Part shown: positions 1-64,000 of the stretch, piece by piece
How positions within the stretch are numbered: the stretch's first letter is position 1
Layout of the letters: each line of letters opens with the position of its first letter
Assembly (NCBI GenBank): GCA_943736015.1
Contig: OX031063.1
Location: forward strand, 36,610,172 to 36,674,171
Reading direction: 5' to 3'
Length of the DNA stretch: 64,000 nucleotides
From: Tridacna crocea
Lineage: Eukaryota; Mollusca; Bivalvia; Cardiida; Cardiidae
Program-made: the position numbers and the translations under genes
Notes under the pieces: model-generated
Told to the model about the DNA's origin: nothing
The model's input: only the letters and a program-made list of their open reading frames with translations
Database searches by the model: none

Positions 1-120
1 TTGGTGCCGAGATGGATAAAGTTTATACGGTGAGGCTTAAAAAACTGAGAGGGCGAGCTTTAGCGAGCCCTCTTCACTTTTTGGGCCTAGCCGGATAAAT
101 TTTATCCAACTCGGCACCAA
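1..120. repeat. 120-bp fold-back element at the window edge
   Basis: The first 11 bases, TTGGTGCCGAG, return as their exact reverse complement at 110-120. Inside, GGATAAA pairs with TTTATCC and GAGGGCGAGC pairs with GCGAGCCCTC, so the whole segment folds into one interrupted hairpin. It codes for nothing. It is probably a small palindromic non-autonomous transposon, and may extend no further left. Confidence 0.75.
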
Positions 121-1498
121 CCATATATTCGATTTATCCCGTTTTCTAAAGGAAAAGGCACCTTTCTACTTATTTCGATTCAAATTATTTGATTTGTTTA
201 CAATTTGTACGTTCCCGGCTTTTCAAGAATCTTATACAGTCGAAGTACGCATGTATTCTCTCGGAAGAAAGATAGTTCCTATTTCATCCGATTAGTATTA
301 CTAGATATCATAAAAATGTGTTGAATTTTCACACTTTTTTTGGAATATAATTGTTTTTATTTTTTCAGGATATCATTATAAAGAACAACAAATGTAATGT
401 TGAGAAAAGTCTTTGGACTTCTGTCCCTCGATGTTTATGTACATTTTTAGGCAGAAATAACCAAGAACCGAAAGTAAGAACGAGATAGATGGATTAGCCT
501 AAATTAGCCTAAGGAAACATCGTCATGTTATGATTTCAACGCTTGTAAATATTTAAATTAGAGATATTTAGGGCTGCTCCACCGAATAACGATGTCAAAT
601 CCTGATTTGAGTTGCTCAGGCTAAGATATGAGATTGAATATTCGACCCGCTTTCATTTGCATGGTGGGTGGGGATATTCACAACAGCGGGTATCATGCAG
701 AGAAGTGGACACAATAGTGGACAATTGTTGTTTTTTATTGGTGAAAGAAGTTTGTAAAAAATGATAAACGTAACACGGGCCAATATTCTATATGTAGTTT
801 TCTTTTTAGTGGAGTCGCGTTTTGTGACACATATGTTCACATATGTTCAAATGTCAACACAACATTATAGATATTAATCGTATAGAGCATAGGAATACAC
901 AACTGCCGGATAAAGCTACGTTTATTAGGTTACCCCTTTATCACACTGACCAACGTGAGCCGTGGACACCATATGTTCTTATTACACCAGATCGGATTTT
1001 CCACGGAAGAACCGGAGGTGGTGTAAGTATTTTCATTTTTATGGACCTGATTAACCTAGATAGAAATGTTGATTTACAGCGATGTCAAGGAGAATGATTG
1101 ATCTGTTTACAGACATACTAGGGAATAATAATACCATCATATAAGCGAGCTGTGGCTTTATGGGCAACTGGTATTTTATTTTTCTTAAGTTTGTTGCCAA
1201 TTTTCGGACAAAGTCCCCTTAACATTGTCCATTTTACAAGTTTGTGTAATAAGGTAAATGCATCTCCAAAAAGAAAACAAAATTTCACTTGGAAATGTCC
1301 AGCCAAAACGAAGATACACGTTTTTGAATGGACCTGGGTAGAGGAAAATATGCTTACAAGACATCAGTTTCATTTTCAGTGTATGCACATGGACACCAGA
1401 TCAGAAAAAGCATGCGGTAAATGAACACCAACCTTTAAATCACCAATATTTCTGCCTGAAACTCGATGCATGGACTGTATACGAAGACTATTTCTATC
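121..1498. other. Non-coding interval, no supported gene
   Basis: AT-rich sequence with stops in all frames except short chance runs. A plus-strand open stretch at 843-1027 ends near a possible GTAAGT donor, but I recognise no family in it and see no good acceptor. If the FTP-EGF gene continues leftward, this is its intron. Confidence 0.5.
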
Positions 1499-1526
1499 GA
1501 GAGAGAGAGAGAGAGAGAGAGAGAGG
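1499..1526. repeat. (GA)n microsatellite
   Basis: About 14 uninterrupted GA dinucleotides, 70 bp upstream of the recombinase-like open frame. Confidence 0.95.
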
Positions 1527-1596
1527 ATATTATATATTGTATTGGATGAACACTAATTCATAAAAATAACTCAGTGGTATGTATTTTATAAATCAG

Positions 1597-2023
1597 GCCT
1601 CATCCAGTGCAAAATAAAAATCATATATGGGCGTTCTTTAGGTACTACCTGAGGCCTATTGGAGAAAATACTCTTGGGAATCTGATGAAAGAGGCAGCTA
1701 CCTTGGCCAATATAGAGAAAAAGATCACAAACCACAGTGTGAGGAAAACAACTGTCACTTCCCTTTCCAAAGCTGGAGTTTCCCCACAGAAAATCATGAA
1801 AATCACAGCCCATAAAAATATTCAGTCAATTACCCATTATGATGATCAGTTGTCAGAGAAAGAACATAGAGATATATGTAATATTTTGCAGGGAGATGCT
1901 ACTATAACTTATCCATTACCACAGAAAGAGCCTAAAAATGACAGTAACTTGGATGAAAGACAGCCTCTTGCAAGTAGATTTCCTCCGGGCTGTGTGTTTA
2001 ATAATTGTACTTTCAATTTTTAA
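1597..2023 (+). pseudogene. Crypton/DUF3504-like tyrosine recombinase C-terminal fragment
   Basis: The frame is open from 1592 (after TAA at 1589) to the TAA at 2021-2023, about 140 residues. A possible splice acceptor (AATCAG) ends at 1596. It shows the C-terminal half of a tyrosine recombinase catalytic domain: the HxxR box as NHSVRKT, then the second basic/His box and nucleophile as TAHKNIQSITHYD, with the Tyr in the expected place. The preceding PIGENTLGNLMKEAA segment matches the style of the DUF3504/ZMYM/QRICH-type domain exapted from Crypton transposons, which is common in molluscs. The tail ends in an NNCTFNF-type motif also seen in that group. The N-terminal half with the first catalytic Arg is not visible, so it is either the last exon of a spliced gene or a truncated element copy. 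It lies opposite in strand to the surrounding FTP-EGF gene. Confidence 0.72.
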
Positions 2024-2390
2024 TTACAATGATTCTGAAGAGTGGAGTATGTTAATTTCTAGCAGCAGGGTGTTCAGTTCAGTATTTGTTAGTTTCTGAT
2101 AAATCATTGTTTTACACACATGCAGCCTATTGTGTCAACCATAGCATTTTTTCCCTTTTCCATAATGATTTTTTTTTTCATTTCTTTTAAAACGATTATA
2201 CTTCATGTAGCAAATCTAAATGTTCATCCCTAGATGTCACTTACTCCAATATAGGTCTGTGCAACATGTCATGGGAAGTGTTAGCTAGCATATGATAAGA
2301 TAGAAATACACGTTTATGAATATTTTCATCAAGAGGATAAAGAATATACTTCAAAAGTTAAATGAGTTTTGTTTGAAAAACCTACCACAC

Positions 2391-2392
<2 letters not shown>
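2024..2392. other. Non-coding interval
   Basis: AT-rich sequence after the recombinase fragment. No gene, and no repeat I recognise elsewhere in the window. Confidence 0.5.

Positions 2393-2444
<52 letters not shown>
2393..2444. repeat. (CT)n microsatellite
   Basis: A near-pure CT run of about 52 bp. The apparent minus-strand Arg-Glu repeat reading is an artefact of it. Confidence 0.95.
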
Positions 2445-2446
<2 letters not shown>

Positions 2447-2883
2447 TTAGTTTCCGATGTCACTCCAGCACTGAAAGTAATGATAAGAAGGCATTTCAAA
2501 CGGAAGAATGACACAGACAACAAGACTTTGTGATTTAAGTTTCATATTTTATTAAACCTCAGTGAAACTGTATTCCATTGATTTATAGAAGATTTTGATT
2601 TCTAGCGAGAAAAACATTCATGACCTGGCGGCCATTTTGAATGTTTACATCCACCTAACAACCGATATTCATCCGCATTGAAGGATTCAAACGGAAATGA
2701 AAAGCAATAAACGTAGCTTTTTATTCTGTTAATTTTTCACGATTTCTTTTTTAGTTCTAAAATATGCTGCTAATAAAGCACTTAGTTCAGGGATAAAATG
2801 ATATTTATCCCGGAATATTTATCCCTGAATATTTTAAATACTATTTATAAACATTTCCCCAATATCAAAGTATACAATAAAAA

Positions 2884-3013
2884 GGTTATTGCACTTGAAT
2901 GGGAATATATTGTGTTGAACTCGTTCTTTTGGCGTAGTTGCCCTTGCAAGCTCGGGCAACTCTGCCAAAAGAACTCATTCAACACAATATATTCCTATAC
3001 AAGAGCAATAACC
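2884..3013. repeat. 130-bp near-perfect palindrome
   Basis: GGTTATTGC at 2884 pairs with GCAATAACC ending at 3013. The arms run almost unbroken through GAATATATTGTGTTGAA and GTTCTTTTGGC to a loop of about 10 bases around 2950. Likely a fold-back transposon. No second copy seen in this window. Confidence 0.8.
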
Positions 3014-3352
3014 TATATACTCGTAGTTAGACTTAGTGATACCCTAGTTAAGCCTACCACTTTGCTCGCAGTTGCATGAAGTTGACTGTACTGACACGTT
3101 GATCAACCTATCTTGACTTTCTGTTTTTCGTCTTTGCGGATTTTGAGACTACTTCGAACGTACTTACACCTAGTTCAGCACGATAGCAGACTACGTTTGA
3201 AATGAACCATGGAGAACTACGAGCATGACCGTAAATGTGACCATGGCTTTACCATCCTTACCTTAATCACGATTTGACACTGATGACTTTTACGATATAC
3301 TTATAACCTATATAACGAATATATATTTAATCGCATGTGATAGATAACTCAC

Positions 3353-3487
3353 GTTCACTACATGTTTCCCCTTTATACCCAGGCTCACATATACCAGATG
3401 GACAAATTCCTGTAAGATTACTGCATGGTTCTCCTGTACAATGACATTGTTGGGTGCAGTTCTCACCAAAGTACCCGTCCACACAAT
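3353..3487 (-). CDS. FTP-EGF gene, exon G: EGF-like module
   Basis: A 135-bp exon with an acceptor ending TTGCAG just above 3487 and donor GTGAGT at 3352-3347. Both borders are phase 1. The product begins with a split Asp codon shared with exon F, then reads CVDGYFGENCTQQCHC, GEPCSNLTGICPSGICEPG and YKGETC. Eight cysteines in C-x7-C-x3-C-x1-C-like spacing and the G-x-G turns are those of MEGF10/SREC-type (laminin-like) EGF repeats, which normally occur in series in extracellular receptors. It is the last exon of this gene visible, so more EGF repeats and a membrane segment probably lie off the left edge. It contains one N-x-T sequon (NLT). A copy of a dispersed repeat begins 22 bp upstream of its acceptor. 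Confidence 0.85.
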
Positions 3488-3508
3488 CTGCAAATATATG
3501 AATCATGG

Positions 3509-3705
3509 TCTGTGAAAAGATGAGTGAATGCATCTGCAAAGTAATCGGCTCCATGACGGACTGCGCAGGCTGACAAGGTTCGAAACATTTTACTACTGTT
3601 AAATGTTCTATATGTTCAAGGTCTATTATACTCCATGATTCACTGGGTTGTTATACGAGTGACATTTAAATCCATAAACACAATCATGTGACTTGGTTGT
3701 TAAAG
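3509..3705 (+). repeat. Dispersed repeat family 6 (GTCAGCCTGCGCAG core), diverged copy
   Basis: Contains the family order: a CTGTGAAAA-type start, a 'gcatctgcaaa' stretch, a core GACGGACTGCGCAGGCTGAC, then a tail ending in 'aaatccataaacacaatcatgtgac'. It lies almost against exon G of the FTP-EGF gene. Confidence 0.6.
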
Positions 3706-4206
3706 CTCAACATGGTGATTTCTTACCCTCTTATTCGTAGAGCACTACTCATATAGATGAAGAAGACTCTAAGTTGGCTTGTTTGTTTCACGCTATCTTA
3801 CGTATTCAACATTACTTGCACAGTGTTGAGTCGACAGAATGTTTGTCATAGTAATACCATAGAATATGGGTATTAGTTACGATACAATTCTAGCCTTTAA
3901 CACAGCGTTCACTCATGTCAAACCTTGTCGAAAACTCTCAACTAAACTTAATTCCATTTACGATACAAACCATTGCAGGAAAAGATTAATAGTATTTAAC
4001 TCACTCTCACATTTAAAGATACGTAAAAGAATGTCCACTTAGTTACTGAAATAATCAGTGAAATTATTCATTTTCTTCAATGTTTGTATATTGAAATATG
4101 TTATATACTGTATATTGCATGCTTTGTAGTAAATTGCTATGACAATTAAGCTTATATGCTTAGGAATCAAAATTTCTGTTCTGTTCTGTTCTGTCGACAG
4201 AATTGG

Positions 4207-4295
4207 TATATCGTCGGTTTACTTCAAAATCCTCGTAACTACAGCTTGTAACAAGCTGTAGTTACGAGGTTTTCGAAGTAAATAGACGATATATC
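4207..4295. mobile_element. Palindrome family 2 (80-bp perfect fold-back), copy 1
   Basis: Both ends read GATATATCGTCGGTTTACTT-like, and the centre is CAGCTTGTAACAAGCTG. The element is one long inverted repeat with almost no loop. Nine copies lie in this window. Confidence 0.88.
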
Positions 4296-4391
4296 TTCAG
4301 TTATCTAACAAATGAATTTGAGATTCAAATTATTTACCCAAAAAACAACCACTTGATCTGACATATTCAGGCTGCCTTGTTGATAGTATAG

Positions 4392-4645
4392 AACCAAGCT
4401 CCTTGAAAAGTGTGTCTAACGCATCTACAAAAAGTATTAACCCATGTCAGCCTGCGAAGCCTGTGCAGGCCGACATTGGTCGAACCTTTTTGTTATATTG
4501 GTCAGTTTTCTACTTGTCAAAGGACATTCTACCTCAGTATTTGGCCTGTTGTCAAACAGAATGTATTTTATGGATCCATAATCATGTGAAAACTTGCTTG
4601 GTACACTGCATCACAGAGACAGCCTACACTAAGCGCCCATTTGCC
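4392..4645 (+). repeat. Dispersed repeat family 6, long copy
   Basis: Starts near 'ccttgaaaagtgtgtctaacgc' and has the palindromic core TGTCAGCCTGCGAAGCCTG at about 4446. It continues through 'ttttatggatccataatcatgtg' to a 'gcatcacagag ... cgcccatttgcc' tail. Both ends contain similar 'gcatc/aaagc' words. Confidence 0.65.
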
Positions 4646-4900
4646 AAAGCTCGGCTCAGTTGTATAAGTTTTATAGAGGATATTTCTTTTTATCGGTGAA
4701 AGACCGAAATTCATTTCCTCGAGTGAACATCATGAGAAATATTTTCTTCACGAATGGCGCAGCCAATTTACTCCGAAAAAAAAGAATCTTTTATTTTACG
4801 AAATAAAAACAAATATTCTATTCATTCCATGCTTCTAACCCCTTTCTTCATCAAATATCCATGACGTTCCTTCCCAATATTACGTAATGCACGAAAAGCA

Positions 4901-4983
4901 TATCGTCGGTTTGCTTCGAAAATCTCGTAACTACAGCTTGTCACAAGTTGTAGTTACGAGGTTTTCGAAGTAAACCGACGATA
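4901..4983. mobile_element. Palindrome family 2, copy 2
   Basis: TATCGTCGGTTT...AAACCGACGATA with centre CAGCTTGTCACAAGTTG. The arms are nearly identical over about 38 bp. Confidence 0.88.
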
Positions 4984-5442
4984 GAGTTAGTGCACATTAA
5001 GGTCTATGGCCCCTAAATATCATATTAAAAGACGGAATTCTGATGAAATAGCCTTTGCAAATGCTAGTTCACGAAAAGCCCAGTTGTTTTAATAAACATT
5101 ACAATTTTGCAAACTTAACTGAGGGCTAATCAAAGTGGCATATTTCTTTGTGATTTTCATCATTATGTCATGTAGCTTTATTTGCAAGTTTGCAAGTTTT
5201 GTTGTTTTATTCTGAATTATTTCATATCATACCTCATTACCGGCCTTTCATGTAATTTTTGTTTCTACAATAAGGACGTGTCTTTACTCTTTATTGCCTG
5301 CCTTTTTTTTATCTCTTTTACTTATCTATTTTTCGTTTATGTGTATTTAATTCTGTCTGTTTCTTTGTTGTTTTCCGTCTTACCTCTCGATTTAATTGTC
5401 TTTGTAAAAAAACACATGCGTTTACAACTGTACACGATCGCC

Positions 5443-5655
5443 CTATTGACCGTTTGGCTGCTAAGCGTGACTAGCTGACCTTTAGCGGACAGTGTAGATC
5501 AAGATCAGACTGCACAGAACGTGCAGTCTGATTTTTTATCTTCACTGTCCGATAAGAAGATATTATTCCCCAAAACATAACTTTGGAACAGCAATATATA
5601 TGTTATTAATATCGAATTGAAAATTTGTTTAAGTTATATAGCAGGATACGGGTTA
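5443..5655 (+). mobile_element. TTAA palindrome family 3, copy
   Basis: Core GCGGACAGTGTAGATCAAGA, TGCACAGAACGTGCA, then the inverted half CTTCACTGTCCG. It ends GCAGGATACGGGTTAA at 5655, which is the right terminus of this family (compare TTAACCCTTATCCTGC at 33247). The left TTAACCC end has decayed. Confidence 0.75.
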
Positions 5656-5775
5656 ATACCTTGTATAGATTACCAGTCGAAATATGAACAAATCATTTAT
5701 AAGTTCAATGATTAACCAAACAATTAAAAGAAGGGCGATCAAGATTACTAGATAAGTACTCCAAAACCGCTTTAC

Positions 5776-5964
5776 CTCCATAAACAACCAGTTCACAAAC
5801 AACCAGTTGCTTGTTCTGTCCATCAAGAGTTAGCCTAACAGTCTGTCCGATCTTTGTAGAAGGCAATTGAAATCCATAGAAATTAACCCAATTTTCTGGA
5901 TTAGGTTCTGGTATTGTCTTAAGGGAAGTAGAATCCAGCTGTATGTTCAAGTCCACGAACGATT
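5776..5964 (-). CDS. FTP-EGF gene, exon F: second half of FTP domain 3
   Basis: A 189-bp exon with acceptor TTACAG-type (TCTGT...CAG above 5964) and donor GTAAAG at 5775-5770, phase 1 at both ends. It reads SFVDLNIQLDS, then LPSTKIGQTVRLTLDGQ and LVVCELVVYG. This is the C-terminal half of a galactose-binding-like (FTP/F5-8C) beta-sandwich: the strand-turn-strand 'R/K-L-T-L-x-G-x-x-x-x-L-x-x-CEL-x-VYG' closes the fold. It is homologous to exons D and B of the same gene. Its split codon with exon E becomes Gln (CAA), and with exon G it becomes Asp. The donor GTAAAG is slightly weaker than the GTAAGT used by other exons. Confidence 0.85.
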
Positions 5965-6055
5965 CTGTAAAACAGAAAGAAATCTTTTGTGTCTGTCGAT
6001 CAGGTAACAAATGTTTGAATACTTAAATATACAAGCCTACGGATGATTTTGGTTG

Positions 6056-6115
6056 CTCTCTCTCTCTCTCTCTCTCTGGATGTGCGTGTGTGGGTGTGTT
6101 GGTGTGTGTGTGTGG
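6056..6115. repeat. (CT)n plus (GT)n compound microsatellite
   Basis: A CT run at about 6057-6077 is followed by an imperfect GT-rich stretch to about 6115. Confidence 0.85.
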
Positions 6116-6429
6116 AGGAGTTGTTGTCGTGTGGGTATGTAACGCCTTTTAACAATAGTTTCATACTTCAGTTACACCACAAAAGACAATAAACCTATCA
6201 ATACTTTTCTGGAGTATCTTTTACCAATGCTTTGCACAGTGTTCTTCCCAGGTTGACTGTATGCTAAACCTCATAATAATCGCCGAAAAGCAAAGACAAT
6301 CTGTGATAAAGGAATGAATTCAGTCTCTTTGACTATCATCAGTTCTAAGACAATTTCGCCGAGCTGAGGATTCAAGCCGGCGATCCGTAGTTTTAAAGTG
6401 TTTTACCTTGGTGATTGTGCTATCGGTCG

Positions 6430-6716
6430 AGCGCTTTTGTACAAAGCATTCTGTGTGGAATAACACATACAAACATACTCTGTCAAAAAGGGCGTTTTAT
6501 ACATATCCATGGTATAATATACCAGGTAAGTAATCATACAATTATGGATCCATAAATCCATTTTGTATAGCGACATAATGAATTCCGAGGTAGACAAGCT
6601 GCAGAAAAAAATGACCAATAGCAAAAAGTTTCGACCCATATAGGCGGCAGAAGAAAGTCCGCCTCGCAGGCTGACATGAACTGATGCTTTTGACTGATGC
6701 ATTAGGCCCACTTTTC
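6430..6716 (-). repeat. Dispersed repeat family 6, long inverted copy
   Basis: Read on the minus strand it has the family features in order: a 'ctttgaaaagtggg' start at 6716, 'gatgcatt', a shortened core around TGTCAGCCTGCGAGG, 'attttttctgcagcttgtc', 'tttatggatccataattgtatgat' and a 'cccttttt' tail near 6490. Confidence 0.65.
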
Positions 6717-6743
6717 AAAGATCAAGGCAAATATATGATAAAT

Positions 6744-6754
6744 TTAACTCCTTA
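6744..6754 (-). mobile_element. Left stub of a family 1 TTAA element, split by an insertion
   Basis: TTAACTCCTTA is the expected terminus of a minus-oriented family 1 copy. The rest of that copy resumes at 7906, after an intervening 1151-bp fold-back element. Confidence 0.75.
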
Positions 6755-7905
6755 CCCCCCGGTCTCACAGACCCCGATTTCCAAAATAATCGTAGTGCTT
6801 CGGGAGAGCACATTTTCTCCGATTTACCACGAATTCAAGCCGTTTTTCTCCGATCATCCTTGAACGAGGGGGTATTTTTAGACATACGTCGGTGTGTTCC
6901 CAATGGGCTGCGAAAAACTACGATGCGATACGATTTACTACGCTTTTGCCCCGATTTTGTTCCGATTTACGCCGACTTTAGGAGCCGAGTTACTACAAAA
7001 CAGTACGATCTAGACCGACTGTCCCGATTTCTTACTACGATGGACTACGATGCACAAAGATTTACTGCGACATACGCCGACAGATCCGAATCAACTACGA
7101 GTTTCAAATCTTATTTCAGGATTATGCCCCGATTTCGTCCAATGAGTATAAATTCCGTGATTAACAGCAAAAAAAAAATCATTTATCATATGGATAGTAG
7201 ACGTCATCCTCAAACTCATTTTGCAGGACAACTGGCTGATCCAGCATAAAATCAGGGTCAGGTTAGTTCTCTGTGCTTAATGGTGTAGCTTAGGTGCTCG
7301 ATGGAAGAGGCATATCTGTTGTAGCTGACTGCTTTTTCTTCGAAAGCCCCCTTTTTGGTCCCATTGTATCGAAGTATAGGCAAGCGTCTCGTTTAAAGGT
7401 TTGGAAAAAATCTGCAAATTAATTCTTTCAAAGTTGATTCGCCTTTTTATACCAGTCGGAATTCGGGGTATTTCGGGATGATATCTTAGCAGTTCGTAGT
7501 TATTCGGTGTAGGTCGGTGTAGCTCGTGATGCTAGTCGCGTATCTCGTCGTAGTTCATCGGCGAGAATCGGGAGTTACTCGTGGTACATCGGCGTTATTC
7601 GGGGTTCATCGCCGAGATAGGTACGCCGAAATAGGACCGAATAACGCCGAATAACGCCGATTTGCTTACTACGAACAACGACGACTTAGTACGAGGTACA
7701 CCGAGGTGCGCCGATTTCGGCACGATTTTCAAAATCGGGAGAAAAATTTGCGCATGTTGAAATTTTTGTCCCGATTTATTTTTGATCCCGAATTGATGCC
7801 GATTTGAGTCAGGAGGCACTACGACTCTCCCGAAGCTAGCCGATTTCGCGCCGATTTTGAAATTTTCGAAATCGGGATTAAATCGGGGTCTGTGAGACCG
7901 GGGGG
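6755..7905. mobile_element. 1151-bp fold-back transposon with 26-bp TIRs and TTA target duplication
   Basis: CCCCCCGGTCTCACAGACCC opens the element, and its exact complement closes it; the perfect terminal match is 26 bp. TTA is present on both sides (6752-6754 and 7906-7908), so the inferred target duplication is TTA, the type made by PIF/Harbinger transposases. The arms are full of degenerate short words, CCGATTT and ACTACGA on the left and their complements (AAATCGG, TCGTAGT) on the right, so the element folds back on itself. The open frames in it (6860-7249 and 7595-8011) are products of those words and show no transposase. Confidence 0.85.
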
Positions 7906-8121
7906 TTACCAAAGAACAAAATTTTAGACTGATCCAAATTGAAGCATTTGCCGACGACAAAATAAATATGACTAAAGAATTGAAATTTATTTTAGGAAGG
8001 GAAGAAAACATAGTGGGAAAAGGAGAAAATGCTGGTTACCAGCATTTTCTCCTTTTCCCACAATGTTTTCAAAAGACTTCTTTCACATGGGTGGTAAAAG
8101 TCGGCATTGTGTGTTAAATCT
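7906..8121 (-). mobile_element. Family 1 TTAA palindromic element, right part
   Basis: Continues the copy begun at 6744: ACAAAATTTTAGACTGATCC, GCATTTGCCGACGAC, then the hairpin GGGAAAAGGAGAAAATGCTG with centre GGTTACC and its full inverted arm to about 8075, ending near TGTGTGTTAAA. The hairpin is perfect over about 24 bp per arm. Confidence 0.85.
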
Positions 8122-8460
8122 ATTTTCATATATTGGCGAATTAGTCGATCGCAGGTAGGAAAGTAGGAGTTGTTTGCTTTTTTTTTTCAGGGGTACATAT
8201 TATCACAGTCGCCATTTTCTTCAGCAGTATGATAACAAAACATAATCTAACCTAATACACAATATATCTGACTATACGTAATCCGAAACCTTCTATAAGT
8301 CATTAAGATAAAGTAAGTGCTGAGATCAGGCCAAATTTAGATCTGCATGCCATGGCATTTACAAAAAAAAAAAACATGTTCACTTATTTCTTATCCATAT
8401 TCGTTACTAATACAATTACGTCAGATAACTTGAAGGAAGAGAATGCCAGCTTCTAGATCG

Positions 8461-8462
<2 letters not shown>

Positions 8463-8495
<33 letters not shown>

Positions 8496-8517
8496 TGTGT
8501 GTGTGTGTGTGTGTGTG
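8463..8517. repeat. (GT)n microsatellite
   Basis: About 55 bp of GT with a single GG interruption. Confidence 0.95.
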
Positions 8518-8654
8518 AAAAACACTAGTTTCAGCTTTGAGACGGACAATCGGCCTTTGTAAATCAAAGTATATTTAAAATTATTCGATGGTATCCATAG
8601 GACAGAGAAAATGAAAGGAATTCGTATAAAAGTGATAAACTCTTCTGGCTATTC

Positions 8655-9130
8655 TGGGAACAAATGCACAAAACAAAACAAAACTTCTAAACGGCCGTTT
8701 TTAAGCTGGAATTCCCCGTGAAACTTTTTTGGCATCCGCTATTTAGGAAAGAGTAGTTCATTTGGTTTGATTTATTTGGAGAATAATTGACTAGTATAAA
8801 AGCATACACCTTTCGAAGTCTGGTAAGAATTTGTTTACTTACACTTTGGAAAGGAACTTATTCAACATTCAGTAATTTATGATTCTCTTGTAAACTTGTT
8901 TCAACTGATAGATACCACACATGCGCAAATCATGTGTTTCCTTTTTTATGGAAAAGAGATGCCTTTTGTTAGAAAGAATTCGAGATCTTTTCATTACACT
9001 ACCATGCCTGACGCCCAGATCTATATTTCAAATTGTATTTATTAAACTGTCGAACACATGGTCAAATTTACATGAGAAACAAAAGTGTCCAGTTAGAAGT
9101 TTTGCTGAGTGTAATGGCTTGATTGCCTCG
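8655..9130. repeat. Half-kilobase dispersed repeat, copy 1
   Basis: Shares ordered blocks with 42100-42650: 'acttctaaacggcc', 'aatttccc', 'ttatttggtt', 'agaataattg', then 'tttatggttctct', 'gatagacaccacgcatgcgcaa' and 'atcttttca..ac..atgc...ctgacg'. The two copies are diverged. Neither has a coding frame or ends I can define. Confidence 0.6.
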
Positions 9131-9405
9131 GTGCTCTCAATGCATGTTTACAATAGAGGATGTCACGTTGAACTTGCACACACTGTTAACCTTATCATAT
9201 CACATGAACGCGCCTAGCCCGGTCGAGAGAGTAATAATTTCTAATTTATTCCGTATCATGCTCTCTTAATTGCGGTCTACTATAGAACTTTGGAAGATGA
9301 CTGTTTATCGCTTCTGTTATTATTTTTGACAACCTAACGTCCGTATGATAGAAAAGGAAACAATAAAAAGAAAAGTTTCGTACGCGCAATATGTACAGAA
9401 TCTTA

Positions 9406-10035
9406 AGACCCGTTTACACATTCACGATTTTCTCTACGATTCACCACGATTCACCCAGATTTCTCATGGTCAGAAAAATCGGGATGGATCGGGATGAATC
9501 GTGGCGAAAAGTAGAAATATTCAGTGTCACTACGATTCCAGTAAGAATGTCCACGATATTAGTACGGTGTCTGTAAGGTATCGCTACGAATCAATGACGA
9601 TTCATGACGGCAACGCTACGATCAATGAGGATTGACCACGGTGGCACAACGAATGCTCACGGTGCTTGTACGGTTCGATACGGTACTAGTCGTGGCCAAT
9701 CGTGGAGCTCCGTAGCGAAACCGTGGATGATTCGTAGGACAACCGTACACAATTCGTGGTGAATCGTGAGAATTCGTGGTGTCAAAGATTCCACGACTGG
9801 CTACGATCTCTCACGAATAGCCGCGAATAACCACCACGATTCGGCACGAATGTTTTAAACAGTTTAAAACTTCCGTAGCGCTACCGTGGAGTTTCCCGAA
9901 TCATCACGATTCATCAAGATTCACCACGATTCACCACGGTTCTACTACGAATCACCACGGTACACGACGATTTTACAAATCGTGGCGAATCGTAGCGGCA
10001 CCGTAGCCAAAAATCGTGAATGTGTAAACAGGCCT
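9406..10035. mobile_element. 630-bp fold-back transposon with TTA target duplication
   Basis: Starts AGACCCGTTTACACATTCAC and ends with the complement of AGGCCTGTTTACACATTCAC; 25 of about 27 terminal bases pair. TTA flanks both sides (9403-9405 and 10036-10038). The interior is a mosaic of CACGATTCACC-type words on the left and GGTGAATCGTGG-type words on the right, giving long self-complementary arms. Its TIR differs from the element at 6755, but size class, TTA duplication and word-mosaic arms are alike. Confidence 0.82.
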
Positions 10036-10041
10036 TTACAT

Positions 10042-10165
10042 GAGCATTTATGTATTATCATTTTTATCAAACGAGTTGACTAAAATTGTATGACGCGAGC
10101 CTTGGCGAGCATCAAGTACATTTTAGTCAACGAGTTTGATGAAAATGATAAAACATAAACACGAG
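10042..10165. repeat. Palindrome of about 124 bp
   Basis: 'tttatgtattatcatttttatcaaacgag' near 10046 pairs with the complementary stretch ending near 10160. The inner arms TTGACTAAAATTGTA and TACATTTTAGTCAA surround a GACGCGAGCC/GGCGAGCATC centre. The segment after it (10200-10320) resembles 35745-35840, suggesting a larger repeated unit. Confidence 0.7.
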
Positions 10166-10675
10166 TGTGAGATTCTCTTTATCACGTAAAACAAGTTACA
10201 GATATATAGAATCTGACAGGAGTGGGTTTTTGACATTTTCCTTGACGTGTCTGATAAAATTTTATCTCAAACGTCCACGAATGTCAGATTCTTTTTATCA
10301 CATAACGACATTTCACAGAATATAGATTAAATGATGCAAAACATTCATAAATGCACCCGTGGTAATATCCATAAGACCCATTCACTAATATGAAATACGT
10401 ACAAAATGACGTCACAAAAAATGTGATATCAAACGTGTATAAGATAAGAAAATTCGTAATGGGTATATTGCACTGAAAACAAGGGAGGTTATGTGACAAA
10501 AAAGAATATCCTGCCTCATCACCTGTTGCCTATATTCCGTTCACGGATCCATGTTTATCATTGTACTTCGGTTTCAAATGTGTACATATACAAGTAGATA
10601 GCTCCATTACACGATAGAAGAATAAAAAAGTCTGTATAGGAGGGGTTAGTGCGACTAATTCAGTAATTTTGTTGT

Positions 10676-10904
10676 TTAACCCATTACCACACAATCCCTA
10701 CTTTTGACGCCCCTGAGAAAGATGCCTTTTGAAAACACTGTGGGAAAAGGAGAAAATGCTGGTAACCAGCATTTTCTCCTTTTCCCACAGTGTTTTCTAC
10801 CCTTTCCAGAACAAATTTCTATTTTTCAGTCACCTTTATTTTGTCGTCTGCAAATGCTTTCAATTTGGACCAGTCCAAAATTTTCTCGTGTGGTAATGAG
10901 TTAA
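10676..10904 (+). mobile_element. Family 1 TTAA palindromic element, full-length reference copy
   Basis: A 229-bp copy bounded by TTAA on each side. The left end is TTAACCCATTACCACACAA and the right end is TGTGGTAATGAGTTAA, so the termini are inverted repeats. The middle carries the hairpin ACTGTGGGAAAAGGAG...CTCCTTTTCCCACAGT with centre GCTGGTAACCAGC. The TTAA site followed by CCC/CTC is the signature of piggyBac-type cut-and-paste elements; no transposase is encoded, so this is a MITE. Confidence 0.88.
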
Positions 10905-11436
10905 GAAAAAAAAACTCATGTGTTTCCTGCACTTTCGCAGCATTTCTTACTTTTATCAAATATTGATATCAAAAACTGTTCACGCGCATACTTCTTAGCA
11001 ACAATGACGCCTTTTTTTTCGTGAAACGGCGTATCAGTACAACTTCCGACATTTACTTTGGTTGGTTTCTCAAGTTTCACGCGCTCATGACTAAAACTGG
11101 ATCAGAACCGGGACCCAAAAAACGATAATACACTAGTGTGTTATCAAAAATAAATCACAGAGGATTTTTTTACGGTGAAAGATCGAAATTTATTTCATCA
11201 AGTGCATGGATATCATAGGTAATATTTTCACGAAAGGCACAGAATGTGCTTTTTGAATAAATAATACTGTTTTTTCTTTTTACACTGCCGGGGGAGGTTT
11301 AATGCGATAAAGATATATAAAGCATCTTTTTTCTTATTTTTTTCGTCTGAAAGCCTTGTCAAACATTATGAAGCTTTTGCTACCGATCTGTAGTTTACAG
11401 CTCTGAATTGATAAATACAATTGGAGCTATACTTAC

Positions 11437-11664
11437 GGCCACGAAAGTTGCCATCAGTTCTTCCATAAATAACAATTCTTGAGATTTTATGATTTGGACC
11501 AAGGTCTACCTCTAACCAAGGATTCGTCTCGTACTTTGTCGCTGAACAACACCGGCAGCCGTTTGGATCGTGTGTTGAATAATTTCCGTCTACAGCTCCT
11601 GATGCCGCCCAAAATTGAAACTGTGAAATTTGTGTAGCTCCCTTCTTGGTTGAAATAACTCTTT
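11437..11664 (-). CDS. FTP-EGF gene, exon E: first half of FTP domain 3
   Basis: A 228-bp exon with acceptor ATTTAG above 11664 and donor GTAAGT at 11436-11431, phase 1 at both ends. It has the same length as exon C. The product reads RVISTKKGATQIS, AVDGNYSTHDPNGCRCC, NPWLEVDLG, KISRIVIYGRTDGNFRG. The AVDGN, PW-x-x-DLG and I-x-x-I-x-x-Y-GRTD motifs are the hallmark of the N-terminal half of FTP/F5-8C galactose-binding domains. A C-x-CC cluster precedes the PW. The Arg after RG in the genomic read-through is replaced by Gln once spliced to exon F, so the classical fucose-pocket Arg is not restored. Confidence 0.88.
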
Positions 11665-11871
11665 CTAAATGTGAAGTAAACATGTCACATTATCGCTTAG
11701 AATGAATGTATCCTCTTTAGAGGTATGCACGTTAGTTTTTCTTTTTTATCCCAAGCAAGCTATATGAAAGTTTTCTTTAAGTAGCACAACTTGAATATAA
11801 TTTGGAAGTTTGCAAACGCATACTAATTTTGGGAAAAGTCGGGAAAGTTGCAAAACAATCTATAATATATG

Positions 11872-12035
11872 AACCATGCTGCATGAAAAGGGTGTGTAAT
11901 GCATCTGCAAAAAGTTTCGACCAATGTCAGCCCGCGCAGTCCACGCAGGATGACATGAGTCGAAACTTTTTGCTACTTTGTTGAATTTTCTGTTTCTGCA
12001 TGTAAAGTGTCCAATCTATCTCTAGATACAGTTAA
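11872..12035 (+). repeat. Dispersed repeat family 6, short copy
   Basis: 'catgctgcatgaaaagggtg' leads to 'atgcatctgcaaaaagtttcgacc', then the palindromic core ATGTCAGCCCGCGCAGTCC / ACGCAGGATGACAT and the inverted 'gtcgaaactttttgc'. Confidence 0.75.
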
Positions 12036-12103
12036 CTAATAGACAAAAAGGGTTTTATGTTCTCAAAGTTATGTGATTACATGCTTAGTATCATGCAACG
12101 CGG

Positions 12104-12370
12104 CCGCCCGGGTGGCTCGGTGGTGAGCGTGTCGGACTCATGACCTGGTGGTTGTGACTTCGATACCTGGTTGAGGCCAACTTTCTTTCCGGCGTATTTT
12201 CGCCTCTCACCTCTGCTGAAGCATGTGAGAAAAAGTAGTAGGTGGCTTTGGAAAGAAAGTTGTATTAGTACTGGTGTGAGAAAGCTAGGAAACATATGTG
12301 CGTCACTGACCGCCATGATATGACCTTGGCTCTTAAAGTGGGGTAAAACCCCAATTCAACAACAACAACA
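12104..12370 (+). mobile_element. tRNA-derived SINE with 14-bp target-site duplication
   Basis: The insertion is bounded by ATCATGCAACGCGG at 12090-12103 and again at 12371-12384. The head resembles a tRNA with an A box (TGGCTCGGTGGTGAGC) and a B box (GTGACTTCGATACC) at the usual spacing, so internal pol III transcription is expected. The body has no long frame. The 3' end is (CAA)n, typical of SINEs moved by a LINE partner. The intact 14-bp duplication suggests a fairly recent insertion, within the intron between exons D and E of the FTP-EGF gene. Confidence 0.9.
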
Positions 12371-12669
12371 ATCATGCAACGCGGTGATCAAGCCCCCTTT
12401 AAACAGATCATAACTCGTCTATGTCATCTACAAAGAAAAACATGTTTGGAACAATTCTAATAGTTCTGTTGGTTATTGAGATACTATTTGCTTTTGATTA
12501 TTACAAATCTGGTGCATGTTACTGCATGCGTATCACGAAGACCACTGACGCCTAACAATCTGAAAGACAGTGACTAGCTTGCATTACCACGCTGTCTGAT
12601 TTTGGAATCTTCTCCATAAGGACTTCTTTAGTTGTCTAATCTCTTTTTAAATATTGCTGATACGGTTTG

Positions 12670-12775
12670 AACACCGTAATAAAACTGACGTTTGCAGACT
12701 GCGTAGATAAAGACCACACTGCAATTATGTGAAGTCTGATCTTTCATCCTTGTCATTTGCTACATAATTAGTGAC
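12670..12775 (+). repeat. Decayed family 3 palindrome
   Basis: 'gcagactgcgtagataaagacc' and 'cacactgcaattatgtgaagtctgatc' keep the family order, but the arms no longer pair fully. Confidence 0.5.
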
Positions 12776-12949
12776 CAAATATTTTCTTCTTTTGTACAGG
12801 AAATAGATTCGTGTACCTCGATTAGAGCAAAACTATTTTATTTCCCAATAATGTAAAAAAAATGGATAAGACGACATTTAAATATTGTGTAGACTACAAG
12901 AAAAATGTTGCTCTAATGACTATTTCTGTCTTTGCCAAGACAGAAGAAA

Positions 12950-13064
12950 AATGGGAAAAGGAGAAAATACCCGTTACCAGCATTTTCTTCTTTACCCTCA
13001 ATATATTCAAATACTGTCATTCTTCAAGATTGTTAAAACTCATGACTCTGTGGTAAGGGTTAAA
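12950..13064 (-). mobile_element. Family 1 TTAA element, decayed copy
   Basis: Hairpin GGGAAAAGGAGAAAATACCC with a mutated inverted arm, ending in CTGTGGTAAGGGTTAA. The left end is not recognisable. Confidence 0.7.
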
Positions 13065-13140
13065 CGAATTGACTCAAGCGAGTGCCATATACAGAGTATA
13101 TTCATCAGCTTGCGGTTAATATGGGGAAATATTTGCTGAA

Positions 13141-13208
13141 AAAGGGAAAGGTATGCGAAAATAACGAGTGCCGTAAGGTACGAGTTATTTTCGCGAACCA
13201 TTTCCTGT
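13141..13208. repeat. Short palindrome
   Basis: 'gcgaaaataacgagtgccgtaag' pairs with 'acgagttattttcgc' around a small loop. Confidence 0.6.
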
Positions 13209-14346
13209 TAAGGAGATGAAATGAATTATATATTATATCTCCTCTGATTATTTTGTCAACTAAATGCCACTTTTAAAACTAGTGATCTCAAATAGAACCA
13301 AAAAAGTAGTTCCTGATTTTCGGCAGGAGGAATAGATTCAGTGTGACGGGGAAATAATTCCCCCAGCTTAAATTACATTTCTTTACCCATAACATTTAAT
13401 ATATAAGATAAATTTTCTAATCAACGACTAGAAATTATATAGTACTTAAACACCACCATTTCTATTATCACACAAAAAGAGTAGCTGGCAAGCTAGCATC
13501 CTGCATCAATACTTCTAGCCTACATAATGTTTACAGGTGTGCATTTGTAGTTCGGTATCAGTCATGAACATAGTATGTACAAGGAATTGTTCTGTTGCAT
13601 TTACATTAAACTAGAACTGGAAAGTCTGTCAAAGTAGTACACCAAGTTACTTCTTCATGTTTATTGACTTTTAATAACCACCGCTGCATTCTCCTCGGTA
13701 ATTTGAAAGGTAAATCATGAAAATTTCCACGCCTAAAAAGTTTATATACGTCATTATCTCTCAAAATTGAGAAGAACACGCAAAATCAAGCACATGTTTG
13801 GTTCCATCGGGTAAACCATTCATACTCACTGATAAAACTTGGATTATTCGGACCCTTGACCTTGGGTTGCTACGGGAGACTCAGTCCACTGTTGCTTACA
13901 GTGTAGGTTAAGACCAGACTGCAAAAAAGCGCGAGGTTTGATCTTTGATCTATACTGTACGATACGGTATAATCATTGAGGTGTAATAAGCCTTGAAAGC
14001 ACAATTCTTTTTCGGTTTATATTGAGTGGAAATAGTCGTTTAATTTATTGAGCAGTTTAGGCGCTAAAATAGCTGAAATATCACGAATGAGTCATGGGTT
14101 TTTGTCACTGCCAGTTGGATCTTTAATGATAATTATTTATGAAAAACAGAAACTGCCTGATCTAAGTAGTCCATTGTAAGTACATAAGGCTTGTTCTGCG
14201 TTTTTGCTTTCGGCCAAGCCTTTCCTTATTAATTAAAAGTTTTGCAACAAGATTCATTTTTTGTTTTAATCCCTCGGATTGAGTTTAAACAGCTGTGTTG
14301 AATTAGAAAAAAAAAACAACAATCAACATGAAAGTGTAATATAAGT
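13209..14346. other. Intronic non-coding interval
   Basis: No gene seen. A decayed family 3 palindrome lies at about 13885-13970 ('cagtgtaggttaagaccagac ... gatctttgatctatactgta'). The remainder is AT-rich unique-looking sequence inside the D-E intron. Confidence 0.5.
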
Positions 14347-14605
14347 GCGCCATGCTCTGTGAAAGTAGGTTTAATGCAGTTGCAATAAGCATCGACCCAT
14401 GTCAGCCCAGGCATGCCGCACTAGCTAACACAGGGCGGAAATATTTGTTGTCCGTCAAGTTTTTGCATCTCTAAGGACTATTTTACCTCATGATTCAGTT
14501 GGTTGTTGGACAAAATGGATGTTATGGATCAATAATCACGTGATGACTTGCTTAAGTAGTCTATAGAAGATCAATGAGATGCTTAAAGCCCTCTTTTGCT
14601 ATAGT
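14347..14605 (+). repeat. Dispersed repeat family 6, long copy
   Basis: 'ccatgctctgtgaaagtaggtttaatgcag', the core CATGTCAGCCCAGGCATGCC, then 'tgttatggatcaataatcacgtgatgacttgc' and a 'gatgcttaaagccctcttttgc' tail. Confidence 0.65.
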
Positions 14606-14876
14606 ATGACTCAAGTCATCATATACATTTAGTGCGTTAGTCACTGAAAGAGAATCAATCGTTTTTTACGAATATTTCGCACTGGTAGTAATATAGTTTT
14701 GTAGCAATCTGAGGCTGAAGTTGACAAATAGCGACTCGTCTGCCTTGAAATAATAGATATGCTGAGAACAGATTAATTGCCGAGGTTCAAGTTGATATGC
14801 CCAGCTTCAATCCTTTTTTTATAGAGAAATACGTGTTGAGAACACTGAACAGGCTGATGCACGACTAGAACACATA

Positions 14877-15106
14877 TTCAACCCATTACCACACAATTCC
14901 TACTTTTGACGACCCTGGGACGGAAGACTGTAGAAAACATTGTGGGAAAAGGAGAAAATGCTGGTAACCAGCATTTTCTCCTTTTCCCACAATGTTTTCT
15001 ACCCCTCACAAAACAAATTTCAAATGTTCAGTCACTTTTATTTTGTCGTCTGCAAACGCTTTCGATTTGAAGAAACCTAAAATTTTGTCGTTTGGTAATG
15101 AGTTAA
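14877..15106 (+). mobile_element. Family 1 TTAA palindromic element, full copy
   Basis: The left end has mutated to TTCAACCCATTACC; the right end TGGTAATGAGTTAA is intact. The central hairpin is perfect, with CATTGTGGGAAAAGGAG arms and centre GCTGGTAACCAGC. Confidence 0.88.
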
Positions 15107-15534
15107 GGCAACCGAAGTTATTTTTGAATAAATAGTTTCACTGGTTAAGCAATAATGCTGTTCTACTCGAATGGTTTTGCAAGCTAAGTTTGGATTATTA
15201 CAATTCTTTTTCCCATCATACCTTGCAATTCAGTGTAAGTATCATACATAGCTTTATAAGTATTTTTTCTTGTTTTTGATTATTTTGTTATCAATATAAC
15301 AATGATAGTGATAATACAAATTATAGTCACTAATGATTATCATATCTATATATTATATTTACATTACAGTAGTAAAAATAATTTTTCAACTCTATAAAAG
15401 TAGTCTATTTTGAATTATCATCCCGTTTAAGAAAAAAAAGAGGCGTCAACATTTCCCATTTCCTCTCACCTGACTAATTACGAAGTGTTACGTAGTATAT
15501 GTCAAACAATTCGGTCACTCATATACCGTCTTAC

Positions 15535-15717
15535 CTCCATAAACAACCAATTCACAGATTGTTAGAACTTTGTCGTCACCACTTAACGTCAGCTTGATAT
15601 ATCTTCCAAAACTTTCTGGAGTAGGAAACAGTTCATAGTAATTAATATTAGTTCCTGATGCCGGTATTGTATGTATAGTGGTGTCGTCGACATCTATTCT
15701 CATGCCTCCAAACGACT
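15535..15717 (-). CDS. FTP-EGF gene, exon D: second half of FTP domain 2
   Basis: A 183-bp exon with acceptor TTACAG above 15717 and donor GTAAGA at 15534-15529, phase 1 at both ends. It reads SFGGMRIDVDDTTIHTIP, then PTPESFGRYIKLTLSGD and VLTICELVVYG. It is clearly homologous to exon F (same SF-x-x-x-x-I start, same RYIKLTL and CELVVYG close) and more distantly to exon B. It pairs with exon C across an intron of about 6.5 kb. The split codon with exon C is Gln. Confidence 0.88.
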
Positions 15718-15844
15718 CTGTAAAAATACATGACAAAATTACCAACATTAATTTAATAGTAGACTACTACATTTTGACATGAACAAATTGTTGAAGAAGA
15801 AGAAGAGAGATCTGCATAAAAAATTACTTAATGTTCCGAGCTAG

Positions 15845-15932
15845 AGAAGAAGACGAGAAAGAAGAAGAAGAAGAAGAAGAAGAAGAAGAAAAAAAGATAA
15901 TGGAAAAGCAGAAGAAGAAGAAGAAGAAGAAG
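15845..15932. repeat. (GAA)n microsatellite
   Basis: Two GAA runs separated by about 15 bases, 130 bp upstream of exon D's acceptor. The Glu/Lys-rich plus-strand reading is an artefact. Confidence 0.9.
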
Positions 15933-17086
15933 ATCTGCATCAAATACGTTAAGTCGTTTCTTAGAAAAGAGAAAAGTTTTGTTTCACTCAACACGATTTT
16001 TGTACCAGAAAATAATTATACGTCATTTTACATTTTACAAATAGATAAGGAGCAACAACTTACACTGTGTCCTCTTCAACTCTAACACAATCCAGACAAA
16101 CGACAAAATTTTTAACAAACAGTTGATTCTTTCACTTTTACATTTTCCTAAGAAACAGAAAATGAACAGAAAAAGTTACCTAGGGATATTTTAAAAGTCA
16201 AGTAACGCTGAAATCATGGTTATAATCACGACAATAATGTTTACGTGCCAAAACAAATTTCAGGTAACAATGGTTTTGCTAAGCATCGACTCTGCTATAC
16301 AGAAAGAACAAGCATCAATCAGCGGGTAAGTTGACTAAGAGTATTTCAAATTCTACATTACTTATTTTGCATCAAAGAGCTATCTCTACTCACTCTAATA
16401 ATTCAGTGATTCTTAGGTGAAAAAACAGAAACAGCTAAGTTTGCGTTGCAGATGGAAGGAGAAAGCTTACGCCAACCATTCCAATGCTGGATATGTTGGG
16501 TTCGAGGGCTGGAGGCTTTTTAGTATAGGGAGGCAAAGGCCTTCATTTGTATACTGAGCTGATTTTGCATAATGGAACTCCTAAATACCAATGCTACATC
16601 AACAAAATGCCACAGCTAATTGTTCCGCCTTTCAATAAAAGACATAAATCACACTACAAGATGATAAGCTAACATGAAATTGTTGGGGGTAATTCAGCAG
16701 AACAGTGCTTTGCTGCAGCGAAACAATGTTAATCACATAGGTTTTCATTTCACGCGAACACTCTAACTTTGTATGAAATCGCTTAAGTACTACCACGCAA
16801 GTACATAATATCTGAATTCATATTGGAATCTGCACAGGATGGAATATAGATTTTTCAGAGCGAGACAAGAGCCTACGAATATGGATTTTTCAACCAAGAC
16901 TAGAGTCCCGATAATCGATGTTTGCTTAGAAGAGTAGTCTACCGAAGCCTATGTCATAAAAGATTATCAAGCTTGTGGAAATATTTATTTTTATGAAGAA
17001 CTGCACACATTTGAAAGGGTTGCCTTAAGTAAAATTGTCGTTCATCAGACAAGACATAGGAAAAAGATTGAATGATTGATTGATTA
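15933..17086. other. Intronic non-coding interval
   Basis: AT-rich sequence with no gene, no palindrome and no repeat that I can match elsewhere in the window. Inside the C-D intron. Confidence 0.5.
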
Positions 17087-17089
17087 TTG

Positions 17090-17345
17090 GTTAGTTAACG
17101 CCGTTTTCCCCTTTGCTTCAGTTATATCACGGCGGCCCCTGCACCTATCCATGCTGTCCTGGGGACTCTTTTACCAGTACTCCGTATAATTGTCTTTACG
17201 AGGTACTGGCTGCTATCCCACATAGCTATCGTCGAGACAATGATCAGCGGTAGGAGAGGAATGAATTTTGTTGCATTTAATACCATCGATCCTCGGAAAG
17301 GAATTGGCCGAGTCACAGATCGAAAACCACCACCCTCTGTTTCAA
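17090..17345 (+). repeat. Dispersed repeat with 'TTAACGCCGTTTT' head, copy 1
   Basis: 'gttaacgccgttttccc...ttcagttatatcacggcggcccctgcacctatccatgctgtcctggg' matches 44508-44595 in order. It then continues through 'ggtactggctgctatcccacatagctatcgtcgagac'. Similar heads are widespread in bivalves (from memory, not checked). Confidence 0.6.
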
Positions 17346-17939
17346 GTCCTACACGCTACTGTGGCTCGGCAGAAAAAAAGGTTTAAAGGCTGTTGGTCCT
17401 TTTTTTCCCAGCAATTATTTGATGCATTATTAAGCTAGAAAGAACCTGCTATTCTGGAGGATGCTTCATTTGTCTAGGATAACTTACTATACTTGTACTT
17501 AAAAAGTCTCTTGAAAAACAAATATGGAACTGCAAGTTAAAGGATCTCCGAGACCTACGTCTCTTAAAAAATGTGTATAATTCAATCGATTGGCTGAGCT
17601 TTTGCGACAGATGCAAATACTGAAAGCTTACTTAAACTTTTAAGGCAATAAAAGGGCAAGTCCTAGACTTGTTTTGCTGTCTTCTGTTGGAGCAGAACAA
17701 ATTTTTCCTTGGATATTCTTAGGATATTGAAACAGTACCTCACCGTGCCGGACTCTTTGAAAATCGTCTATTTTTTCCGCAACATCTCTAAGGGAACGAT
17801 TTACCGAATGAAGGAAAATCACGCCAACTATTTTCCATGTTTAAGTTAATATCCAAACGCCACCTTCTAATATTTGCATTTCCAAACTATTACAGTGTAG
17901 AAGATCGTAACAGAATATACAAAAATGAACTAGTCTAGC

Positions 17940-18085
17940 TTATCTGTGACGCTGCTGACATAGAGGACGGACTTCATTTTATCTTTAAGTGCCTGTTTAT
18001 CATTCTTTGAGAAAAAAATTTTTATGAACTTTATATTAATACATCTCGGTAGGAATGAAAAATTAAGAGATATTTAACCTGCGTT
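17940..18085 (+). pseudogene. LINE-type reverse transcriptase tail relic (zinc knuckle)
   Basis: From 17945 the plus frame reads CDAADIEDGLHFIFKC and, after a stop, NFYELYINTSR. The C-x9-H-x4-C spacing and the 'IED-x-x-HF-x-F-x-C' words are those of the C-terminal zinc knuckle that follows the reverse transcriptase of many mollusc LINEs. Several stops show it is dead. The same spacing recurs at 21291. Confidence 0.6.
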
Positions 18086-19440
18086 GTGCGCATAGCAATC
18101 ATTGACAGAAATCAGTCTTTTTCGCTTTTAACCTTCACCCTTTTATCAACTTGAGCCCAGCAACTATTGCCATGAAGCTAATGAAAAAGTGCAGATGTTA
18201 GACTTGTGATATCTCACGACTTTATCAAAACTGGTGATCTTACGATACATATGACTATACTGATATGATTTCTCGAGTTTTAAGCTGATTGTGGCGCCGC
18301 TTCATATTTTTATTCGGTTTTGTAAAGTGCCTATGGAGGCAGCCATATTGAACTGGTTCCATGCTTTGTTTTAACATCCATCTTTATCTACTGTACTTTG
18401 ATTACCAGATCGGGGTCCATATTAACTTTTTTATTTATTTGTGAGATTTTTTTTTTCATATATAATATATTGTACTTTCATTGTTAGATGGATAAAAACC
18501 GGGATCGTAGACATATCAACATTTTCCTTTCGAAAAATAATAAAGATGTATTTCGAGAAGTCACGTGATAAAAGATTATCTGTCACAAATTTTCGAAGCC
18601 ACCATTTTAAATATCTTACGCTGGAAAAGGTTAAGAGGTATTTTCAAGCTCTTTGACCCTAGAGCACCCTATGAGGTACTTGTGACCCCAGTTATATTTT
18701 TTGTTCTAGTATTGTATGGATTGTAGAAATATTGTTTTCCTCTCGCGATCGTGTTTTTAAGACCAGCTAACTGCAATTAGGTCAATGTTGGAGCACCTGA
18801 CATGACTTGTATCACACAACTCCTGTAGTCTATATAGATATAATAAGAACTTCGTTCAAGTCTTTATTATATCTTTAAAGAGGGGTTGTATGATACCAGA
18901 TATATATGTTAGAGTGTCAGATTTAGCACAATCCGATAACAGACTATTTCTTTCGTTAATGTATGGTAATTCATTGGCGACAAATGTTTGTGTGTGTAGA
19001 CAAAATCTTACAAGGGCGACGATTTTCTCAACATATGCAAATATTGGATGTTAAACGTGACAAAATGAGTCACGTGATCAACAATGTGATTCTTACTGAG
19101 CGGTCAAACGATCACGTGATTTCTATAAACGGTTTAAAGCAGCCCAATGCATTGTGCCCTGTTACAGAAATAAGTGGTTTGCGGCGCCATTGATGTTCAG
19201 CATCAATATTTTCTTGTTCTTAACTATTTTGTGTTGGGCCCGATTGGACCCCAAAATCATATTTAAATTTTATAACATAATCTCACATTTCTTTCGCTTA
19301 AATTATGACCAAATGAAATATTATGTTCATGGATATAGCAGCATTCTCTCTGAGGGACATTACAAGAGATTGCCGAGTCTGAATCTGAGGACCCAGACGC
19401 TCCAGCCGGTAATATTCACCATGTATCCTAACCTTTAGAC
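18086..19440. other. Intronic non-coding interval
   Basis: No supported gene. Several CACGTGAT words (18560-19120) occur, possibly from a decayed repeat. Plus-strand open stretches at 18441-18656 and 18963-19438 match no family that I know. Confidence 0.4.
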
Positions 19441-19454
19441 GAAGACACATAAGT

Positions 19455-19665
19455 TGTAGATGCAAAGGTGCAGCCCAAACCTTAATCCCATGGGTGCTGT
19501 GGAGAAATATGTACACACTGCTCATGACAGAGACCGAGCAAACACAAAAAGTCAGACCAGAGAGGGACTAGATATCGAGACCATGGGATGGGACAGAATA
19601 ACCAAAAAGCGGATGAGGCGAGCCATACAGTGCATCAGCTGCACCCTCACTCACAAGCACTAGAT
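19455..19665 (+). pseudogene. Possible DDE-transposase relic
   Basis: The short frame contains CSPNLNPMGAVEKYVHTA and later TMGWDRITKKRMRRAI. SP-x-LNP-(I/M) followed by a W-x-x-I helix is the layout around the third acidic residue in Tc1/mariner-like transposases. The expected Glu right after LNP-I is Gly here. Too short and altered for a firm call. Confidence 0.35.
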
Positions 19666-20099
19666 GCAAATGAAGACTGAATGATTGGCTGGTTGGTTGG
19701 TTGGTTGGTTGCTTTATACTACTTTCAGCATCGTGTCTGTCATATCATAAAGACAGCTCACATATTCATGTCTGTCCTATTCACCATACAAAGGCTATGG
19801 TCCTGGACTGTCTTGCCAAAGGACACCCTCTCAAAAAGCCATTTGTCTTCTGTGATGATTGAACCCAGGCCCTCCGCTTTACCACTTTGATATAAAAGAC
19901 CCATTGGACAGCAATTCAGAAAAACTGTGTGAATAATGGTTGTCGACAACCACAGGAAGGTAAAAAACAACAACTGGGAATTACAAATGCTGTGAATAGT
20001 GAAAACCCATAGAATTCCTTTACATTCTCTAGAATGTGTCATGCTTGACATCCTTGTGTTCAAAGCCAATCAGCAGGCTAGACGCTAAACACATGCACG

Positions 20100-20935
20100 C
20101 AGCATGTGACCTGTAACACCTTCAGCCTTCCAGTTTGTCCGAAACACACTCGCAGCGTAAATCAAATTGTAATTGAAAAATGTTAATGAAAACAACAGGA
20201 CGAACTTTAGCACCAGTTAGTGGATGGACCAGACGATGTAAAATTTTACCAAAATCATCTCAACTACCTGTTTAAATACTGATTTCTAATCATTTTTAAA
20301 ACAGTTTTAACAATGATTTGCATTGGTTTTTCAATTTTCCTAGCATCAGCTCTATTGGTTTTTAAATTTGGGTCCAAACCGACCGCAGTTGGTAGGATGA
20401 GGGTTAATATCTGAATCATACAGTTCATTCACAAGTACAGTAACCAATATGTGTATTTACAAATAAGTTCAGCAATCTCCGAGCAGAGTTGTCGTTTGTT
20501 ACTCTCACCAATGGGCTAAAATGACAAGAATCTTGTGAAACCGAGGGAAGGATGTTTTGTACTGTTTAACTGTTTCATGTGTAACATTATAAAGTAAACA
20601 ATGGAAACATGATTCTGGATACATGATAGGTGCATTCAAACTGGTGAATTTACCTGTATACAATGGAACTATTTTTTTCGAGCCCCTTTACTGATTAGAA
20701 TCTTACGCGAATTTTAACAAAAATGGCTGCGCCCATGAATGATGACAGCAGTTTTGACAACCGATGGATCTTAGTTTATAAGATTAAAAACAAGTTATGG
20801 TCCTTTAAAAAACATTTAAGCTTTTCAGAAAATCCCTCTTTTTCACATTTCCTACCACTTAGTCTGATTGGCCGTATGCTGTTTGAACAGCACACAAAGT
20901 AATCGATACTGGTCCTTCTTTCACCGGCGTTAGTT
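20100..20935. other. Intronic non-coding interval
   Basis: AT-rich, stop-rich sequence. No gene, palindrome or recognised repeat. Confidence 0.5.
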
Positions 20936-21034
20936 TAGTTTAAACATATTTATTTTACATCGATTGAGAAACAAGTTCTTACAACTTATACTAATCTCTC
21001 TCGATTCTGCTTCCTAGGAACTACACCAGTACTC

Positions 21035-21150
21035 GCGCCGAATGTGTGGGCCTATGAAAAATCCCAAAGTTGACACCCGCTCCCGGGTATCGAACTCAGG
21101 ACTTTTAGGTTATGAGGCCGACGCTCTACCTCACGACTGCGGACACCACA
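21035..21150 (-). repeat. tRNA-like SINE head or tRNA pseudogene
   Basis: On the minus strand an A-box-like GTGAGGTAGAGCGTCGG is followed by a B-box-like GAGTTCGATACCC and CGGGAGCGGGTG. The cloverleaf stems are imperfect. It lies just upstream of the LINE tail relic on the opposite strand. Confidence 0.55.
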
Positions 21151-21278
21151 GGCTTTTGTGTTGCCATTTTGAGTTCTGGTCATGTGACGAAAATATCACG
21201 TAATGACGGACTACTTTCTGAGCCCACTACAGAGGTGAATGTGAATGATCCGGCGTGCAAGAGAGTGATAAGTTCAGG

Positions 21279-21490
21279 TTTACTTTATTATGCAATATGA
21301 ACGAGGTAGAGGACGAATTTCACTTTACGTTTATCTGCCCAAAGTATGGTATTCTACGCAGGCAGTGCATAGATGATTTCTATTTTAGAAGTCCTGGCAT
21401 GTAAAAGATGGCTGAACCTTTCAGCAAACAAGAAAAAAGAATGTTTTCAAATGTAGCAGAATATATCGAATCTGCATTATCAGCGCGATT
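21279..21490 (+). pseudogene. LINE-type reverse transcriptase C-terminal relic
   Basis: From 21291 the frame reads CNMNEVEDEFHFTFICPKYG, ILRRQCIDDFYFRSPGM, a TAA, then KMAEPFSKQEKRMFSNVAEY and IESALSARF. The EDEFHF-x-x-x-CP-x-Y knuckle and the following 'LR-x-x-x-I-x-x-x-(F/Y)Y' and 'YI-x-x-A-x-x-x-R' helices are the standard tail of non-LTR retrotransposon ORF2 proteins in molluscs. One in-frame stop and no upstream reverse transcriptase make it a 5'-truncated dead copy. The knuckle has the same C-x9-H-x4-C form as at 17945. Confidence 0.72.
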
Positions 21491-21631
21491 TCATTTCCTG
21501 TATAACTCATGGTTATATCATCACTGTGTTATTATAAGCTTTTATTAAACATATGAATCTTTTTTTTTTACAAATCTATTGAAATTCCTGTTGTATGTCA
21601 TCCTCACTTATGAACATTTTTTTCTGTTTGG

Positions 21632-21695
21632 GGAGAGAGAGAGAGACAGAGAGAGAGAGACAGAGAAATTGTGTGATGGAGAGAGAGGGATAGAG
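21632..21695. repeat. GA/GACA-rich simple repeat
   Basis: GAGAGA blocks alternate with GACAGA. Confidence 0.85.
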
Positions 21696-22256
21696 CGAGG
21701 CCTTTAAAATTCTTTATTATATAAATCATGTAATATTTGACTAGATAAAAAATAGATGTTCTGTTCTGTGAAAATTGTCCTTGTTTATCTGTTCATCTGT
21801 TCTGAAGTAAAGTGTTCACTCACTTTCATTACATACGTTTGTATGTTTATTACAACGCTGTTAATAAGTTCGTGTCTGAAAAAAAACAATCTTTCATCTA
21901 TCTTGAATTTTGAAGATACAAAAGTCTATGCATACGTGATTAATTATCTGAGTCGACTCTATTCTTGTCGATCAGCGGATTATTAAAAGTTTTTCAGTAT
22001 CATTTATACATGGCCATACTGAAAAGTGACATACTCTAGTATTCTATTGTCGACGATTCCTGTAATAAAACATTTCACAGCAACCTGACTTTCATCTTTG
22101 AGACAAAACTTGACAAGCGCATGGCATTTGCATCGTGAGTTCGCGGTTCTCGACCTTTATATAGGTTGAAATTAAAAAAAAAACTCTTTTGTCTATTTTA
22201 GAAAACTATAAAAGATTAACGATAGCTTTAAGTTAATCAAGAAAAAAATAACTTAC

Positions 22257-22484
22257 GACCGTTATGGCTAGCGTCCGTTCTTCCATACAACTGTATAAAT
22301 GTTATGAAAAATACATCGCCAAGATCAAGTCTAAGCCACGGATTAGTCTGGCGTTCTGTTGCAGCGCAACATAAGTATTTATCCGCTTCGTTGGTGCTTA
22401 TCAAACCATCAACAGCATTTGAAGGCTGCCATTTGTCATATATAGAAACGGCAGTCACATTTTTTCTTGTGGAAATAATTGAAT
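22257..22484 (-). CDS. FTP-EGF gene, exon C: first half of FTP domain 2
   Basis: A 228-bp exon with acceptor CTTTCAG above 22484 and donor GTAAGT at 22256-22251, phase 1 at both ends. It reads SIISTRKNVTAVS, KWQPSNAVDGLIST, KYLCCAATERQTNPWLRLDLG and FIQLYGRTDASHNG. Same motif order as exons A and E, but the first Cys of the C-x-CC cluster is missing (YLCC). It contains one sequon (NVT). Splicing to exon D gives a Gln codon at the junction. The intron that follows is about 6.5 kb, the longest of the visible gene. Confidence 0.88.
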
Positions 22485-22526
22485 CTGAAAGTAACGAAGA
22501 AAAACTAGTGTAAACGAGTGTGTGTA

Positions 22527-22566
22527 GGGGGGAGGGATGTGTGTGTGTGTGTGTGAGTGTGTGTGT
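22527..22566. repeat. (GT)n microsatellite
   Basis: Imperfect GT run just upstream of exon C. Confidence 0.85.
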
Positions 22567-22800
22567 AATGCTCTGGAAAAAAATGGGCTTAGTGCATCTC
22601 GGTGATACACACTACAAATCGAATTCAGCACATAATTATAGATCCTTTAAGCCACCTTTGAAACAAGCGCCTTTGTCATGAGGTAGACTTGTCCTTTGAT
22701 GTACAGAGAATCTACCAATAGCGAAAACGTTTCGGCCTAGGTCAACCTGCACGGTCTGCGGATACTTTATACAGATGAACTAAGCCACTTTCCATAGAGC
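22567..22800 (-). repeat. Dispersed repeat family 6, decayed copy
   Basis: 'tcatgaggtagacttgtcctttgatg', 'ccaatagcgaaaacgtttcggcctaggtc' and 'aacctgcacggtctgcgg' retain the family word order, with a weakened palindromic core. Confidence 0.5.
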
Positions 22801-24198
22801 GCAGCTCATGTATTTTTTCCCCCAAGAAGAAGAGTTCAGTGTAGGAAAATCAAAGAAATGGAAGATAAGAGATGCTGTATTTATCTAAAAACAGACAATT
22901 ATCACTTGAAATATACAGTCGAACGTACAGAGAAAGAAATCATCTGTTCTCAGAGTTACATCATATAGCGGAGAATGTTTGTCTGTACAGGGTCGGGTAC
23001 ACTGGTTTGACCGATTGTTGCAGGTGTGTTAAAAGTAGAATAACAATGAACAGTCAGTTTTACAAAGACCACTGTCCGTATAGCATCGAATTTTTCCAAA
23101 TTCAAATTCTGATGCAAGCGTAGCTACATATTTCACGCAGTTCAGTATTGTAGGGGATGTGCGGGAATCTCAGGGGTTGGCAACACGTTTCCTCGTTGCA
23201 GTTAGGGTTATTTGTGTGGTGCTTGGATCCCGATGAGAAATATTCAATCAAACCTCTGCCATAAATGTGTATGGTGTACTTTTTCTACTTTTGTAAAATT
23301 GTACGTAACATATTATGATCGGTTCGACTGATCCATGATGTTAGTGCTTTTCGTTGTATTACATGTTATGTCAACTCCCAGTCATGTTAATCATATATAC
23401 GGGTCTCCCATTGCAAAGCAGTGTTTAAGTTTGTGAACAGATAGATGAAATATTATATTAATTATGACTTATGGTCATGTGTGTGTAGGGTTGCTTTAAA
23501 TTATCACCAAAATCAAGACATCATATAGGTGAACTTATTCCTGCGTGATCTTCAAAATGGTTCTCCTCTTAGCTTAAAAGTGCTAAAAGTTCCCATTGTA
23601 AGTCGCATCAGCATTTTCACCAATGGGCAGCATGTTCACCAATTTTATGCATGAATTTCGTCTAGCAGAGAAAATTGGAATTTTCTCGGGTATTCCTCTA
23701 TTTATTTATCTAATACTTCGCTTTTCTTATTCTTCAGTTGTCGTCTTTTTTGTCAAGAAATATCCGTCTGGAATTTCTGTATTTTCGAATTTTTCGTCGT
23801 TTTGGATTGGAAAAGAAACCCCTAAATCTTTATGTCAGCCTGACTTATATCTTTGTCTCAATCAAACTGAGAGCAAAGTGTCCGATAATTTAACACTGAC
23901 AAATTAAAAAAATCGATTACCTTGATAGTAGCAAGCTTTAACTTGGATACCATCAATCTTACTTTTTGCAATCAAATTTTGTAATTTTTAACTGATAACT
24001 GAATTTTCACAGTATATTAAATTTTAGGCGACTCAAAATTTATTTGAAACTTCCTACGTTCAGTACGACTATTGTTATTGTTATGAAGTTCATCCAATCA
24101 GAAATTGGGTCCTAAATCTAAAATAACACCAAGAGGTGCAAGTTAAACGATCCAGACAATTTACATGATCAAAGCGGTGAATGAAAGCACCAACTTAC
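22801..24198. other. Intron between exons B and C, no supported gene
   Basis: The plus-strand open frame at 23623-23907 is hydrophobic and AT-driven, and matches no family that I recognise. No palindromic element seen. Confidence 0.45.
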
Positions 24199-24384
24199 CA
24201 CTGAATACGTCAACCTCACAAAGTATAAGGCGTTTGTCATTTCCCCTTGAAATCAATTTGATTCTTTGTGCCATCATTGTTCGTTCGAAATTCATATGCA
24301 ACAAATAGGGATCAGAACTGTATGATGTAGGAGACACTGAAACGTGGTCACCGTCCAACTCAACTGTGACGTTTGCTAACTTAT
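24199..24384 (-). CDS. FTP-EGF gene, exon B: second half of FTP domain 1
   Basis: A 186-bp exon with acceptor TTTCAG above 24384 and donor GTAAGT at 24198-24193, phase 1 at both ends. It reads KLANVTVELDGDHVSVSP, then NFERTMMAQRIKLISRG and LILCEVDVFSG. The RIKL...L-x-LCEV-x-V(F)-x-G close is the FTP/F5-8C C-terminal motif. It is the most diverged of the three second-half exons. One sequon (NVT). It joins exon A with an Asn codon and exon C with an Asp codon. Confidence 0.85.
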
Positions 24385-24417
24385 CTGAAAGATTTTATGT
24401 TTGTAAGAGCTGGAAAT

Positions 24418-24560
24418 ACATATGAGTTTTGTTCTGTGAAAAGAGGAATTAATGCATCCGCAAAAAATGTCGACCAAGTCAGTCCTGCGCAGAATGCACA
24501 GTCTGACATGGATCGAAACTTTTTACAGATGCATTAAACTCCCTTTTCACAAAGCATGAC
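24418..24560 (+). repeat. Dispersed repeat family 6, short copy
   Basis: 'ttctgtgaaaagaggaattaatgcatc', 'gcaaaaaatgtcgacc', core AGTCAGTCCTGCGCAGAATG / CACAGTCTGACAT, then the inverted 'tcgaaactttttacagatgcatt'. The two outer halves pair, so this copy is a complete hairpin. Confidence 0.75.
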
Positions 24561-25073
24561 TCATTTCTATTAGGCTTTGGAAGAATTAACTCGACATTGT
24601 GGGCGGTGTCGATGAATGTTTGACTAGCATGGACAGCCATAGAATCCCAACTACATGTACATTCAATATATCTCCCGTACTTCTGGCAACATTAAGTGTA
24701 TTATTATACTGGTGGTAAACCCTTTACCTGAGCCCACACTTTCTGCTATCGTTCACTTTTCTGCATGTCTAATGGCCGGGTTACTTTACCATTCAGTAGA
24801 CTGTTTGACATCATGCATTACAAAGATGCATAAAGCCTCCTTCTGCCAAAGCATGACTCATATAAATGTACTCATCGATTTATCTTGCTTGTTTACAAAT
24901 ATAGAACCTTTTTTCTGCATTCAAAGAAAGCACTTCACGATGATATGCATGACGATGATGATGATGCATTCGAAGGTATCAGATCACTGCCATAAGTGCC
25001 GATGAATAAAAAACAAAATAAGATTATTACACGTGCAAAATCAATATATCAATGAAATTTTCGTATAACTTAC

Positions 25074-25307
25074 TGACATCATTATCAAAATCTGTTCGAC
25101 CATACACAACTATACGTGTAAAGCTATTTGGTTCGCCAAGATCTATCTCTATCCAAGGATCTACTCCTCTACCAGAATCTGCACAGCACCTGCAGCCTGA
25201 TGCATTTCTGCTGTAATTGCCGTCAACAACACCTAACTCGTCCGCCCAACCAGCAATTGATGATAGTTCACTGTGTGTAACTGTCTTATTTCGTGCAAGA
25301 CTTTGTC
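25074..25307 (-). CDS. FTP-EGF gene, exon A: first half of FTP domain 1
   Basis: A 234-bp exon with acceptor TTTCTGTAG above 25307 and donor GTAAGT at 25073-25068, phase 1 at both ends. It reads SLARNKTVTHSELSSIAG, VVDGNYSRNASGCRCC, VDPWIEIDLG and FTRIVVYGRTDFDNDV. It has the VDGN, C-x-CC, PW-x-x-DLG and YGRTD motifs of exons C and E, and three N-glycosylation sequons (NKT, NYS, NAS). An in-frame ATG at 25338 would add a short hydrophobic leader (MKLAFLFISVGQSLA), so this could instead be the first coding exon with a signal peptide. The homologous exons all start at an acceptor in the same place, which favours the splice reading. I found no upstream exon in the window. Confidence 0.85.
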
Positions 25308-25657
25308 CTACAGAAATGAACAAAAAGGCTAGCTTCAAAATTATTCTAGAGAAATAGTAAAATGATTTTTGCTAAAATAATGTGATTAAACTTAAAAGAC
25401 CACCTTGAATAGAATACAGCGTGCATCTTATACTTCTAGACCTTTGTGGCTTTTTATCATGAACAATCAATGAATAGAAAATACTGACAACAAATACAGC
25501 TTATTTGAAAGAGAAAAAAGAAATGTTTCATGGTAGATAAAACATATTTGTTTTAAAAAAGTTTTAACATTGGGCTGATTTGATTACGTCGGATTCAATT
25601 ACACGCAATTTACTGAAAAACGACAAATCTTTGTCGAATACGCCAATTTAATTTATC

Positions 25658-25925
25658 ATTTGGCCGGAAACACGCGAAAAGGGTCATTCGGATATTTACG
25701 TAGAGTGTGGTCCCGGATTAGCCTGCGCAGTCCGCGCAGGCTAATCCGAGACGGCACTTTACGACTACATTAGATTTTGTCCCACAGTATATTTGTGTGA
25801 AACACAAAAATCACACACGATTGGAAAGTGTCGTCTCGGATCAGCTGCCCCAACTGCGCAGGTTGATCCGAAAAAGAACTTTACGAAAATGTCGGAATGC
25901 CCCTATTCGTGTGTTGCTGGTCATT
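25658..25925 (+). mobile_element. Family 4 multi-palindrome element, diverged copy
   Basis: Outer ends 'ggccggaaacacgcgaaaagggtcattcgg' and 'cggaatgcccctattcgtgtgttgctgg' are inverted repeats. Inside are two separate palindromes: CGGATTAGCCTGCGCAG / TCCGCGCAGGCTAATCCG near 25715 and a weaker one near 25845, split by a 'ttagattttgtcc...gtatatttgtg' spacer. Confidence 0.78.
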
Positions 25926-26393
25926 CTATCCATTCACCTTTCTTTAGATCGTTTTTATTTTTATACCCAATCCATCCATGTTTTCGTATATCTTACCGTT
26001 TCATCCTATCTCTTCCATTCCGTATGTATCTAATAAGCAAAAAAGTGCATACAAGTATAAACGGTTTAGAAACAAAGTCCTACCGTATGACGGATCCAAC
26101 CCCATGCAGACAAGTGCTAAGTATATGAGAACATTCGGAGAGAGTTTCGTCATCCTGAAACTGTATAAAATTAAGATTTACAAACACACGAACATATCAA
26201 GCGATTACAATGCCGACAAACAAATCAAAGGGGTTAACCATTTAAATCTTATAACTCCATTCAAACCAAATGAAAAGTATAAATATGGCTATGGTGATTT
26301 CCTAGTTTAAAATTCTAAAAAAAAGAAGTACATGTATGAAAAAATAAGATAAAATTTTAACGTGAAAGCCAACTCCAAGATCTTTCTCTGTCT

Positions 26394-26425
26394 GTCTATC
26401 TGTCTGTCTTTCTTTTCCTTTCTTC

Positions 26426-26465
<40 letters not shown>

Positions 26466-26466
26466 A
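26394..26466. repeat. TCTG/TTTC tetranucleotide microsatellite
   Basis: CTGT units grade into about ten TTTC units, with further degenerate TTCC/TTCG units to about 26560. Confidence 0.92.
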
Positions 26467-26937
26467 TCAACTATGTTTCAAATTTAACACATATAATCCA
26501 TATTCTTCATTCTTTAGTTCGATCGTTCCTTCGGTCTTTCCTTCGTTCCTTCCATCATTGTTTTCATTTCCCTTACCCTGTTTTTTTTTGTGTGCAGATA
26601 GTAAATAGACTGAAATACTTACAGAAGTTTATTTTGCTTCAAGAGATCAGACAGTTAAACTATAAATTTAATCAAAAAGGAAACTGACCATATATTAAAA
26701 TAAGCGTAAGAGGCTTTTTATTTAAAATCTTCAAACAGACCAAGAAAAATTAATTCCGACTACATGACATTTTTTTCAGTCATATTTTGTTGGAGTTGGA
26801 TTGAGCGTAGTTCCGTCGGAAAATGCGCCCTGTCGAGAATTTTATTTTTTTGTAATTCCCTGGTCTTTTATAAAAAATAATGACGAATTACGCAGTTAAT
26901 GGTTCCCCACAATAAATCTCGATTAATCCTACTATAT

Positions 26938-27205
26938 ATTATGGCTTGCGACAAGCGGAAAGAGACATTTGGACATTTGCGTAAAGTGTCATCTCGGATC
27001 AGCCTGCGCAGTCCGCGCTGGCTTATCCAAGGCGGCACATTACGACTACATTTGATTTTGTGCTTAAGCAGACTTGCGCAAAACAGAAAATTACATAAAA
27101 ACGGAAAGCGTAGTTTCTGATTAGCCTGCGTTGACTGCGCAGGCTGATCCGAGATGACACTTTACGCAGATGTCCGAATGCCCCTTTTTGCGTGTTGCAA
27201 ACCAG
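26938..27205 (+). mobile_element. Family 4 multi-palindrome element
   Basis: Starts ATGGCTTGCGACAAGCGG and ends with the complementary GTGTTGCAAACCA. Two internal palindromic cores lie near 27003 (CAGCCTGCGCAGTCCGCGC) and 27125. The spacer 'aaacagaaaattacataaaaacgg' is shared with the other copies. Confidence 0.8.
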
Positions 27206-28071
27206 TTATTGTTATACTTTGCAGGGAAAAGCCTAAGTGACAAGATCATTTGATCTGCATTACAAGTAGGTTGTGCAAGACATCTTGCAGATTTAATTGA
27301 TCAATGAAAAGAAATAGGGCAGGCAAAAGAAAAAAAAAGAAGGCCTAAAATGTACGGATATTTGAAAAGTGACACCTTTGGGGACTCAAACTGAAGAGAC
27401 CTGGTGAAAAATAATTTCGACAATATTTTCATCTTTGGACTCATACTTTCGCATATTGTTGAGAATTGAATTTTTCTGATTAGATAAGATAATTACAAAA
27501 CACGTTATTGGAGAAGAAGTAGTTGCTACTACAAATAGTGGGTCTGAAAAGAAATGTAGGTTGTACAAGGAATAGAGGGTAAGGTAACGTTAAAGAAAGT
27601 TACCAAATATAAGAAAGCATGTATTTAAGCATTCCCAAATTACTAAATATTCAGTGGAAACTATATAATACGGACAAATACGTCAAAAGACAGCTTACAC
27701 AGCTAAGCCGTAAAAAAGAACGGTTATTTTATTTTCAATGGGAAATGGTTAGATAAGGTTTATTGGTTGAATTCAGAATCCCTATTGACCTGCCATGGCA
27801 GGGCTCCGTTTAACTAAGGTACATGTAGTTACGAACAAAATGTGCGTAAGGTTTATGTAACTATAGTATCATGGGTGGGATTTTTTTTCTGCCACGAAAT
27901 ACATGATAACTGTCATGATTATTTTAGAAAACTATGCGATAAATCAAAGTTTCTGGGTCATTTTCTTTCATTTTATTTCAATCAAATTTCCAGAAAACCC
28001 CGATTTATCGCAGTAGTTTTTAAATAATCATGGTAGTAATCTCATGAAAGAAATATGCCACCGTACTATAG
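27206..28071. other. Non-coding interval
   Basis: AT-rich sequence with no gene or recognised repeat. It contains a weak inverted pair around 27880-28030 ('catgataactgtcatgattatttt' versus 'aataatcatggtag'). Confidence 0.45.
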
Positions 28072-28299
28072 TTAACTCTTTACCACACGAGAAAATTTTA
28101 GACTGGTCCAAATTGAAAGCATTTGCAGACGACAAAATAAAGGTGACTGAAAAATAAAATTTGTTCTGGGAAGGGTAGAAAACATTGTGGGAAAAGGAGA
28201 AAATGCTGGTTACCAGCATTTTCTCCTTTTCCAACAGTGTTTTCAAAAAGCTTCTTTCTCCGGGGCGTCAAAAGTAGGGATTGTGTGGTAATGGGTTAA
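28072..28299 (-). mobile_element. Family 1 TTAA palindromic element, full copy
   Basis: TTAACTCTTTACCACACGA to GTGTGGTAATGGGTTAA, 228 bp. The hairpin is perfect except one change in an outer arm (TTCCAACAGTG). Confidence 0.9.
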
Positions 28300-28344
28300 G
28301 TAAAAATTTTGTTCGTAACTACCTCAGTAAAACTGGGCCGAAAT

Positions 28345-28537
28345 AGGAATGTCATCCTTAACCATTCTTAGCCATTATATCTAATATTTTTTTCTAAGTT
28401 TGAATGGAACACAATTTCTGATTGGCTAAACCGAATGGTTTCGCCGATCAGAAGTTCTGTTATTTCAACTTTACAAGAATTTGGAGAATCAGACTAAGAA
28501 TGTTTTTTTAAGAATGGTTGGTAAATACGGACCTTTG
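28345..28537. mobile_element. Family 5 fold-back (GATTGGCTAAACC core)
   Basis: 'taaccattcttag' and 'ttctgattggctaaaccgaatgg' pair with 'cgccgatcagaagttctgtt' and 'ttaagaatggttgg'. The right half is repeated alone at about 28590-28722. Confidence 0.75.
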
Positions 28538-28589
28538 ACATGTTCATTATCAAGAATTCAAATAGATAAAAGTGTCGTTGTTTTTTTTT

Positions 28590-28722
28590 TTCAGCCAGCT
28601 TATGTTGAAAAGCTTAAAAAATGTTGTGTTTTAGCCAATCAGAAGTTGTGTATCTTACAAATTTAGAAAACCTTGCAGAATAAGACGAAGAATATTCTAA
28701 AGAATGGTTGGTGAATACGGGC
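28590..28722 (+). repeat. Family 5 right half
   Basis: 'ttttagccaatcagaagttgtg ... agaatattctaaagaatggttggtgaatacgggccc' without its left partner. Confidence 0.7.
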
Positions 28723-28827
28723 CCTGTGCAATACGGCATAAAACTCTATACAGAAATATCACATGAACTCCAATCTCGATCAATAAAGTATGACATACAG
28801 AAATAATCCTCATATCAAAAAGAAGAG

Positions 28828-29000
28828 TGTCCGATTTCACCAACCATTCTTAACTGCGCACATAGTCTTTTTCTGAGTTTTAAAAAGTAACGCAATTTCT
28901 AATTGGCTATAACCACTCGGTGCAGCCCAACAGCAATTGCGTTACTTTAAAAAATTAGACAAACACTGGTCTGTGAGAACGGGTCGATGGACCAATGGGC
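28828..29000. mobile_element. Family 5 fold-back, decayed
   Basis: Left end 'ttcaccaaccattcttaa' and the inner arm 'gtaacgcaatttctaattggc' pair with 'gcaattgcgttac'. The far right end is lost. Confidence 0.65.
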
Positions 29001-29015
29001 ATTGATCAACCATTC

Positions 29016-29244
29016 TTAACTTATTATCAAACGACAAAGTTTTTGGCTTGTCCAAATCGAAAGTAATTGCCAACGACAAAATAAATGTGACTGAAAATTT
29101 GAAATTTGTTTTTAGAAGGGGGGGTAAACATCGTGGGAAAAGGAGAAAATGCTGGTTACCAGCATTTTCTCCTTTTTCCACGATGTTTTCAAAGGCTTCT
29201 ATTCTAGGGTCGTAAAAACCAGGGATTGTTTGGTAAAGGATTAA
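29016..29244 (-). mobile_element. Family 1 TTAA palindromic element, full copy
   Basis: TTAACTTATTATCAAACGA to GTTTGGTAAAGGATTAA, 229 bp, with hairpin centre GCTGGTTACCAGC and arms CATCGTGGGAAAAGGAG. The outer arm change (ATTGTG to ATCGTG) occurs in both arms, so the palindrome is preserved. Confidence 0.9.
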
Positions 29245-29349
29245 TGCAATCCTGCTACAAAAGTTAAACAAAACTGGCTTTCAAACCGATAGGAAAGACC
29301 CAAATAGTGTTATTTCAAAGTTATTTCTTTGCAGAAAATCTTTCCTTAT

Positions 29350-29425
29350 CGTACATTGTAGGTCCAAGATCAGGTTGCACGTTCTGTGCAGGCTGATCTA
29401 CACTGCCCGCAAAAGGTCAGTATAC
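29350..29425 (+). repeat. Family 3 core fragment
   Basis: 'gtaggtccaagatcaggttgcacgttctgtgcaggctgatctacactgcccgc'. Confidence 0.6.
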
Positions 29426-29479
29426 GGGTCGAGAAGATTATTTTGCTTTATTCTCAAAGATGTTCAAACTTTGAAAGTA

Positions 29480-29600
29480 ACCCAACACATACAAGCAATT
29501 TTTAGCCAATCAGATGTTGTGTCACTTTCACAATTAGAAAATTCTGGAGAATAAAACTGAGGACGTCTTAAAGAATGGTTAGAGAGTACAGAAACTCGTC
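29480..29600 (+). repeat. Family 5 right half
   Basis: 'ttagccaatcagatgttgtg', 'gagaataaaactgagg' and 'aaagaatggttagag' match the right half of the family. Confidence 0.6.
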
Positions 29601-29852
29601 CATTTAGTTTCTCCATAGTTTCTCGTGGAAAAAACCTCAATGCCTTCGACATTTGATAAGTATTTATACTCACGTAGGGAGAAGCCGGACAAAACCCAAC
29701 GCCCTATTCAGCCACCAATATGTACCTACAAGCACAAAATCTAAATCTACTCGACTGTTATCTGATATAGTTTCCTTTCGTAAGCTATTTAAAGCATTCC
29801 TTTAAGATTGTAAAGGTACGTATAATTGCGCCAGCTTATACTGGAGTTTGAT

Positions 29853-30228
29853 TAACGTAGTGGACCCGTAATAGAACTCAGCTATTTCCATTGTAATATT
29901 ATCCTACAAAATTTGCTAATTTTAAAAATGAGTAGTCTATTATTGTAATACTTTCACCGAGCCACTTTTTCCTTTTTGTCCTTCCTAGAAATATCATTTA
30001 TAAATCTAAAACCACTATATTCTCATTACAAAAGCACATATAAATTACCTCCCTTTTCTGGAAACTAACAAAAGTATCAAACAAATAATTTGAATACAGA
30101 CATCACAGGAATTTCTGGTCAAATAAAATTGTGCAAAAATATTATATTTATATAATTCTGTCTTTATCAGCTGTCAGGATATTTTATGCCATGCTGCACT
30201 AGAAGCATTACGGGCCCACACTACCTTA
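29853..30228 (-). mobile_element. Family 7 element, about 370 bp with TTAAGGTAGT ends
   Basis: Left 'taacgtagtggacccgtaat' and right 'attacgggcccacactaccttaa' are inverted repeats ending in TTAA. The interior words 'ctatttccattgtaatattatcctacaaaatttgct' and 'taaatctaaaaccactatattctcatta' recur at 37646, 40014 and 56169. No coding frame. A TTAA-type MITE. Confidence 0.8.
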
Positions 30229-30537
30229 AGAACAGTTTTATCCACACATATGCAAAGACCGTTTAAAATAAAAAGAAAAACACATCAAAGATTTTAGCTT
30301 AAACTTTCCTACTGTAAAATATGAAATACTGATGTGAAAGCTTCAAGATCCGCGTAAATAATGTGATACGGAACAAGTGTTCTATCCGAATTATTTAAAC
30401 TTCCGGGTTTCACTCAACCCTATTACAGTCGACAAAGTTCAAACTTGTCTTTACCGAAAATATTTCTATATCAAGTTACAACAAGTTGAAAAAGAAAAAC
30501 ACTTAGATGGTGGATATACCTCTAAAACAGAAATAAA

Positions 30538-30654
30538 AGATTGTGGGAAAAGGAGAAAATGCTGATTACCAGCATTTTCTTCTTTTCCCACAATCTTTTC
30601 AAAACCCTCCTACACCGGGGTCGTTACAATAAGGGATAACAAGATAAAGGATTA
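30538..30654 (-). mobile_element. Family 1 element, right part
   Basis: Hairpin GATTGTGGGAAAAGGAG...CTTCTTTTCCCACAATC, and right end AAAGGATTAA. The left third is missing or unrecognisable. Confidence 0.78.
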
Positions 30655-30880
30655 ACTGAACCGATGTTTACGCTTCATAAAACGGCAATACAAAATTATA
30701 GGAGGTAGAGATATTCCTTTGTCGGTATTTCAAAATATACGAAAAGGTGTTTGTTAAATGCTAGACTGTTTGAGCCAAAAACATGTATAGTGATTGCTAT
30801 GTCACATAACATGTTTACATGTACATGTAGTGATAAGGGGCTAAAACTATTTAATATATATAATAGCCGCACCCCCCACC

Positions 30881-31117
30881 CCTCTCTCTCTCTCTCTCTC
30901 TCTTAGTCGGTTTACTTAAAAAACCTCATAACTACAGCATGTAACAAGCTGTGGTTACGAGGTTTTCGAACTAAACCTTCGATATACTTTTCGTCACAAT
31001 TATTATATTGGCTCGATATCTCTCTCCGGATTCACCCTAGAGCGCCGATTACACGTTAAAGGTATATTTAATCTAGTTTGAGACCCGAATACATCTACAT
31101 ATAAATGTCATTTTAAG
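30881..31117 (+). repeat. (CT)n plus family 2 palindrome plus flank, unit 1 of a duplicated block
   Basis: A C-rich run and CT microsatellite (to 30904), palindrome copy 3 at 30905-30977 (AGTCGGTTTACTT...CTAAACCTTCGATA), then 'gatatctctctccgg', 'acacgttaaagg' and 'gtttgagaccc'. The same order returns at 31261-31523. Confidence 0.82.
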
Positions 31118-31260
31118 TAATTGTGGGTCCATGAAATCCATTCTATTTGGTAACTAGCTAAATCATAAGGCAAACTGGTCCTCTGACTTGCAGGAAGAAA
31201 ATCAAAGAATAGGAAAAAATATTGTCCCGGGCATGGACCGTCCAGGTTGACCTGGGTCAA

Positions 31261-31267
31261 CCCCCCC

Positions 31268-31307
<40 letters not shown>

Positions 31308-31523
31308 CCATCGGTTTACCTTAAAAACCACGTAAGTACAGCATGTAAGAAGCTGTAGTTACGAGGTTTTCGAAGTAATCCGACGATATACTTTCCGTCA
31401 TCCTTATTCCATTTGCGCGATATCTCTCTCCGGCTTTACCCTTGAGTGCCGAATACACGTTAAAGGAATATTTGATCTGGTTTGAGACCCAAATACACGT
31501 ACATGGAAATATCATTTTAAGGC
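31261..31523 (+). repeat. (C)n(CT)n plus family 2 palindrome plus flank, unit 2
   Basis: Nine or more Cs, a CT run to about 31304, palindrome copy 4 (31308-31390), then the same 'cgatatctctctccggc', 'gaatacacgttaaaggaat' and 'gtttgagacccaaatacac' flank as unit 1, diverged by several percent. Confidence 0.82.
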
Positions 31524-31825
31524 TCCAATTTTCTGGAATTCATATACCAAACAGTCTGCCCTAAGATCACATTGTCCCCCAGTCAGATCTTGATCCTCAA
31601 CTGCCGCAAAGGAAATACTATCTTTGAAAGACGCTATATTCATTTTCCAAACAAGCCTTGTTTCAAAGGCCTATGGGAAGAACATGTTCTGTCACGCGAC
31701 TATATTTGATCCTCTCCCTGCATACACAGGATTATCTAACAATGCTTTGCATAGAAACGAGGTTTTCCCTCTTTCGTGAATTTTACCAAAACGAACATGG
31801 AATAGTTTCTCATTCAACCCTCGAG

Positions 31826-32051
31826 GACCCTTTACGAAACAATCCCTGATTTTTATGACCCTGAGATAGAACCCTTTGCAAAACATTGTGGAAAAAGGAG
31901 AAAATGCTGGTAACCAGCATTTTCTCCTTTTCCCACAGTGTTTTCTGGAAAAAAAAAACATTTTTGATCCACATTTTTTTTTTTTTTTTTGTCGTCTGTA
32001 AGTGCTTTCAATTTGGACCTGTCTAAAATTTTGTCGTTTGGTAAAGAGTTG
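31826..32051 (+). mobile_element. Family 1 element with expanded T tract
   Basis: 'gaccctttacgaaacaatccctg' left, hairpin CATTGTGGAAAAAGGAG...CTCCTTTTCCCACAGTG, then A and T homopolymers (T run at about 31976-31991), and 'ttttgtcgtttggtaaagagtt' right. The long minus-strand frame over it is not a gene. Confidence 0.82.
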
Positions 32052-32269
32052 AACCCGTTTTTCACAAAGCATAATTGAAGTAGATTTTTCATTCCACGAT
32101 TTATAGAATACAATCGATTTGTTAAGATATAATCTTGACTTATGTATTGGCCGGATGTATATATACGCCCTTCTCTTTTGCTCAACCAAATCCATTGGGC
32201 TGTTTTGGGGAAATAAATATACAGTTCCTCTACACAAGTTACATGTTAGAATCGGGCAGAAGACGGTGC

Positions 32270-32332
32270 TGAGCAAGGATCAGGCTATACGTAATGTGCA
32301 GTCTGTTCTTGATCTATGACGACCTCAAAATC
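32270..32332 (+). repeat. Family 3 core fragment
   Basis: 'gcaaggatcaggctatacgtaatgtgcagtctgttcttgatctatgacg'. A further fragment lies at about 32490-32525. Confidence 0.5.
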
Positions 32333-32405
32333 ATTTGATTTCTAGTTCCTCTACAAATCTTTTGGTCACAAGTTAGAAATGAGCGGACTGTCCTGATCAA
32401 ATATT

Positions 32406-32487
32406 ACGCCGGTTTACTTCCAAAACCTCGTAACTACAGCTTGAAACAAGCTGTAGTTACGCGGTTTTGGAAGTAAATCGACGATTA
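32406..32487. mobile_element. Palindrome family 2, copy 5
   Basis: CGCCGGTTTACTTCCAAAAC...GTTTTGGAAGTAAATCGACG. The TTCCAAAA variant is matched in both arms. Confidence 0.85.
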
Positions 32488-32571
32488 GACTTATATATAT
32501 GCAGTCTGATCTTGATCAATGCAGCCTGTTTATGTCGTATAAGATGGCCAAGGGAGTAAATAATGAGTTTA

Positions 32572-32795
32572 GCTTTATCAAATCACAAAGTTTAAAACTT
32601 CGCCGAATTGAAAGCAGACAAAAAGAAAAGAAATGCAGCTTAAATGGCTAAAACTTGTACGGTTGAGGGTAAAACATTGTGGGAAAAGAAGGAAATGCTG
32701 GCTACCAGCATTTCCTTCTTTTCACACAATGTTTTCAAAGGGCTTCTATTTCCTAAGAGTCTTTATATATAGTGATTGTGCTGTAAAAGGTAAAT
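32572..32795 (-). mobile_element. Family 1 element, diverged
   Basis: Hairpin ACATTGTGGGAAAAGAAGGA with TGCTGGCTACCAGCA centre and inverted arm TCCTTCTTTTCACACAATGT. The GAAGGA variant is present in both arms. Confidence 0.8.
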
Positions 32796-32989
32796 GTGTG
32801 ATAAAGACAGAATGTTTGTTTTTCCTATAAACCCTCACATTGATATCTTAACCCCTTATCTTCCCATATAAGTAGAATAAAAACCCTTATCGTGCTATAT
32901 AAGTAAAGTAAAACTTGTAAGACAATAGTACGAAACCAAATTTTGCCATTTTAGAAGAATGTTGGTGAAAAAAAAACTATGACTTTATT

Positions 32990-33055
32990 GGACAGTGTAG
33001 ATCAAAGATCAGACTGCACGGTCTGTCCGCAAAAAAAAAGATCAGCGAATGAAGC
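32990..33055 (+). repeat. Family 3 core fragment
   Basis: 'ggacagtgtagatcaaagatcagactgcacggtctgtccgc' with the right arm largely deleted. Confidence 0.6.
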
Positions 33056-33246
33056 TTAACTGCCTAAGGAGGCAAAACAGAAAGCCTGCAAAATCTTGTC
33101 GGTGGCCCATATCTAGTCCCCACATAGCACAAAAAAAAAAAACAAATTTGAATTTGAACAAATATTATGTGTATTATAGCTACCTTTAAGTTGTCTATAA
33201 TTTACATATAAAATTCATCTGTAGGTTTGATAGTTTTTCATGCTAC

Positions 33247-33460
33247 TTAACCCTTATCCTGCTAAATAACTAAAAATAAAATTTTCAATTCGATAGTCAA
33301 ACCCCAAAAATTGTAATTTCATAGGTATGTTTCGAAGAAAAAAAATCTCCAGGTCGGACAGCGTAGATCCAAGATCAGACTGCACGTTTTGTGCAGTCTG
33401 ATCTTGATCTACGCTGTCCGCAAAACGTCTGTGAGGCGCGATAAGCAGCCAAAGTGTTAA
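33247..33460 (-). mobile_element. TTAA palindrome family 3, full reference copy
   Basis: Starts TTAACCCTTATCCTGCTAAA and ends GCAGCCAAAGTGTTAA, with TTAA on both sides; 214 bp. Central hairpin GGACAGCGTAGATCCAAGAT...ATCTTGATCTACGCTGTCC with TGCACGTTTTGTGCA at the tip. The AGCGTAG variant is present in both arms. Confidence 0.88.
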
Positions 33461-33793
33461 GTACAGTAGGTTTTTACGATCGATTGTAAGATTGATTTGT
33501 TTATGTTTAAAACATGCTTACTCGTTTTCATCCAGTTTTGTGACCGATTTTGTTTTGTGAAGTTATACTCATTCTTGAACCTTCGTGCGAAATGTTACCC
33601 CTGACGGTTTAAAGGTTTCCCAGATTCACGTTCTGTTGCGGCCAGCCATAGACACGACCATAGTTTTCGGTTTAAATCGAAGAGAAATCCCTGGCGTCTT
33701 TTTATCCCATAAACTTTACAAAGTGTAGAATCTAGAAAGCCGTGTAAACATAGATAAAATATCCATATTAGGACACGTATTCATCAAGCATTC

Positions 33794-34022
33794 TTAACCC
33801 TTTACTCCATAGATACTCATTTCTACGCATTGCTTGTAGGAGCCTTTGGAAAACATAGTGGCAAAAGGTGAAAATCTCGTGCCGAGCAATTTCACCTTTT
33901 GTCACAATGTTTTCTATGCTATCAAAAGGTGTCATATACACATAAGAAATGGCTTCATCCTTGCTGTTATTTAGGGTCAATTAGAGATACCATAGAAATG
34001 CCTTATGGGGTAAAGGGTTGAG
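33794..34022 (+). mobile_element. Family 1 relative with altered ends and core
   Basis: TTAACCCTTTACTCCATAGA on the left and CTTATGGGGTAAAGGGTTGA on the right. Hairpin AACATAGTGGCAAAAGGTGA...TTCACCTTTTGTCACAATGTT with tip CTCGTGCCGAG. A distinct subfamily: same architecture, compensated arm changes. Confidence 0.82.
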
Positions 34023-34200
34023 AACGTTCTTGGTCTCAGTCTTAGATTTTTTTTTTTTTAATATGAAAGTAACGCAATTTCTGATTGGCTAAACCAAATG
34101 GTTTAGCCAATCAGAAGTTGCGTTACTTTCAAATTTAGAAAATCTTGGAGAATTAGACTAAGAATATTCTTAAGAATGGTTGTTGAATACGGGCCCTGAT
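34023..34200. mobile_element. Family 5 fold-back
   Basis: 'gtaacgcaatttctgattggctaaacc' pairs with 'ggtttagccaatcagaagttgcgttac' without mismatch. The right end is 'ttcttaagaatggttgttgaatacgggccc'. The left end abuts the preceding family 1 relative, and a poly-T interrupts the left arm. Confidence 0.85.
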
Positions 34201-34322
34201 ATCGAATTTTTTTTAATCCACGTTCACACAGCTTTCTAGATTCTACAGTTTGTAAAGTTATAAGGATACATCTTTAACTGTTTTCCCATATCAAATAGGA
34301 TCCACATGAACCCTGAATCCAT

Positions 34323-34540
34323 ATGGTCTGTGAAAAGGGAATTTCATGTATCTGCAAAGAGTGTTGACCCAGGTCAGTCTGTGCAATCCGCACCGGCTGA
34401 CCTGTGTCAAAAAGATTTTGCTTCGGTTCAATTTTTTCGTTTGTCAAAGAACCTTTCTACTTCAGAATTCAGCCGGTTGCGGTTAAAAAAAACGGATTTT
34501 ATGGATTAACAATTTTATGAGGACCTGCTTGGCACGCTGC
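34323..34540 (+). repeat. Dispersed repeat family 6, long copy
   Basis: 'ggtctgtgaaaagggaatttcatgtatctgcaaag', core GGTCAGTCTGTGCAATCCGC / ACCGGCTGACC, then 'gattttatggattaacaattttatga' and 'cttggcacgctgc'. Confidence 0.7.
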
Positions 34541-34541
34541 T

Positions 34542-34769
34542 TTAACCCAATACCACACAATCCCTACCTTTGACGGCCCTGAGAAAGGAGCCTTTAGAAA
34601 ACATCGTGGGAAAAGGAGAAAATGCTGTAACCAGCATTTTCTCCTTTTCCCACAATGTTTTCTACCCTTCACAAAACCAATTTCAAATTTTCAGTCACTT
34701 TTATTTTGTCTTCTGCAAATGCTTTCGATTTAGACAAGCCAAATTTTTTGTCGTTTGGTAAAGTGTTAA
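34542..34769 (+). mobile_element. Family 1 TTAA palindromic element, full copy
   Basis: TTAACCCAATACCACACAA to GTTTGGTAAAGTGTTAA, 228 bp. One base is deleted at the hairpin tip (TGCTGTAACCAGCA). Confidence 0.9.
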
Positions 34770-34962
34770 AGCGATACATTAAACCCCTTTAGCCAGAGCA
34801 TGGCTCGCGTAGGCTGAGATTGTACAATGAATACACGAGTCTGATCTTGGCTTAAAGCTGTTCGCTCTTTAGGAAGATATTTTGAATAAGTAATCATCAA
34901 AATTTGCATCTTTTTCGTCCTCCGACAAAAAATTAATTTCATTCGAGTTTACGTCCCCGACT

Positions 34963-35179
34963 GACTCTTTACCAAACAATCCATGGTTTTAACGACCCTT
35001 TGAGGGACGCCTTTTAAAAATCTTGTGGGAAAACGAGAGAATGCTGGTAAAAACCAACATTTTCTCCTTTTCCCGCAAGGTTTTCTTCTCCATTAAAAAC
35101 AAAGTCATCTTTAATTTGTGGTCTGCAAGCAGTTTCACTTTGAACCAGGCTAAAATTTTGTGGTGCGGTAAATAGTAAA
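34963..35179 (+). mobile_element. Family 1 element, diverged
   Basis: 'gactctttaccaaacaatcc', hairpin GTGGGAAAACGAGAGAATGC with a bulged tip, and 'ggtgcggtaaatagt' right end. Confidence 0.78.
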
Positions 35180-35509
35180 GCAAATTTTTCTTTTTATTGC
35201 TTGAAAAAATAACCTTACATTATGATGCAAATGAAGCCACAGTCTGGAAATGATTTATTATGTACTTAACTAAAACTTCCTGTTTTATCGTGTCAAGCTC
35301 ACTGTAGAAGCGCGGTGAATATAAAAGAGGAAGTTATTAATAGTCATGTTCACGAACTTTTCACGCTCCATCTTGCCTTTGGTTATTTTCTGCTTGTCTA
35401 CAGTCTAGGCTTGACGGGGGCTTTGGCCGACGGTACAGATCAAGATCAGAAAGCACAGACTGCACTGACTGCATTCGGGCCATGGATTTTAACCCCCTGC
35501 TTTATTCAT

Positions 35510-35714
35510 TTAACCCTTTACCACACAATGCAGACTTTTGACACTCTCGGAAAAGAAGACGTTTGAAAACATGACCAACATGTTCTCCTTTTTCCACAAT
35601 GTTTTTCTACTCTATCGAAGAAAAATTACACCATTTGAGTCACACTGAGATTGTCGTCTGCAAATGCTTTCAATTTGGACTAGGCTATAATTTTATCACC
35701 TGGTAAAGGGCTAA
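35510..35714 (+). mobile_element. Family 1 element with most of the left hairpin arm deleted
   Basis: TTAACCCTTTACCACACAAT left, 'gaaaacatgaccaacatgttctcctttttccacaatgttt' in the middle, 'ttttatcacctggtaaagggctaa' right. Confidence 0.78.
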
Positions 35715-36032
35715 GCCTGTAAAGTATTTTGGATCTGATTATCATCTGAGATAAAACTTTATTGATCAAAGTTAATCAATGGTTTATCTTTAAAGCTAAC
35801 GAATGTCACATTCTTTTTATCACATAACTCTATCTCAGAAAATACAGGTTATAATGTGTTAAAAAACAAAGGTCTACATATAGAAGTGTTTTAAAATTTA
35901 CAATGATTGGATTTGCTTTTATTTAAGGTCGCCACCTGCAGCTCATATGGGCGACGCCCCTGACGGCTGTTAGTATTGTTACAGGGCATAGAGCAGAAAC
36001 AGGTCAGGCGAACCCCATGCTAAGTTACATCT

Positions 36033-36233
36033 GGTTCCGTATTCACCAACCATTCTTAAGAATGTTCTTAATCTTATTCTTCAGAATTTCGTCAATGTAA
36101 AAGTAAAAGAACTTCTGATTGGCTAAACCATTCGGTTTAGCCAATTAGAGGTTCTGTTACTTTCACAGTCAGAAAATCTTGAAGAATAAGACTAAGAACA
36201 TTCTTAAGAATGGTTGGTGATTACGGGCCCTGG
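36033..36233. mobile_element. Family 5 fold-back, full copy
   Basis: 'ccgtattcaccaaccattcttaagaa' and its complement close the element. The inner arm CTTCTGATTGGCTAAACC pairs with its complement GGTTTAGCCAAT. Arms of about 95 bp each. Confidence 0.87.
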
Positions 36234-36311
36234 TTGTTTAACGTGCTCGCTGTATAGGACCGTCACACAGGACTTCAGTTTAACGTCTAATTCGACTATT
36301 AGTAATTTTAG

Positions 36312-36408
36312 ATGGAGAGCCGTGGGAATCGAACTCATACCCTTAACGTATCCAAAACTGAACGTCTACGAGTCCTACGCTCTATTAATTGAGCCATGCA
36401 GGATGGTC
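36312..36408 (-). repeat. tRNA-like SINE fragment
   Basis: On the minus strand TGGCTCAATTAATAGAGC (A box and D-arm, with GCTC/GAGC stem) is followed 40 bp later by GAGTTCGATTCCCAC (B box). The anticodon arm does not pair well, so it is not a functional tRNA. Confidence 0.6.
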
Positions 36409-36786
36409 TAAAATTATATCAAGCTTACGTGCTCTTTTCATAACTGTACACAGTGTACGTTAAGGATGAAAAATGGTTCCAAATAAAGTTGAATATGAAT
36501 GCTTTCATTTTGAATCGAAAGATATTAAATTTCCTAGCTTTGTCACAAACATCACTTTGATAGTTAATACAAAAGATAAATCTACGTTAGCAATGATTTA
36601 GAAATAAGGTATGATTAAGATGTTTTGACCAAACACGGCGTTTTTTTGCCTATCTTAAACGGGTCAAAGATGAGAAACTTAGCCATGGCTGTATTTTACT
36701 GAGGATAACTTAGGGTAGTTATAAGGTTAAATATACTTTCTAAGTTTCTACGGGTTGTATTTTTGCCCGTCGGAAATATATAGGTC

Positions 36787-37055
36787 CATATGGCTTGCGA
36801 AACGCGAAAAGGGGCATTCGGACATTGCAGAAAGTGTCGTCTCGGATCAGCCTGCGCAGTCCGCACAGGGTAGTCCAAGACGGCACTTTACGACTACATT
36901 AGATTTTGTACTACAGTAGACTTGCGTAAAACAGAAAATTACGTAGAAACGGAAAGTGTCGTTTCGGATTAGCCTGCGCGAACTGCGCAGGCTGATCCGA
37001 GACGGAACTTTACGCAAATGTCCGAATGCTACTTTTCGCGTCTTGTAGGCCATAT
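36787..37055 (+). mobile_element. Family 4 multi-palindrome element, full copy
   Basis: Ends CATATGGCTTGCGAAACGCG and GCGTCTTGTAGGCCATAT. Two palindromic cores lie near 36846 and 36967, the second being GCCTGCGCGAACTGCGCAGGC. Spacer 'aaaacagaaaattacgtagaaacggaaagtg'. Confidence 0.85.
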
Positions 37056-37067
37056 ATGAGTCCTGTT

Positions 37068-37295
37068 CTTGGCAGAAAGAGGCTAAAAGTCATCCATTAT
37101 ATCAAGCAGGCAACACTTATTACTTATAGATCCGTAAAATCCATTTAGTCCAACAATAGATTGAATTATAAGGTAGAATGGTCCTGTGACATGCAGAAAA
37201 ATGACCTATAGAGAAAAGTATTGAGCTATATTAGCCATCGCAGATTGCGCAGGCTGCCCTGGGTCGATACCATCTGCGGTGCATTAAACCCGTAG
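37068..37295 (-). repeat. Dispersed repeat family 6, long inverted-order copy
   Basis: 'ttatagatccgtaaaatccatttagtcc', 'aaggtagaatggtcctgtgac' and 'attgcgcaggctgccctgggtcg' are family words in reverse order. Confidence 0.6.
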
Positions 37296-37645
37296 AGCGT
37301 TTTTTAAGTTGGTTTTTGATGACAAGAAAATTTTTTGTTACATTATTTGACATTAAATGCGGTTTACATGACCAACTCGATTGTAAGAGCAGTGAATGTA
37401 GAGCAAGGTCAGGCTGCTCCTATGTAACATAACATTACATAACATTTTATTTTCGACATAAATCATGCAGCTCATTGTCAGAAAATACAAATAAATTCAA
37501 TACATACGTGGAAAGCAAATAGGTGTAAAGACATAAAGTTGTTGTTGGGTTGATTCATAAACAAAATAAATGGATTAATAAATTTTAACAATCTTTTCGT
37601 GTTTCTCTACTATTTCAGATGATAGATACAATTTCGATAGACGAT

Positions 37646-38013
37646 AAGGTAATGGACCCGTAATACTTCTAGTGCAGCATGGCACAAAATTTCTTGCCAC
37701 TTGATAAAGACAGATTTATACAGATATAATACTTTTGCACAATTCTAACCGACCAGAAATTCCTTTGATGTCTATCTTCAAATTATCTGTTAATACTTTT
37801 GTTAGTTTCCAGAAAAGGGAGGTAATTATCATATCTCTCTGTAATAAGAATACAGTGGTTTTAGATTTATAAATGATAAATCCAGGAAGGACAAAAATGA
37901 AAAAGTGGCTCGGTGAAAGTAGTACAATAACACTCATTTTTAATCATAGCAAATTTTGTAGGATAATTATATGGTGGAAATAGCTGTTTTCTATTACAGG
38001 TCCACTACCTTAA
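37646..38013 (+). mobile_element. Family 7 TTAA-type element
   Basis: Left AAGGTAATGGACCCGTAATA and right TTACAGGTCCACTACCTTAA. The interior shares 'agaaattcctttgatg', 'ggttttagatttataaatgata' and 'tttgtaggataatta' with copies at 29853, 40014 and 56169. Confidence 0.82.
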
Positions 38014-38290
38014 TTCAACTGGTAGATGATCGTAGATGTGAGGGTATTTCATATATTAGTAAAGCATATGGAAGCATATAGAAAGGAAGTACTTTCAAGA
38101 GTAAAATCTGCATATTCCCACTAAAGACTGATATTGCCTTAATCTTTCCGAGAAATAAATGTAGACGCGAACAATCGGGAAACATCTCGGCTTAAGTGTC
38201 GGAAGCGGAAGAATTATAAAAACTTCTAACCCGTTTACATGTATAATCCCTTGTTTTATATTTTGCGGTACAACTCTGAAGAGAAGTATG

Positions 38291-38546
38291 TTAACCCTTT
38301 CCTAAACAATCCCTGGTTTTTACGGGTCTGGAATGGTGGCCTTTTGAAAACATTGTGGGAAAAGGAGAAAATGCTGGTAACCAGCATTTTCTCCTTTTCC
38401 CACAATATTTTCTACCCTATCATAGACAGAAATCATCTTTTCAGCAATGGTTAAATTGTCGTCTGCAAGTACTTTAGTTGAATTGTCGTGTGCAAGTGCT
38501 TTGAATTTGGTCTGGTCCAAAAGTTTGTCGTTTGGGAAAGAGTTAA
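38291..38546 (+). mobile_element. Family 1 TTAA element with internal duplication
   Basis: TTAACCCTTTCCTAAACAA to GTTTGGGAAAGAGTTAA, 256 bp. It is about 28 bp longer than others because the 'attgtcg(t)ctgcaagt' block is present twice. Perfect hairpin with GCTGGTAACCAGC tip. Confidence 0.87.
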
Positions 38547-38762
38547 AAAAAGGGGTGGGGAATACGTGTTTCTGCCCTTATAAGAATCAAGTCTAAATAA
38601 ACTCTAGTACATGTATATAGATCCTCGTTGAATTCGTATTCTGCAAAAGTTTTCACCCGGAAAAAGAACAAAACTTTGTCTGATAAAGTTATGTAATTCA
38701 GGCATACTCCCATACTTGAGTCACATTGGACTGGTCCTCTGGGAAATTTTTAATGAGGAAAA

Positions 38763-38850
38763 ATATCGTCGGTTTACTTGAAAAACCTTATAACTACAGC
38801 TTGTTTCAAGCTGTAGTTACGAGGTTTTTGATGTAAACCGATGACATCTA
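38763..38850. mobile_element. Palindrome family 2, copy 6
   Basis: ATATCGTCGGTTTACTTG...TGTAAACCGATGACAT with CAGCTTGTTTCAAGCTG tip. Confidence 0.86.
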
Positions 38851-39124
38851 AGAAGGAAAATATCTATGAAGTCTATCTTGTCAAAAAAAAAAAAACGCCT
38901 GTTATGGTTGTGTGGTTAGAATATAAATATATTATAAAAGTTTGATTGTACGACAGAAATTGTTACAAAAATGACAATAGTTGTCATTGAGGTATATTTA
39001 GAGCAGTATGATCGCGGTCTATACTTTCCAGTCAAGCAATCAAAGTCGCGTATGGCACAAAGAGCGATAAAGGTTGGAAGTCTAAATGACTAACTGTACT
39101 TCAGCTCTTGACCATTTACAATCT

Positions 39125-39320
39125 GGGTCCGTATTCACCAACCATTAAGAACTTTCTTAGTCTTACTTTTCAGAATTTTGTCATTGTGAAAGTAACAGAA
39201 CTTCTGATTGCCTAAACCATTTGGTTTAGCCAATCAGAAGTTCAGTTACTTTCACAGTCAGAAAATCTTGAAGAATTAGACAAAGAACGTTCTTAAGAAT
39301 CGTTGGTGAATACAGACCCT
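39125..39320. mobile_element. Family 5 fold-back, full copy
   Basis: 'ccgtattcaccaaccatt' to 'cgttggtgaatacagacc', inner arms CTTCTGATTGCCTAAACC / GGTTTAGCCAATCAGAAG. Confidence 0.86.
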
Positions 39321-39325
39321 GGTCT

Positions 39326-39546
39326 TTAACCCATTACTAAACGACAATATTTTAGACTGGTCCAAATTGAAAGCATTTGCAGACGAAAAAAAAAAGTGAC
39401 TGAAAATTTAAAATTTGTTGTGATGGGTAGAAAACATTGTGGGAAAGGAGAAAATGCTGGTTACCAGCATTTTCTCCTTTTTCAACAATGTTTACTAAAG
39501 GCTTTTTCTCAGGGGCGTCAAAAGTAGGGATTGGTCCGCCAAAGCG
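39326..39546 (-). mobile_element. Family 1 element
   Basis: TTAACCCATTACTAAACGAC left, hairpin with TGCTGGTTACCAGCA tip, 'aaaagtagggattggtc' right end decayed. Confidence 0.82.
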
Positions 39547-39589
39547 TCCTAAGCCGCGCTTAGCAGCCTAAGGGGTAGCGACGCTGAGA

Positions 39590-40110
39590 AATATGCAATT
39601 TAAACACAATAAGAAAAAAGATGAAAATTCCTTTGTTTTCTTCTTTTCCAACATTTGTCTTCTGACCTATCAAAGAAAAATCTCTCAATATTTTAGTAAC
39701 ACTGATTTTCTCGCCTGCAAAGAATATGGAAAAAATCTAAAATCTCGTCATTTAAGTTAGCAGACCCGTGACACTTCTGGTGCAACATGGAATAAAATTT
39801 CTTAACAGTTGATAAATATGGATTTATACAGATACATGTATATACAGAGAAAAATGCCATTTAAACACAATAAGAAAAAAGAAGAAAATGCCATTGTTTT
39901 CTTCTTTTCCAACATTTGTCTTCTGACCTATCAAAACAAATTCTCTAACATTTTAGTAACACTGATTTTCTCGCCTGCAAAAAATATGTAAAAAATCTAA
40001 AATCTTGTCGTTTAAGGAAGTAGACCCGTGACACTTCTGGTGCAACATGGAATAAAATGTCTTGATAGTTGATAAATTTGGATTTAAAAGCGTATTATAC
40101 CTTTGCATAT
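39590..40110. repeat. 261-bp tandem duplication of family 1-like and family 7 fragments
   Basis: 'taaacacaataagaaaaaag' at 39601 and 39862, and 'agacccgtgacacttctggtg' at 39762 and 40022, are each 260-261 bp apart, with matching sequence between. Each unit joins a decayed family 1-like right half ('tttctcgcctgcaaa ... aaaatct') to the left end of family 7. Confidence 0.82.
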
Positions 40111-40374
40111 TTCGACCAGAAAACCATTGATGATTGTCTTGAAATTATTTGTTGATACTTCTGTTAGTTTCCTGAAAAGGGGGTTAATCATTGTCTCCCT
40201 TTGTAATGAGAAAATAGCGGTTTTAGATTTATAAATGACAACTGTAAGAATGAAAAAATGGAAAAAAAGTGGTTCGCTTAAAGTAGTACAATAACACTCA
40301 TTTTTAATCATAGCAAATTTTGTAGGATAATATTATTGTGGTAATAGCTGTTTTCTATTATGGGTACAATACCT
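40014..40374 (+). mobile_element. Family 7 element
   Basis: 'ttaaggaagtagacccgtgac' left, 'ttctattatgggtacaatacc' right, interior as in the other copies ('aatagcggttttagatttataaatgac'). Confidence 0.78.
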
Positions 40375-40464
40375 GTATAAAAACTTAAAATGCTAATTTA
40401 TTCAGTTATATGAGATGCAGATCCTGCAATATTTGTAAAGCCTTTTCAGCTAGCACACAATACA

Positions 40465-40655
40465 TTAACCCTTACGCTGCTACGTGCGACTCACTGACAT
40501 GTTGCGGACAGTATAGCTCAAGATCAGACCGCACAGAACAGGCAGTCTGATCTTTGATTTACACTGTCCGATATGGAGATATCATTCCCTTAAACACAAC
40601 TTTAAAACGTCACAATATTTCATGATTTTATCATCTAATTAAAAATTAACTTAAG
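40465..40655 (+). mobile_element. TTAA palindrome family 3, copy
   Basis: TTAACCCTTACGCTGCTACG left; hairpin GGACAGTATAGCTCAAGATC...GATTTACACTGTCC; ends near 'attaacttaag', where the next copy starts. Confidence 0.8.
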
Positions 40656-40762
40656 CGCGGCTCGCTGACCATTTGTGGACAGTATAGATCAAGATCAGAC
40701 TGCACAGAACGTGCAGTCTGATTTTTGGTCTACACGATTTTACTTATAAAGCAGGAGAAGTG
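40656..40762 (+). mobile_element. TTAA palindrome family 3, truncated adjacent copy
   Basis: 'gcgcggctcgctgacc', 'ggacagtatagatcaagatcagac', TGCACAGAACGTGCA, 'tctgatttttggtctacac', ending 'cttataaagcaggag'. It is directly abutted to the previous copy. Confidence 0.75.
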
Positions 40763-40827
40763 TTTACTCGAATGCTTCAGAGACTGAAATTAAAATCCGC
40801 CAAATACCATTCTCTGGCAAAAGGTGT

Positions 40828-41058
40828 TTAAAAACCCTTTACCAAACGACAAAATTTCTAGACTAGTCCAAATTGAAAGCACTTGCAGACTACAGAATAA
40901 ATGTAACTCAAAATCTGAAATTTGTTTCTAGCAGGGTAGAAAACATTGTGGGAAAAGGAGAAAATGCTGGTTACCAGCATTTTCTCCTTTTCCAACAATG
41001 TTTTCAAAAGGTTTCTTTCTCAGAGTCGTTTAAAGTCGGGATTGTGTTTTAAAAGAGC
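40828..41058 (-). mobile_element. Family 1 element
   Basis: 'aaacccctttaccaaacgac'-like left end, hairpin with GCTGGTTACCAGC tip, 'gattgtgttttaaaagagctg' right end. Confidence 0.82.
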
Positions 41059-41084
41059 TGATGAATTATCCGTGACGCATTAAA

Positions 41085-41290
41085 CCAAGCAGGTATTGTA
41101 TTACACAAGTACCGATCTACAGAATCCAGTTTGTCCAAAAATCGACTAAATAATGAGGTGGACTGGCACTTTGACATGCAGAAAATTAAAATCAAAAAAT
41201 ATTTCGACACAGGTCAGCCTGCGAGGACTGTGTAAGCTACCTAGGCTGACCTTACTATGAACATTTTGCAGACGCAGTAACCACGATTCA
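41085..41290 (-). repeat. Dispersed repeat family 6, inverted-order copy
   Basis: 'acagaatccagtttgtccaaaa', 'aatgaggtggactggcactttgacatgcagaaa', 'ggtcagcctgcgaggactg', and 'gcagacgcagtaa'. Confidence 0.6.
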
Positions 41291-41537
41291 CAGGGCACAG
41301 GTCTTACCCTTTAGCATAGTTTGAGGGCTGCATTAAAAAAGAGCAAGCGATGTAGATATAAGATCAGACCCCGTTTTTTGTAATCTGATCTTGATCTATG
41401 CCGTCCTCAAAACCCCATGTATGCACGAAATTAATGGCGCTAAATAGGATAATCGTGTAACAAGGAGATTAAGTTTTTTGTTTTCTCAACCTTTCATTAC
41501 AATTATCTTATCCATTTCTTCTTATCCGTTGCTTCTC

Positions 41538-41759
41538 TTAACCCTTAGCAACCCCCAGGCTGCTAAGCGCGACTCACTGACCTTTTTCGCACAGTGTAGA
41601 TCAAGATCAGACTGCACAGAACGTGCAGTCTGATCTTGGATCTACACTGTCCGTTAAGGAGATGTTATTCCCAAAATCATAACTTTGAAATGGTAGTATT
41701 TTGGGTTATACTATCAGAATGAAAATTTCATTTTAGCTATCTAAAGCAGGATAAGGATC
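41538..41759 (+). mobile_element. TTAA palindrome family 3, full copy
   Basis: TTAACCCTTAGCAACCCCCA and 'gctgctaagcgcgactcactgacc' left; hairpin CACAGTGTAGATCAAGATCA with TGCACAGAACGTGCA tip and inverted arm to 'acactgtccg'; 'gctatctaaagcaggataagg' right. Confidence 0.87.
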
Positions 41760-41789
41760 AAGTGAACGATACAAAAGGTTGTATGAAGT

Positions 41790-41808
41790 AAGTAAGTAAG
41801 TAAGTAAA
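41790..41808. repeat. (AAGT)n microsatellite
   Basis: Five tandem AAGT/GTAA units. Confidence 0.85.
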
Positions 41809-42099
41809 TTTTTTATTATAGTGACATGTGTTATACTACAGTTTGACAAATACAAGATATATAAGAAATTCAACACCCGGCCCCATGGGCCTATATGTCA
41901 CCTAAACGATAAATAGAACATAGATAGAAAATGAATGGTGGGTTACTGAAAAATAAATATGAATACGTTTATTTAGCTGGGGAAAAAAGCTCTTTTAGAG
42001 TGCAACGAAGTGGAAAAAAGATAGATGGGTAGCCGATCTAGTATTGTACACAAAACTTTACATAAAACTGTGTATAACGACGAAGTTGCCTAATATACA

Positions 42100-42650
42100 C
42101 TGAAACGAACTTCTAAACGGCCATTTTCAAGCTGTAATTTCCCATTGACGTTTTCTTGCGTCTGCTGCCTATAAAATGGGCGGGTTATTTGGTTTCATTT
42201 TTTGCAGAATAATTGCCCGGTCTGAAAACATGCCTGAGCCAAATTCTGAAGAGAATTCATTCGATTTTATCGCGGAAGAAACTCATTCGTCGTCCATTCA
42301 CCTGAACATTGTAAATTGAAATATCAATTTTTGAAAACTTCATGCTTGTTTTTTCAGATAACATTTTTTTCACAGAGAATAATTTTCATGTTTTTTCTTA
42401 TTGCTTACAAAAGTTCAGTATTTTATGGTTCTCTTTTTTTGGCTGGTAGACACCACGCATGCGCAAGCAACTAGTTTTCCTTTTTTTCGAAAAAGAAAGT
42501 TCTTCTTTTGGCAAAATCGGGAATCTTTTCACCATTATGCTATGGCTGACGTCGTTTGTTTTTATTAACAATTTTTACATTTGCTCCAGTTTATAGGGGA
42601 AACAAAAGTGGTCGTTTGGAAGTTCATTTCAGTGTACATGTCCATGGGGG
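42100..42650. repeat. Half-kilobase dispersed repeat, copy 2
   Basis: Shares ordered blocks with 8655-9130, including 'acttctaaacggcc', 'atttggtttcatt', 'agaataattg', 'accacgcatgcgcaa' and 'atcttttcaccatta'. No frame seen. Confidence 0.6.
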
Positions 42651-42882
42651 TCTGAGAGCAACAGAAAGATAGACACGTAGACGGACGGGTGAACGAACAG
42701 AGAGAGAGAGACAGAGAGACAGACAAATAATTTCACACTATTATTCAGTAGATCTACCACGATCGTATTCATAATTATGAGCGACGCTGTGAGAAAACTG
42801 CACAGTCTGCGCAGACTGACATGGCTCGAGAATTTTTGCTGTTTGTAACTTTTTTCTGCTTGACCAGAGACCGTTTTACTAT

Positions 42883-43149
42883 AATGGCCTGCACCATGAG
42901 GAAAGGAACATTCGAACATTTGCGTAAACTGTCATCTGAGATCAGCCTGCACAGTCTGCGCAGGCCAATCCGAGCCGACTCTTTCCGTTTTTATGTAATT
43001 TTCTGTTTTGCGCGTGTCTGCTAACAGACAAAACCCAATGTAGTCGTAAAGTGCCGTCTCGGATCAGCCTGCGCGGACTGCGCAGGCTGATCCGAGACGA
43101 CATTTTACGCAAATGTCCGAATGCCCCTTTTCGTGTGTTGCAAGCCAAT
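42883..43149 (+). mobile_element. Family 4 multi-palindrome element, full copy
   Basis: Ends AATGGCCTGCACCATGAGGA and GTGTTGCAAGCCAATT. Cores: CAGCCTGCACAGTCTGCGCAG near 42945 (weaker) and TCAGCCTGCGCGGACTGCG near 43065. Its start overlaps a family 6 core at about 42800-42830. Confidence 0.83.
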
Positions 43150-43703
43150 TATCATGAGGACTATTTTACATCATGATACGGTCTGTTCGTGGACAAAAGG
43201 ATTTCACTGGTCCATTAGCAAGTCATGACTTGCTTTCTATCCATCACGGAGATTTTTTAACCCCCCAAATTCGAGAACGAGGCTTATATGTATCACATAC
43301 CTGTATTGATAAGAAAAGTCCAATGAACAACTGCACAAATATTGTTGACACAAGTTGTATAGATCATTTACATAGACGAGTGCATAATTTGTGTGTGTCA
43401 CGCCTAAAACTTCACACTTAAACAGCGTATCCGGGTTGAAGCCCCCCTGTTGTAAAAGGTTTATTGCACTCAAACCTGAACTTCTAAAACTGGCAAATAA
43501 GACACTCCAGGCTTCTAAACACGTACAGTGTACATCAAAGATCGGACTGCATACTGTTTATAATCTGGGATCCGGGATTTATTTTGACCACAAATTATGG
43601 TGTATGCTTGGTCAGCACACATACTTTTTGCTATGAACACGTACTTTCTACCGACAGAAGTTTGTCATTTTGATACGGTGTTCGCAACAAGGGATAGTAT
43701 CTC

Positions 43704-43830
43704 TCTAACCTTTAAGCTACTAAGATTATCTCACTGACCTTTTGCAGATATTATAGAACTAGATCAGACTGCACAGAAGGTGTAGTGTGATCTTGGACCT
43801 ACATTGTCCAGTAAGGGGATATTTTTTCCA
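43704..43830 (+). repeat. Family 3 copy, partial
   Basis: 'taacctttaagctactaag', 'agatcagactgcacagaaggtg', 'gatcttggacctacattgtcc'. Confidence 0.7.
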
Positions 43831-43897
43831 ACAAAAAAAAAACCGTTAGGAAATAAACATTTTTTTGGGTTGTAACACTTTCGACTTGAAAGTTTTA

Positions 43898-44125
43898 TTA
43901 ACCCTTTACCAAACAATCCCTGGTTTTTACGACCCAGGGATAGAAGCCTTTTGAAAACATTGTGGGAAAAGAAGAAAATGCTGGTAACCAGCATTTTCTC
44001 CTTTTCCCACAATGTTTTCTACCCTGCTGGAAACAAAGTTCAATCTTTGAGTTACATGTATTTTGTCGTTTGCAAGTGCTTTTGATTTGGACTAGTCTAA
44101 AATTTTATCGTTTAGGAAAGGGTTA
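43898..44125 (+). mobile_element. Family 1 TTAA palindromic element, full copy
   Basis: TTAACCCTTTACCAAACAAT to CGTTTAGGAAAGGGTTAC. Hairpin perfect except one A/G change (GAAGAAAATG). Confidence 0.88.
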
Positions 44126-44296
44126 CAGTAATTTTGCAGGCTAAGGATGGGGTGGTAAACAATGGAAAGGTCCCTTGCTAAATACAATCGTGTACTGTAG
44201 ATTCTCTTCGATGACTTTATGATACGAAACGCTATCTTCAAGTGTTTATAGCACGGAGTGGATTTACACGAACAGGATTTCCGTCTTGGATAAGAT

Positions 44297-44371
44297 CAGT
44301 TTTGAAAATATTGTGGCAAAAGGAGAAACTGCTTGTAAAGAGCAATTTCACTTTTTGCAGCAATATTTTCA
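44297..44371. repeat. Diverged family 1-type hairpin
   Basis: 'ttttgaaaatattgtggcaaaaggagaaactgctt' pairs with 'gagcaatttcactttttgcagcaatattttcac'. No TTAA ends seen. Confidence 0.65.
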
Positions 44372-44507
44372 CATGCATCGATATAGTCAACTGCAATGCA
44401 ATTTTATTATCAAAGTTTTACAATGGTTGATTTCCAAGCTCTTCAGCTACAAATCTGTTGCAGGGGGAGGGGAAGGGGACAGGAAGGATGGGGGTCGTAA
44501 GGTGTAA

Positions 44508-44600
44508 TATGTTTAACGCCGTTTTAACATTGTTTCAGGTATTTCGCAGCGGCCAGAGCTCCTATCCATGCATTCCTGGGGTTTATTTCGCTACTATATT
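44508..44600 (+). repeat. Dispersed repeat with 'TTAACGCCGTTTT' head, copy 2
   Basis: 'gtttaacgccgttttaacattgtttcaggtatttcgcagcggcc ... cctatccatgcattcctgggg' aligns with 17090-17165. Confidence 0.6.
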
Positions 44601-44961
44601 GCTCAATATTCTTCCCAAGCCACTTGCTTCTTTCCCACATGACCGTTGTCAAAATAGTGACAAGAGATGAGAGAAGAATAAATCCTATGATCGGAAAGAA
44701 ATTTTTTGAGCTGGGGATTGGACATTATCTCCCACTAGATGGCATTCTACAAATACACATCCATCTAATTTGGGCATTCTGGGTACAAAACCGGTATATC
44801 AAACTAAAATAAACGTTAACGAAATAAAACGCTACCTGGTGCGATTCATACACCTTTGGTCAGCAGTTAAGAGAAATCTGGAGCTGAAATAGGCCTGACT
44901 TTTCCCGAAACGTATCTATAAAAGCCCTTTGTCCATTGCTACTCTATAGCGCGTATAACTA

Positions 44962-45111
44962 CAACTGGTAACCAGCATTTTCTCCTTTTCCAATAATGTT
45001 TTATACTCTTTTAAAATCAAATTTCATCATTTGAGTCATGTTTATTTTGTCGTCTGCAAATGCTTTCAATTCGGACAAATCTAAAATCTGGCGTTTGGAA
45101 AAGGTTTAAAC
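44962..45111 (+). mobile_element. Family 1 right half
   Basis: Begins at the hairpin tip (ACTGGTAACCAGCATTTTCTCC) and continues to 'ggcgtttggaaaaggtttaaa'. It directly abuts the next copy. Confidence 0.8.
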
Positions 45112-45349
45112 CTATACCACACCATTTGGCGTTTAAACGACCTTAGGGTGGGAGACTTTTGAAAATATTGTTTGGAAAGGAAGAAATGCTGGTTACAGGA
45201 GAAAAAACTTGTAACCAGCATTTTCATCTTTTCCCACAATGTTTTCTAACCTTTAAGGATTAAAGCCCATTATTGGAGCTATACCTAAATCGTCTGCTAC
45301 TATCGCTTTCAATTTAGGCGATACTATAATTTGTCGTTTGGTAAAGAGC
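45112..45349 (+). mobile_element. Family 1 element, diverged
   Basis: 'ctataccacaccatttgg' left, hairpin arms TGTTTGGAAAGGAAGAAATG and CATTTTCATCTTTTCCCACA around a 30-bp tip insertion, 'aatttgtcgtttggtaaagagc' right. Confidence 0.75.
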
Positions 45350-45659
45350 AATGGCTCGAAGGTGACAGTTTTTCTGATTTATGGTCGATCGTATTTTCAA
45401 CTGGCAGAAGAAATCCGGTTTAAATATTTGGCGCCAAGTGAGGTTCAACCTATAACCGTGAAATGGTACCTAGTTTGCAACAGGCAGCTTCCACTTTTAC
45501 CATAGTGTTTTCGTCTCTGACCATAACGTTTCCCACGACATCATAGATTTTTTTCTCATACACTATAACATGTATATCAGTCCAAGTTTTCTGTAGGTTT
45601 AAAGACCGTCAATATTGTAAAGGATTCGTTCAATAATACTTGTTATCGATAAACCCATA

Positions 45660-45887
45660 TTAACCCATTACCACACAATCCCTACTTTTGACGCCTCTGA
45701 GGAAGAAGCCTTTAGAAAACATTGTGAGAAAAGGAGAAAATGCTGGTAACCAGCATTTTCTCCTTTTCCCACAATGTTTTCTACCCTTCACAAAACAAAT
45801 TTTAAATTTTCAGTCACTTTATTTTGTCGTCTGCAAATGCTTTCAATTTGGACTAGTCTAAAATATTGTCGTTTGGTAATGAGTTAA
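45660..45887 (+). mobile_element. Family 1 TTAA palindromic element, full copy
   Basis: TTAACCCATTACCACACAAT to GTTTGGTAATGAGTTAA, 228 bp, near-perfect hairpin. Confidence 0.9.
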
Positions 45888-46164
45888 AGCGTCTTCACAA
45901 CTCTTGAGTCGCCTTAGCTGCTGCTGCTGTAGATCGGGATCATACTCCAAAAAATGTTGAGTCTTATTTTTTTTTTTAAATTTAATTTACTATGTCCACC
46001 TTGCATAAACACATAGCATTGAACAGTCATAAAATTGGAGTTATTTGGGTTTCATCAGTCATGAAGGAAAGTGTTCGTTGGGTTAAGTTTGTGCGGGTTA
46101 AGGGTTTATATTGTGAAGAGCTCTTTCAGTCTTCAAGCGCCCTTCACAACTGTAGTTTGCCCTT

Positions 46165-46232
46165 AATAACAGTGCAGATTACAGATCAGACCGCACAAAA
46201 CGTGGTGTCTCATCTTTGATCTACCCCGTCCT
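46165..46232 (+). repeat. Family 3 core fragment
   Basis: 'acagtgcagattacagatcagaccgcacaaaacgtggtgtctcatctttgatctacc'. Confidence 0.55.
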
Positions 46233-46809
46233 ATTTCCGAAACCGCCAAAGATAAGAGCAACCGAAAAACTGCAATTAATTGGCCTTATTATTTGACTGA
46301 GAATGCATTTTTGGTGATATTGGCGCTCGACGGGTGAAATATAATTCATAATGCATGTGTATTATTATGTATGACAGCAAGGCTTTGCTCAAGTCTTCCT
46401 GCTCGTTTCAAATTTCTTCCTTATTCTAAACTCGAATTTCCATTTTGATTTTATGTAAGGGGAAAATAAGTGCCTACAAAAATTTGTCAAAAAAGTCCCA
46501 TTATAAACCTGTTTCATCTATAAAAACCCCTCCCATTTCCCTCCTATTCTTACACTATTTAACACTGCCTTATATTTTACATTACGGGTGATTGAGCTTA
46601 GGTTAATTCTAAAAGTATTTCAGATATATCCTAGCGGCCAGTGAAACTTTCTACTAGTATGCCCTATATGAGCTTCGTTATTGACTTCGTGAAAAGCATT
46701 CAATCCAAGCATATCACTTCTTTGATCCACTTTACGAAAATTGTACGCAAAAAAAATCATCAAGTTGAGAAAAAGAAAACTGGGATACTTCGGGATTGAT
46801 ATCATCGAA

Positions 46810-49500
46810 ATTTAAGGGCTTTGATCAAACAGTCTGTTCAGAGGAAGAGCTTTGTTCATGCAGTGGTTTGGGAGGGGAGCTTTGTTCAGACAGTAGCTTC
46901 AAAAGGAAAAAAAATAGGAAAAGCAGAAAACACTGAGTTCTGTTGGTTTAAACAAAAGCTTTGTCCATACAGTGGGTTCAGAGAGGAGCTTCATTCATTA
47001 AGTTAGTTCGACAGAAGTTTTGTTCATAAAGTAGGTTCAGAGAGAAGCTTTGCTTGCTCACACAGTGGGTCATATAGGACTTCTTTCATAGAGTGGGTTC
47101 AGATATAACATTTGTTCACACATTTGATCAAGAGAGATGCTTCGTTTTTACTCTGGGTTCAGAGGGGAGGTTTGTTCATACAATTGGTTCATAGAGGAAG
47201 TTTGCTCATACAGTGGGTTCAACGAGAAGCAGGTGTACAGATCTTTTGGAGTATTCAAAGAGAAGGCTTAATCAACAAAGGTTTCAGGCTTGAGATTTGG
47301 TCATACAGTGGGTTCGTATGGGGCTTTGTACCTAAAACGATTTCAGAGAAAAAGTTTTGGTGATATTGTGGGTTCGTATAGGAGCTTACTTTGTGCAGAG
47401 GGCTCACAGCAGCGCTTTAGTCACACCACAGATTCAGGAACGACAACGAATTATACATTGGGTTCAGAGCGGAGCTTTTGTCATACAATGGGTTAAAAGT
47501 GGACCTTCGTTCCTACAAAAGATTCAGAGAAGAGCTTAGGGCATGCAGTGAGTTCAAATAGGAATATGGGTTATACCATGTGTTCAGAGAGGACCTTTTG
47601 GTCATACGGCTGGTCTAAAAAGAAACTTCCTTTGACAGAAGCGTTCAGACACAGCTCTGGCTCAAAGAGGAGTTTTGGTTACTTAGTGTCCTGAGAGAAG
47701 AGCTTTTGTCATGTAAATGGTAAAGACGGTGCATTGGTCTTTCAGTTGGTTGGTTCAGAGAGGACCTTTGGTCCTTAAATGAGTTCACAGAAAATCTTTG
47801 GTCACACAATTCTTTTAGAGAGAAGCTTGGATCATACAGTGTCTCCAGAGAGAGAGGCATTATTCATACAGAACTTAGGTAATGCAAAGGGATCATATAG
47901 GAATTTTGGTCATACAGTTCACTTAGAGAGTCGCTCAGGTCACACGGTGGAATGAGAGAAGGGCTTCGGTCTTAAAATAGACCCAGTAAAGCACGGTTCG
48001 TTCAAAAAGGAACTTACAAACGTAAGTCATACAATGGTTTCAATAGAACCTTTTACTTAGTGGGTTTAGAGGAATGCTGTATCAGACTTCAACTTTTTGT
48101 GAAATCTTTTTACCAACCTTTAAAAAGAGACCAAATTTCTGTTGGAAAAAAACAAGATGATGTAAACTGCTCAGTTGTTTCATTCAGGCGCTTTGGTCAT
48201 ATATTGGGTTGAAACAGAGCTTAGCATACAGAGATTTCATACAAAGTTTTTGGTCATACAGTTCGTTCAGAGAAGAGCTTAGTCACGAAGTTTCTTCATG
48301 GAAGAACTTTTGTCATACAGAGAGACGCTTTGGTCATACAGTGGTTTAATGGAGGAGATTTGGCTAAACAATGGGTTGATAGAGAGCTTAAGTCAGCCAT
48401 TGGGTTGATAGAGAGCTTAGCAATTTCTTAGCTTTGGTCATACTGTTGGTTCAGAGAAGAGTTTTCGTAATGCAGTTTCTTTATAGAGGAGCTTTGGTCA
48501 TGTTATCTCTTCATAAAGGTGCTTTGGTCATACGGTGTCATACGGTGTTCACATAGAGGAGCTTTGGTATTACAGTAGTCTCACAGAGGATTTTTGGTCA
48601 TAAAGTGGTTTCATAGAGGAGCTTTGGTCATACAGTGGTCTCAAAGAGGAGGTTTGGTCATACAGTGGTCTCATAGAGGAGCTTTGGTAATACAGTGGTT
48701 TCATAGAGGAGCTTTGGTCATACAGTTGTTTCATACAGGAGCTTTGCTTAGGCATTTAGTTGATAGAGAGCTTTGGCCATACAGCAATTTCATAGAGGAG
48801 CTTTGGTCATACAATGGTTTCATAGAGGATTTTTTGTCACACAGTGGTTTCATACAGGAGCTTTGGTCATACAATGGTTTCATAGAGGAGCTTTGCTTAG
48901 ACATTGGGTTGATAGAGAGCTTTGGTCATACAGCAATTTCATGGAGAACCTGTAGTCAAGCGGTTGGTTCATAGAGGATCTTTGGCCATACAGCAATTTC
49001 ATAGAGAACCTTTGGTCATTCAGTTCGTTCATAGGACCATACACTGGTTCCAAAGAGGAGCTTTGGTCATACGATGGTTCAATGTATGAGCTTCTGTCAC
49101 ACATTGGTTACATGGGGGAGCTTTGGTCTTACAGTGTGTTCATAAAGGATATTTAGCAATACAATGGGTTGATGTTGAGCTTCGGTCATACAATGGGTTC
49201 ACAGTCAAGCTATCAATGTATTCTTAATCTAGAGGGAAGTTTTGGAGATAAAATTGGAGATAGCAGCATTTGTTATGTTCATAGAAGCGTTTTGGCCTGC
49301 AGTAGGTTGATAGAGGAATTTTGCTCAAACACTGGGTTGGGAGAGGAGATTTGGTCATACAGTGGGTACATAGAGGTGTTTTGGTCATATTACAGTCTCA
49401 AACTAGAACTTTGGTCGTACATTTGGTTAATAGAAATGCTTTACTATACAGTCGGTTCAATGAGGAGCATACGACCGAGGAAGCTTCAGTGAAAAGAGGG
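46810..49500 (+). repeat. 30-bp minisatellite array, unit 1 (about 2.7 kb)
   Basis: Tandem copies of a unit close to GAGGAGCTTTGGTCATACAG plus TGGTTTCATA. Copies are highly divergent from 46.8 to 48.5 kb and cleanest at about 48.55-48.95 kb, where the period is exactly 30 bp. Because 30 is a multiple of three and the unit lacks stops, three frames stay open locally (for example a repeating WSYNGFIEEL on the plus strand and a QSSSMKPLYD-like repeat on the minus). Nothing else suggests coding: stops and 29/31-bp units break all frames along the array, and I see no start context or splice signals. Confidence 0.88.
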
Positions 49501-49593
49501 GAGCTTTTGGTTCAACATACGGTCTGTAGATGTTAACCTTGACCAAGTAAATCGGAGCTCACGGATTTCTACAGACATTATTTGGGTGCCAAA

Positions 49594-49695
49594 GGACTTG
49601 GAAACTTGTTTACAGCTGTGGTGAATCATGTTGCCCCGAGCCGACGGCGAGGTGGCGACATGATTCATCACAGCCGTGAAAAAGTTTCCAAGTCC
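49594..49695. repeat. GC-rich palindrome, copy 1
   Basis: GGACTTGGAAACTTGTTTAC pairs with the complement ending CCAAGTCC. The tip is CCCGAGCCGACGGCGAGGTGG. Repeated at 50063 and 57791. Confidence 0.82.
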
Positions 49696-50062
49696 CCTGT
49701 CACTTGACCGTACAACGAATTTATTATACCGCAAAGTTTTACCCTTTCAAAGCGCGTTAAGCGAAATTTTCCTGTTTAATAATCTCACGAATCGAGTATG
49801 CTGACGAAATAGAATTTCCCTCCTGAGTGCCCGAATTCAATGAAAACTGACGTCACTGAAAAATGAAGTCACTAAAACGTGCAGTATGGTGATCGATCGA
49901 CGCAACCATTTTGGATGTTGTGTTGCACGTATAGTGATGTTTAAGGGGCACTCAAAAGGGAAACTGGCTTTACGTGGTTTTTCCAGGGTACATGATATAT
50001 GTTCCTGGCATGTTAACCGATCAGATCACGACAGATTTCTTTGCAGTATAATAATATTCGTT

Positions 50063-50180
50063 GGCAGGGGGACTTGGAAACTTGTTAACAGTTGTAGTGA
50101 ATCATGTCGCCCCGAGCCGACGGTGAGGTGGCGAAATGATTCACTACAGCCGTGAACAAGTTTCCAAGTCCCCTACCAAC
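50063..50180. repeat. GC-rich palindrome, copy 2
   Basis: Same palindrome as at 49594, extended by GGCAGGG / CCCTACC arms. It and about 300 bp of downstream flank ('tatgctgacgaa.tagaatttccc') repeat the 49.6-49.9 kb segment with a spacing near 475 bp. Confidence 0.82.
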
Positions 50181-50657
50181 TGACTGTACAACAAATCTAT
50201 TTTACTGCAAATTTTTACCATTCCTACGTTTGTTAATCAAATTTTACATGCTTTCTGGTTTAAAAAAATAAGTATGCTGACGAAGTAGAATTTCCCTTCT
50301 GAGTGCCCTAATTCGGTGAAATCTCACGTCACTGGAAACTGACGTCACTGAAAGCTTGGTAATATATGCTTAAACGTGCAGCTTGGCGCATAATCTTATT
50401 GCCAATCTTGATCGACGCCGCCATTTTGGATTGTTGTGTTGATAGTGCAGTCATGTATACGGGCTCCCAAAAGAGAAACTACATTTACATTTGTTTTGCC
50501 AGTATACATGATACAAATGTTCGGGGCATATTATCCAATCAGATCACGAGAAATTTCTTTGCAATATACTATTTCTTTATATATACTACTCACAGTTTTA
50601 TAGGGATCATTTACATATTTCAGTATGGGTGTATATGTTGCAACAGTTTTGCAGAAA

Positions 50658-50866
50658 CTGTTTACCACAAGATAAAATTCTAGAAATGTCTAAGTTGAAA
50701 GCATTTGCTGACTAAAAACCAAATGCAACATACAAAATGCCGTCTGTCATAAGGTAGAAAACATTCTTTGAAAATGGTATCCAGGATTTTCTCCTTTTCC
50801 AAAAGTTTTTCCAAAGGCTTCTTTCTCTGTGTCTGTAACAGTTGGCAGTATGAGGTAAAGGGTTAA
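50658..50866 (-). mobile_element. Family 1 element, old copy
   Basis: 'tttaccacaagataaaattctag' left, 'gaaaatggtatccaggattttctccttttcc' with the left arm decayed, and 'ggtaaagggttaa' right. Confidence 0.72.
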
Positions 50867-51291
50867 AGATCTATTTCCACTGGTGATTTTAGTAATCAGC
50901 GTGGCAATGTAACATATTGTAAAACCATACATGATACATTCCTCGCATAGAAATATAGTGAAAATAATATGATGATCCCTAGCAAATTTTGAGTAGTATA
51001 CATTCTAAATCTAAGTAGTATTATGTAAACCTTTTTAACTATTAGTGACTTTTTGGCTGATTGTAGCAAAGTGATAGAATGTATTTCGCGCTGAGTTTTT
51101 ATTGTTTATGCTATGCTTAAATTATGATTGCCAAACGATGGAAAAGTGACTAACTCATTACGAACAAATGTCCGACTGGAGAGTGTTTGTAAATACAATG
51201 TATACTGCATCATTCTCATAAGTAGACAATAATTTGTGATCACCTACGTTTAAAAAATCTGACAATATTTCTGCAAGCTCAAAATTCTCTT

Positions 51292-51415
51292 AACTAGGTT
51301 GCTGAATGCGAATCAGAGACCTTTTTGTGGACAGTGTAGATTCAGATTAAAAGGCATAGAACATGCAGTCCGATCTTGAGTCTATACAGTCCGATAAGAA
51401 GATATTTTCAAAATA
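51292..51415 (+). repeat. Family 3 copy, decayed
   Basis: 'cttaactaggttgctgaatgcg', 'ggacagtgtagattcagatt', 'catgcagtccgatcttgagtctatacagtccgataaga'. The duplicated copy is at 58637-58755. Confidence 0.7.
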
Positions 51416-51597
51416 GCATTGTAACACCGACCTTTGCGTTTTTTACCATCTGTTTTAGGTTATGCACAGTTAGGCTAAGTTTGGTGTTGGCACGAGTAAT
51501 TTTCTACCTATGGAATGCTGGGTAGATAAAATGGACCTTTTTGATTCGTGAAACCAGCCGAAACATTGCTTTCGAGGCTGATTTTGCAATAATTAGC

Positions 51598-51715
51598 ACG
51601 AAATTAGCGGACACTGTATATCCAAGATCAGACTGCACATTCTGTGCTGTCTGATCGTGATCTACATTGTCTGCAAAAACCACTTAAGGCAGATGGAACA
51701 AAGCCCTTAACGGGT
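51598..51715 (-). repeat. Family 3 copy, decayed
   Basis: 'ggacactgtatatccaagatcagactgcacattctgtgctgtctgatcgtgatctacattgtctgc' and 'cccttaacgggtt'. Confidence 0.65.
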
Positions 51716-52260
51716 TCACAATGCATTATTTCATAATCTCGATCTCTTTACCAGAGAAATAGTTTTAAAATTGTTCATTACAGTAATATAAATATATATT
51801 GTTAGCTGTAGGTAAGGGTAGTTGTGGAAAAAGGGGAACTTGCCACTTACCACATATTTATTTTTTTTTCCTACATTTTAAAAACACACTCTTTCACTCT
51901 TCCCTGGGCTAGAGGGTCTTGTGTGGCTCGGGAACCCGGGCTCGAGCCTCACTCAAAGCATTGAACTTTTCGTGTGTGTGCTATTGAGGAATACACCTCT
52001 CAGCTCTTGCATAGTACTGGTGATACCAAGGACAAAATGAATTTCACTGTGATACGATTTATAAAGTGTTGAAAACGACGTGTTTTCAACAGCATTCAAT
52101 CAATAAATCCTCAGGAGCCAAAAACAAAACCACACGTCACAGATTGGTGAAGCATAGATATACAAATCTAGATCTACATGTATTCATGATAGTTAAATTT
52201 TAGGAAATGCGCTTACTCGGAAGTATTGATTTAATCTGAACTGCCTAGTTTCGAGAAATA
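51716..52260. other. Non-coding interval specific to duplication unit 1
   Basis: No gene. A tRNA-like or repeat-like stretch 'ggctcgggaacccgggctcgagcctcactc' lies at about 51926-51956. Absent from the corresponding place in unit 2 (near 58990-59080). Confidence 0.45.
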
Positions 52261-52476
52261 TACATATGAATAGACAGACTAATCTTTTAAACTTCCTCAA
52301 ACGACGAACGTTAAGGCTGGTCAAAATAGACAACATTTGAAGATGACACGTCTAATGTGCCCCCTAATGACTGGTTTTGTTTTAAAGGTCAGGAACATAC
52401 ATGTAGTTGGAAATAGAGAAAATATTGGTTCAGGGGTGTAAAAACTCGGGATGGTTTTGCAATGAGTTCAGGGGAA

Positions 52477-52563
52477 TATATCGTCGGTTTACTTCGAAAA
52501 CCTCGTAACTACAGCATGTGACAAGCTGTAGTTACGAGATTTTAGAAGAAAACCGACGATATA
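52477..52563. mobile_element. Palindrome family 2, copy 7
   Basis: ATATATCGTCGGTTTACTTC...GAAAACCGACGATATATA; tip CAGCATGTGACAAGCTG. Single here, but two copies at the matching place in unit 2. Confidence 0.88.
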
Positions 52564-52568
52564 TAGTT

Positions 52569-53178
52569 GTCCTCGCTGGTACCGCGTCACCTATGATACC
52601 GCGGTACTAATCCGGAAAAGTACCTAATTTGCATACCTAGCGCCACCTAAGCACTGTTTACGCTGTCAAATCGAAAGCAGAAAAGTTTTTTTGTATTGCA
52701 TCGGTTAGAAATAATAGATATATCCTCGTAAATGATAAGTTACTTGTAATTTTTTACAAATTGCAATAATGATTCTCCTCCATGTTTTGAAAATATTTAC
52801 CACCTACTCTTTTTTGAACCGATAATTCATATTTGCACAGTGAAGGTCATCTGCTGTTGCGTCATGTAGTCCTCGCCGGAAACAAAAACTACGGTACATA
52901 AAACAGTTTTTGAGAATAAGTCATAATTTGTACGATTTTCCATTGGTTACAATGGTTAACGCGATACCATAGCGGACTCCCTTCGGAGCACCTGTAGTCA
53001 ACATGGTAGCTTGACTTAGATGTCTTTGTGCGAAAACCACGACTTAAGATTTGATAGTGCACATTTCTTATCATTTTACATGCAACTGGTTATTACAGTA
53101 TTGGCAAGTAAAACATGTAAGTTCCCTCTTTCGTCGTAAATTTCTTTCGAAATTAAGTACCTCGATACCAGCGAGGAC
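52569..53178. mobile_element. 610-bp non-autonomous element with 13-bp TIRs
   Basis: Starts GTCCTCGCTGGTA and ends TACCAGCGAGGAC, exact complements. The matching position in duplication unit 2 (about 59735) lacks it: there the family 2 palindrome is followed almost directly by the 'ttttttt.gt..taactttgaatt' sequence found here at 53190. No transposase frame. No clear target duplication. Confidence 0.78.
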
Positions 53179-53269
53179 CATCCTATACATTTTTTGTCGT
53201 AACTTTGAATTGCAAATTCAAATTTGTTTATCTGTTTTCCCCACACGGAAACAATTGTTGATGAAATAA

Positions 53270-53442
53270 CCAGGTGACAAACTTACATTGGCTCAAATCG
53301 TGAAATCTATTTTATGGTAGAAAATAATGTGGGAAAAGAAAAATTGCTGATTAATAGTATTTATTCCTTTTCCCTCAATGTTTTTAAAAGCTATCGCCTG
53401 GCAGGGTCATTAAAAATCGGATATGTAAGGTAAAAGGTTTAT
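53270..53442 (-). repeat. Old family 1-like element
   Basis: 'gtagaaaataatgtgggaaaagaaaaattgctgattaat' and 'ttattccttttccctcaatg', then 'ggtaaaaggttta'. Duplicated at 59822-60002. Confidence 0.65.
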
Positions 53443-53850
53443 TTGTTATCTCCGTTTGCAGATTTTTGCTACACAGTCATTCCTACGATTGCGGACAAAG
53501 TGTTGGTATCGACTGCAGATCAAATCACAAATAAGTGCCAGCAGGTACATATATACAACTTGCAAAAACTAATCGAAAAAAAATTTAAAAAATATATATA
53601 GAGAACTGAAGAACTTTAAGAAAACAAGAGGACCATGATGGTCCTATATCGCTCACCTGAGTATATTTGTAACTTATATGGTTTATCAAGGGCAGGCTAT
53701 TAATTCTTTTCAAATAAGGCATACCCTGGGATTTGTCACAAAAATATGTTTACAGATTTTCTTCTTTGTCTTTGGCCAGTGGAGCTAAAAGCTGCTGCTT
53801 ATCATCAATTTTTCTCTTCACAGTGTCTTGTTCCCTTTTTGACTTGTAGT

Positions 53851-54035
53851 TTAGCCATTACCAGACGACAAAATTTTAGACCGTTCCAAATTGAAACAAA
53901 TTGCAGACGACATTTTAAAATGTATCTAAAATGAAAAATAAGTGATCTATATGGTAGAAAAGATTGTGAGAAAGGAGAAATTGCTTGTTACAAACAATTT
54001 CTCCTTTTTAGATGGAATTGATTTTAAAAATTTCC
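53851..54035 (-). mobile_element. Family 1 copy nested in the 1.8-kb element
   Basis: 'tagccattaccagacgacaaaattttagaccg', 'gattgtgagaaaggagaaattgcttgttacaaacaatttctcctttt'. The right end is lost. Confidence 0.75.
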
Positions 54036-54054
54036 TTCTATGATTCCATGTGAA

Positions 54055-55150
54055 ATAGTGTGCACCAAGGCACAAAGCCAAAATATGACCCCAAGGGGAT
54101 AATTTTAATTATTTTTATAAAGGGTCACTAGATGATGCTACATGCAAAATATGAATGCTCTAGCCTTTATGGTTTGTCACAAATAAATTTGTAAAAGATT
54201 TCCTTCTTTGTTTCTATGTAAAATAGGGTGCGCCCGGGCAGAGCCCAAATATGACCGCAGAGGGATAATTCTAGCAATTTTAGAAGATTATCAGATTTTG
54301 CTACATAGCAAATATGAATGCTCTAGCCATTACGGTTTGTCAGAAAAAGATTTATTAAAGGTTTCCTTCTTTGTTTCTATGTAAAATAGGGTGTGCCCGG
54401 GCAAAGCCCAAATATGACCCAAAAGGAGTAATTTTAACGATTTTGGTAAGGGGTCACCCAATAATGCTTCAAACAAAATATGAACACCCTCCGCCTTATG
54501 GTTTGTCACAAGAAGATTTTTAAAGATTGTAAAATAGGGTGCGCCCGGGCAGAGCCCAAATATGACCGCAGAAGGATAATTTCAACAATTTTGGTAGAAG
54601 ATCATCAGTTAATGCTACACACTAAATAGGAATGTTCTAGCCATTATGATTTGTAACCAGAAGAAGTTTTAAAGATTTCCTTCTAAATTTCTATGTAAAA
54701 TAGGGTGCGCCCGGGCAAAGCCCAAATATGACCCCATGGGAATGATTTTAACAATTTTGGTAAGGGGTCACCCAATGATGTTTCAAACAAAATATGAATG
54801 CTCCCAACCTTATGTTTTGTCACAAGAAGATTTTTAAAGATTTTAAAATAGGGTGCGCCCGGGCAGAGCCCAAATATGACAGCAGAGGAATAATTTTAAC
54901 AAATTTGGTAGAGGATCATCAGATAATGCTACATACCAAATATGAATGCTCTAGCCATTATGGTTTGTCAGAAGAAGATTTTTTAAAACTTTCCTTCTTT
55001 GTTTCTATGTAAAATAGGGTGCGCCCGGGCAAAGCCCAAATATGACCCCAGGGGAATAATTTTAACAATTTTGGTAAAGGGTCACCCAATGATGCTTCAT
55101 ACAAAATATGAACGCTCCCGGCCTTATGGTTTGTCACAAGAAGATTTTTA
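54055..55150 (+). repeat. Higher-order tandem repeat (about 312-bp dimer)
   Basis: 'gcgcccgggcagagcccaaa' occurs at about 54231, 54541 and 54856; the sister form 'gcccgggcaaagcccaaa' occurs at about 54394, 54709 and 55021. The two forms alternate, with spacings near 150-165 bp, so a two-monomer unit has been amplified at least three times. Confidence 0.85.
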
Positions 55151-55317
55151 AAGATTTTTTCCATTTTCATTTTTTTTTCCATGGCAACCAGAGTTTTTGT
55201 TGGAATTAAATTCTTTTAACAATTTTTGTAGAGCTTCACCCAAGGAACATTCCTGCCAAGTTTTATCAAGATTGGCCTTCTGGTTTTGGAGGAGAAGATT
55301 TTTAAAGAAATTGTTAA

Positions 55318-55355
55318 CGGACGGACGGACAGATGGACGGACGGACGGACGGACG
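55318..55355. repeat. (ACGG)n microsatellite
   Basis: About nine ACGG units with one ATGG. Confidence 0.92.
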
Positions 55356-55975
55356 CCGGACGATGACCGGTCACAATAGCTCCCCCTGAGCACGTTGTGC
55401 TCAGGTGAGCTAAAAACAGCATCATACGGTGTATCTCGAGTATATTACTGATTCAGTATTGAGTAAAACAATTTTAACGGATATTTCATCTTCAAAAAAC
55501 ATTAATGGGCATCGATTCTGTATTTCGTCAAACAGATCCATATTTTATCTCCAACAAACACTATCCTGCCCGAAATCCTACTTACACCTCTTTCTCTTTG
55601 TGGTAAGGAGGGGAGAAGGAAAGAGCTTGTAGTTTGTTTTTAACTTCCATCTGACTGAAAGAAAAGATTAATATTATCAATTATCAACAAACGTTTTAAA
55701 AATTAGAGTCCACATTTGATACCACAACCGTCCACAAGCGTATCTGAAAACGATATATTGCTGTCCATAGTTGTGCTTGGTTGGAAGGGGTACCTTTTTT
55801 TTCTTTTTAAGGATTTCTTCTTTTGACTATTGTTATTGGGCCCTCTTGTGTATTTTGTTTATTCGATAGAATTATGATATATCAAATCACTAACAAAGCA
55901 AGAATTCAAGCAAGAGCCAATTTGTCAATAGCCAATTGTTTGTCTGCATCGGTAAGAATTGTCTTCTGATTACAA

Positions 55976-56168
55976 TTAACCCTTAAGCCGCTAAGCGCGA
56001 GTTACTGACGTTTTGCTGAGAGTGTAAATAAAGATCATACTGCACAGAATGTGCAGTCTGATCTTGGACCTAAACTGTCTGATAAGGAGATTTTCGTTCT
56101 AAAAGAGAAAGAATAAAATAACATTTTTCGGGTTGTCACAATCAAATTGAAAGTTTCATTTCAGTTAT
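55976..56168 (+). mobile_element. TTAA palindrome family 3, copy
   Basis: TTAACCCTTAAGCCGCTAAG left; 'gagagtgtaaataaagatcatactgcac' and 'gtgcagtctgatcttggacc' arms; it runs directly into a family 7 copy. Absent from unit 2. Confidence 0.8.
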
Positions 56169-56536
56169 TAAGGCGTAGAACCCTAATAAAAAACAGTTAT
56201 TTCCACTATACTATTATCCTACAAAATTTGCTATGATTAAAAAAGAGTGTTATTGTACTGCTTTAAACAAGCAACTTTTCCCTTTTTGTCTTTTCTAGAA
56301 TTATCATTTATAAATCTAAAACCACTATATTTTCATTACAAAGAGATATAGTAATTACCTCCCTTTTCTTGAAACTAATAAAAGTATCTACAAATAATTT
56401 CAAGATAGGCATAAAGAAATTTCTGGTAGGTTAAAAATGTGCAAAAGTATTATGGCTGTATAAATCCGTATTTATCAATTATCAAGAAAACTTTATGCAA
56501 TGCAGCACTGGAGGTATTAGGGGTCTACTACCTTAA
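56169..56536 (-). mobile_element. Family 7 TTAA-type element
   Basis: 'attaaggcgtagaaccctaataa' left and 'attaggggtctactaccttaa' right. Interior 'tatcctacaaaatttgctatgattaaa' and 'ataaatctaaaaccactatattttcatta' as in the other copies. Absent from unit 2. Confidence 0.82.
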
Positions 56537-56929
56537 ACAGGGTAACGGTTAAGTATAAATCTTTCGCTGCGAAGTTAATGATTCAGTATTTTTCTTAAAG
56601 TCTCAGAAATTCCAAATGATGATGATTTTGGTAATATTTCCGAATCAGAAGGGTGTAGATCAAAGATGAGACTGCACGTTCTGTGCGGACGGGTCTCTAA
56701 ATACGCCGTCAGAAAAAGCTATTCAATTCGCCATTGGTAGGGAATAGGTTAACAACTACATTACAAATTTAAAAAAAAAATACTCAGAAGCAATGAAAAC
56801 GCCGTGAAAAAGCAGATATCCAAAATAATGCTTTTCTGAATAACTGAAAGTTCACTAAAAACTCTGAAATTGAAGTTTACGCGGTATGTGGAATGTCAAA
56901 GGCAAATGCTTTAAGACTAAACAACCGTT

Positions 56930-57400
56930 TCATTAGAGGAGCTTTGGTCATACAGTGGTCTCGGAGAAAAGCTTTGGTCAAACAGTGGTCCCATAGAGAA
57001 GCTTTGGTCACACAGTGGTCCCAGAGAGGAGCTTTGGTCATACAGTCGTCTTAGAGAGGAGCTTTGGTCATACAGTGGTCTCAGAGAGGAGCTTTGGTCA
57101 TACAGTGGTCTTCATAGAGGAGCTTTGGTAATACAGTGGTCTCATACAGGATCTTTGGCCATACAGTGGTCTCATAGAGGAGCTTTGATCATACAGTGTT
57201 TTTTTATAGAGGAGCTTTGGTCATACAGTGATCTCAGAGAGAAGCTTTGGTCATACAGTGGTCTCAGAGAGGAGCTTTGTCATACAGTGGTCTCAGATTG
57301 GTTACATGGGTGAGCTTCGGTCTTACAGTTGGGTTCATAAAGGATCATTAGTCTTACATTGGGTTGATATTGAGCTTTGTTTATACAGTGGGTTCACAAT
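56930..57400 (+). repeat. 30-bp minisatellite array, unit 2
   Basis: About fifteen copies of GAGGAGCTTTGGTCATACAG plus a TGGTCTCAGA-type 10-mer, in exact 30-bp register at 56940-57300. It is homologous to the 48.5-49.2 kb part of unit 1 but much shorter. Decayed flank homologous to 49.2-49.56 kb continues to about 57780. Confidence 0.9.
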
Positions 57401-57790
57401 GAATCTATCATCGTATTCTTAATCTATAGGGGAGTTCTGGAGATAAATTGGGAGATACGAGCTTTGTTATGCAGTATGTTCATAGAAGCGTTTGGATCCT
57501 ACAGTAGGTTGATAGAGGAATTTTGGTCAAACACCGGGTTGAGAGAGGAGTCTTGGTCAAACAGTGGGTTTTCAGAGGTGTTTTGGTCATATTACAGGCT
57601 CACACTGGAACATTGGTCTTACATTTGGTTAATAGAAATACTTTTTGCCATACAGTCGGTTCAATGTGGAGCATACGATAGAGGAAGTTTCAGTAAAAAG
57701 AGAGGAGCTTTCGGTTCAACAGTACGGTCTGTAGATATTAAGCTTGACCAATTAAACCTGAGCTCACGGGTTTCTACAGACATTGTTAGT

Positions 57791-57930
57791 TGTACAGTCA
57801 GGTTGCAGGGGACTTGGAAACTTATTCACAGCTGTGGTGAATCATATTGTCCCAAGCCGACGGCGAGGTGGCGACATGCTTCACCGCAGCCGAGAACGAG
57901 TTTCCAAGTCCCCTGCCACCTGACTGTACA
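57791..57930. repeat. GC-rich palindrome, copy 3
   Basis: TGTACAGTCAGGTTGCAGGG pairs with the complement ending CCACCTGACTGTACA. Tip CCCAAGCCGACGGCGAGGTGG. Confidence 0.85.
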
Positions 57931-58990
57931 ACGAATTGATTTTACTGTGAAGTTTCACTATTCACTACGTTTATTAAGTGAATTTTTTACACGTTTTCTG
58001 GTTTAAAAAAATTGAGTATGCTGAGGAAGTAAAATTTCCCTTCTGAGTGCCCTAATTCGGTGAAATCTGACGTCACTGGGAACTGACGTCACTGACACCT
58101 TAGTAATATGTGTTAAGACGTAAAGCTTGGAACATAATCTTGATGTCAATCTTGATCGAAGCCGCCCTTTTGGATTGTTGTGCTGATAATGTAGTCATGT
58201 ATACGGGGCTCCCAAAAGGGAAACTACTTTTACGTTGCCTTTACCAGTGTACATGATATAAATGCTCGGAGCATATTATCCAATCAGATAACGAGAAAAT
58301 TCTTTGCAATATACTATTTCTTTATATATATTCTACATTTAAGTAGTATTATGTTAACATTTTTACTGATTAGTGACTATTTGTCTAATCGTGGAAAAGT
58401 TGCCTTATGAATATTGTTGTAATCAAGAATATATGTCGCACTGTGTTTTTATTGCTTATGCTGCGTTTTTATCTTTGCCAAACGATGGCCAAGTGAATTA
58501 ACTCATTTCGAACAAATGTCCGACTAAAGAGTGTTTCAAAATAGAATATATACTGCATCATTCTCATAAGTAAACAATAATTTGTGATCACCTATGTTTA
58601 AAAAATCTCTTAATATTTCTGCAAGCTCAAAATTCTCTTAACCCTGAGGTTGCTGAGTTGGATTCAAAGACCTTTCTGTTGACAGTGTAGATTAAGATTA
58701 AAAGGCACAGAACGTACAGTCTGATCATGAAACTATACAGTCCGGTAAGAAGACAATTTCCGTCAAAAATAGCATTGTAATAGCAACCTATGGGTTTTTT
58801 ACCATCTGCTTGGAAGTTTTAGAAAGTTAAGGGGTAAAAATAAACATTTTCAGTCTTTTATGCACATTTTTGGTGTTGGCATTAGTAATATTCTACTCAT
58901 GGAATACTGGGTAGATAAAGTGGACCTGTACGATTCGTGAAAACTGCCGACACAGTGCTTTCGAGGCTGATTTTGTAATAATTTGCACAA
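57931..58990 (+). repeat. Duplication unit 2 body, homologous to 50.18-51.6 kb
   Basis: Long colinear matches such as 'tttcccttctgagtgccctaattcggtgaaatct', 'tgcatcattctcataagta', 'tcgaggctgattttg'. No coding frame. The copy of the family 3 palindrome is at 58637-58755. Confidence 0.85.
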
Positions 58991-59109
58991 AATCTTTAAT
59001 TTAAAATGTTCAACTAACGGAAATAAAAAGTAATTTGAAAGAGTCTCACATTTGTAGCGTAGCGTTGGGGAGCGATAAAATCACCATATGAATAGAAAGA
59101 TTAATCTTT

Positions 59110-59269
59110 CAGCTCTTTACCTAACGATAAATTTATAGAGTGATCCAAATAGAAAGCATTTGCAGACGACAAGATAAATGTGACTGAAAAATCGAAATTT
59201 GATTTGGAAAGGGTAGAAAACATTGTGGGAAAAGGAGAAAATGCTGGTTACCAGCGTTTTCTCCTTTTC

Positions 59270-59306
<37 letters not shown>

Positions 59307-59366
59307 GTTTTCAAAAGGCTTCCACATCAGGGTCGTCAAAAGTCGTTATTGTGTGGTAAAGGGTTA
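59110..59366 (-). mobile_element. Family 1 element with a 31-T insertion in one hairpin arm
   Basis: 'ctctttacctaacgataaattt' left, hairpin GTGGGAAAAGGAGAAAATGC, then CCTTTTCCCA followed by T at 59273-59303 and AATGTTTTC. Right end GTGTGGTAAAGGGTTAA. Absent at the matching place in unit 1 (near 52260), so it inserted after the duplication or was lost there. Confidence 0.87.
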
Positions 59367-59555
59367 AACTTCCTTAAACGACGAACGTTAAGGCTGGTCA
59401 AAATAGACAACATTTGAAGATGACACATCCCATGTGCCCCCTTATGATTGTTTTTTTATAGATAGGTCAGGACCATACACATGTTGTTGGAAATAGAGAA
59501 AATATTGGTTCACGGGTGTAAAAACTCGGGATTGTCACGGAAGGAGTTCAAGGAA

Positions 59556-59645
59556 GATATCGTCGGTTTACTTCGAAAACCTCGTAACTAAAGCATACAT
59601 GTGACAAGCTGTAGTTACGAAGTTGTCGAAGTAAACCGACGCTAT
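59556..59645. mobile_element. Palindrome family 2, copy 8
   Basis: GATATCGTCGGTTTACTTCG...AAGTAAACCGACGCTATA; tip AGCATACATGTGACAAGCTG. Confidence 0.87.
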
Positions 59646-59735
59646 ATATCGGCGGTTTACTTCGAAAACCTCGTAACTACAGCATACAAGTGACAAGCTG
59701 TAGTTACGAGGTTTTCGAAGTAAACCGACGATAAA
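59646..59735. mobile_element. Palindrome family 2, copy 9 (tandem with copy 8)
   Basis: TATATCGGCGGTTTACTTCG...AAGTAAACCGACGATAA. It directly follows copy 8 and shares its four extra tip bases (CATACAAGTGACAAG), so it arose by tandem duplication of copy 8. Confidence 0.87.
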
Positions 59736-59821
59736 GATTTTTTTTGTTATAACTTTGAATTGAATTTGTTTATCTGTTTTTTACCGACACGGAAAGTATT
59801 TTTGTACTCGACTTTATTAAT

Positions 59822-60002
59822 GAATTAAGTAGGTGACAAACTGATAGCGGCTCAAATCGTGAAATCTGATTTCATGGTAGAACAAAATGTGGGAAAGGAA
59901 AGGTTGCTTATTAACAGCATTTACTTCTATTCGTTCATTGTTTTTAAAAGCTATCGCCTGGCAGGGTCGTTAAAAATCGGATATGTAAGGTAAAAGGTTT
60001 AT
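59822..60002 (-). repeat. Old family 1-like element, duplicate of 53270-53442
   Basis: 'aatgtgggaaaggaaaggttgcttattaacagcatttacttc', then 'ggatatgtaaggtaaaaggtttattt'. Confidence 0.65.
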
Positions 60003-60800
60003 TTGTTATCTGCGATGACAGATTTTTGCTACACAGTCATTCCTACGATTGCGAATAAAATGTTGGTATCGATATCGACTGCAGATCGAATCACAAATAA
60101 GAGCAGGCATGTACATACTTAAAAATACGAACGCTTAATCAAACTGCAAACAACAATCAAAAAGAATTTTTAAAAAAAAAAACTTAAAAAAAAAAAGAAT
60201 TTTAAAAAATTATAAATAGAACTGAGGAACTCCAAGAAAAAACGTATCATACAGTGTATCTCAAGTATATTACTGATTCAGTATTGAGTAAAACAAGTTC
60301 GATGTTAATAAACATTAATTGGCATCGATTCATAATTCTGTTAAACAGATCAACACATCTATATTTTATCTTCAACAAACACAATCCTGCCCGAAATCCT
60401 ACTTGTAAACACCTCTTTGTTGTAAGCGGGAGGGGGGGGGGGGGCTTTAAATCTTTTGCTGCCAAGTTAATGATTCCGTATTTTTTTTAAAGTCTTGATT
60501 TTGGTTACATTTCAGAATCAGGAAGATGGAGATCAAAGATGAGACTACACGTTCTATGCAGTCTGGTCTCAATATACGCCGTCGAGAAAAGCTATTCAGT
60601 TCACCATTGGTAGGGAAATGGTTAACAATTACATAACGAATTAAGAAATACTATTCAGATACAATGAAAATACATTGAAAATGCAGATATCAGAATTACT
60701 GCGTTTCTGAATAATTAAAAGTTAACTGTGAGCTTTGATATCTAAGTTTACGCGGTATATGAATTGTCAAAGGCAAATGCTATAAGACTAAACACCGTCT
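60003..60800 (+). repeat. End of duplication unit 2
   Basis: Colinear with 53445-53625, then 55412-55620, then 56560-56915 of unit 1, the intervening insertions being absent. It ends near 'aaggcaaatgctataagactaaacacc', matching 56900-56922. Confidence 0.85.
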
Positions 60801-60840
60801 CAAATATTTTGTTAACGCGTGCAAATTAGTTAAAAGTTTG

Positions 60841-61134
60841 TTACAACGAAAATAGCGCCACACCCATGTAAAGTATAGGCCCATCCTTAAAAGATCTTAC
60901 AGCTGGCCAGATAACATATTTAAGTCGTTGTTTAATGTCCTTAGAACCTTGAAACAAAAGCTGTTCATCTTGTTCTGCAGCGCCATATTCTAACACGACA
61001 GGAGTGTCTTGTACCGTCATATACCAAATCACCTCTACACAAACAGACAAAAAATCTTTGAACATTTGCTCTGTTTCCCGGCTCGAATACATTATCTGTA
61101 TGTCATTGTCCCTCCTTATTTTTTCCAAACAACT
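60841..61134 (-). CDS. MIEAP/SPATA18-like protein, last exon: C-terminal domain
   Basis: The exon begins after acceptor TTTACAG (61140-61135) and ends at the TAA complementary to 60841-60843; 97 codons in phase 0. It reads SCLEKIRRDNDIQIM, MFKDFLSVCVEVIWYMTVQD, TPVVLEYGA, LKYVIWPAVRSFKDGPILYM and GVALFSL. The pattern 'FL-x-x-(V/I)C-x-E(V)...M-x-x-Q-D/E-P-x-x-(V/L)-x-YGA...HVWPA(L/V)...G-x-(I/V)-x-x-KGVA' is that of the C-terminal domain of mitochondria-eating protein (SPATA18), a cytosolic factor in mitochondrial quality control. Bivalve genomes carry many relatives of it (background knowledge). The H of VWPA is I here (VIWPA). It ends almost directly after GVA, as in other short invertebrate relatives. 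Confidence 0.78.
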   Translation of the reverse strand, partial: SCLEKIRRDNDIQIMYSSRETEQMFKDFLSVCVEVIWYMTVQDTPVVLEYGAAEQDEQLLFQGSKDIKQRLKYVIWPAVRSFKDGPILYMGVALFSL

Positions 61135-61384
61135 CTGTAAATTGTAAAGAAATTAAGTGATTTTTGATTGATCGTTTCCAAACATCACTGGAAAATGTAA
61201 GGAAATAATGTGATTTTATTTATCATTTCCAAACAAGTCTTTAAATTGTATTGGACTAAACTGATGCTTTTATTAATCGTTTTAAAACATGTCTCTAAAT
61301 GGTATGGGATTAAATTGGCTTCTTTATTTATCGTTTCACAACACTTCTGCCGAGCAAAATTTAAAAAAAAAATTAATTGAGGAT

Positions 61385-61470
61385 TAAAAACATTCTCAGT
61401 CTTATTCTCCAGAATTTTCTGCATTTGAAAGTAACACAACTTCTGATTGGCTAAACCAAATGTTTGAAGT
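61385..61470 (+). repeat. Family 5 left half
   Basis: 'aaaaacattctcagtcttattctccagaattttctgcatttgaaagtaac' and 'acttctgattggctaaaccaaatg', lacking the right half. It lies in the intron of the MIEAP-like gene. Confidence 0.7.
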
Positions 61471-61728
61471 AATTATACGTTCTGCTCGTAAACTGTTTAG
61501 GGTTAAGACACATTTGCAATATGCAAATTACCTCACACCTCGTTATTATATTTCTTGTCTTGCCTCGAAATATGTATTACGGGAATTTCCATAGTTATCC
61601 TATTAATTGAAGCTGCACGTAAGTACACAAATTTCAGGTATCTGTAATGAAACTTTTCTCTACAAGTTTAACAGCTAACTTAAATTGCTAAATCTGTCAA
61701 AGAGGGCATGGAGCTTTGATCAATTTAC

Positions 61729-61809
61729 CTGATGTAAAACACCCAACGATAGCTCTGCATTCATTCTTCTAAATTCGAAAAAGAAAAACTCATCAATGTT
61801 GTTTTTCGC
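61729..61809 (-). CDS. MIEAP-like gene, penultimate exon
   Basis: An 81-bp exon (27 codons, phase 0 to phase 0) between acceptor TTATTTCAG above 61809 and donor GTAAAT at 61728-61723. It reads AKNNIDEFFFFEFRR, then MNAELSLGVLHQ, and joins in frame to SCLEKIRRDN of the last exon. The combined residues place an aromatic/charged helix just before the C-terminal domain, as in SPATA18 relatives. Good splice signals and matching phases are the main evidence; the sequence alone is too short to be diagnostic. Confidence 0.65.
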
Positions 61810-62280
61810 CTGAAATAAAATGCTAAAGTTGTATTGATTTTAAAAAAATCGAACTATTTCTGTGAAATAAAAGTAAGAAAAAAAAAGGAAAACAACAACA
61901 AAAAAAACTAAATATATAAGAAATATATTATCATAATCTCCATGCAAAAATACAAAAAAACTACTGTTGGAAACATCTGGAAGCATCTCTCTCTCTCTAG
62001 TAGATGCAGAATGGAAGTCTTAACTACGTGTAAAGTTCTCCATGAAATAAGTCCTACTGCAACGTCTATAACAACTATACAATGTAGGATTAAAACCTTT
62101 AGATTACTGCACTTAGTATGAATGGACATAATCAAAGCATAGTCTGATCCAGATAATATTTTGACTGGAGAGTTTAAGAAGCACGCACGGCATAGTAAAT
62201 TCAAAAGAAAGAAACTTCTGGTATCAGCTGTATGATCTTTAAATGTGTTGCCCTTGATGTTCAGTGAGCTGAAGCTGCTG

Positions 62281-62340
62281 AGGACTTCTTTAAGGTGCTG
62301 AGGAATTCTTTAAGACGCTGAGGACTTCTTTAAGAGTGTC
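62281..62340. repeat. Three tandem 20-bp repeats
   Basis: Exact-period copies of AGGACTTCTTTAAGGTGCTG with few changes at 62281, 62301 and 62321. The 20-bp period shifts the reading frame at each copy, and the minus-strand frame meets its stop inside it. Confidence 0.85.
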
Positions 62341-62412
62341 CACACCTGCTTCGAGTTGATCGACAAGGCAACGCAAGATCTTTAACTTTGTGAGTCTATC
62401 TAAGGAACCTAC

Positions 62413-62511
62413 CTGTTCTGTTGAGCCACCATCACCCATTACTTTATTCACGCACATCTGCATGTTTCGTATTTGTTCCTCAGCAAAAGACTTACATACC
62501 TGTGCTGTCAT
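62413..62511 (-). CDS. Candidate upstream exon of the MIEAP-like gene (coiled coil)
   Basis: A strong acceptor (TTTTCTCCTTCACCAG) precedes 62511, and GTAGGT at 62412-62407 could be the donor, giving 33 codons in phase 0: MTAQVCKSFAEEQIRNMQMC, VNKVMGDGGSTEQ. The same frame remains open beyond that donor as LDRLTKLKILRCLVDQLEAG and VDTLKEVLSVLKN, a leucine-rich amphipathic stretch, before stopping in the 20-bp repeats. SPATA18-like proteins carry a coiled coil upstream of the C-terminal domain, so either form would fit. The start of the gene is not identified. Confidence 0.42.
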
Positions 62512-62600
62512 CTGGTGAAGGAGAAAATTATAAAAATACTTACACTGGTTAATTGAAAAGCAAATTCAGGCCATACGTTTTCAAAAGAACGAGCTGAATA

Positions 62601-62836
62601 ATGACCTACAACACACGAAAATGGGCATACGAACATTTGCGTAAAGTGTCGTTTCGGATCTGCCTGCGCAATCCGCACAGACTGATCAGAAACGACACTT
62701 TCCGTTTTTTATGTAATTTTCTGTTTTGCGCAAGTCTACTGTAGCACACAATATAATGTAGTCGTAAAGTGCCCTCTCGGATTAGCCTGCGCGGACTGTC
62801 AAGACTCCGAATGTCTCTTTTCGCGTGTTGTATGTC
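62601..62836 (+). mobile_element. Family 4 multi-palindrome element, shortened copy
   Basis: Ends 'gacctacaacacacgaaaatgggcatacg' and 'gaatgtctcttttcgcgtgttgtatgtcc'. First core GCCTGCGCAATCCGCACAG; the second core has lost its right arm. Confidence 0.78.
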
Positions 62837-63519
62837 CAAAGAAAAGTAAAATCACGGTCTCAACAACCGTAAAGTAGCGTTTTTCGGAGTAACTGAATGC
62901 GCTGGATTTTGACTTACTCCTTGGAATTATTTTCGAAGGAGTAGATGTAGATATTTGCAGCTGGTCGAATATGCAGACATGTTGATTCTACGGGACCCCT
63001 GCAAACCTATTGGCGAACATGTTAAGCCGTCAATCTTGATCAGTCCTTATCTTCTAAATAAGTTAAATAAAATTTTCAAAGCGACAGTAAAAACTCCTAT
63101 AATGTTATTTCAAACTTATTTTGGATAAAAATCCCTCCTTATCGGACAAATTTGATCTTTATCAACAATGTTCTCGATGTTGAGTCGTGCCTAGCAGTTT
63201 AAGGGTTGAAGATAGTTCTTGGTATTTCATAACTCATTTTGTTGATGATACGTTTTCAGGACTTAATGGAATAGAAGCTGACCAAAGTTTAGAACTATAA
63301 AAAGCAAACGATAAATATAGACAGAATTAGGGCTGGTGGCATATTTTAACTGTGGCTGCACATATTTGTTCATGGAACATCCAAGGGAAACAATTGGTAA
63401 AACTGATGTCTCAGACAGGAAATAAATGTAATGTACTCGTATTGTGTTATTGGCAGAAGCACTCACGGGTGAACTCTCTGTTTTCGGTCCTGATGGAGTC
63501 GAACGTTACATATTTTTAT
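62837..63519. other. Non-coding interval
   Basis: No gene. A faint family 3-like end ('ccctccttatcggacaaatttgatctttatc') lies near 63136. Confidence 0.45.
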
Positions 63520-63574
63520 GGAACTGATGGAGACAGATGGGCAAGGCTATGTCAAAAGGCGGTCTAATGCAACT

Positions 63575-63715
63575 GCAACAAGTGACAATCTCAAACAAAC
63601 TGTGCAATACGTGCAGGCTGACCCGGGTCGAGAATTTTTACAGTTGGTCAATTTCAAAGGACCAGTCTGTTTTGCAATCAGTTTTTGGACCAAGTGTTTT
63701 TTTATTGATGCATAA
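63575..63715 (+). repeat. Dispersed repeat family 6, partial
   Basis: 'caaactgtgcaatacgtgcaggctgacccgggtcgagaatttttacagttgg', then 'aaaggaccagtc' and 'ttattgatgcataattatataac'. Confidence 0.55.
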
Positions 63716-64000
63716 TTATATAACAATTAGCTTGGTTAAATAGCCTCGGAGACCTTTTTTTTTTTTTTTTTTCATCTACTGGTCAAGCGAATAGAAATCA
63801 TACATTTACGTTTCGTTCATCCACTAAATAAACACTGGTCGCTTTGTCGACGCCGAATTAGCTTCTTGGGAAGTAGACATGGCCGTTTACGTTAACTATG
63901 ATTCTACGCACGTCAAAACATTATGTAAGGTTATCGCCATATAGACTACTTTTCGACATACGATAAAGTTGAAAAAAAAAAAGATGTCGTTTTGCGAGAA
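63716..64000. other. Non-coding window end
   Basis: Contains a T run at about 63757-63771. Nothing else recognised. Confidence 0.5.

Follow-up and report, generated by a model that had tools for sequence, protein, structure and literature searches.

The window, by which we mean the whole 64-kb stretch of DNA that was analyzed, contains short non-autonomous DNA transposons (MITEs) that carry a common hairpin; judged by similar repeats, the DNA probably comes from a bivalve. Families 3, 4, and 6 (F3, F4, and F6, with 11, 5, and 10 loci aligned) are MITE-like, as a sequence-only reading of this DNA had proposed: they are ~200 to 280 bp long, non-coding, present in several copies, and in some copies bounded by a TIR. 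No transposase was found in the 8 scanned of the 18 open reading frames of at least 110 amino acids in the window. The hairpin tip is 27 nt long (13 + 4 + 10), with a spacer of 4 bases and not the 2 to 3 first given. Both strands of the 64-kb window together hold 26 matches to TCAGMCTGCRCAG with at most one mismatch, compared to a mean of 0.06 and a maximum of 2 in shuffled sequence, which bears out the claim that the tip is common to the three families and not due to chance. The tip positions first listed were correct to within 7 bases in 12 of 13 cases. The site at 24478 was missed by the pattern but is a diverged copy according to a covariance model (24457-24528, E = 9.5e−7). Tip matches span 3.5 to 62.7 kb and not only the range of 25.7 to 63.7 kb to which they had been assigned.

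The tip is the apex of a larger common block, a ~70-nt imperfect palindrome that lies roughly 55 to 58 nt inside the element end. The covariance model finds 31 hairpin loci in the window at an E value of ≤1e−5, values that are rough, 29 of the 31 loci also having trained the model. A double tip pattern allowing up to 3 substitutions per half occurs at 25 places, 21 of them within the 31 model loci; a further place, 37231, is inside an F6 copy beyond those loci, and 35446, 35455, and 43542 are weak or chance matches. As single-stranded DNA, all four hairpins tested, one of them from P67, a further TTAA family built on the same plan, fold very stably (z = −9.6 to −12.8). The window has no Rfam match that passes the gathering thresholds, and a known RNA family was rejected on this basis as the identity of the hairpin.

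The F3 copy that best matches the model (92.7 bits) lies at 41538-41763 on the + strand, with its hairpin at 41584-41657 and its tip at 41607-41633; its TTAA, at 41538, is 69 nt before the tip owing to an insertion in the arm. Other F3 copies on the + strand are found at 5445-5656 (tip 5505-5531), 40464-40655 (tip 40524-40550), 43708-43836 (tip 43764-43790), and 55975-56168 (tip 56035-56061, with TTAA 59 nt before it), and a truncated + strand copy at 40638-40745 (tip 40695-40721) stands beside that at 40464-40655. The − strand carries F3 copies at 33245-33460 (tip 33375-33401; TTAA at both ends and a TIR) and 29249-29421 (tip end at 29396). A diverged + strand copy at 13856-13967 (hairpin 13891-13964) was outside the training set of the model. 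The stretch 51290-51710, with TTAA at both outer sides, combines an F3-like (F3b) hairpin (51324-51396) with an inverted F51 hairpin (51604-51677) and represents either a single longer element or two elements side by side; the F3b copy at 58638-58799 (+ strand, hairpin 58675-58747) is without the second, F51-type hairpin. Two − strand copies of a further family, F7, their far ends not set, lie at 56622-56752 (TTAACCTATTCCCTACC end, hairpin 56644-56716) and 60485-60625 (TTAACCATTTCCCTACC end, hairpin 60517-60589). F3-type hairpins also occur at 46162-46235 (+ strand, in other flanks, ends not identified) and, on the − strand, at 32257-32329 and 41341-41411, whose inner flanks resemble each other.

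F4 elements have long inverted arms and carry the hairpin once per end (25718/25854, 26999/27135, 36847/36983, and 42942/43078), a correction to the first account of this family. Two-tip elements lie on the + strand at 25660-25923 (tips 25718-25744 and a second with its end at 25866), 26942-27204 (tips 26999-27025 and 27121-27147), and 36789-37054 (tips 36847-36873 and 36969-36995) and on the − strand at 42878-43152 (tips 42942-42968 and 43064-43090); a fifth F4 element, at 62609-62798 (− strand, tip 62659-62685), has one arm partly deleted. F3 and F6 have the hairpin at one end only. F6 copies, whose end was set by eye, lie on the + strand at 4383-4609 (tip 4447-4473), 11862-11991 (tip 11927-11953, tail not delimited), 34318-34806 (tip 34374-34400, TIR on both sides), and 3483-3609 (one tip half lost). 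The tail of the copy at 34318-34806 is split by a P67 element inserted at TTAA (34542-34769). An F6-like copy at 24415-24571 (hairpin 24457-24528) is palindromic along most of its length, without an assigned strand, and an F6-type hairpin at 42770-42842 (− strand) adjoins an F4 element. Diverged F6 copies with weak hairpin matches lie at 14350-14553 (+ strand, E = 0.059) and, on the − strand, at 6520-6721 (E = 0.66), 37124-37270 (E = 0.045), and 41140-41272 (E = 0.0079).

The families fall into two classes by their ends. Of the 14 F3/F51/F7 tips, 9 have a TTAA that starts 56 to 60 nt ahead of them, as do none of the 15 F4/F6 tips; this interval was picked after the data had been seen, and the TTAA background is 0.008 per base. 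F3 is a TTAA element as first described, with TTAA at both ends of the copy at 33245-33460, and F3, F3b, and F7 share the TTAA ends of piggyBac-type MITEs, although only a few copies keep both ends. The F3 consensus begins TTAACCCTTA... and, where the far end is kept, finishes ...TAAGGGTTAA, in agreement with the CC[C/T]T terminal motif given in PMC2872659. The two F7 copies, both decayed, read TTAACCTATT and TTAACCATTT, in which only CC fits the motif. A Kolobok-type origin of F3 was ruled out because F3 termini are 5′-CC, while Kolobok elements, as excerpted from PMC9587614, combine a TTAA duplication with 5′-RR termini. Most F4 arms start near TGGCYTGC after an AT-rich stretch (F4 end TGGCTTGC), and the conserved F4 arm, judged from 9 arms, has its start about 57 nt ahead of the tip. 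The tip-to-end distance is thus about 57 nt in F4 and 59 nt including TTAA in F3/F7. In shuffle tests a TIR was detected in one of three F3 copies (9 of 1,000 shuffles reach the value for 33245-33460; 186 and 946 for the others) and in one of three F6 copies (1, 600, and 565 of 1,000). F6 had been described as lacking a clear TIR, which holds for two of these copies but not for that at 34318-34806.

Tip and flank substitution rates were compared among the copies in the window. In F3, pairwise difference rises from 0.110 in the tip to 0.288 in the outer arm and 0.420 in the tail (8 of 11 copies; 0.195, 0.352, and 0.451 with all 11), while the stems that flank the tip, at 0.195 and 0.266 (8 copies), change almost as fast as the outer arm. 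Values for F4 are 0.160 and 0.211 in the tips, 0.223 and 0.258 in the outer parts, and 0.207 in the middle; those for F6 are 0.362 in the tip, 0.343 in the outer part, and 0.393 in the tail. A slower tip is therefore found within F3 but not clearly within F4 or F6 and was rejected as a general rule. Between families, the hairpin block is better conserved than the ends.

Pairing has been retained in the hairpin. Paired cells amount to 72.8%, compared to 64.6% after shuffling and 28 to 38% when the pairing is slid; cells changed on both sides number 75 versus 39.3, and the covariation score is 0.258 versus 0.147 (none of 500 shuffles reaches the observed value in any of the three). Two further covariation measures were unremarkable: the number of pairs with a double change (reached in 45 of 500 shuffles) and the number of pair types (238 of 500). 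The double changes probably represent few events, many of them on the branch between the classes. Copies of P67 differ about one-quarter as much in the hairpin as in the flanks. Among its changed pairs (18 copies, not oriented), 66 are one-sided, 8 are two-sided and still paired, and 6 are two-sided and unpaired, so that arm-to-arm correction is not the main cause of the likeness of P67 hairpins.

The outer parts of the families had been called unrelated. That does not hold for F4 and F6, which are alike along the whole outer arm (0 of 1,000 shuffles reach the value) and, less strongly, without its inner 22 nt (17 of 1,000); F3 and F7 behave similarly (0 and 5 of 1,000). Between F3 and F4 or F6, the likeness over the whole arm (2 and 3 of 1,000, respectively) is lost some 22 nt outward of the tip, and the outer 37 nt show none (356 and 209 of 1,000). 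Across classes, F6 and F7 show some likeness (31 of 1,000 for the whole arm and 5 of 1,000 without the inner 22 nt). In these comparisons the F4 and F6 arms were cut by hand at 59 nt, so that equal length with F3 is not evidence, and ambiguous positions in the consensus strings for the arm and TTAA/tail comparisons were filled by hand. The tails that were compared show no likeness between any two of them. In a tree built from 29 hairpins, the end classes separate with none on the wrong side, 3 of the 16 TTAA-class rows having been assigned by hairpin likeness and not by ends; class separation is 1.0 for the whole hairpin, 1.0 for the stems alone, and 0.878 for the tips alone. This exact split argues against module exchange, one of the earlier suggestions, as a recurrent process, and for divergence from one ancestor. 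The outcome that was to count against the suggestion, a single family with diverged flanks, is largely but not wholly what was found.

The closest precedent is the CMITEs of Acropora corals, which PMC2872659 describes as short MITEs of the TTAA type ending in CC[C/T]T, linked to piggyBac-like transposons, whose families have different TIRs and a common internal region better conserved than the TIRs. TTAA ends and families with different ends around a common interior are likewise found here. In that account, however, CMITEs measure about 100 bp, 75 bases of which form the internal region, compared to ~200 to 280 bp and a ~70-nt palindrome here, and the block described here occurs also in families without TTAA ends. 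Excerpts of PMC7351741 and PMC11707139 report that a dimer of C-terminal domains of the piggyBac and piggyBat transposases binds subterminal palindromes; according to the latter, piggyBat has several palindromic sites within the outermost ~120 bp of its left end, and its subterminal sites hold activity back instead of promoting it. These systems resemble ours in having palindromes inside the ends of TTAA elements, asymmetric between the two ends. They differ, so far as the excerpts go, in that their sites are about 14 to 19 bp, of other sequence, and in transposase-coding elements, whereas the palindrome here is ~70 nt, in non-coding elements, and its binding is putative.

The reading that we prefer, with about half of our confidence, is that one hairpin-bearing ancestor gave rise to two MITE lineages in which the palindrome was kept for a role in cis in mobility, bound by a dimer. 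The families would descend from a single element with a ~70-nt hairpin, one lineage (F3, F3b, and F7; piggyBac-type) with TTAA as target site and termini in CC..., the other (F4 and F6) with different ends. Outer arms and tails would have diverged or been replaced while the palindrome was retained as a putative two-fold symmetric subterminal site for a dimer of a transposase or host factor, and a need for it in cis during mobilization would be the likeliest reason for its retention. The block is shared in sequence and position by two lineages, and its pairing is kept through two-sided changes; a requirement for it in cis and a protein that binds it are what we infer. Counting against this reading are the F4 and F6 tips, which are not clearly slower than their flanks, the F3 stems, hardly slower than the outer arm, the much greater length of the palindrome relative to the 19-bp piggyBac site, the restraining effect of the piggyBat sites, the two unremarkable covariation measures and the probably few events behind the double changes, the lack of a transposase in the 8 reading frames scanned, and the presence of the hairpin at only one end of F3 and F6. 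Selection for hairpin recognition, as proposed earlier, may fit the two-sided changes and the slower F3 tip, but the F4 and F6 tips lend it no clear support. A stronger form, in which one ~70-nt palindromic module, maintained through compensatory changes at a nearly fixed distance from the end, serves MITEs with different target sites, hence different transposases, as a cis mobility element (or by shared-host-factor capture) across superfamilies, seems unlikely.

Plain common descent, in which all go back to one old MITE family, its flanks since decayed or replaced and its palindrome a functionless remnant, is a possible if less probable account. It would explain why hairpins track flanks without exception in the tree, why the arms of F4 and F6, and those of F3 and F7, resemble each other, with some F6-F7 likeness across classes, and why no clear slowing is seen in the F4 and F6 tips; it sits poorly with the slower F3 tip, with pairing kept through two-sided changes between classes, and with the P67 hairpin. 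Movement of the hairpin between MITE families by recombination, gene conversion, or nested insertion is quite improbable: the loss of F3 likeness to F4/F6 about 22 nt beyond the tip, the unlike tails, and hairpins in other flanks (46162, 32257, and 41341) would fit it, but 0 of 29 hairpins fall in the wrong class and the tip-to-end distance is similar in both classes. A single old swap of ends is possible. Host-level selection for an RNA hairpin (a small-RNA source) or a chromatin-factor site could draw on the very stable single-stranded folds; with nothing in the window reaching the gathering threshold of an Rfam family and F4 and F6 hairpins not clearly protected from change, we think it very unlikely.

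Chance likeness of short GC-rich palindromes is negligible and is refuted for the window by the tip excess (26 versus 0.06 expected), the common register, and likeness beyond the tip. The degenerate 27-nt tip had no match in viral_contigs and matched 5 contigs in genome_contigs (a 257-Gb collection), all bacterial, so the tip alone does recur in a very large collection. Their 40-nt flanks, judged by eye, are unlike those of the window's families, and these bacterial palindromes were rejected as relatives.

The ends are what usually defines a MITE, and the interior is assumed to be free to vary. Different ends around a common, still-paired internal palindrome point to a cis requirement beyond the TIR, a question that PMC2872659 leaves open, and the F3, F4, F6, and F7 families would make such a requirement of the palindrome testable. 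Among the matches listed, a literature search by DNA letters gave no title on a mollusc repeat or MITE, and a search by topic of the open-licence literature gave no description of these families, the CMITE paper (PMC2872659) being the nearest by topic. The MER6 MITE, as excerpted from PMC6887750, carries the V domain of SINEs and is similar in that a conserved domain is common to different kinds of mobile elements; that domain is of SINE origin. In the clam Lucina pectinata, MITE-like repeat 1 is reported in the excerpt of PMC4732748 to be 210 bp long, with inverted repeats of 30 bp and a self-complementary segment of 77 bp, and is near F3, F6, and P67 in layout.

The short MITE-like families F3, F4, and F6 share an imperfect palindrome of ~70 nt, at the apex of which lies a tip that is 27 nt long in its full form. 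Its motif TCAGMCTGCRCAG has 26 matches at ≤1 mismatch versus 0.06 in shuffles, which upholds the tip pattern claimed in the sequence-only reading, except that the spacer, put there at two or three bases, measured four. The double pattern occurs at 25 places, 22 of them within families described, and the second half of the tip is gone at some TCAGMCTGCRCAG matches (e.g., 3561 and 33009); all of these counts are from the 64-kb window alone. Folding as single-stranded DNA gave z scores of −9.6 to −12.8 for four hairpins, those of F3, F4, and F6 and an unrelated one in the TTAA family P67.

F3 (11 copies aligned) starts with TTAACCCTTAGGCTGCTAAG and stops with ...GCAGGATAAGGGTTAA in copies retaining the far end; its hairpin is close to one end, and the remainder is tail. 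F4 (5 copies aligned) is ~265 to 275 bp long with long inverted arms. Because each arm holds one hairpin, 36846 and 36967, previously listed as separate sites, are both ends of one F4 element. F6 (alignment of 11 rows representing 10 loci, with 8 rows entering the counts) consists of a single hairpin plus tail. It had been described as lacking a clear TIR, which held in two copies tested but not in the copy at 34318-34806, where the TIR is clear. That copy is split by a P67 element at 34542-34769, which occupies a TTAA within its tail, and it therefore predates that insertion. Beyond these families, F7 has two copies with TTAACC ends. Between two TTAA sites at 51290-51710 lie an F3-like hairpin (F3b) and an inverted hairpin (F51), perhaps two abutting elements, since the copy at 58640 is without the second hairpin. 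Hairpins in other flanks are found at 46162, 32257, and 41341.

A FastTree analysis of 29 aligned hairpins separated 16 F3/F7-type from 13 F4/F6-type rows with zero exceptions and support of 1.0, although 3 of the 16 were classed by hairpin likeness, so that independent rows number 13 and 13. Support for the split was 1.0 with stems alone and 0.878 with tips alone. The fifth tip letter is A in 14/16 F3/F7-type rows (one C, one T) and C in 11/13 F4/F6-type rows (T in 2/13); the tenth is A in 16/16 and G in 12/13 (A in 1/13), respectively. The split and the tip letters are as would be expected of divergence from one ancestor. Module exchange between MITEs, which had been proposed earlier, is not favored as a repeated process because repeated swapping would mix the classes, and the 29 hairpins are unmixed; a single old exchange event between the classes may have occurred. 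Outer arms were compared pairwise against 1,000 shuffles. For whole arms, the shuffles reaching the observed likeness numbered 0 for F3-F7, F3-F51, and F4-F6, 2 for F3-F4, 3 for F3-F6, 5 for F7-F51, 31 for F6-F7, 50 for F6-F51, 106 for F4-F7, and 121 for F4-F51. Without the inner 12 nt, they were 0 (F3-F7), 1 (F4-F6), 6 (F6-F7), 8 (F3-F4), 11 (F3-F51), 15 (F3-F6), 17 (F7-F51), 47 (F6-F51), 124 (F4-F7), and 187 (F4-F51), and without the inner 22 nt, they were 5 for F3-F7 and F6-F7, 17 for F4-F6, and 142 to 656 for the remaining seven pairs. This rise indicates that the block common to F3 and F4/F6 is ~22+27+22 nt. A faint resemblance between F6 and F7 may persist beyond this block; it would favor descent, but it could be due to chance, given thirty comparisons. 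Tails showed no likeness in ten pairs, four including P67 (smallest, 93 of 500).

A TTAA starts 56 to 60 nt before 9/14 F3/F51/F7 tips (background, 0.008 per base) and 0/15 F4/F6 tips, a range picked post hoc with tip starts of diverged copies placed by eye. In 9 F4 arms, the conserved stretch starts ~57 nt ahead of the tip, and thus the hairpin position is nearly equal in both classes, though the F4 and F6 ends are located only to within a few bases.

Selection for a recognized hairpin had also been suggested. Within the window, the tip diverges more slowly than its flanks in F3 but not clearly so in F4 or F6. With three diverged rows excluded, the 8/11 F3 copies gave 0.110 for the tip, 0.195 and 0.266 for the stems, 0.288 for the outer arm, and 0.420 for the tail (singletons, 12/216 versus 93/880 cells; Fisher P = 0.028); stem divergence is barely below that of the outer arm. 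All 11 copies gave 0.195, 0.185 and 0.282, 0.352, and 0.451, respectively. Values for F4 (5 copies) were 0.160 and 0.211 (tips), 0.095 to 0.221 (stems), 0.223 and 0.258 (outer), and 0.207 (middle), and those for F6 (8 rows) were 0.362 (tip), 0.431 and 0.384 (stems), 0.343 (outer), and 0.393 (tail). The slow tip therefore belongs to F3, not to all three families. The effect is larger in P67 (10689-10902, 14891-15104, 28074-28286, 34542-34769, 40833-41053, 43905-44124, 45673-45885, and others), a TTAA-ended MITE family that measures 228 bp in copy 34542-34769 and has TTAACCC[AT]TTACC ends. Its layout is the same, yet its hairpin, ~72 nt long and close to one end, is unrelated. In 10/12 copies this hairpin diverges ~4-fold less than its flanks (0.056 versus 0.254 and 0.210; 0.053, 0.268, and 0.211 with an eleventh copy; singletons, 11/715 versus 103/1562; P = 3.5e−8, Fisher). 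These alignments suggest that some TTAA MITE hairpins here are constrained in multiplying lineages.

Palindrome retention was assessed in the 29 rows over 27 pairs, with the structure taken from one F3 copy. Pairing cells made up 72.8%, versus 64.6% in shuffles and 28 to 38% with slid partners (0 of 500 shuffles), and 75 cells were changed on both sides, versus 39.3 (0 of 500). The covariation score was 0.258 versus 0.147 (0 of 500). Two further measures were unremarkable: 45 of 500 shuffles reached the observed number of pairs with a double change, and 238 of 500 reached that of pair types. In all such comparisons, related rows may beat shuffles even without structure. The signal is probably largely a few paired between-class differences.

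By analogy with known systems, we take the palindrome to be a putative cis site for mobilization. The piggyBac transposase places a dimer of C-terminal domains on a 19-bp palindromic internal repeat, with this binding confined to a single end in the structures (PMC7351741), and in piggyBat, imperfect palindromes within the left end are bound and subterminal sites restrain activity (PMC11707139). The one-ended hairpin of F3 and F6 would fit such asymmetry. No transposase was found in the 8 ORFs scanned out of 18 in the window. Coral CMITEs are TTAA MITEs whose TIRs differ but which have a conserved internal region; its role was left open (PMC2872659). F3 and F7 are alike in kind to CMITEs. The present case is set apart by the palindrome, which also occurs in families lacking TTAA.

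A family of near-perfect palindromes of ~85 nt (TATCGTCGGTTTACTTCGAAAACCTCGTAACTACAGC...) lies at 4207-4293, 4901-4983, 32407-32485, 38763-38847, 52476-52564, and 59557-59733, and its members seem to be whole elements. Hairpins with 18-bp arms and ≤3 mismatches number 49 in 64 kb and fall into at least four sequence families. An ORF at 1592-2020 (+) carries a tyrosine-recombinase domain (Pfam Phage_integrase, 1.1e−11) and may represent a Crypton-type element. Two ORFs at 22240-22611 and 25030-25371 (both −) match F5/8 type C/NedA-like galactose-binding domains in part, only the latter passing a curated cutoff. Arrays of similar ~30-bp tandem repeats (..ATAGAGGAGCTTTGGTCATACAGTGG..) occupy 48537-49201 and 56929-57297, and a ~314-bp unit is repeated in 3.6 tandem copies at 54022-55158.
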